A DNA stretch of 23,484 nucleotides, from NCBI GenBank assembly GCA_027604185.1, contig JADGKB010000160.1, forward strand, positions 1-23,484. Reading direction: 5' to 3'. A program made the position numbers and the translations under genes. Of this stretch, positions 1-23,484 are shown piece by piece. The DNA is from Boothiomyces macroporosus (lineage: Eukaryota; Chytridiomycota; Chytridiomycetes; Rhizophydiales; Terramycetaceae). The notes beneath the pieces were generated by a model. It was not told the DNA's origin. It made no database searches and saw nothing but the letters and a program-made list of their open reading frames with translations. The number at the start of each line of letters is the position of its first letter. Position 1 is the first letter of the stretch.

Positions 1-72
1 CTTCTTCCCTTCTCTCTCTTCCCCTTTCCTTTCTTCTCTCTTTCTCTCTCCTTCCTTCTTTTCCCCCTCCCA
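1..72. repeat. pyrimidine-rich low-complexity tract
   Basis: About 70 bases of almost uninterrupted C and T on the + strand (A-free until about position 73), built from irregular CTTC, CTCT and CCTT blocks. It is a homopyrimidine/homopurine tract, not a clean microsatellite. It touches the window edge, so its full length is unknown. It could belong to the regulatory region of a gene to the left or be a simple-sequence tract; nothing further can be decided from here. Confidence 0.85.
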
Positions 73-1354
73 GACCATGGCATATGGGCCGCCCTTTTTA
101 TATCAGCAGGTCACGTTGTCACAATGAAAAGTTTAAATTCTATAAATTCATGCACTCTATGGACTCCGGAAAGTAGGACTATCCAACCAGTAATTTATAG
201 ATTAATCAAGAACGTTAGGAGAACGTGTTTTCCATATTTATACCATTGATTTCAAAAAAAAGGGTAATTTTCATATGCCACAATCTGGCAAGTGAAACCC
301 CCCATTACAGGAAAAAATCACGCAACCAATTTTCTTATCGCGCAACTTTTTTTATTCGACAGTGAGCGTCTGTGCTTCTGACTATATCCGTAGTTTTACA
401 AAAACTGTGCAAATTAAATATTTACGTTAGAATGAGTAATAAGTTGGTCTTGAAAATCTTTTATCTTTTCATGGCTCTTATCTAGGTCCCAGTTATTTTG
501 AAACTGGTAACCGGGATTACCCAGCTCATTGGATATCTGCTAATCGCAATCATTAGTCATATTAGGAATACTGCCTAGCTTTGACTCTTTAGATAATTGT
601 TTATAGCTATTGACACGAGCTTAGTTTTGGCCGATACCCTAATCAATGAGTTGTTATTACTCCCAAGAAATTGTTGTTTGTTCGTTGATACGAGCGATAA
701 GACGGTCCTTGACCTCCGCATTGACTATTCTATGGAGCCACAATCCAGAAAATGATTCCATCAGAATATGTCAGTATCTTCAAGGGTTTCGAAAGTAATC
801 CGATAGTTTGGATATAACGATTTTATCAGATAGTAAGTAGACTAATGTTTGAAACTGGTAGATCATGAATGTAGATCTTGAAGAAACCATTCTTGGAATT
901 GCCAGATTAGAATATGAAGCTTCCCCGCACTTTTGTTTCGACAAAACAGTTAATCGAGAAACCTGGTTGATGAACTTTCAGGGAAACACACAATTATCAT
1001 ATTTTGAAAAAAGCATGGAATGATCACTGGCTACTCAGTTACTATTCTATACCGAAATGGCTTTTTCTTCATCATCCTTTAGTTATCGGCCAGTTTCCTA
1101 AAATTACGTGAGATAGCGATCTCGGATTCCCTCCGAATGAATCAGAATAAATTATATGCTTGGAAGGTTTAAGAATGCAGTTGGATTGTGATTGATTTTA
1201 CTGTTATAGTAGAATAGCGTGAATCTGTTCTCAACTTCATCAAATAGTCTTTTGGTGATAAACACAACCAATTGAACTACTATTCTTCATAAACTAACGA
1301 CATCAGTAACTAGATAAGTGTGTTAAAAATCTCGGAGAAATTTAACGCGTCGAG
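73..1354. other. long gene-poor region upstream of DRC7
   Basis: About 1.3 kb without a convincing coding region, unusually long here, where most intergenic gaps are under 400 bp. The longest ATG ORF I found by eye is 52 codons (865-1023, +). It has reasonable composition but no recognisable family and no compatible short introns around it. No tRNA or spliceosomal snRNA signature was recognised. Short inverted repeats around 482-578 are listed separately. The last few hundred bases presumably hold the DRC7 promoter, but I see no clear element. Confidence 0.5.
482..578. other. possible folded element (nested inverted repeats)
   Basis: CTAGG at 482-486 can pair with CCTAG at 574-578. Inside lie CCAGTT/AACTGG (489-494 with 502-507, 7-nt loop) and CTAAT/ATTAG (540-544 with 552-556, 7-nt loop). 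An alternative GGTAA/TTACC pairing (506-510 with 517-521) competes with the first hairpin. The stems are only 5-6 bp, so chance is a real possibility. No known ncRNA family was recognised. Confidence 0.15.
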
Positions 1355-4083
1355 ATGCTGGCTGAAGGAGTCAGCGAGCAAAATATCATTGAAGGAGAAA
1401 GAGAAATGACCAATGATGAAAATATTGATGAGCAAAAGAATCCAGAAGTAATATCAAAAGAAAACTCTCAAGAACAGATTCCCGACACCGTAGAACAACA
1501 TGAACAGCAATACATTGACCAGGAAGAAGCAAGGAGAGAGAAAATAAAACAAAAACTACTAGACAGGTCTCAAGTGCCAAAGTCCTATTATACTAATTCG
1601 CCAAGAGAAAATCTAATTCTACAATACACGTAAGTTATATTAATATAGCGAAAACTTTGACAGGCAATACACACAGATATATCCTGGTAGGAAAACATTA
1701 GCCTTACATCTCGAAAACGAATTTGGAATCAGAGTAATTTCAATTAATATAGAAATTTGTCTGTAGTACCATCCGGCCAACCAAATTGCAATTCAATGAA
1801 ATTTACGATTATAAATCATGTGCGGAGTTTGTAGCTGATTTTATAGAGTATCAACCACTGAACCCTTCTCATGAATTAGTAAGCATTTGTTAATCTAGCC
1901 CAAAATGCTGCCTTCACCAACCTACACAGTTGCCCTACAAAGTGGGAATTCGTTTGATATGGCGACATTGCTAGTCTCGCTTTTAATAGGTGTGGGATAT
2001 GACGCATACGTAGTATCTGGATACGCAACAAAGGCGGTTACACTGCTAGATCAGAGTAAAGCAAACGCAAAAGAACTGTACAACCTCGTACCAGAGCCAT
2101 TCAGAGTAAAAAAACAAGATGAAACTACTGAAGAAGTGAAAGCAAATCAAAAGTATAGAGTCAAGCCGCCAAAACAGCTTAAAAGTGCTTTTATAATGAA
2201 GCAAGAGGCAAAGTTAAAGCAGCTTAGAATACAGGAAGAGCAGAGATTAAAAGATTTGGCGATGCTTGTAATTTATACTAATCTAGGACCCTGATATTGA
2301 AGATGAAGATAGTCTTCGCGGTTTACGAATTCATGCCTGGGTACTGGTACTTCCTGGAAAAAGAGAGGTTTCCGAAGCGTTTTTTATCGAGCCAACAACG
2401 GGCAAAGTTCATGACTGCGAGCATGACCAATACCTCGGCGTTGAAAGTGTATGGAGCGCCTCAAATTACTGGGTGAATATGCAAATTTGTTACGACGGTC
2501 TCAAAGGAATTTCATTTGATTTGGGAGATAATGTAAAATGGGAATTTGTTTTGCTGGATAACACTGTTCCTGGACTAAAGCAAAATAAAGACGGTGACGA
2601 TGCAGCATCTGATGACGATGAAGAGGAAAACAAAATTAACGAAGTTGTTGATTTGCCACCCTCCTGGGTTTCAAACATTGACATTAAATTGGATCAGTTT
2701 GAATTGAAATGTCCAAGTGGTGGTAAAACAATTTACTACAAGAATGCGAAAAAAGTAAACTATGCTAAGATAGGAAATATTTGCTAGTTTTAACAGACCA
2801 GACGGCATGGTGAATAGAATCACATTCTATGAAAAGGATAAACTTTACCCGAATATGATTATCGAGATTTATGCAAATAGGAGGGATAAGCTGTTGCATA
2901 GAGTCCGGTTAAACGAGGTTGTGCATGAATTTTTCCATGCTGGTAGGAGCCACGGATTAAAGGAGCATATTATGGTAAATGGAAAGACCAAAGAAATGAA
3001 ATTCTATGGATCAGCTAGGCCTGACGGACTAGTAAATCGAACTGAAGATGTGCGAAAAGTACATTTAGCTAATTTAGGTGATTTTCCTATTCGAAGATCG
3101 CGATGACTTTTTGTGGTACAAGAGTGTTACTTATGAGCAAGTTGAAGTGGATGGAGTAATGACTCGAGGACCAATGATTAAAATGACTGAAAAGTTTCTT
3201 GCAAATCCAGGTTTATACAAACTAAACTAGAAAATACTCTAAAAGATATTGCGAAAAAGACTTACTTTTGGAAAGAAGAAAGAGTACGTTTTTCTAAACA
3301 TAGATCCGTATAAATTTCCATCTTGATCCTGGACGTATTGTTGCCTCCTTGCGAGAATATCGCAAACCGGCTGCGGATCAAAAAGGTCAGATTTTGGATA
3401 TTATCCAAGATTTTGAAGTCGATCCATACCAGAAACCAATGAAAAAGCAACACTTGTTTAGTCAGCTAACTGATTTACTTCGCACCGAACAACAATTTTT
3501 GCAGTCTATCAAAGTATATGAAAGAGAATTGAGTGATATCTTGCAATTACGAGCTGCCGAAGAGCAAGATGTATCTCTAGTTGTTTCAATCTACGACACA
3601 CTAAGAAATGAAACAAAGCTACCGATTGATGACCAAGGTGGCGAAATACATAAAGGAGATGAAGAAAACCAAAAATCAGTTGAAATCGATTACCTCTCAC
3701 CGTTCTTGATCAACTATGAAAACCCAGATAACTTGAGTAAGGAAGACATGGTTTCCATCAAAGATGCTTGTTTGAAATCTCTCCGCGAAAGATTAGTTGA
3801 AAAAGCAAATATAATACAAGGCAGGTTGGATGAAGTCACAGCTGAATATCAAAGAAGACAACTAGCGTACTCTCGAAATGCCGATTCAATGACTGTTGAA
3901 GATACCGAAGCGTATGTAAAGTTCTGCAATGAAGCGTTGTTCAAGATACACATTCTCGAAAAGCGTTTAGCAAAGGTGCTTGATATTTAATGTTAGCATA
4001 AAGAGAGTGCTCCTGAACGATATATTGAGCTTGATGGAAGGTTGCGTTCAGATCCAAGGCTTAGTGCTGCGTTTGGGCAATAA
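1355..4083 (+). CDS. DRC7: dynein regulatory complex subunit 7 (DRC7/CCDC135)
   Basis: DRC7 is a subunit of the nexin-dynein regulatory complex that links doublet microtubules and controls dynein in motile flagella. Exons: 1355-1629, 1649-1733, 1753-1878, 1899-2267, 2287-2754, 2774-3058, 3078-3210, 3231-3283, 3304-3975, 3997-4083. The nine introns are 19, 19, 20, 19, 19, 19, 20, 20 and 21 nt. The spliced product is 850 aa, close to human DRC7 (about 870). Each junction restores frame and family sequence, e.g. KFVCSTIRPTKL across intron 2 and KNAKKEIFASFNRPDG across intron 5. The transglutaminase-like core (SGNSFDMATLLVSLLIGVGY) follows intron 3. A charged coiled-coil stretch precedes intron 4, and the C-terminal third is helical. 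The last intron adds 28 residues (HKESAPERYIEL...) beyond an in-frame stop at 3988. The TAA stop overlaps AATAAA at 4079-4084. The first ATG at 1355 was chosen; the next in-frame ATG is at 1406. Confidence 0.95.
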
Positions 4084-4165
4084 ATTGTATTGTAATAATA
4101 TGTTTTGTGTTCTGATACCTGCCTTTATAGTACTATAGAGCAAATTGGGGGATTCTATTGTTTAT

Positions 4166-5111
4166 TTATAGCTTTAGACCAAGTTTAGGAGGCATAACGA
4201 TATCAGAATTGCGATTGGTTAATGTTGTTCTAGCAGTTGGATCTAGTGTTTGATGAATCTCTGGGAGCTGATATTCGTGCAGCTTTGATTGAATTCTTTG
4301 ATCGTGGTCTCTAATTTCAAAGTCTCTAGAAGCATTAAATTCAACTGAAGCAGTACGCATCACAGTGGTTGGCGTTGAAATGAGGTCCCTAGAGAAATCG
4401 CTTACTGACAAGTTGATTTTTGTTCTTAAAATATCCAAATCTGTATCTTTTTTGTTGGCCAGATTGTCGTGACTGCCAACAAGTGTATTAGAGGGCGAAA
4501 GTGCTTGATCGGTATTGATAGGAGTGGAAATGGGTGGATTCTTTACAATCACTGCTTGGAATTTCTTTTCCAGTTTATCCCATTTTCTTTTAGAGTACAG
4601 ACACCATCCCAGCACAGACAACAATGCAACACAGATAGCGGATACTATTAGTGCTATTATCAATACTTTGCTAGAACCATCACTGGGGCTGGAAACAGTG
4701 GTGGCGGTTGGTGAAGGTAAACTCGTTGTCCATTGTGGAATTTGCAGCTGATTTCCAGGTATGTCCAATGAACCAAAAGTGCCTGAACAATCAGGGTTTT
4801 TATAGCAGTTAACTGAATATCCACAGTTGGAGAAATGGTCTGGTGCGACTGTGTAATTCAACAAAGCACCACTCTTCAACGCACAAAAGTCCTTACCGTT
4901 TCCAAACAGCAAATAATGATCCCTATATTAATTACAGTTACCAGTGCGTACATGCAAGAGTGCTTGAGCAGTTAGCAGAACAGGAATTGACGTCAATATT
5001 GAATCCCTGAGACACGATATTAATAGAGTTGCTGAATGCGCAGTCTTTTGCCGATGACTGAGCTTCTACGATATCAGCCAGAAACGAAACAACTAATGCC
5101 CAGAAGCCCAT
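4166..5111 (-). CDS. PAN/apple-like single-pass receptor protein 1
   Basis: Exons are 5111-4942 and 4922-4166, with one 19-nt intron (GTAACTGTAATTAATATAG on the gene strand). The product is 308 aa. Splicing supplies a signal peptide (MGFWALVVSFLADIVEAQS) and completes a Cys-rich module about residues 24-102 of PAN/apple type (CTHWDHY, then CALK). A short Ser/Thr/Pro stalk leads to one membrane span at about 143-165, a basic stop-transfer (SKRK) and a cytoplasmic tail of about 140 aa ending in ARTTLTNRNSDIVMPP. It is a paralogue of the next gene: the pattern CGYxxxCxxxPxC...LDIxxNxLxIP is shared. It is probably a surface receptor or adhesin; the ligand is unknown. The stop overlaps AATAAA (4161-4166). 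Confidence 0.8.
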
Positions 5112-5201
5112 TCAAAGAATCGCAAGATTTTTTTTAAAGGTTCAGCCCAACCAACCTTTTTGTATTAATTTGGTATACGCGTCCTTGAACAAGATTCTTT
5201 A

Positions 5202-5948
5202 TTAATGTGTAAGTAAAATAGGAGGTTGCTCGTCAGGTATTTCGGACGTAGAGCGCAGTGTAGCTCTTTCTGGTTCATTTTGATTCAATAACAATGGTGG
5301 CTGTATGGAGTTGATAGTAGAGCTTTCCGTGTAAATAGGAAGTCTAGGTTGATTATTTAATTCAGAATTATGAATATAAACAGTCTGCTGGGGATGAGGA
5401 AATTCACCAGATTCTGGGCTGGTTCTAATTTCCACGGTTTTCAAGCTTTCGTTGCCACCAGATTCATGGTTCGAATTGAATTTAATTGTGTCTCTCTTTT
5501 CGAGTTGTATTGGTTGCTCAACTACCTTGTTCCTTTTAAATAGCCAAAATGAAATACCAACAGTAGCTAATACCGCCGCAACTATTCCGATTACAATTCC
5601 AATTGGAAAGGACCTTGCTTGATTATTTCCGGGAATGTAGAGGAGATTATTGTCTATATCAAGGTTGGAAAATGAATTATCGCACTTTGGACTGGTGGTG
5701 CATTTTGCATCGTAACCACATTCAGAGCCAGTGATGTTTGTTTGGTAGCCTAGCAGGTCATCCTTGAATAAATGGCAGGTAGAATTGTAATGTGCCCAGT
5801 GCGTACAAGTTGTAGAAGCTGTGCAAGACGCAATGCATCCGTCATAGCCCAGACTGGTAAGAGTATTAATTTCATTTGATTTGGAAGTAAATTTGCAGTT
5901 TGTTGCCATTATCCGTCCGTGAGTTGGAGTCAGTAGTAGGAAAATCAT
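5202..5948 (-). CDS. PAN/apple-like single-pass receptor protein 2
   Basis: Intronless, 248 aa. Reading in the same frame continues upstream to 5996, but 5948 is the first ATG and gives a short hydrophobic start (MIFLLLTPTHG), a weak but plausible signal peptide. The Cys-rich PAN-like module spans residues 17-90 (GCIASCTASTTCTHWAHY, CHLFKDD, SECGYDAKC), parallel to its neighbour. The membrane span is about 116-137, followed by FKRNK. The tail carries QPRLPIY, IQPPLLL, ERATLRSTSEIP and QPPILL. An A-tract element (CCCAAAAAAGCTGAT on the gene strand) lies about 85-105 bp upstream. The stop overlaps AATAAA (5198-5203). It is likely a surface sensor from a local duplication; ligand and partner are unknown. 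Confidence 0.8.
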   Translation of the reverse strand: MIFLLLTPTHGRIMATNCKFTSKSNEINTLTSLGYDGCIASCTASTTCTHWAHYNSTCHLFKDDLLGYQTNITGSECGYDAKCTTSPKCDNSFSNLDIDNNLLYIPGNNQARSFPIGIVIGIVAAVLATVGISFWLFKRNKVVEQPIQLEKRDTIKFNSNHESGGNESLKTVEIRTSPESGEFPHPQQTVYIHNSELNNQPRLPIYTESSTINSIQPPLLLNQNEPERATLRSTSEIPDEQPPILLTH

Positions 5949-6556
5949 AGCAGTTTTTGGAAATGGCTGGTATTTTAACTGGAGATGGCTTAGCAACCAA
6001 AGAGCACCGAAAAGTTAAAAATCTGTAGACAGGATCAGCTTTTTTGGGCTGGGACAAGCACTGGTAACGGTATTGTAATTTTATTTAACTGTTGAATGTA
6101 CCTAACCGTCTCTCTAGTTTGATGCTTCTTTTACAAGATTGATTTGTAGAGGCTCAACACATTTCCAGAACGTGAATAATTTTTAGACAGAAATTGGGTG
6201 AAGATGGCTCTAGTTGAAAAGAAGGTTTACATTATTACTTTTCTAAACCGCTCGCTGGGAATTGGTGTTTGATTCACGAGAAATTTAACATTATCAACTG
6301 TTGTGAATGAGTAACAGTCTGTTGATCTTTCAAGTAGTAGGCACCAACTTTTTGCGATAATCACCTAAAGTGAAATGTTAGCCCTTAGTGTTGAGTTTTT
6401 ATGGATATTACCTAACGGTAATCAAGAGAGTACAATCCGACCAATGCCAACGCAAATTCAACTAGTCTATTTATTGACCTTTATCTAAAACAACTCGTGT
6501 TCAAAGTGAATTATATACCATCGTAAGAATTGGTGTGTCAATATTTTGAACGACAA
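5949..6556. other. intergenic stretch
   Basis: About 600 bp between two minus-strand genes. Positions 6033-6053 hold the A-tract element upstream of the PAN-like gene at 5948. I found no ORF with a credible start, no short-intron signature and no RNA gene in the rest. Confidence 0.5.
6033..6053 (-). promoter_or_regulatory. A-tract promoter-like element upstream of PAN-like gene 2
   Basis: On the gene strand it reads CCAGCCCAAAAAAGCTGATC. A very similar string (GTGCCGAAAAAAGCTGAC) precedes the LRR gene at 13078-13095, and a TATA version (CTATAAAAAGGCTGAC) precedes both Cys-rich genes. Conservation at several unrelated starts suggests a core promoter or activator site. Inference only. Confidence 0.4.
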
Positions 6557-6778
6557 TTAAAGCGGACTTGCTTCTATGTTTACAATGACTGGTTGGTCCA
6601 ATACACACACTTTACTCGTTATCCTGCATGTACGACACACAAATAGAAATATCGCTACTATACAAAAGCATACTATAAGGTATTCAACCAAGTAATCTAC
6701 TCCTGAATCTATATTAGACAGCTCGTTGCTTATCGTTGAAGGGGAGGCAACTACTGTCGATGTTGGCAGGGAATTCAT
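6557..6778 (-). CDS. small single-pass membrane protein
   Basis: A 73-aa ORF from the ATG at 6778. The N-terminal 28 residues are Ser/Thr-rich (MNSLPTSTVVASPS...), followed by a hydrophobic segment about 30-48 (YLVEYLIVCFCIVAIFLFVC) and a short tail ending DQPVIVNIEASPL. No signal peptide and no family were recognised. An A-tract (GTGCGACAAAAAAAGAGGC, gene strand, near 6851-6869) lies about 75-90 bp upstream and resembles the element before other membrane-protein genes. It could be a small real gene or the remnant of a larger receptor whose ectodomain was lost. Confidence 0.4.
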   Translation of the reverse strand: MNSLPTSTVVASPSTISNELSNIDSGVDYLVEYLIVCFCIVAIFLFVCRTCRITSKVCVLDQPVIVNIEASPL

Positions 6779-7091
6779 TTTTATTCTTCCTGGAAATATT
6801 TGGAAAGCGTTTTCAATATCTTTCAGCCATTAAAGTTGTGGTGTCTTGAAGCCTCTTTTTTTGTCGCACATCATTTCTGAAATCATAAAAGTATTTTTTG
6901 GCTTTTATAAGGCTACGTGATGACTTGTATCACTTGTACGTGTTTAGGAATACTTTGATCGCGTACTGGCAGAGTTTTTGATTTGTACCAGTATCGTTAA
7001 TACCAGCTCTTCAAGTATCCTAACCCTATGCAAGCTATTGTAGATCTAAACCTTGCTTCTTTGGAGTTTCATCCCACCAAATTTTTTTGCA
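6779..7091. other. divergent promoter region (small TM gene / Maf)
   Basis: About 310 bp between divergent start codons. It contains the A-tract near 6851-6869 on the minus-gene side and CCTAACCCTATG (7019-7030) about 62-73 bp upstream of the Maf ATG. No other coding signal was seen. Confidence 0.5.
7019..7030 (+). promoter_or_regulatory. telobox-like CCTAACCCTA element upstream of Maf
   Basis: CCTAACCCTATG lies about 62-73 bp upstream of the Maf ATG at 7092. The same core lies about 80-97 bp upstream of the Csm1-like start in the same orientation relative to its gene (17365-17383). TTAGGG-type elements are known promoter sites for telobox-binding factors in fungi. Use here is inferred. Confidence 0.35.
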
Positions 7092-7680
7092 ATGCAAATT
7101 GTCCTGGCTTCTGGCTCACCTCGTAGAAAAGAGATTCTGGAAAGACTAGTAGTCGGTAATTAATCAGGGATTAGAATTTACTGTTCAAGTATCGGATTTC
7201 CCAGAAAACTTGACCAAAACGCTCCCACCACACGAATACGTACTACAAACAGCTACAGCTAAAACCCAATCGGTATACGACTTGAATCAAAGTGCTCTAG
7301 TAATTGGAGCAGATACGGTAGTCGTGCTAGATGATCAAATACTAGAAAAACCAAGCTCAAAAGATCATGCATTTGAAATGCTGAAGAATCTATCCGGAAA
7401 GCCGCATTTTGTATTAACTGCAGTTTGTCTAATTAAAGAGGGCAAAATACATTCATTTGTAGAACAGACACTGGTTACTTTTGGCGAATTGAGCGATCAA
7501 GAAATTTTGGATTATGTTGCTACTGGAGAGCCAATGGACAAAGCTGGCGGATATGGATATCAAGGATTGGGCTGTACACTAGTGAAAAGTATCGAGGGCT
7601 GCTACTACAATGTTGTTGGACTACCAGTTTACAAACTCGTCCAGCAATTGAAAGCCCTTGGAGTCGAGTTTGGGAAATAA
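7092..7680 (+). CDS. Maf/HAM1-like nucleotide pyrophosphatase
   Basis: Exons are 7092-7148 and 7168-7680, with a 19-nt intron GTAGTCGGTAATTAATCAG. The product is 189 aa, the usual Maf length. Maf proteins hydrolyse dTTP, UTP and modified nucleoside triphosphates to monophosphates and pyrophosphate, as house-cleaning enzymes; fungal and animal versions are cytosolic. Visible motifs: the N-terminal substrate loop SGSPRR (7-12), the catalytic-Asp segment GADTVV (66-71), KP at about 80, and YVATGEPMDKAGGYGYQG. Without the intron the SGSPRR exon would be missed. The TAA stop overlaps AATAAA (7676-7681). No ASMTL-type methyltransferase fusion is present. Confidence 0.93.
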
Positions 7681-7806
7681 AACTTGTTCTGATGTAGTTC
7701 ATGTTTACGTGTGACATTTTCTTTTGGTTGAAAAGACCAAGAGGTCTCTTTGTCACATTTCAGCGGGCTTTTTTCACCTTAAATACCACCAGAACTGCCA
7801 TTCACC

Positions 7807-8715
7807 ATGTTTAAACTAATACTACTGTTACTAATATCAATCATTTCAGCTCAGTCGGGCAAGCATGATCCAACGACAACCGTTCCCACCACTACCTCCC
7901 AACCGCCTCCAACGACTCCACCAACTACTACTACGGAGAATCACCCAGTAACTTCCGACAAACCACCGCCAGTAACTTCAAATTTGCCACCAGTTACAAA
8001 TAGCAATGGCCAAGTTATTAGCCAAACTGACTCTGGCACTTCCCCTTCTAGTTCTTCAAACAACAATGGAAATGGAAATGGGTCAAACCCTGGAGGCAAT
8101 AATAGCGACCAGAACAGCAGAATGAGCACAGGGCTAATTATCGGGCTCTCTGTTGGTCTTGGTGTGGTTTTCATTGGGATAATAATCTTGGCTTGCTGGA
8201 AGAGTAATGTCAAATCTCCTCTAAAAACCATTACTCCAATTAAAAGAGCTGAGCATTCGCCAACAATCAAACCGTTTGATCATGAAGCTAGACCGGCACC
8301 TTATTACAATCGCCAAGGGTCCCCACCTCAAGAAACACGAATAATTCAAGAAAGACGTCCAAGTCAGCCAGAAAGAGCCGCAAGGCCAGTTTACAATCAA
8401 CAGTACGCCGTTTACGAAACATATGAAGATTCGCCTTATGAAGATTCACCTTATGCTGGCCCTCGTTACAATGAATATTACAATCAAGACTACTATGAAT
8501 ATGAAACGAACAATGCTGATTTTGGTTCAACTAGTTTTGAAGAGCCTAAAATTGACGAGACTATTGAAAGGGGAGAAATTCCGATTATGAAGGCACATAG
8601 TGAAAGTGTCGTAGAAGATATACAACCACCGGTAATTAAACAAAGTCAGGCACAAGATACCTTGCACAGTATAGATAAAGGTACTTTACAACCACCGCTC
8701 TTGTCACCAAAGTAA
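7807..8715 (+). CDS. mucin-like single-pass membrane protein with Tyr-rich tail
   Basis: Intronless, 302 aa, from the ATG at 7807. Signal peptide MFKLILLLLISIISAQS. The ectodomain of about 90 residues is Thr/Pro/Ser/Asn-rich, hence presumably heavily O-glycosylated, with no folded domain. The membrane span is about 108-130, then WKSNVK. The long cytoplasmic tail contains a tyrosine-rich block with tandem YEDSP YEDSP, then IQPPVI...DTLHS...QPPLLSPK at the C-terminus, resembling the end of the PAN-like protein at 5202-5948. The architecture recalls fungal Wsc/Mid2-type wall sensors, but no WSC domain is present. An A/T-tract (CAGCGGGCTTTTTTCACC, 7763-7780) lies about 30-45 bp before the start. 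Confidence 0.8.
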   Translation: MFKLILLLLISIISAQSGKHDPTTTVPTTTSQPPPTTPPTTTTENHPVTSDKPPPVTSNLPPVTNSNGQVISQTDSGTSPSSSSNNNGNGNGSNPGGNNSDQNSRMSTGLIIGLSVGLGVVFIGIIILACWKSNVKSPLKTITPIKRAEHSPTIKPFDHEARPAPYYNRQGSPPQETRIIQERRPSQPERAARPVYNQQYAVYETYEDSPYEDSPYAGPRYNEYYNQDYYEYETNNADFGSTSFEEPKIDETIERGEIPIMKAHSESVVEDIQPPVIKQSQAQDTLHSIDKGTLQPPLLSPK

Positions 8716-8762
8716 AATATATTTGATTTTATACTTGATTTTATAGTTATTGGAGGGAATCT

Positions 8763-9061
8763 ATGACATTCTATGGAGCTTGCTTTTCGGTGATATTTCA
8801 TAACGTTTTGGTTCATTCATGGACTACTCCACGAGTTTATGGTATTCAAAGATTTTCTACAGACTTGCTTGACTCACTGTGGAAGCCTGACATTTATTGG
8901 TCAATAATCCTATTTTGAACAAAAATAGGGTTTCTATTACCAGTATTACCTCCAGAATTCCCACCAGTAGTGAGCCAAGAAAGCTATCTGCTTATTCGGT
9001 ACTGCAGCCAGATTCTACAATCGCCTCCGTTGACGAGAAACTATCTCCCAAGAATCATTAG
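8763..9061 (+). CDS. doubtful small two-exon gene
   Basis: The ATG at 8763 opens 46 codons (MTFYGACFSVIFHNVLVHSW...). Joining 8763-8899 to 8929-9061 through a 29-nt GT-AG interval gives 89 aa ending VDEKLSPKNH. The proposed intron is longer than any other here (17-21 nt), which counts against it. From 8928 a second frame also stays open for 64 codons up to a TAG at 9120-9122, so the choice of frame is unclear. No family recognised. It fills the gap between the mucin-like and DDT genes on the same strand. Confidence 0.25.
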
Positions 9062-9124
9062 TCAACAAGTCTCTGAATATCCGAATATCTCACCAGTCTA
9101 TTGCAACATTTTTTTTTCATAGGA

Positions 9125-10123
9125 ATGACTCAAAATCCCGTAGACCAACACTCTGAGCTAAGCAAGCTACGACGTATGATTGAATTTGCTTCGATCTGTC
9201 AATTCTTTCAATTATTTATGGAGACTTATGGATACGAAGATTTAGATTCTGAAGTACCTCAAGTTAACCTAGACTCTGGAAGATTTAATAATCAACGACC
9301 ATGATTCGCTAAGCAATTTGATTTTCAAGCTCCTGAAAACAGCGACAAAGAACCGGATTAGCAGACTGTCAGTTGATACGCTTTTATATTACTGTTCAAG
9401 GGAATATCAAAAAGTATTGCTTCCACAACAGTATCCTTACGAATACAACCCAGAGTTGAAAATCAAGGACTTGTCTCTGCGGCAAAAAGTAATGTCAAAT
9501 TAACTGCTGGTTTTACTGTTACATTTCTTGGTTGAGTATCAGCTGGAAGATCCAATGCATTTCAGACAGATTACAAAGTATCCGCAAGATCAGCAAATCA
9601 ATTGGCGTGTATTGCCATTTGGATACGATAAAATCCATACGTTCTGGCTCTTTGATGGTATTTCAAACTAACAAGACTCTCGGTTATTTAAATCCTCAAT
9701 AACGAAAAAGACTGAAATTCAAACCAATGGATTAAAGCTGAAAATCAAGTCGCAAGAACCGGTTACAAAGTGGGAGCCAGTGTGTATCACGGAAAGCGAT
9801 TGGTTGGGCATAGTGGAAAAGTTCAAGGATAGCACTAATAGAAGAGAAAAAGATTTACATCAGCGACTAGTCAAAGTCTTACCGCTAATACTACGAGATA
9901 TCCAGGTAAGATTAGCTAACTGTTGAATAACAAACAACATAAGCAAGAAGTTAGGGAAAAAAGAGAACAGCAAGAGTTGCAAGAATTAAGAAAGATGCAA
10001 GGCCAAGAAAAACTTGAACGCAGTTTGAGGTCTAGAAAGCGGCGGTCAGAAACACCTGATGAGCCAAAGAAACGGAGGGAAGCGCTACCTAAAGATGTTT
10101 TACATCAATACCCTCAAATCTAA
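9125..10123 (+). CDS. DDT/WHIM-domain chromatin-remodelling accessory protein (RSF1/CECR2-like)
   Basis: Proposed exons: 9125-9253, 9273-9488, 9507-9657, 9676-9905 and 9923-10123, about 308 aa. Relatives are non-catalytic partners of ISWI-type remodellers in the nucleus. The DDT-like region starts at FASICQFFQLFMETYGYEDL and continues across intron 1 (19 nt) into TLEDLIINDH. The segment KLVLLHFLVEYQLEDPMHF parallels RSF1 KLALLKYLCECQ, and the WHIM/WSD segment is LPFGYDKIHTFWLFDDSRLF, formed across an 18-nt intron. The C-terminus is a highly charged helix with KRRKR-type basic patches, perhaps a nuclear signal. Introns 2 (9489-9506) and 4 (9906-9922) appear to end in TG. A canonical 38-nt alternative (9906-9943) exists for intron 4. 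The final exon has no recognised domain. Confidence 0.72.
9489..9506 (+). other. putative non-canonical GT-TG intron (18 nt)
   Basis: GTAATGTCAAATTAACTG. Its removal joins LSLRQK to LVLLHFLVEYQ, which matches the spacing in the RSF1 family (K-LALLKYLCECQ). A GT-AG alternative of 48 nt (to 9536) also keeps frame but deletes that conserved helix. A single missing A (TAACTAG) would restore a normal 19-nt intron, so an assembly or sequencing deletion is possible. Confidence 0.5.
9906..9922 (+). other. putative non-canonical GT-TG intron (17 nt)
   Basis: GTAAGATTAGCTAACTG. An intron is needed because the exon-4 frame hits TGA at 9924. A 17-nt excision ending in TG gives LNNKQHKQEVREK. A 38-nt GT-AG excision (9906-9943) gives QEVREK directly. 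The ending TAACTG is identical to that of the putative intron at 9489, which favours the short form, but protein homology is too weak here to decide. Confidence 0.35.
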
Positions 10124-10279
10124 TGTAAATATAATTCATTAACTTTACATGTTGCATTCAGTAGCTAGTTGATTGTTTCTGTGCCACTAACACTGGCAGA
10201 GTATTTTTTATAAGGGAACTGTAGCACACCAATTTCTCTTTGAACAATCCATTACAGCTGAATATTGTTTATTGTACAA

Positions 10280-11887
10280 TTACTTTTTCTTTTTCTTTTT
10301 CTTTTCTGTATTTGGAGTAGCAGGGGCAGATACACCAACGACAGTACCCATATCCAACTCGCTATCCTTGACTTTTTCTTTTGTGTCAATGAAAAACATC
10401 AGGTCTCTCACTTGCTCTTTCAATTCAAAATTTTCTGCTTTGTTTTCAAGTAGCTCTTTCTTTAGATTCTCCATCATTGTTTTCAATTCGTTCATGTTTA
10501 ACAGCAAGTTTTGGTTGATTTGCTTTTCTTCATTCAGACTATTTGAGAGAGTGGAATTCTTTTCTTGTAGTTTATCGAGCTTCTTTTGCTGGGTTTGAAC
10601 TGTATGCTGGTACTCTTTGATTAAATTACTTTGTATTTCCTGCTGCTGATCTTTTTTCTTTAGATTGATCTCTAGTGTTTCTATTTTAGATTCAAAATTG
10701 GACATTAAATCAATCATCTTTAGCTCCATCTTGTTTATCTGCTTTTCATACATTTCTCTCTGATTATTCAGCTGCGTTTTAATCATTTCAGAGTAATCTC
10801 GATCGATTAAATCAAGTTTCTCGGCAACTACAAAATCAGCAGGCGTAATGATTGATGATTCATTAACATCTAGGCCAATCTTTGACTTTACAGTTTCACT
10901 GGCAGAAGGCAAGTGCACAATCTTTCCATCAGACTTGTTTTGTATTAGCCTATGAACATATTCATCTCCAACATAATCCCAAACCCTTTGCGTTTCTAGT
11001 TCTAATGAATAGACATGATTGGATTCAGTATAATGCTTGGACGCATGTGCTTGTACATATCTGCCACAGCCCACGTTACCGCAAATTAAGCAAATCCACA
11101 GGTTCTCTGTTGACTGACATTCTGAGCAAGAGTTTTCTACTGTTTCTTTGCCAAGTTTGATTGTAGAAAAACGACAAACTGGACAGGTTACATCTCCCCA
11201 CTTCATTATACACTGACAGTGAAAAGTATGTTGGCATAGCGAAGTAAATAAACCAGTCACATTGGCATCTAACCGCTCTAAACAAACAGGGCAAGTTGGT
11301 AATTCCAGAGTATCTTTTAAAGGGTCGTTATCTTGCTTTTGCAGGTCAGTAGAACTGCTACTTTGTTCTAGCTGTGGCGATCCCTCACTTCCAGTAAATA
11401 ATCCGTGAATATTATCCACCAGATTGACATTCCTAAGCTGATCGCCTTCTTTAAAGAACACATCCTTTACATAAACAACATGGCAAGTCTCTGCTTCGAA
11501 ACTATTGAACAACTTTCCATTAAATTCAGAATAGAACGAATCGGCGTTTTCCAAACAGTCAAATTTCAAAATAATCACATACCGATTAGGAACAGAATCT
11601 TGAATTGTCCGCAAGTGGAGCAGGTTTTGTCTATGGTGACCCAAGAGCTTTAAAAAGTCTTGCGGTGAAATATAGTATGGTACAGCCAGTATTGCAAGGG
11701 TGTTTTTGAGTTCGGTGGTTTTGTGCTTGAACAAAGTGAGAGTTCCATTCGTCTTTGAATCCAGAACAAAGGATTCCTTTTCCAGGAATTTCATTGTAAT
11801 CTTGCCAAATCTCCAATCAGTTGATTTTTGAATTATCAATGAAAACATGAGATTGAAAATCTTGAAAATTTGACAACTGGATTCCAT
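10280..11887 (-). CDS. BRAP/Etp1-type RING and UBP zinc-finger E3 ubiquitin ligase
   Basis: Intronless, 535 aa. Homologue of animal BRAP (BRCA1-associated protein/IMP) and yeast Etp1. Order: an N-terminal BRAP2 RRM-like domain about 60-145 (LAVPYYISPQDFLKLL, VIILKF, ADSFY); a RING-H2 about 199-238 (CPVCLERLD, CQHTFHCQCIMKW, CPVC); a ubiquitin-binding UBP zinc finger about 254-320 (CSECQSTENLWICLICG, GCGRY, HASKHY, VWDYVGDEYVHRL); and a long coiled coil about 365-500. It is predicted to be a cytoplasmic ubiquitin ligase or ubiquitin-binding scaffold; animal BRAP modulates Ras-MAPK signalling. All zinc ligands appear present. Oddity: the protein ends in seven lysines encoded by an A-rich run. 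AATAAA follows the stop by a few bases. Confidence 0.93.
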   Translation of the reverse strand: MESSCQIFKIFNLMFSLIIQKSTDWRFGKITMKFLEKESFVLDSKTNGTLTLFKHKTTELKNTLAILAVPYYISPQDFLKLLGHHRQNLLHLRTIQDSVPNRYVIILKFDCLENADSFYSEFNGKLFNSFEAETCHVVYVKDVFFKEGDQLRNVNLVDNIHGLFTGSEGSPQLEQSSSSTDLQKQDNDPLKDTLELPTCPVCLERLDANVTGLFTSLCQHTFHCQCIMKWGDVTCPVCRFSTIKLGKETVENSCSECQSTENLWICLICGNVGCGRYVQAHASKHYTESNHVYSLELETQRVWDYVGDEYVHRLIQNKSDGKIVHLPSASETVKSKIGLDVNESSIITPADFVVAEKLDLIDRDYSEMIKTQLNNQREMYEKQINKMELKMIDLMSNFESKIETLEINLKKKDQQQEIQSNLIKEYQHTVQTQQKKLDKLQEKNSTLSNSLNEEKQINQNLLLNMNELKTMMENLKKELLENKAENFELKEQVRDLMFFIDTKEKVKDSELDMGTVVGVSAPATPNTEKKKKKKK

Positions 11888-12198
11888 ATTTAAACGGATT
11901 AATTCACCGGAAATTACTGTTTGAATGTGATGGAGATACCACGTAATATGGTTGCATAGTGGAATTGCACTTTGCTGAATAGGGCCAATCTGGATATCTT
12001 GATGCGGTGGTTGTTTACGAGAACCATATGACTGAGTGTAAATCTTGATATCTTGATGCGGTGGTTGTTTACGAGAACCATATGACTTAGCGTATATCTG
12101 GACCTCAATAGATTACCTCTTTCAAGTAGTGGGTCAGGGTGGTAAACAGCTAATTCTACAAAGAAATAATAAATGTAGTTTCCCAATATTCTATTTAT
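11888..12198. other. promoter region of the BRAP-like gene with a tandem repeat
   Basis: About 310 bp between the BRAP-like start and the LRR gene stop, both on the minus strand. A 90-codon minus-strand ORF (11914-12186) runs through the 54-bp tandem repeat, but its peptide has no family resemblance and is probably non-coding. It contains CATATG motifs in both repeat copies. Confidence 0.5.
11993..12100. repeat. 54-bp tandem duplication
   Basis: Copy 1 is 11993-12046 and copy 2 is 12047-12100. The first 41 bases (starting GATATCTTGATGCGGTGG) are identical; the last 13 differ at four positions. The repeat lies 106-213 bp upstream of the BRAP-like ATG. The 54-bp period keeps a minus-strand ORF open, a by-product of the length being divisible by three. 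Confidence 0.9.
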
Positions 12199-13070
12199 TC
12201 ATTCATCCCCAGGGATTTTTATATCTGACATTCTAACCGTAGCCTTTCTGGCCAACTCTGGTATCGCATAGTAACTTTTGTTTTCTTGCCTGAGATTTTG
12301 ATAGATATCCAATCTAGGCTGTACTGGTTCATATTTGACTAGTTCTGGCGGATCATTTATTTCAGATGGTCCTTTGAACGATTGAACTGGTGCTCGCTTT
12401 TCCTTTTTAGAATAATACAAGTAGCCTATACAACCAACTAGAAATATAATCCCGCCTATAATGGCTCCAATTAGTCCTATGCTTATTTTGCTGGATGATT
12501 GTCCTGAAGGAACGTCTGATGGGGTAGCGGTTGGAATGACGATCCCATTCACTAATGAAGGGCAGACGTTTGCAGCACAAGCAGGGATAAATGCCGCACA
12601 TAGATTGGAAGGGAATGGACAAGTACTGAACTGTGTGTTTGCATAAGCGATTGGAATTGTACCAGTAAAATGATTCCCATCAAGCACAAGGGTAATCGGA
12701 GCCGAACTATCTGAAGCATTATAAAAGTGGATAAACGGTATTTCTCCCGTCAATTGGTTATTGCTCAACACCAGTGTTGTAAAAGTCTGAGGAAAGGGAG
12801 GAATCGATCCAGTGAGTTTTGTATTTATAATCTCCAGGACTTGAAGAGACTTTAGCTGCTCTAATTTCAATGAAATTGATCCATGTAAATCAAATCTGGC
12901 TCCGTCCAGTAATCTACGTCAACACTAGAGTACATCTTGGCTATTTGTTGGTTGTCTGGCCGGCAGAATACCACAGTAGGATCCCATGTACAGCAATTGG
13001 ATTCGGTAAGGGTTGCATTGAATCCGCCCATTTCATTGAATGCCTGCACAAAAGTCGAACAATCTGTCAT
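12199..13070 (-). CDS. leucine-rich-repeat single-pass receptor-like protein
   Basis: Exons are 13070-12934 and 12913-12199, with a 20-nt intron GTACTCTAGTGTTGACGTAG. The product is 283 aa. The N-terminus looks like an LRR cap (DCSTFVQAFNEMGG, CCTWDPTVVFC). Plant-type LRRs follow (LKSLQVLEIINTKLTGSIPP, FTTLVLSNNQLTGEIP, LVLDGNHFTGTIP), then a Cys-rich end (about 144-163), a Ser/Pro stalk, a membrane span about 190-212 and a basic stop-transfer (YYSKKEKR). The tail carries QPRLDIY and ARKATVRMSDIKIP, similar to the PAN-like protein 2. No signal peptide is encoded: I found no ATG upstream of 13070 for nearly 200 bp, although the cap begins right at the start. A leader exon may be missed or lost. 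The stop TGA overlaps AATAAA (12194-12199). Confidence 0.8.
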
Positions 13071-13077
13071 TGAAAAA

Positions 13078-13095
13078 AGTCAGCTTTTTTCGGCA
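13078..13095 (-). promoter_or_regulatory. A-tract promoter-like element at the LRR gene start
   Basis: The gene strand reads GTGCCGAAAAAAGCTGAC, ending 7 bp before the proposed ATG. It resembles the element 85-105 bp upstream of PAN-like gene 2 and the TATA-like version before the Cys-rich genes. If it is a core promoter, transcription would start at or after the proposed ATG, which casts doubt on that start. It could instead lie in an unrecognised leader intron (GT at the left, TGACAG at the right). Confidence 0.35.
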
Positions 13096-13250
13096 CTTGA
13101 CCAAGAAGGGAAAGACCGAGGCACAAAGGAAAAGTAGAATTCCTATTCAAAGAGTTTCAAGTGCACTCTGGATGAATTGCTCAAGGAAAGAGGGTTGATT
13201 GACGCGGATCAAAAATGATTGAACAAACTCGTGTTGATTCAAAAACACTT

Positions 13251-15128
13251 TTATTGTAGTCGCATTAGAGGACGAGATGTTTTCGAAAAAACTATCGCTC
13301 CAAGAAGCAGAAACCCAATCGCCAAGCCGGCATTTGCAGCAATAGATCCCCAAAGATCTGGATTGTCAAACCCATAAGCGTTAATGACACTAGGACCATC
13401 CTTGAAGCACGGCTGCTTGGTACAAGCAAATACTGCGTTGGCATTAAACTCATTCTGTGATAGTGCTTTCATGGTGTATGTAACAAATGAAATCCACTGA
13501 ATCCAACGCAAATATACTGGCACAGTGTTTAGATTTAGAATTATTCCAGAAAACAGCACGAAAACAACTAGGACCATCGGAGTTACAATCAGTCCAACCG
13601 ACGTGTTTGGTACAGCAGATCCAATAAGCAATCCCATACTGTTTGCAGTAAACGCTTGCAGGAATAGGATGAATATAAAGATGAAATAATTTTCCACGTT
13701 ATTGTACAATCCAATTATCCAGTATATCGGCCCTCCAACAAGGCACGCAACAACTACAAGCATTGGCAATGTAGATACCACTTTTGCAAAGAAAGCCGAA
13801 GTTGAGCGATAAGACCCTGCTGCTCTCTCCCTTTTGATCAATCTCTTGGTCTCTGGAAAAGCGTTGATGATTGGAATAACATTTCCAAAGGTAAAGGTCA
13901 TTCCCAGAAACAAGAAGACACCGATTCTGTTTTGAATACCTGCCATATCATCTGAAATGTTGGCATAGAGCAAAGAAATCAGTACCAGGTTGATTATGGC
14001 TTGTGCAAGCGAGGCTAAAGATGTTGATCTATCTCTAGCCATGTTAACCATGTATCTATGCAAAATAACATAGAATTCGCCAAGCCAAGGTGATGGCCAC
14101 TTGATCCGACTATTTGAATGTTCAACTTCCAGCAAAGTAGTGGTAGATGGCTGCTGGATACTCTTGAATGCATTTTCAAATATTGCAATTCGTTTTAAAG
14201 ATTCTTGGCGCTGTTCATCTCCCCTCTGGTCAATAGTGATGATATCAATAAAGAAATCACTAGGATTGGTTTCAAGAGGCATTTTGTATCCCAAGTTTTC
14301 AAAGTGGACTATCGCGTCTTTGTTAGCAAAAATATACCGGCGGTGGAGCCAAACCACATGGTTTTCCCAACAGAAAGCAGCATTATCTTGTCAAACTGTT
14401 TCAAAATATCAGTTCTCGGTTGATGGATAGTCATTAGAATGAGCTAATATGAAGGAAAGTTACCTTGTTTTCTCGTTTTGCAAGCTCTTTTAAAGTCTTG
14501 ATTGTATTAAAGGCATTAAAGGCATCTAATCCAGAAGTGGGCTGTCGTTAAAAATGATTACCTCATCTAGGAAAAGAATGTGCGGGTTGGTAACGAGTTC
14601 AATTCCGATTGCAACACGTTTGCGTTCACCCCCACTGATTCCTCTATCGAGCTCATCGCCAATCTGCGTGTTTTTACATTCTGAAAGGCCCAGTTGCTCA
14701 ATGACAGCATTGACTCTGGACTCTTTTTCCGCAATTGACATTGTGCTTGGCAATCGCAGTAACGCAGAATATCTAAGAGTTTCAAACACTGTAAGCTTCT
14801 TGAATAGTATATCATCCTGTTCTACGTAAGCACATTGCAAGGCCCAAGTGGAAGGATTCCTGGCTTGACCATCCAGCATAATTTTCCCAGATAGAGATCC
14901 TGCACCAATTCGCCCAGCCAAGACATTCAACAAAGTAGTTTTCCCTGCACCTGAGCCTCCCATAATCGCTATGATTTCCCCAGCATTAATTTGACCAGAG
15001 ATGCTGTTTAACAGCATCTTTTCCTTCTTGTCCACTTGAACACCAAACGATACATTTTCCCAAGAGAATTGCTTAGCTTTTTGGGCATTCTCGTGGGATA
15101 TCATAATTTCAACGTCCGTTTTTGTCAT
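13251..15128 (-). CDS. ABCG-type (White/half-size) ABC transporter
   Basis: Exons: 15128-14562, 14541-14464, 14443-14338, 14317-13251. Introns are 20 nt each (14542-14561, 14444-14463, 14318-14337). The product is 605 aa, normal for an ABCG half transporter acting as a dimer. The ATPase domain is N-terminal: Walker A GGSGAGKT (57-64), signature ISGGERKR (about 164-171), Walker B ILFLDE (184-189) continuing across intron 1 into PTSGLDAF, and the H-loop TIHQPRTD after intron 2. The C-terminal half has six predicted spans and an extracellular loop with two cysteines before the last span, as in the family. Splicing is required: unspliced frames lose DEPTSGLD. The substrate cannot be inferred (lipid, sterol or xenobiotic). 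The stop overlaps AATAAA (13250-13255). Confidence 0.93.
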
Positions 15129-15448
15129 TGATGTTCAATTCTAGTCGGTCAATTTATACTTTTGTACGGTGGCTTTAACGAATCTGTGCAACATTCTTAC
15201 TCATGATGAAAAATCGAAAATGGAAAGGACCAATACAGAGAAAACTCTTGTTGAAGGATACAAGATGTATTTCCGTAAAATTCAAGGTTTATCGCATAGA
15301 TTTACCCCGAATTTGGCTATTTTTATTGATTTTGAGGTTGGTATGCGATCGGATATCCGCACCTGTGACAGCCCAGAATCGGATATCCTCAAGAGTTCTT
15401 GAATTACAGGCACCACATCGGGAACGCCAATTGGTATTATTAAAAGGG
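15129..15448. other. promoter region of the ABC transporter
   Basis: About 320 bp between the ABC transporter start and the stop of the 7-TM gene, both on the minus strand. It holds two copies of ATCGGATATCC, listed separately. Open frames on the + strand here have no family resemblance. Confidence 0.5.
15348..15388. promoter_or_regulatory. paired CGGATATCC sites upstream of the ABC transporter
   Basis: ATCGGATATCC occurs at 15348-15358 and again at 15378-15388, 30 bp apart (near three helical turns). The first copy is a perfect CGG-N4-CCG palindrome (CGGATATCCG, 15350-15359), the geometry used by many fungal Zn2Cys6 activators. It lies about 220-260 bp upstream of the ABC start. The regulatory role is inference. 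Confidence 0.35.
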
Positions 15449-16399
15449 TTATATTTTAACTTTATTACGAGCACACCCCTCTGTGGTAGAAGGTAGTTGG
15501 GTAGTGATATTGCTGTCCATCATGCTATTTGATGCTGCATCCACTTTGGTCAAATTAATTTCCCTGATATATTTAAACATTAGTGTGAGAAAAAGAATAT
15601 GCCCCATTCCAACTACTTCTCCGATTATCCTATATCAGTGAATAAATACGCCAAGCTTTTGCTCCATACTCCATTCATAAACCATGCAACTACCCAAATG
15701 GACCCAGATATCCAGTCAAGGCAAATGCAAATAATAACCAGATAGAGAAATCTTTTCGCAGAGTGAATATTTTTTGCTTTTTGCCTCCCTAATTTCATAT
15801 CCAGCATTTTTACGAGTGTGCGTGACACGAATATCGCATGAAAAGATTCATAAACTAGTTAGCAAACAAGTACTTGTACACAAAACAGCAAAAGCAATAT
15901 AGCCATACGTGTCCCATAACAAAAGATATTTAGGTCTTTGTTGTCCCAGATTATAGCAACTCGCGTATACCCCAAACACGGATACAAAATGAAAGACAGT
16001 ATACACTTTTTGAAATTGCGATATCCTCTTTTCATCAATAATCTCTCCATAAATAACAAACTTTTTTAAAATATCTAGCTGCCCAAGAATAACTAGATAT
16101 AGCCCAATTGCTCCTAGTGTATTCAATAGATATACCAAGAATGGCGAAACGTACTGTGAAGACCGCAGCAATACAACCGCCAGATATAGCAATAAGATAA
16201 AATTGATTGTGCAAGCGAAATAGAATATCTTTTGCTTTAGTTGGAACCATCCTCTGTACAGCAAAATATTGAATGCAAGTGACAGTATCAGATATATAAC
16301 AGTTACTATGAATGCAAATACACATATTGGATTAGAGAAATCTAGACTGGATTCAATTTTCCCATCGAATCCATACCCTATCGAAAATGGTCCGACCAT
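15449..16399 (-). CDS. seven-transmembrane protein of unknown family
   Basis: Exons: 16399-15874, 15854-15650, 15629-15449. The introns are 19 nt (GTACTTGTTTGCTAACTAG) and 20 nt (GTATTTATTCACTGATATAG). The product is 303 aa. Both introns are needed: unspliced, the product loses spans 6 and 7. Seven hydrophobic segments in order: ICVFAFIVTVIYLILSLAF, IFYFACTINFILLLYLAVVL, FLVYLLNTLGAIGLYLVILG, VYTVFHFVSVFGVYA, YGYIAFAVLCTIYESFHAI, FLYLVIICICLDWISGSIWV and VVGMGHILFLTLMF. The N-terminus is short without an obvious cleavable signal. The topology fits a G-protein-coupled-type receptor, but no diagnostic GPCR motif was recognised, so function is open. A TGACGTCA (CRE-type) palindrome sits just upstream of the ATG. 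Confidence 0.8.
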
Positions 16400-16401
16400 G
16401 A

Positions 16402-16409
16402 TGACGTCA
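16402..16409. promoter_or_regulatory. TGACGTCA CRE-type palindrome
   Basis: A perfect bZIP (CREB/ATF) site two bases upstream of the 7-TM ATG at 16399. An 8-mer has about a 30% chance of occurring somewhere in a window this size, and a second TGACGTCA occurs inside the PAN-like gene 1 coding exon (about 4988). The position is suggestive, not proof. Confidence 0.25.
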
Positions 16410-16482
16410 AAAACTTTTTGTTGATAAAGTAATATCTACAATCCAAAGCGTCTCTACTCTGAACGTTGCCTAGATAAACTAA

Positions 16483-16556
16483 AGACTCGTAGTTGAGGGC
16501 TCATTGTTGACGACTTGTTGAGGGTTCGTAGTTGAGGACTTGAAGACTCGTTGTAG
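16483..16556. repeat. degenerate short tandem repeat
   Basis: Imperfect copies of a GACTCGTAGTTGAGG-like unit: AGACTCGTAGTTGAGG (16483-16498), CGACTTGTTGAGGG (16511-16524), GGTTCGTAGTTGAGG (16523-16537) and AGACTCGTTGTAG (16544-16556). Spacing is irregular. It lies in the short gap between the Csm1-like stop and the 7-TM start, so within the likely 7-TM promoter. Confidence 0.6.
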
Positions 16557-16571
16557 TTTAAAAAAGGATCA

Positions 16572-17286
16572 TTAGTTTATTGAAGATAAAATATTAAAAA
16601 AGAATTTCGGCAACATTCCATTCTCAAATTCAATTTCATTCTGCAAAAACTCTACTTGCGGTGGATTAGCAATAGGTTCGTACAACGTGCTTTCTCCTTG
16701 ATAGATTTTGAAACTGAAACCTAGATTAAATCCAATTACTTTTTAATTTACATGTAAAGCAATTGTACTCGCGTTCTTGATTATTCATATCCGGCCGTTT
16801 GATTTTTTCAATATTAGTAACAGTCAAGAGCGAAAGATGTTCAAACAAGTCAATTACAGACTCTAGTTTGTTTGAATATTCAGATTCCTTTTCGTGCTTT
16901 TGCTGATAGTCTGTATTAAGCCAAAGAAACCTTTTGCAATGTTTTTCAAGCTTTCATTAAACTCTACCTGCTTTTTGCTTTCTAATTTCAGCATTTCGAC
17001 TTCTTGTTTCAGCACAGTTATTTGCTCCATCAGATCTAGTTTGATATTTGGTTGTTCAATCAGTTGCTGCTGTAAATCTTGGTTTTCCTTGACTAGTTTG
17101 TCGATAATCTCTTGGTAATCTGTTGGTTTGTCTTCAATCTTTGGTGGAATGTTTTTGCTTAGCTCCAGTTCCTGCAAGACCTTTTTAGGCGAAACAGTTT
17201 TTTCAAGCGGTTCAAAATTATCGATAATATTTTCTGGTTACTTTTTTCTTACCCTTCTTTTTAGATGCCCGCTTTGGTTTTGTCAT
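16572..17286 (-). CDS. Csm1/Pcs1-like monopolin subunit
   Basis: Exons: 17286-17253, 17233-16931, 16910-16740, 16720-16572. Introns are 19, 20 and 19 nt (17234-17252, 16911-16930, 16721-16739). The product is 218 aa. The first exon encodes only MTKPKRASKKK, a basic nuclear-type start. Residues about 48-135 form a heptad-rich coiled coil. The C-terminal about 80 residues match the Csm1/Pcs1 globular fold (FTCKLKSFSFKIYQGESTLY, EPIANPPQVEFLQNEIEF, NGMLPKFFFNIL). In yeasts Csm1/Pcs1 acts at kinetochores or rDNA to orient sister chromatids. All three introns are needed to reach this domain. Residual uncertainty: other kinetochore coiled-coil/RWD proteins have a similar layout. Confidence 0.72.
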
Positions 17287-17364
17287 TTTGAGATTACTTT
17301 TTTTTTCTGTCCAGCCTCTTGGATGCTTGTGAATGAATCTGTGGTCATCAAAGTGAGGTTTAAA

Positions 17365-17383
17365 TAGGGTTAGGGTATTAGGG
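17365..17383 (-). promoter_or_regulatory. telomere-like CCCTAA motif upstream of the Csm1-like gene
   Basis: The + strand reads TAGGGTTAGGGTATTAGGG, about 80-97 bp upstream of the Csm1-like ATG. It is an imperfect three-unit TTAGGG run, too short to be a telomere remnant by itself. The same CTAACCCTA core stands about 62-73 bp upstream of Maf. Confidence 0.4.
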
Positions 17384-17515
17384 AAGATTATAGAAGCTGT
17401 AACATGTGGTCAGAGTTTATCCAGAGAACGTAATTACTTTTGCGTAATTACTTGGCGTAATTTTTTTATTGGAAAATATTTGTTTAGTGTTGGATTGTTA
17501 AAGTATCGGATGGTT

Positions 17516-18097
17516 TTATTGCAGGGAAACAAGCTCTTTTTGAATGTTTTCCCTTGCCTTGGCTTCATCAAATATTCCAGAGAAATAGATTCTCTCTCTC
17601 TTTAAAAAGTTGCTCATCACTGCGGTTCTCCCCGTTATGTAATCACTGTCCGAATACCGAGAATATTCTTTTCTTATTTGCAAAGCATAGTCATTCCAAT
17701 ACTTTTCGTAGTCCCAACTTAGGACTTCCAAATCAAAATCCAAAAAGTACTTTAGATCTTGATCGTCATTGATTAGCGAATGTTTAATTGTAGCTAAAAT
17801 ATACTGCTCTGCTATCGTACAATCTTGATCAGTTCCGATCCATTCTTTTAATAATCTCGCAGAGTTTAGTTCATTATCCTTGGATTGAGGATCATAAACA
17901 ACATCATGAAACACTACGGCAAGAAATACAGCTCTAGCGTTGGAGAATTTCGATTTGTGTTTGTTAAATAACTCCAGGAGTCTAAACAAATGACTGGTAG
18001 TGTGATAATACCGCTGCGGCTCACTATATTGCTCTATAACACTCTTGTAATTTTCACTCCCGATATACTCTTTCCAATATTGGGTGAAAATGTCCAT
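17516..18097 (-). CDS. predicted metal-dependent HD-superfamily phosphohydrolase
   Basis: Intronless, 193 aa, from the ATG at 18097. It matches the COG4339-type family of small HD proteins. Visible: W8, YSEPQRYYHTTSH (24-36) supplying the first metal-binding His, VVFHDVVYDP with the HD pair at 64-65, DNELNSA (74-80), and IKHS followed by a DFDLEVL segment with acidic metal ligands. The exact substrate of this family is not established. The start is fixed because W8 and the YxEPxRxYH block sit close to the N-terminus in relatives. It diverges from RMT2 with only 19 bp between ATGs. The stop overlaps AATAAA (17515-17520). Confidence 0.85.
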   Translation of the reverse strand: MDIFTQYWKEYIGSENYKSVIEQYSEPQRYYHTTSHLFRLLELFNKHKSKFSNARAVFLAVVFHDVVYDPQSKDNELNSARLLKEWIGTDQDCTIAEQYILATIKHSLINDDQDLKYFLDFDLEVLSWDYEKYWNDYALQIRKEYSRYSDSDYITGRTAVMSNFLKRERIYFSGIFDEAKARENIQKELVSLQ

Positions 18098-18116
18098 CAA
18101 AATTTGGAAAAAAAAT
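18098..18116. promoter_or_regulatory. 19-bp divergent gap between HD gene and RMT2
   Basis: The sequence is A-rich (CAAAATTTGGAAAAAAAAT). Both start codons are supported by protein conservation, so at least one transcript must begin inside or across the neighbouring coding region, or have almost no 5' leader. Confidence 0.6.
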
Positions 18117-19150
18117 ATGGAAATTCAGCAATATCTTTCTACTTTACAACCGAATACAAAAATTACACCAGAATATCAGGAATTGTTGAAAAATACAGAA
18201 AACATTATTATTGACGGATCCACACTATTGCATTTGGCAGCCAAAACTGGAAACATTGAAGCCTGTTCCTTATTGATTCAGTATGCTAAAATCCCGTGGA
18301 ATTCATTGGCAAACAACAAATCAGTTGGTAAATCGTTCTAATGCAGGTGAAATTGCAATGGAGAATGGTCATGTGGAATTGTATGAATATCTAGTAGACA
18401 CTGGATGTCGCTCTGAATTCATTCTATCTTTACTGGGACAAAAGATTGTTGAAGACGGAGATGTAATTGAAACTAAAGATAAAATAGTTGCAAACCAGGG
18501 ATACCTGAACCGCAAGCTATTTTACTCTGAAGGAAAACTTTTGGATAGCGACGGTAACGCAGTAATGATGGGATGGGAAACTCCGCTAATGAAGATTCAC
18601 AGCAATATTATTTGCAAAAAAGGAAAAAAGATTCTCAATGTTGGATTTGGATTAGGAATTATAGACACGATGATTCAAGAGAGCGAGCCTACTCTGCACA
18701 CTATTATCGAAGCACATCCCGACGTTTATCAAAAGATGGTTGATGATGGCTGGACTACAAAGCCAAATGTAACTGTATTATTTGGTAGATGGCAAGATGT
18801 ACTACAAGACTACCAAGAAACTTTTGACGGAATATTCTTTGATACATTTGGCGAGTACTATGATGACTTGCACGATTTTCATCAAATACTCCCAAATATC
18901 TTGAATGAAGATGGAGTTTACACCTTCTTTAACGGACTGTGTGGTAACAATCGTTAATATAGGAACCAATCAGTTCTTTCACGATGTCAGTTGCCGTATA
19001 GTTGAATTGGAATTGAGAGAAATTGGATTTAATGTAGAGTTTGAAGAAGTCACCGTTGATGAATTGGGTGATGATGTATGGAAAGATACAAAGAGAGCCT
19101 ACTGGAGTTTACCAACCTACCGAGTGCCTACAGTTACTTTTGACTTTTGA
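18117..19150 (+). CDS. RMT2: protein arginine N-methyltransferase 2 (Rmt2 type)
   Basis: Exons: 18117-18327, 18347-18943, 18963-19150. Two 19-nt introns (GTAAATCGTTCTAATGCAG and GTAACAATCGTTAATATAG). The product is 331 aa, shorter than yeast Rmt2 (412). Yeast Rmt2 makes delta-N-methylarginine on ribosomal protein L12. Ankyrin-type repeats occupy about 33-90 (GSTLLHLAAKTGNIEA, GEIAMENGHVELYEYL). The methyltransferase follows: MGWETPLMKIHS, SAM motif I ILNVGFGLGIID (166-177), acidic IIEAHPDVY (190-198), FGRWQDVL and FDGIFFDTFGEYY. The C-terminal YWSLPTYRVPTV is typical. Both introns restore frame in conserved sequence. An in-frame ATG at 18090 would overlap the HD start, so 18117 is preferred. 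The TGA stop overlaps AATAAA (19150-19155). Confidence 0.94.
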
Positions 19151-19273
19151 ATAAACTCTAACCCTATATAATGGTGCTTAACTATTGGTAGAATCGTGAA
19201 GGCATTGTTGTGGAGATAGCAATTGAAAAACTAGGCTGAATAATGTTGCTTTATTCAGAATAATTGGGCATTT

Positions 19274-19669
19274 CTATTGATGGCAGAACTCTGCAACACA
19301 TGCAGCTTGGGCGGCAGTAGATGCAATAATTGCAGTTGCACATGCACCATCAACAATAGGAACAAACAATCCCAATACGCAAGCCCCTCTAATTGCAGTT
19401 GCACCACCAACACAATATCCAAAGGCCGGTTGTTGGCAAGTAATGGGTTTGGTAATTATTTCCTTCCACTGAGCACACCCACAGACACCTTTTTGTTCTC
19501 CCCCACAATCACGTTCAACACAACCATAAACGCAATTGGTCCAGTTTTCACGCGGAGGAGGACAGCGTTGATCCGGAATGGTGTTCAAAGCAGTAAGAGT
19601 AGTGTTTGATTCAACAAATGCGGTGCAGAGACCAGAAAAGACTGCGACAATCAAAAAGTTTAATTTCAT
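19274..19669 (-). CDS. Cys-rich secreted protein, copy 1
   Basis: Intronless, 131 aa. Signal peptide MKLNFLIVAVFSGLCTAFVES. The mature part of about 110 residues has 12 cysteines, including NCVYGCVERDC and GVCGCAQW, and two N-glycosylation sequons (NTT, NWT). The C-terminal third is Ala/Gly/Val-rich and hydrophobic (GLFVPIVDGACATAIIAST). No family recognised; it looks like a small disulfide-stabilised exported protein, possibly wall-associated or an effector. A TATA-like CTATAAAAAGGC lies about 23-34 bp before the ATG, implying almost no 5' leader. Identical in sequence to copy 2. Confidence 0.75.
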   Translation of the reverse strand: MKLNFLIVAVFSGLCTAFVESNTTLTALNTIPDQRCPPPRENWTNCVYGCVERDCGGEQKGVCGCAQWKEIITKPITCQQPAFGYCVGGATAIRGACVLGLFVPIVDGACATAIIASTAAQAACVAEFCHQ

Positions 19670-20300
19670 GTTGGTTACCTGTCATGAGTCAGCCTTTTTA
19701 TAGGCCGGCGTTGTACTCTTTGTACTATATTAAATTTCAGATATGAAACTGGTGAAATGTTAAAATATTTGGATACTTGTTTTTATATGCACTGGAAAAA
19801 CATATAATGTTAATCAGGTACTGTTTTATTTACTCAAGGATAATAGTATTTCCAACTATATTAAAGTTTGTGTAATCTAATCATCAGTGCAAGCGCTAGG
19901 ACGGGACGGTTAGGTTACAAAGTTTGGAAAACATCAAGTCATTCAATAAAAACCTATTCCTTGAAATTCTAAATGTTTATATCGCAATACCTAAATTCTG
20001 CTTTCACTTATAAGCTGTTGTATCCTGTTTGCTTTGATTAGGGTTATCATTTGACTAATGTGTCCTACCAACATGAGACCGTGTACTATGCGAAAAGACT
20101 ACTATTTCAAAAGCAATAGCAGCAAAAAATTATATTCTCCAACAACACTAGCAACAGATCCATCTCAGAAGTGTGGACAGCTTTCATATTCAAGTGATCC
20201 TGAACTTGATTTCCCCATGTAAATCGTAAGGTGGCAGCTGAACACAAGAACATAACGCCCCGTCCCATATAAATACCAACAATTTTTGTACCAATCCACG
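19670..20300. other. divergent intergenic region in repeat copy 1
   Basis: About 630 bp between divergent starts of the Cys-rich and CxxC genes. The left edge holds CTATAAAAAGGCTGAC (gene strand, 19688-19703). The right edge holds CATATAAATACC (about 20267-20278), a TATA candidate about 22-34 bp before the CxxC ATG. TTAGGGTTA occurs near 20040. No ORF or RNA gene was seen between. Confidence 0.55.
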
Positions 20301-20501
20301 ATGGATTCTACAAAAGTCGCCGCTAAATCTTCCTTTTGCAAGTACTGTAAAACTCAAACAGACACAATTATTCAAAAAGATGAAGCTGGTACTAGAAGAG
20401 CCAATATCGCACTCTTTTGCTTGACTGGCTGTTGTGCTCCTGGAAACATGGAAGCTCAAGAGGTTGCCACTTGTAAAGCATGTAATAAACGTAAAAATTA
20501 G
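20301..20501 (+). CDS. small CxxC...CxxC protein, LITAF-like, copy 1
   Basis: 66 aa from the ATG at 20301. Upstream in-frame reading exists but has no ATG. Two zinc-knuckle-like pairs, CKYC near residue 13 and CKAC near residue 58, flank a short Cys-rich hydrophobic centre (ANIALFCLTGCCAPG). This layout recalls the LITAF/SIMPLE domain, where two CxxC halves bind zinc around a membrane-inserted segment, but the centre is short and the HxCPxC ending is not met. A LITAF-like role at endosomal membranes is speculation. A TATA-like CATATAAAT lies about 25-34 bp upstream. Confidence 0.6.
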   Translation: MDSTKVAAKSSFCKYCKTQTDTIIQKDEAGTRRANIALFCLTGCCAPGNMEAQEVATCKACNKRKN

Positions 20502-21042
20502 GCAATGCTATTTAGTTTATGAGTTATTTGCGGTGCGGAAATCAGGGTTAAGGTTATGATTTAAATTTAATGGGAATTAACTATCCCTAAATTCAGGTGA
20601 CGTTTGATAAATTGGGGTTATGAAAGTGGTATTCTAATTAACAGCACTTGCACGAGATCTGATGTTTACTTTGTCGACAATGCCAAAATACATTGACAAG
20701 GTTGCTCTGTAAAATCTGAATGATCAGTCTTGTTAAAGTAGTTCATAGGGTTAAACCTTATGGACTACTTCAGTGCAGTAATAGCGCATCAAATGAAACC
20801 CTATTTGTGATAATTTAATTGTTATATTTTGGCATTTACTTTTCTATATTTACTCTCTATATACAGTTCTCGAATGCTCGCAGGCTTTCGAGTTTCCACG
20901 GTCTCGTTATAACTCACTTCCCTTGTGAACTAGACGTGCTCGTATAATTCACCAGTGTTATGTATCGCTAAAAATCCTGTCGCTTTTTTCTCTCCCATTG
21001 CCACTATAATAGCGCAAATAAATAATATATTGAATTGGTTTT
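20502..21042. other. intergenic region in repeat copy 1
   Basis: About 540 bp holding the hairpin at 20736-20770 and a short inverted repeat CTCGAA/TTCGAG at 20869-20892. The 80-codon minus-strand ORF at 20930-21172 overlaps the relic in another frame and shows no family resemblance; I treat it as non-coding. Confidence 0.5.
20736..20770. other. near-perfect 17-bp hairpin, copy 1
   Basis: AAGTAGTTCATAGGGTT (20736-20752), one central A, then AACCTTATGGACTACTT (20754-20770). As RNA, all 17 pairs form with two G-U wobbles; in practice the loop would be a few bases wider. It lies 235 bp after the CxxC gene. It could be a transcript-end structure, a small RNA precursor or a mobile-element relic. 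Confidence 0.7.
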
Positions 21043-21187
21043 CTAATCGCTGGTACGAGCCTTTCTTCTTTTCAAAGTGTTGTCTTGTTCCTTCAATGAG
21101 TCCTTTGATATGACAGATGGTAAAGACGGTTCTGACACAGGTGTCTGATGAAACTCCAAATGATCCTGACATGCCTGCGACTGCTTC
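21043..21187 (-). pseudogene. 5'-truncated copy of the 22998-23482 gene
   Basis: This 145-bp stretch matches the last part of exon 2 of the uncharacterised gene at 22998-23482, ending at the equivalent stop. The duplication breakpoint at 21187/21188 removes exon 1 and the start of exon 2. No alternative start restores it, so it is a relic of the tandem duplication. Confidence 0.8.
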
Positions 21188-21228
21188 AGGCTGAATAATG
21201 TTGCTTTATTCAAGATAATTGGGCATTT

Positions 21229-21624
21229 CTATTGATGGCAGAACTCTGCAACACATGCAGCTTGGGCGGCAGTAGATGCAATAATTGCAGTTGCACATGC
21301 ACCATCAACAATAGGAACAAACAATCCCAATACGCAAGCTCCTCTAATTGCAGTTGCACCACCAACACAATATCCAAAGGCCGGTTGTTGGCAAGTAATG
21401 GGCTTGGTAATTATTTCCTTCCACTGAGCACACCCACAGACACCTTTTTGTTCTCCCCCACAATCACGTTCAACACAACCATAAACGCAATTGGTCCAGT
21501 TTTCACGCGGAGGAGGACAGCGTTGATCCGGAATGGTGTTCAAAGCAGTAAGAGTAGTGTTTGATTCAACAAATGCGGTGCAGAGACCAGAAAAGACTGC
21601 GACAATCAAAAAGTTTAATTTCAT
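21229..21624 (-). CDS. Cys-rich secreted protein, copy 2
   Basis: 131 aa, identical in amino-acid sequence to the product of 19274-19669. The two coding differences (21340 and 21403) are synonymous third-position changes in Gly and Lys codons. The same signal peptide, 12 mature cysteines and TATA-like upstream element are present; one upstream base differs (21643). Function unknown. Confidence 0.75.
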   Translation of the reverse strand: MKLNFLIVAVFSGLCTAFVESNTTLTALNTIPDQRCPPPRENWTNCVYGCVERDCGGEQKGVCGCAQWKEIITKPITCQQPAFGYCVGGATAIRGACVLGLFVPIVDGACATAIIASTAAQAACVAEFCHQ

Positions 21625-22255
21625 GTTGGTTACCTGTCATGAATCAGCCTTTTTATAGGCCGGCGTTGTACTCTTTGTACTATATTAAATTTCAGATATG
21701 AAACTGGTGAAATGTTAAAATATTTGGATACTTGTTTTTATATGCACTGGAAAAACATATAATGTTAATCAGGTACTGTTTTATTTACTCAAGGATAATA
21801 GTATTTCCAACTATATTAAAGTTTGTGTAATCTAATCATCAGTGCAAGCGCTAGGACGGGACGGTTAGGTTACAAAGTTTGGAAAACATCAAGTCATTCA
21901 ATAAAAACCTATTCCTTGAAATTCTAAATGTTTATATCGCAATACCTAAATTCTGCTTTCACTTATAAGCTGTTGTATCCTGTTTGCTTTGATTAGGGTT
22001 ATCATTTGACTAATGTGTCCTACCAACATGAGACCGTGTACTATGCGAAAAGACTACTATTTCAAAAGCAATAGCAGCAAAAAATTATATTCTCCAACAA
22101 CACTAGCAACAGATCCATCTCAGAAGTGTGGACAGCTTTCATATTCAAGTGATCCTGAACTTGATTTCCCCATGTAAATCGTAAGGTGGCAGCTGAACAC
22201 AAGAACATAACGCCCCGTCCCATATAAATACCAACAATTTTTGTACCAATCCACG
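21625..22255. other. divergent intergenic region in repeat copy 2
   Basis: Same content as 19670-20300: TATA-like elements at both edges and a TTAGGGTTA near 21995. No coding or RNA feature was seen. Confidence 0.55.
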
Positions 22256-22456
22256 ATGGATTCTACAAAAGTCGCCGCTAAATCTTCCTTTTGCAAGTAC
22301 TGTAAAACTCAAACAGACACAATTATTCAAAAAGATGAAGCTGGTACTAGAAGAGCCAATATCGCACTCTTTTGCTTGACTGGCTGTTGTGCTCCTGGAA
22401 ACATGGAAGCTCAAGAGGTTGCCACTTGTAAAGCATGTAATAAACGTAAAAATTAG
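22256..22456 (+). CDS. small CxxC...CxxC protein, LITAF-like, copy 2
   Basis: 66 aa, identical to the product of 20301-20501, with the same upstream TATA-like CATATAAAT. See copy 1 for motif layout and doubts. Confidence 0.6.
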   Translation: MDSTKVAAKSSFCKYCKTQTDTIIQKDEAGTRRANIALFCLTGCCAPGNMEAQEVATCKACNKRKN

Positions 22457-22997
22457 GCAATGCTATTTAGTTTATGAGTTATTTGCGGTGCGGAAATCAG
22501 GGTTAAGGTTATGATTTAAATTTAATGGGAATTAACTATCCCTAAATTCAGGTGACGTTTGATAAATTGGGGTTATGAAAGTGGTATTCTAATTAACAGC
22601 ACTTGCACGAGATCTGATGTTTACTTTGTCGACAATGCCAAAATACATTGACAAGGTTGCTCTGTAAAATCTGAATGATCAGTCTTGTTAAAGTAGTTCA
22701 TAGGGTTAAACCTTATGGACTACTTCAGTGCAGTAATAGCGCATCAAATGAAACCCTATTTGTGATAATTTAATTGTTATATTTTGGCATTTACTTTTCT
22801 ATATTTACTCTCTATATACAGTTCTCGAATGCTCGCAGGCTTTCGAGTTTCCACGGTCTCGTTATAACTCACTTCCCTTGTGAACTAGACGTGCTCGTAT
22901 AATTCACCAGTGTTATGTATCGCTAAAAATCCTGTCGCTTTTTTCTCTCCCATTGCCACTATAATAGCGCAAATAAATAATATATTGAATTGGTTTT
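22457..22997. other. intergenic region in repeat copy 2
   Basis: Same content as 20502-21042, including the hairpin at 22691-22725. It serves as the 3' flank of both the CxxC gene (+) and the convergent gene at 22998-23482 (-). Confidence 0.5.
22691..22725. other. near-perfect 17-bp hairpin, copy 2
   Basis: Identical to the hairpin at 20736-20770, between convergent genes (CxxC gene ending 22456, minus-strand gene ending 22998). Confidence 0.7.
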
Positions 22998-23482
22998 CTA
23001 ATCGCTGGTACGAGCCTTTCTTCTTTTCAAAGTGTTGTCTTGTTCCTTCAATGAGTCCTTTGATATGACAGATGGTAAAGACGGTTCTGACACAGGTGTC
23101 TGATGAAACTCCAAATGATCCTGACATGCCTGCGACTGCTTCACTGGCAAACGTGAGGAGGAATACAATGAAGTCAACGTATCTATAAATCTAAACACAT
23201 AATTCATTAAATCTTCCTCTACTATTATTAACAATTACCATACTTTTGTCCTTCAGTCAAATATTCTTGCTTCGAGTGTAAATGGTTGTAAATGTCAATT
23301 CCAGGAAGACCATAGTATTTTTCCCATTGTGCTTTAGTTCTTTTGTAGTAAGTTGAGAATGATAATGGGCAATTTTCAAGCTCTTCAATCAATTCATCGA
23401 GTGATGTTTCTTTTAAAGATTTTATATATAGACGAAGGGAATCCAGTTGCCTTTGCTCTTCTGTTCCTTCTAACTGATTCAT
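22998..23482 (-). CDS. uncharacterised 154-aa protein
   Basis: Exons are 23482-23239 and 23218-22998, with a 20-nt intron GTAATTGTTAATAATAGTAG; a 17-nt form ending at the first AG also keeps frame and adds one Val. The ATG is two bases from the window edge, so an upstream extension cannot be excluded. The product begins MNQLEGTEEQRQLDSLRLYI, is helical and acidic in the first third, and ends in a basic KRRKARTSD tail. It contains no signal peptide or membrane span. No family recognised. Most of exon 2 lies within repeat copy 2. Confidence 0.55.
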
Positions 23483-23484
23483 TT

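Follow-up and report, generated by a model that had tools for sequence, protein, structure and literature searches.

The window analysed here is a stretch of 23,484 nt of chytrid nuclear DNA, and the question that it raises is whether genes in such a genome are interrupted by spliceosomal introns of only about 20 nt and, if so, whether these form a class across the genome. An initial annotation had listed 25 GT...AG intervals in ten gene models, and all were recovered exactly as listed (one of 18 nt, 13 of 19 nt, 10 of 20 nt and one of 21 nt); 22 of the 25 were returned by a motif-guided gene finder.

Support for individual introns

The gene for dynein regulatory complex subunit 7 (DRC7; 1355..4083, plus strand) encodes 850 aa after removal of nine introns, and the spliced product is 84% identical to that of Boothiomyces sp. 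JEL0866 and 82% identical to that of Terramyces sp. JEL0728, which makes the source a chytrid close to Terramycetaceae. All nine junctions are crossed gap-free by Boothiomyces or Terramyces protein, which bears out the conservation that had been claimed across them. The introns, all on the plus strand, lie at 1630..1648 (19 nt; likely branch A at position 14, with 5 nt after it), at 1734..1752 (19 nt) and 1879..1898 (20 nt), which match the two ends of a segment absent from the Terramyces annotation, at 2755..2773 (19 nt), which matches an end of a segment absent from the Boothiomyces annotation, at 3059..3077 (19 nt) and 3211..3230 (20 nt), identified by the gene finder and by comparison with the relatives' DRC7 annotations, and at 2268..2286 (19 nt), 3284..3303 (20 nt) and 3976..3996 (21 nt), identified by the gene finder and by protein alignment. 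All four segments missing from the Boothiomyces and Terramyces DRC7 annotations have an end at an intron identified here. The Globomyces annotation likewise lacks four segments, but of their eight ends only one falls near such an intron (1.3 residues), which counts against a wider group sharing these introns.

Protein domains span several other junctions, as had been expected for Maf and ABCG. The intron of the Maf gene (7092-7680) at 7149..7167 (plus strand, 19 nt) is spanned by the Pfam Maf domain (residues 2-182), and in the ABCG transporter gene (13251-15128, minus strand) the ABC_tran domain (residues 40-192) spans the junction at 14542..14561 (20 nt); this gene also contains introns at 14444..14463 (20 nt), which has no YTRA motif, and at 14318..14337 (20 nt), returned by the gene finder. 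An ankyrin-containing gene (18117-19150) has plus-strand introns at 18328..18346 (19 nt), spanned by Pfam Ank_2 (29-91), and at 18944..18962 (19 nt), called by frame and motif. The putative "RMT2-like" label of this gene is the name used in the initial annotation.

Frame and motif were the basis for the minus-strand introns at 4923..4941 (19 nt; these two features only) in a gene for a secreted or transmembrane-looking protein (4166-5111), at 12914..12933 (20 nt) in an LRR-TM gene (12199-13070), at 15855..15873 (19 nt) and 15630..15649 (20 nt) in one gene for a multi-pass membrane-like protein, and at 16911..16930 (20 nt) and 16721..16739 (19 nt) in a coiled-coil-like gene (16572-17286); the remaining intron of the last gene (17234..17252, minus strand, 19 nt) was called by frame and has no YTRA motif. 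The weakest of the 25 is the interval in the terminal gene (23219..23238, minus strand, 20 nt), which lacks YTRA where this motif normally lies and whose frame could equally be kept by an intron of 17 nt. The description of the acceptor side as a nearly fixed YTAAY was too strict, this motif being present in 17 of the 25, and is better put as a strong preference, since 22 of the 25 carry YTRA where it is expected.

The statement that no longer intron was required fails for gene 9125-10123. Removal of the plus-strand intervals 9254..9272 (19 nt) and 9658..9675 (18 nt), called by frame and motif, restores its frame, and two further breaks are not fitted by GT-AG introns of 18-21 nt. With GT-AG ends these breaks need introns of >23 nt (shortest 48 nt; last break 29 or 38 nt); alternatively, both could be closed by introns of 20-21 nt with a TG end. 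A Pfam search of the two competing models returned no domain match for either. A GT-TG intron class, considered because both breaks carry TAACTGYTG, was rejected, as it showed no excess in a 200-kb sample of the genome (a count of 9 summed over the four lengths 19-22, with a background of ~4.5 per length).

Extent and geometry of the short-intron class

Spacing and gene-finder tests were run on this 200-kb sample, drawn from 20 other contigs. The distance from GTA to YTAAY(n1-3)YAG peaked at 19 (33 occurrences), 20 (40) and 21 nt (32), with 0-11 at each of the remaining spacings between 10 and 79 nt. A finder that joined open reading frames with neither motif nor length preference called 24 GT-AG introns of 19-22 nt; when three wrong dinucleotide pairs were used instead, it called 3, 3 and 1. 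The guided finder was trained on introns that had been called in this sample, decoys were scored identically, and gene models scoring <5 were dropped before counting; of its 239 calls, 235 measured 18-23 nt (mode 20) and 4 were longer, and six wrong pairs of terminal dinucleotides gave 22-49 calls vs 236 for GT-AG, an excess of about five- to tenfold. Lengths of 18-21 nt, the ultrashort range of nucleomorphs, were found for 211 of the 235. Conserved protein was also joined across junctions: COPB2 is ungapped across five junctions in its first ~420 residues, UBE2S is ungapped over 153 residues with five junctions crossed, and Prp8 and GID4 are likewise joined.

A GT followed ~20 nt later by an AG, with a branch-like word close by, is frequent by chance, as the 22-49 decoys per 200 kb illustrate, and chance joins, pseudogenes or assembly errors might in this way mimic tiny introns in broken genes. 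Such an origin is extremely unlikely in view of the size of the GT-AG excess and its single sharp length mode, the gap-free joining of COPB2, UBE2S and GID4, and the ends of the four missing DRC7 segments. The class first proposed for the window, spliceosomal introns of ~20 nt predicted throughout the nuclear genome of a fungus, is supported by de novo spacing, by unguided and guided finding with decoys, by conserved proteins, and by U2, U6, Prp8 and a U2AF large subunit encoded in the same genome.

The short introns could be real and introns of 40-200 nt be equally frequent, overlooked by a finder tuned to short ones. Isy1 apparently needs a 46-nt intron (read by hand from the DNA, in agreement with the Boothiomyces and Globomyces proteins), and in gene 9125-10123 one intron of about 38 nt and another of 48 or 54 nt may be required. 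With both classes allowed, however, GT-AG calls of >23 nt (4 of 239) were at the level of long decoy calls (4-8), and the models of DRC7, COPB2, UBE2S and part of Prp8 need no long intron; equal frequency is therefore highly unlikely, and a small minority of longer introns probably exists. A candidate class of ordinary long introns alongside the short one was rejected on these counts, and within the sampled 200 kb the length tabulation contradicts the alternative, named in the initial annotation, that most introns are of ordinary length. AT-AC ends gave 9 calls at 17-23 nt vs 78 for GT-AG and the donor is loose past GTA, so that the introns do not qualify as minor (U12-type).

We put at roughly 0.93 the probability that U2-type introns of 18-23 nt are almost the sole introns in the nuclear genome of this chytrid, near Boothiomyces and Terramyces, and that each is spliced inside one ~20-nt footprint. 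The typical unit opens with a donor GTA(A/T)(T)T, carries YTRAY as its branch site and ends in an AG usually 5-6 nt past the branch A. A YTRA motif was found in 204 of the 235 sampled introns and was missing from 31, and among the 204 the putative branch A lay at position 14 (79), 15 (95) or 16 (21) in 195. The likely branch adenosine, as located by motif, is close to the acceptor, as had been claimed, usually 5-6 nt before the end of the intron.

Spliceosome components and known ultrashort introns

The initial annotation had also proposed an unusually compact spliceosome geometry and an inspection of U2, Prp8 and U2AF for adaptations, which was carried out. U2 is present in two copies carrying GUGUAGUAUC, with GUAGUA in both genes; U6 is present with ACAGAGA, and Prp8 is encoded in the same genome. 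The U2AF large subunit matched profile positions 168-505 of 510, with a score below the curated cut-off and the match split by introns. Cwc25 starts MGGGDLNLKKSWHP and keeps the glycine plug MGGG. Isy1 was found, and the clade's version starts MAPKTLAQKQE vs a MARN-like start in most aligned relatives, its first exon boundaries being uncertain. An Rfam scan of about 241 kb gave no match to any family, U1, U4 and U5 included. In a midpoint-rooted Prp8 tree, built by a quick method from the best 120 of 552 homologs minus 8 near-repeats and on its own a rough guide, the query fell inside a fungal clade, with ascomycete rows outside that clade. The compact geometry is real, and no loss accompanies it in the few core parts examined, U2, U6, Prp8, U2AF65 and the Cwc25 glycine plug all looking ordinary. 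This suggests that ~14 nt from donor to branch site and ~5 nt to the acceptor may be feasible with no visible loss in U2, U6, Prp8, U2AF65 or Cwc25.

Short DNA elements of uniform length that are eliminated from the genome occur in other organisms, and the gaps described here, being short and uniform, could in the same way be insertions removed before transcription (as are ciliate internal eliminated sequences) or regions bypassed by the ribosome. We regard this as most improbable, since the gaps have GT and AG ends (236 calls vs 22-49 for decoy ends) and a U2-complementary branch motif at a near-fixed position, spliceosomal RNAs and proteins are encoded, and the host is a chytrid; DNA elimination of the ciliate kind is not known to us from any chytrid. 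Under splicing, U1 and then U6 would occupy the first ~6 nt of the intron, and U2 would pair with the branch site beside the U1- or U6-bound donor. Because the acceptor AG is so near the branch site, it could be found with no search, and a polypyrimidine tract would be unnecessary. Splicing would proceed by intron definition within one ~20-nt footprint. From sequence, we infer both excision from the mRNA and this order of recognition.

As known cases of introns this short, a chlorarachniophyte nucleomorph (Bigelowiella natans is such a species) and some ciliates had been named; lengths there are indeed similar, and the list was incomplete. In the available portions of the sources, mikrocytids (16-17 nt) belong to it as well, and chlorarachniophyte nucleomorph introns measure 18-21 nt (PMC10245619). 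The nucleomorph shares with this chytrid a narrow length range and many introns (PMC10245619), but is a relic endosymbiont nucleus, whereas here the genome is of 15.2 Mb and belongs to a fungus that keeps the flagellar gene DRC7. As described in the accessible text, the heterotrich ciliate Stentor coeruleus has introns of 15-16 nt, the commonest beginning GUAAUU, with the branch A at 10-11 and a weak branch consensus; its Cwc25 glycine plug is lost, its Isy1 N terminus has diverged and all snRNAs are retained (PMC9505925). Both are nuclear genomes of non-endosymbionts with AT-rich GT-AG introns, and many introns here also start GUAAUU; the chytrid differs in its longer introns, its branch A at 14-16 within a clear YTRAY and its retained Cwc25 MGGG. 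Mikrocytos has 224 introns and the mikrocytid spliceosome 17-19 identified proteins, according to the same portions of the source (PMC10245619). Mikrocytids and the chytrid share introns of conserved sequence that vary little in size; in the chytrid, in contrast, 235 introns were called in 200 kb alone, and the few spliceosome parts examined look ordinary.

Introns of ~20 nt would place this chytrid among the organisms with the shortest introns known. Earlier ultrashort introns came from relic nuclei, from giant ciliates and from parasites whose spliceosomes are stripped down, so that their shortness was readily ascribed to reduction or to ciliate oddity. Should its relatives prove amenable to culture and transformation, the lower size limit of splicing could become testable in a fungus. 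Introns of <30 nt were left out of at least one large survey, according to the available part of its text (PMC10639083), and since the DRC7 annotations of two relatives drop segments at exactly these introns, errors may be present in part of the chytrid proteomes and intron statistics published so far.

Back-to-back introns and tiny exons

Zero-length-exon intron pairs, a five-unit array in an ING gene and a 3-nt exon in UBE2S are new relative to the initial annotation. Pairs of complete introns abutting as AG|GT gave 13 matches in the genome vs none for a reversed-pattern control. The 13 matches fall in 11 arrays, ten of which were examined, the 11th being a duplicate of the C20 array in which the matched letters are identical. 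The longest array is that of the ING gene, with five units in series. Arrays span 38-101 nt in total, as expected from adding up units of 19-22 nt, and every unit has its own donor, branch site and AG. Pairs 3 nt apart were also in excess (8 vs 0 in the reversed control, three of them on contig C103; 1.7 expected per spacing), so that close pairing in general is enriched, beyond zero spacing alone.

Similarity between array partners was assessed on 12 pairs from the 13 matches, with the duplicated C20 copy used once; 4 of the 12 reached rank P < 0.05 against random introns, and the overall value (P = 0.007) was driven by contigs C8 and C92. On C8, two adjoining units are identical.

Because a unit would be complete in ~20 nt, tandem copies could each be removed in turn, and such complete units are in keeping with zero-length-exon arrays and with the occurrence of at least one exon of 3 nt. 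The arrays might instead be excised in one step as introns of 38-101 nt, their inner splice-like words being incidental. The mRNA product would be identical either way, and the genome may contain a few introns of around 40-50 nt; calls of single introns between 24 and 200 nt are nevertheless at decoy level, the array lengths sum from units that are each fully equipped, and the C8 neighbours are identical. We consider one-step excision possible but somewhat doubtful. Unit-by-unit removal is part of a broader account, to which we give even odds, in which the intron behaves as a minisatellite-like unit: slippage would add a whole intron beside the old one, and the copies (up to five) would be spliced singly and then diverge, introns being gained by duplication at no coding cost, with the spliceosome fixed at a ~20-nt footprint though its examined core parts are ordinary. 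In the head-to-tail arrays, intron gain through duplication of units could be viewed directly, and recursive splicing could be tested on its smallest scale.

In the portions of the sources available, recursive splicing at zero-length exons in animals serves large introns (PMC5126111, PMC2773006), and in fungal stwintrons a splice element of one intron houses a second intron (PMC8469720). The chytrid arrays resemble the former in that AG and GT are juxtaposed, so that removal of one intron would create or uncover the donor of the next, but their steps are of 19-22 nt, with as many as five units in series; they resemble stwintrons in combining several introns at one site, but head to tail and not nested in a splice element.

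A relaxed tandem pattern gained little (16 matches vs 2 in the control). For a METTL-like triple array, the PDB alignment begins downstream of the junction, which was placed by restored frame. A structure search with the ING array gave no PDB match; its junction is spanned by the Pfam ING domain.

Extent of the short intron class

The 25 GT-AG introns of 18-21 nt called by the initial annotation in ten genes of the window were all confirmed on extraction to start with GT and end with AG (1 x 18, 13 x 19, 10 x 20 and 1 x 21 nt). When supplied with the motif, a gene finder that had learned from this genome's long ORFs recovered 22 of the 25; two further introns restore the frame of the gene at 9125-10123, and the last, located where the window ends, is weak. 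The acceptor side had been described as nearly fixed on YTAAY; that branch-site motif was present in only 17 of the 25, and what held more widely was YTRA with its A at position 14-15 counted from the donor (22 of the 25). The statement that no longer intron is required had to be dropped, as the 9125-10123 gene contains two breaks with no GT-AG solution shorter than 24 nt. Candidates for these breaks include introns of 48 or 54 nt and of 38 nt; alternatively, they may hold 20-21 nt units that end in TG, with the usual branch position and the shared context TAACTGYTG.

Intron lengths were tabulated in a sample composed of bases 20001-30000 of 20 contigs (200 kb) of the assembly (15.2 Mb, 216 contigs, the window lying on contig C160). 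In a count that used no gene models, the spacing between GTA and YTAAY(n1-3)YAG had a sharp peak at 19-21 nt (33, 40 and 32 occurrences), and the remaining spacings between 10 and 79 nt had 0-11 occurrences each. An unguided finder, in which ORFs were joined by GT..AG of 10-200 nt with neither motif nor length preferred, called 24 GT-AG introns of 19-22 nt, versus 3, 3 and 1 when the wrong terminal dinucleotides TG..GA, GA..TG and CT..AC were supplied as decoys; at other lengths there was no excess (34 GT-AG calls versus 43, 46 and 42 in the decoys). When motif scores were weak and all lengths were weighted equally, lengths of 17-23 nt accounted for 78 of the 116 GT-AG calls, compared with 2-9 for five decoy pairs. 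In runs that took their scores from introns called in this very sample and left out gene models scoring under 5, competition between a short and a long class gave 235 introns of 18-23 nt (2, 55, 97, 57, 17 and 7 introns of 18, 19, 20, 21, 22 and 23 nt, respectively), spread over 117 genes and 149 kb of coding DNA; calls longer than 23 nt numbered 4 for GT-AG versus 4-8 for long decoys, and short decoys yielded 22-49 calls versus 236 for GT-AG. A TG-ending intron class was unsupported in the 200-kb sample.

This tabulation, 235 introns of 18-23 nt against 4 longer ones, agrees with the genome-wide class proposed initially. Judged from sequence, U2-type introns of ~20 nt are very probably (about 0.93) the genome-wide and near-exclusive class in this chytrid; scaled to the size of the genome, the total would be very roughly 14,000-18,000 introns.

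Protein evidence, relatives and precedent

COPB2, whose gene holds five introns of 19-20 nt, aligned to a solved protein ungapped over the first ~420 residues, and UBE2S aligned ungapped over 153 residues with five junctions inside. A tblastn search with Prp8 returned a 7-codon insertion with a stop, located exactly at a 21-nt GT-AG unit; two more Prp8 units, of 21 and 22 nt, were read by hand and lean on the human sequence.

Boothiomyces is classified in Chytridiomycota, Rhizophydiales, Terramycetaceae, and chytrids of the Boothiomyces/Terramyces type are soil or pollen saprotrophs. The spliced DRC7 protein of the window was 84% identical to that of Boothiomyces sp. JEL0866 (100% of the query covered) and 82% identical to that of Terramyces sp. 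JEL0728 (97% covered), with other chytrids next. A quick, midpoint-rooted Prp8 tree placed the query in a 15-row clade with Gonapodya and two mushrooms (SH-aLRT 99); ascomycete rows were placed elsewhere, so DRC7 is a better guide than this tree, which is rough. The deposited Boothiomyces DRC7 is without three internal segments and the Terramyces DRC7 without one, and in all four cases one or both ends of the missing segment lie no more than one residue from an intron of the present set, which counts as independent evidence from relatives; the pattern is absent from the Globomyces DRC7 annotation, where 1 of 8 missing-segment ends is near such an intron. In the Terramyces annotation DRC7 is fused with a Maf domain. 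In the window, Maf is a separate gene that follows DRC7 on its strand at a distance of 3 kb, so such a fusion is consistent with annotation software unable to place tiny introns.

Two papers (PMC10245619; PMC9505925) describe narrow ultrashort classes of 18-21 nt in a nucleomorph, 16-17 nt in mikrocytids and 15-16 nt in heterotrich ciliates. Among the matches listed for the open-licence chytrid and aphelid literature, titles and abstract starts gave no description of such introns in a fungus, and notice elsewhere is possible; a check by term of three papers on chytrid-related subjects (PMC13391722, PMC9926174, PMC10608142) found no discussion of intron length. A survey of minor introns excluded those under 30 nt (PMC10639083). 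The ~20-nt introns are a known kind in a new, informative place.

Geometry and splicing machinery

YTRA was present in 204 of the 235 sample introns, with its A at position 14 (79), 15 (95) or 16 (21), and absent from 31; among the 204, the A is followed by 5 (91) or 6 (79) nt. The donor reads GTA(A)(T)T; at +5, T (45%) is more frequent than G (just 17%).

The initial annotation had proposed an inspection of U2, U2AF and Prp8. Both U2 snRNA genes (C80:60682-60874 and C178:9607-9797, which share a similar 5' part and then differ) carry a normal branch-recognition stretch, Prp8 is conserved, and the U2AF large subunit was matched over profile positions 168-471 and 466-505 of 510, under the family's curated cut-off because introns split the match. 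By eye, its translation also contains a YWD motif and an RS stretch. One U6 was found, with ACAGAGA. The introns leave no space for a normal polypyrimidine tract, though the U2AF large subunit is present; in human short introns SPF45 can replace U2AF (PMC8363638). Cwc25, matched twice with the same gene models (C49:3542 and C100:5137), starts with MGGGDLNLKKSWHP and keeps the glycine plug, whereas PMC9505925 describes its loss in Stentor. Isy1 (contig C39; L041:1225-2104 in the stretch taken from it) was 91% identical to a Boothiomyces sp. JEL0838 protein over the whole query, and 98% in a multiple alignment. Its N terminus is unlike the usual MARN-like start and is common to Boothiomyces; its first exon is difficult to delimit, and two introns near the N terminus may have just 1 nt of exon between them. 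A 46-nt intron, read by hand, is needed further on. The size limit would be set by side-by-side packing of donor and branch recognition, and on our reading ~20-nt introns do not require loss of the core parts examined.

Head-to-tail arrays and other features

Two complete ~20-nt units joined AG|GT with nothing between were matched 13 times in the genome, versus 0 for the reversed pattern and 1.7 expected under independent placement. These matches represent 11 arrays, two being copies of one gene; after extension the ten different arrays hold two to five units each, L024 being counted as two since its third, script-added unit lies on a poor motif inside a conserved domain. The ING array (C92:40574-40674; L036:1462-1562) comprises five units in 101 nt, and the BRE (C8:114397-114453; L028) and METTL-like (C6:28632-28688; L004/L026) arrays three ~20-nt units each, all with zero-length exons. 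Removal of the whole array left the downstream frame open in 10 of 10 different arrays; at OGG1 it stays open even with the array left in place, so only homology speaks there. A family or structure spans the array junction in GID4, OGG1, Tctex-1, BRE and ING, as do a weak match in transportin (E 6e-6) and the Sos7 family with a score below its cut-off; for the METTL-like, L033 and L034 junctions the basis is frame. The OGG1 tandem match occurs twice with the same matched letters (C20:66642 and C20:111709), and this doubling, with that of Cwc25, suggests segmental duplication or uncollapsed haplotypes.

Units 1 and 2 of the C8 array are identical and unit 3 is close; adjacent array units resembled each other more than shuffled partners did (P = 0.007), an effect carried mainly by C8 and C92. 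Because single introns of array length were not above decoy level, excision unit by unit would be the simplest reading. Tight pairing is not limited to zero spacing, since unit pairs 3 nt apart numbered 8 versus 0 in the control. In UBE2S a 3-nt exon lies between two 20-nt introns (L011, minus strand, offsets 5941-5984 of the reverse complement), and the residue completed by it keeps the alignment ungapped. No earlier description of zero-exon tandem arrays was found in the open-licence literature, among the matches listed, in titles and abstract starts on zero-length exons, intron duplication and microexons.

At C103:2842, 3722 and 31115, an identical 3-nt stretch, ACC, lies each time between two intron-like units of 19-21 nt; the three loci may belong to a gene family in which a microexon is repeated. 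Within the window, a 300-nt direct repeat (19233-19532 and 21188-21487; 99% identical, spacing 1955 nt) continues, by eye, beyond these limits, so that about 1.95 kb carrying small cysteine-rich ORFs would be duplicated in tandem. By eye, the proteins encoded at 4166-8715 and 12199-13070 form a cluster and resemble secreted membrane proteins with a single pass, their exteriors being LRR or rich in Ser/Thr and their tails short. Pfam identified an intronless BRAP2-type RING/UBP zinc-finger gene at 10280-11794 on the minus strand.
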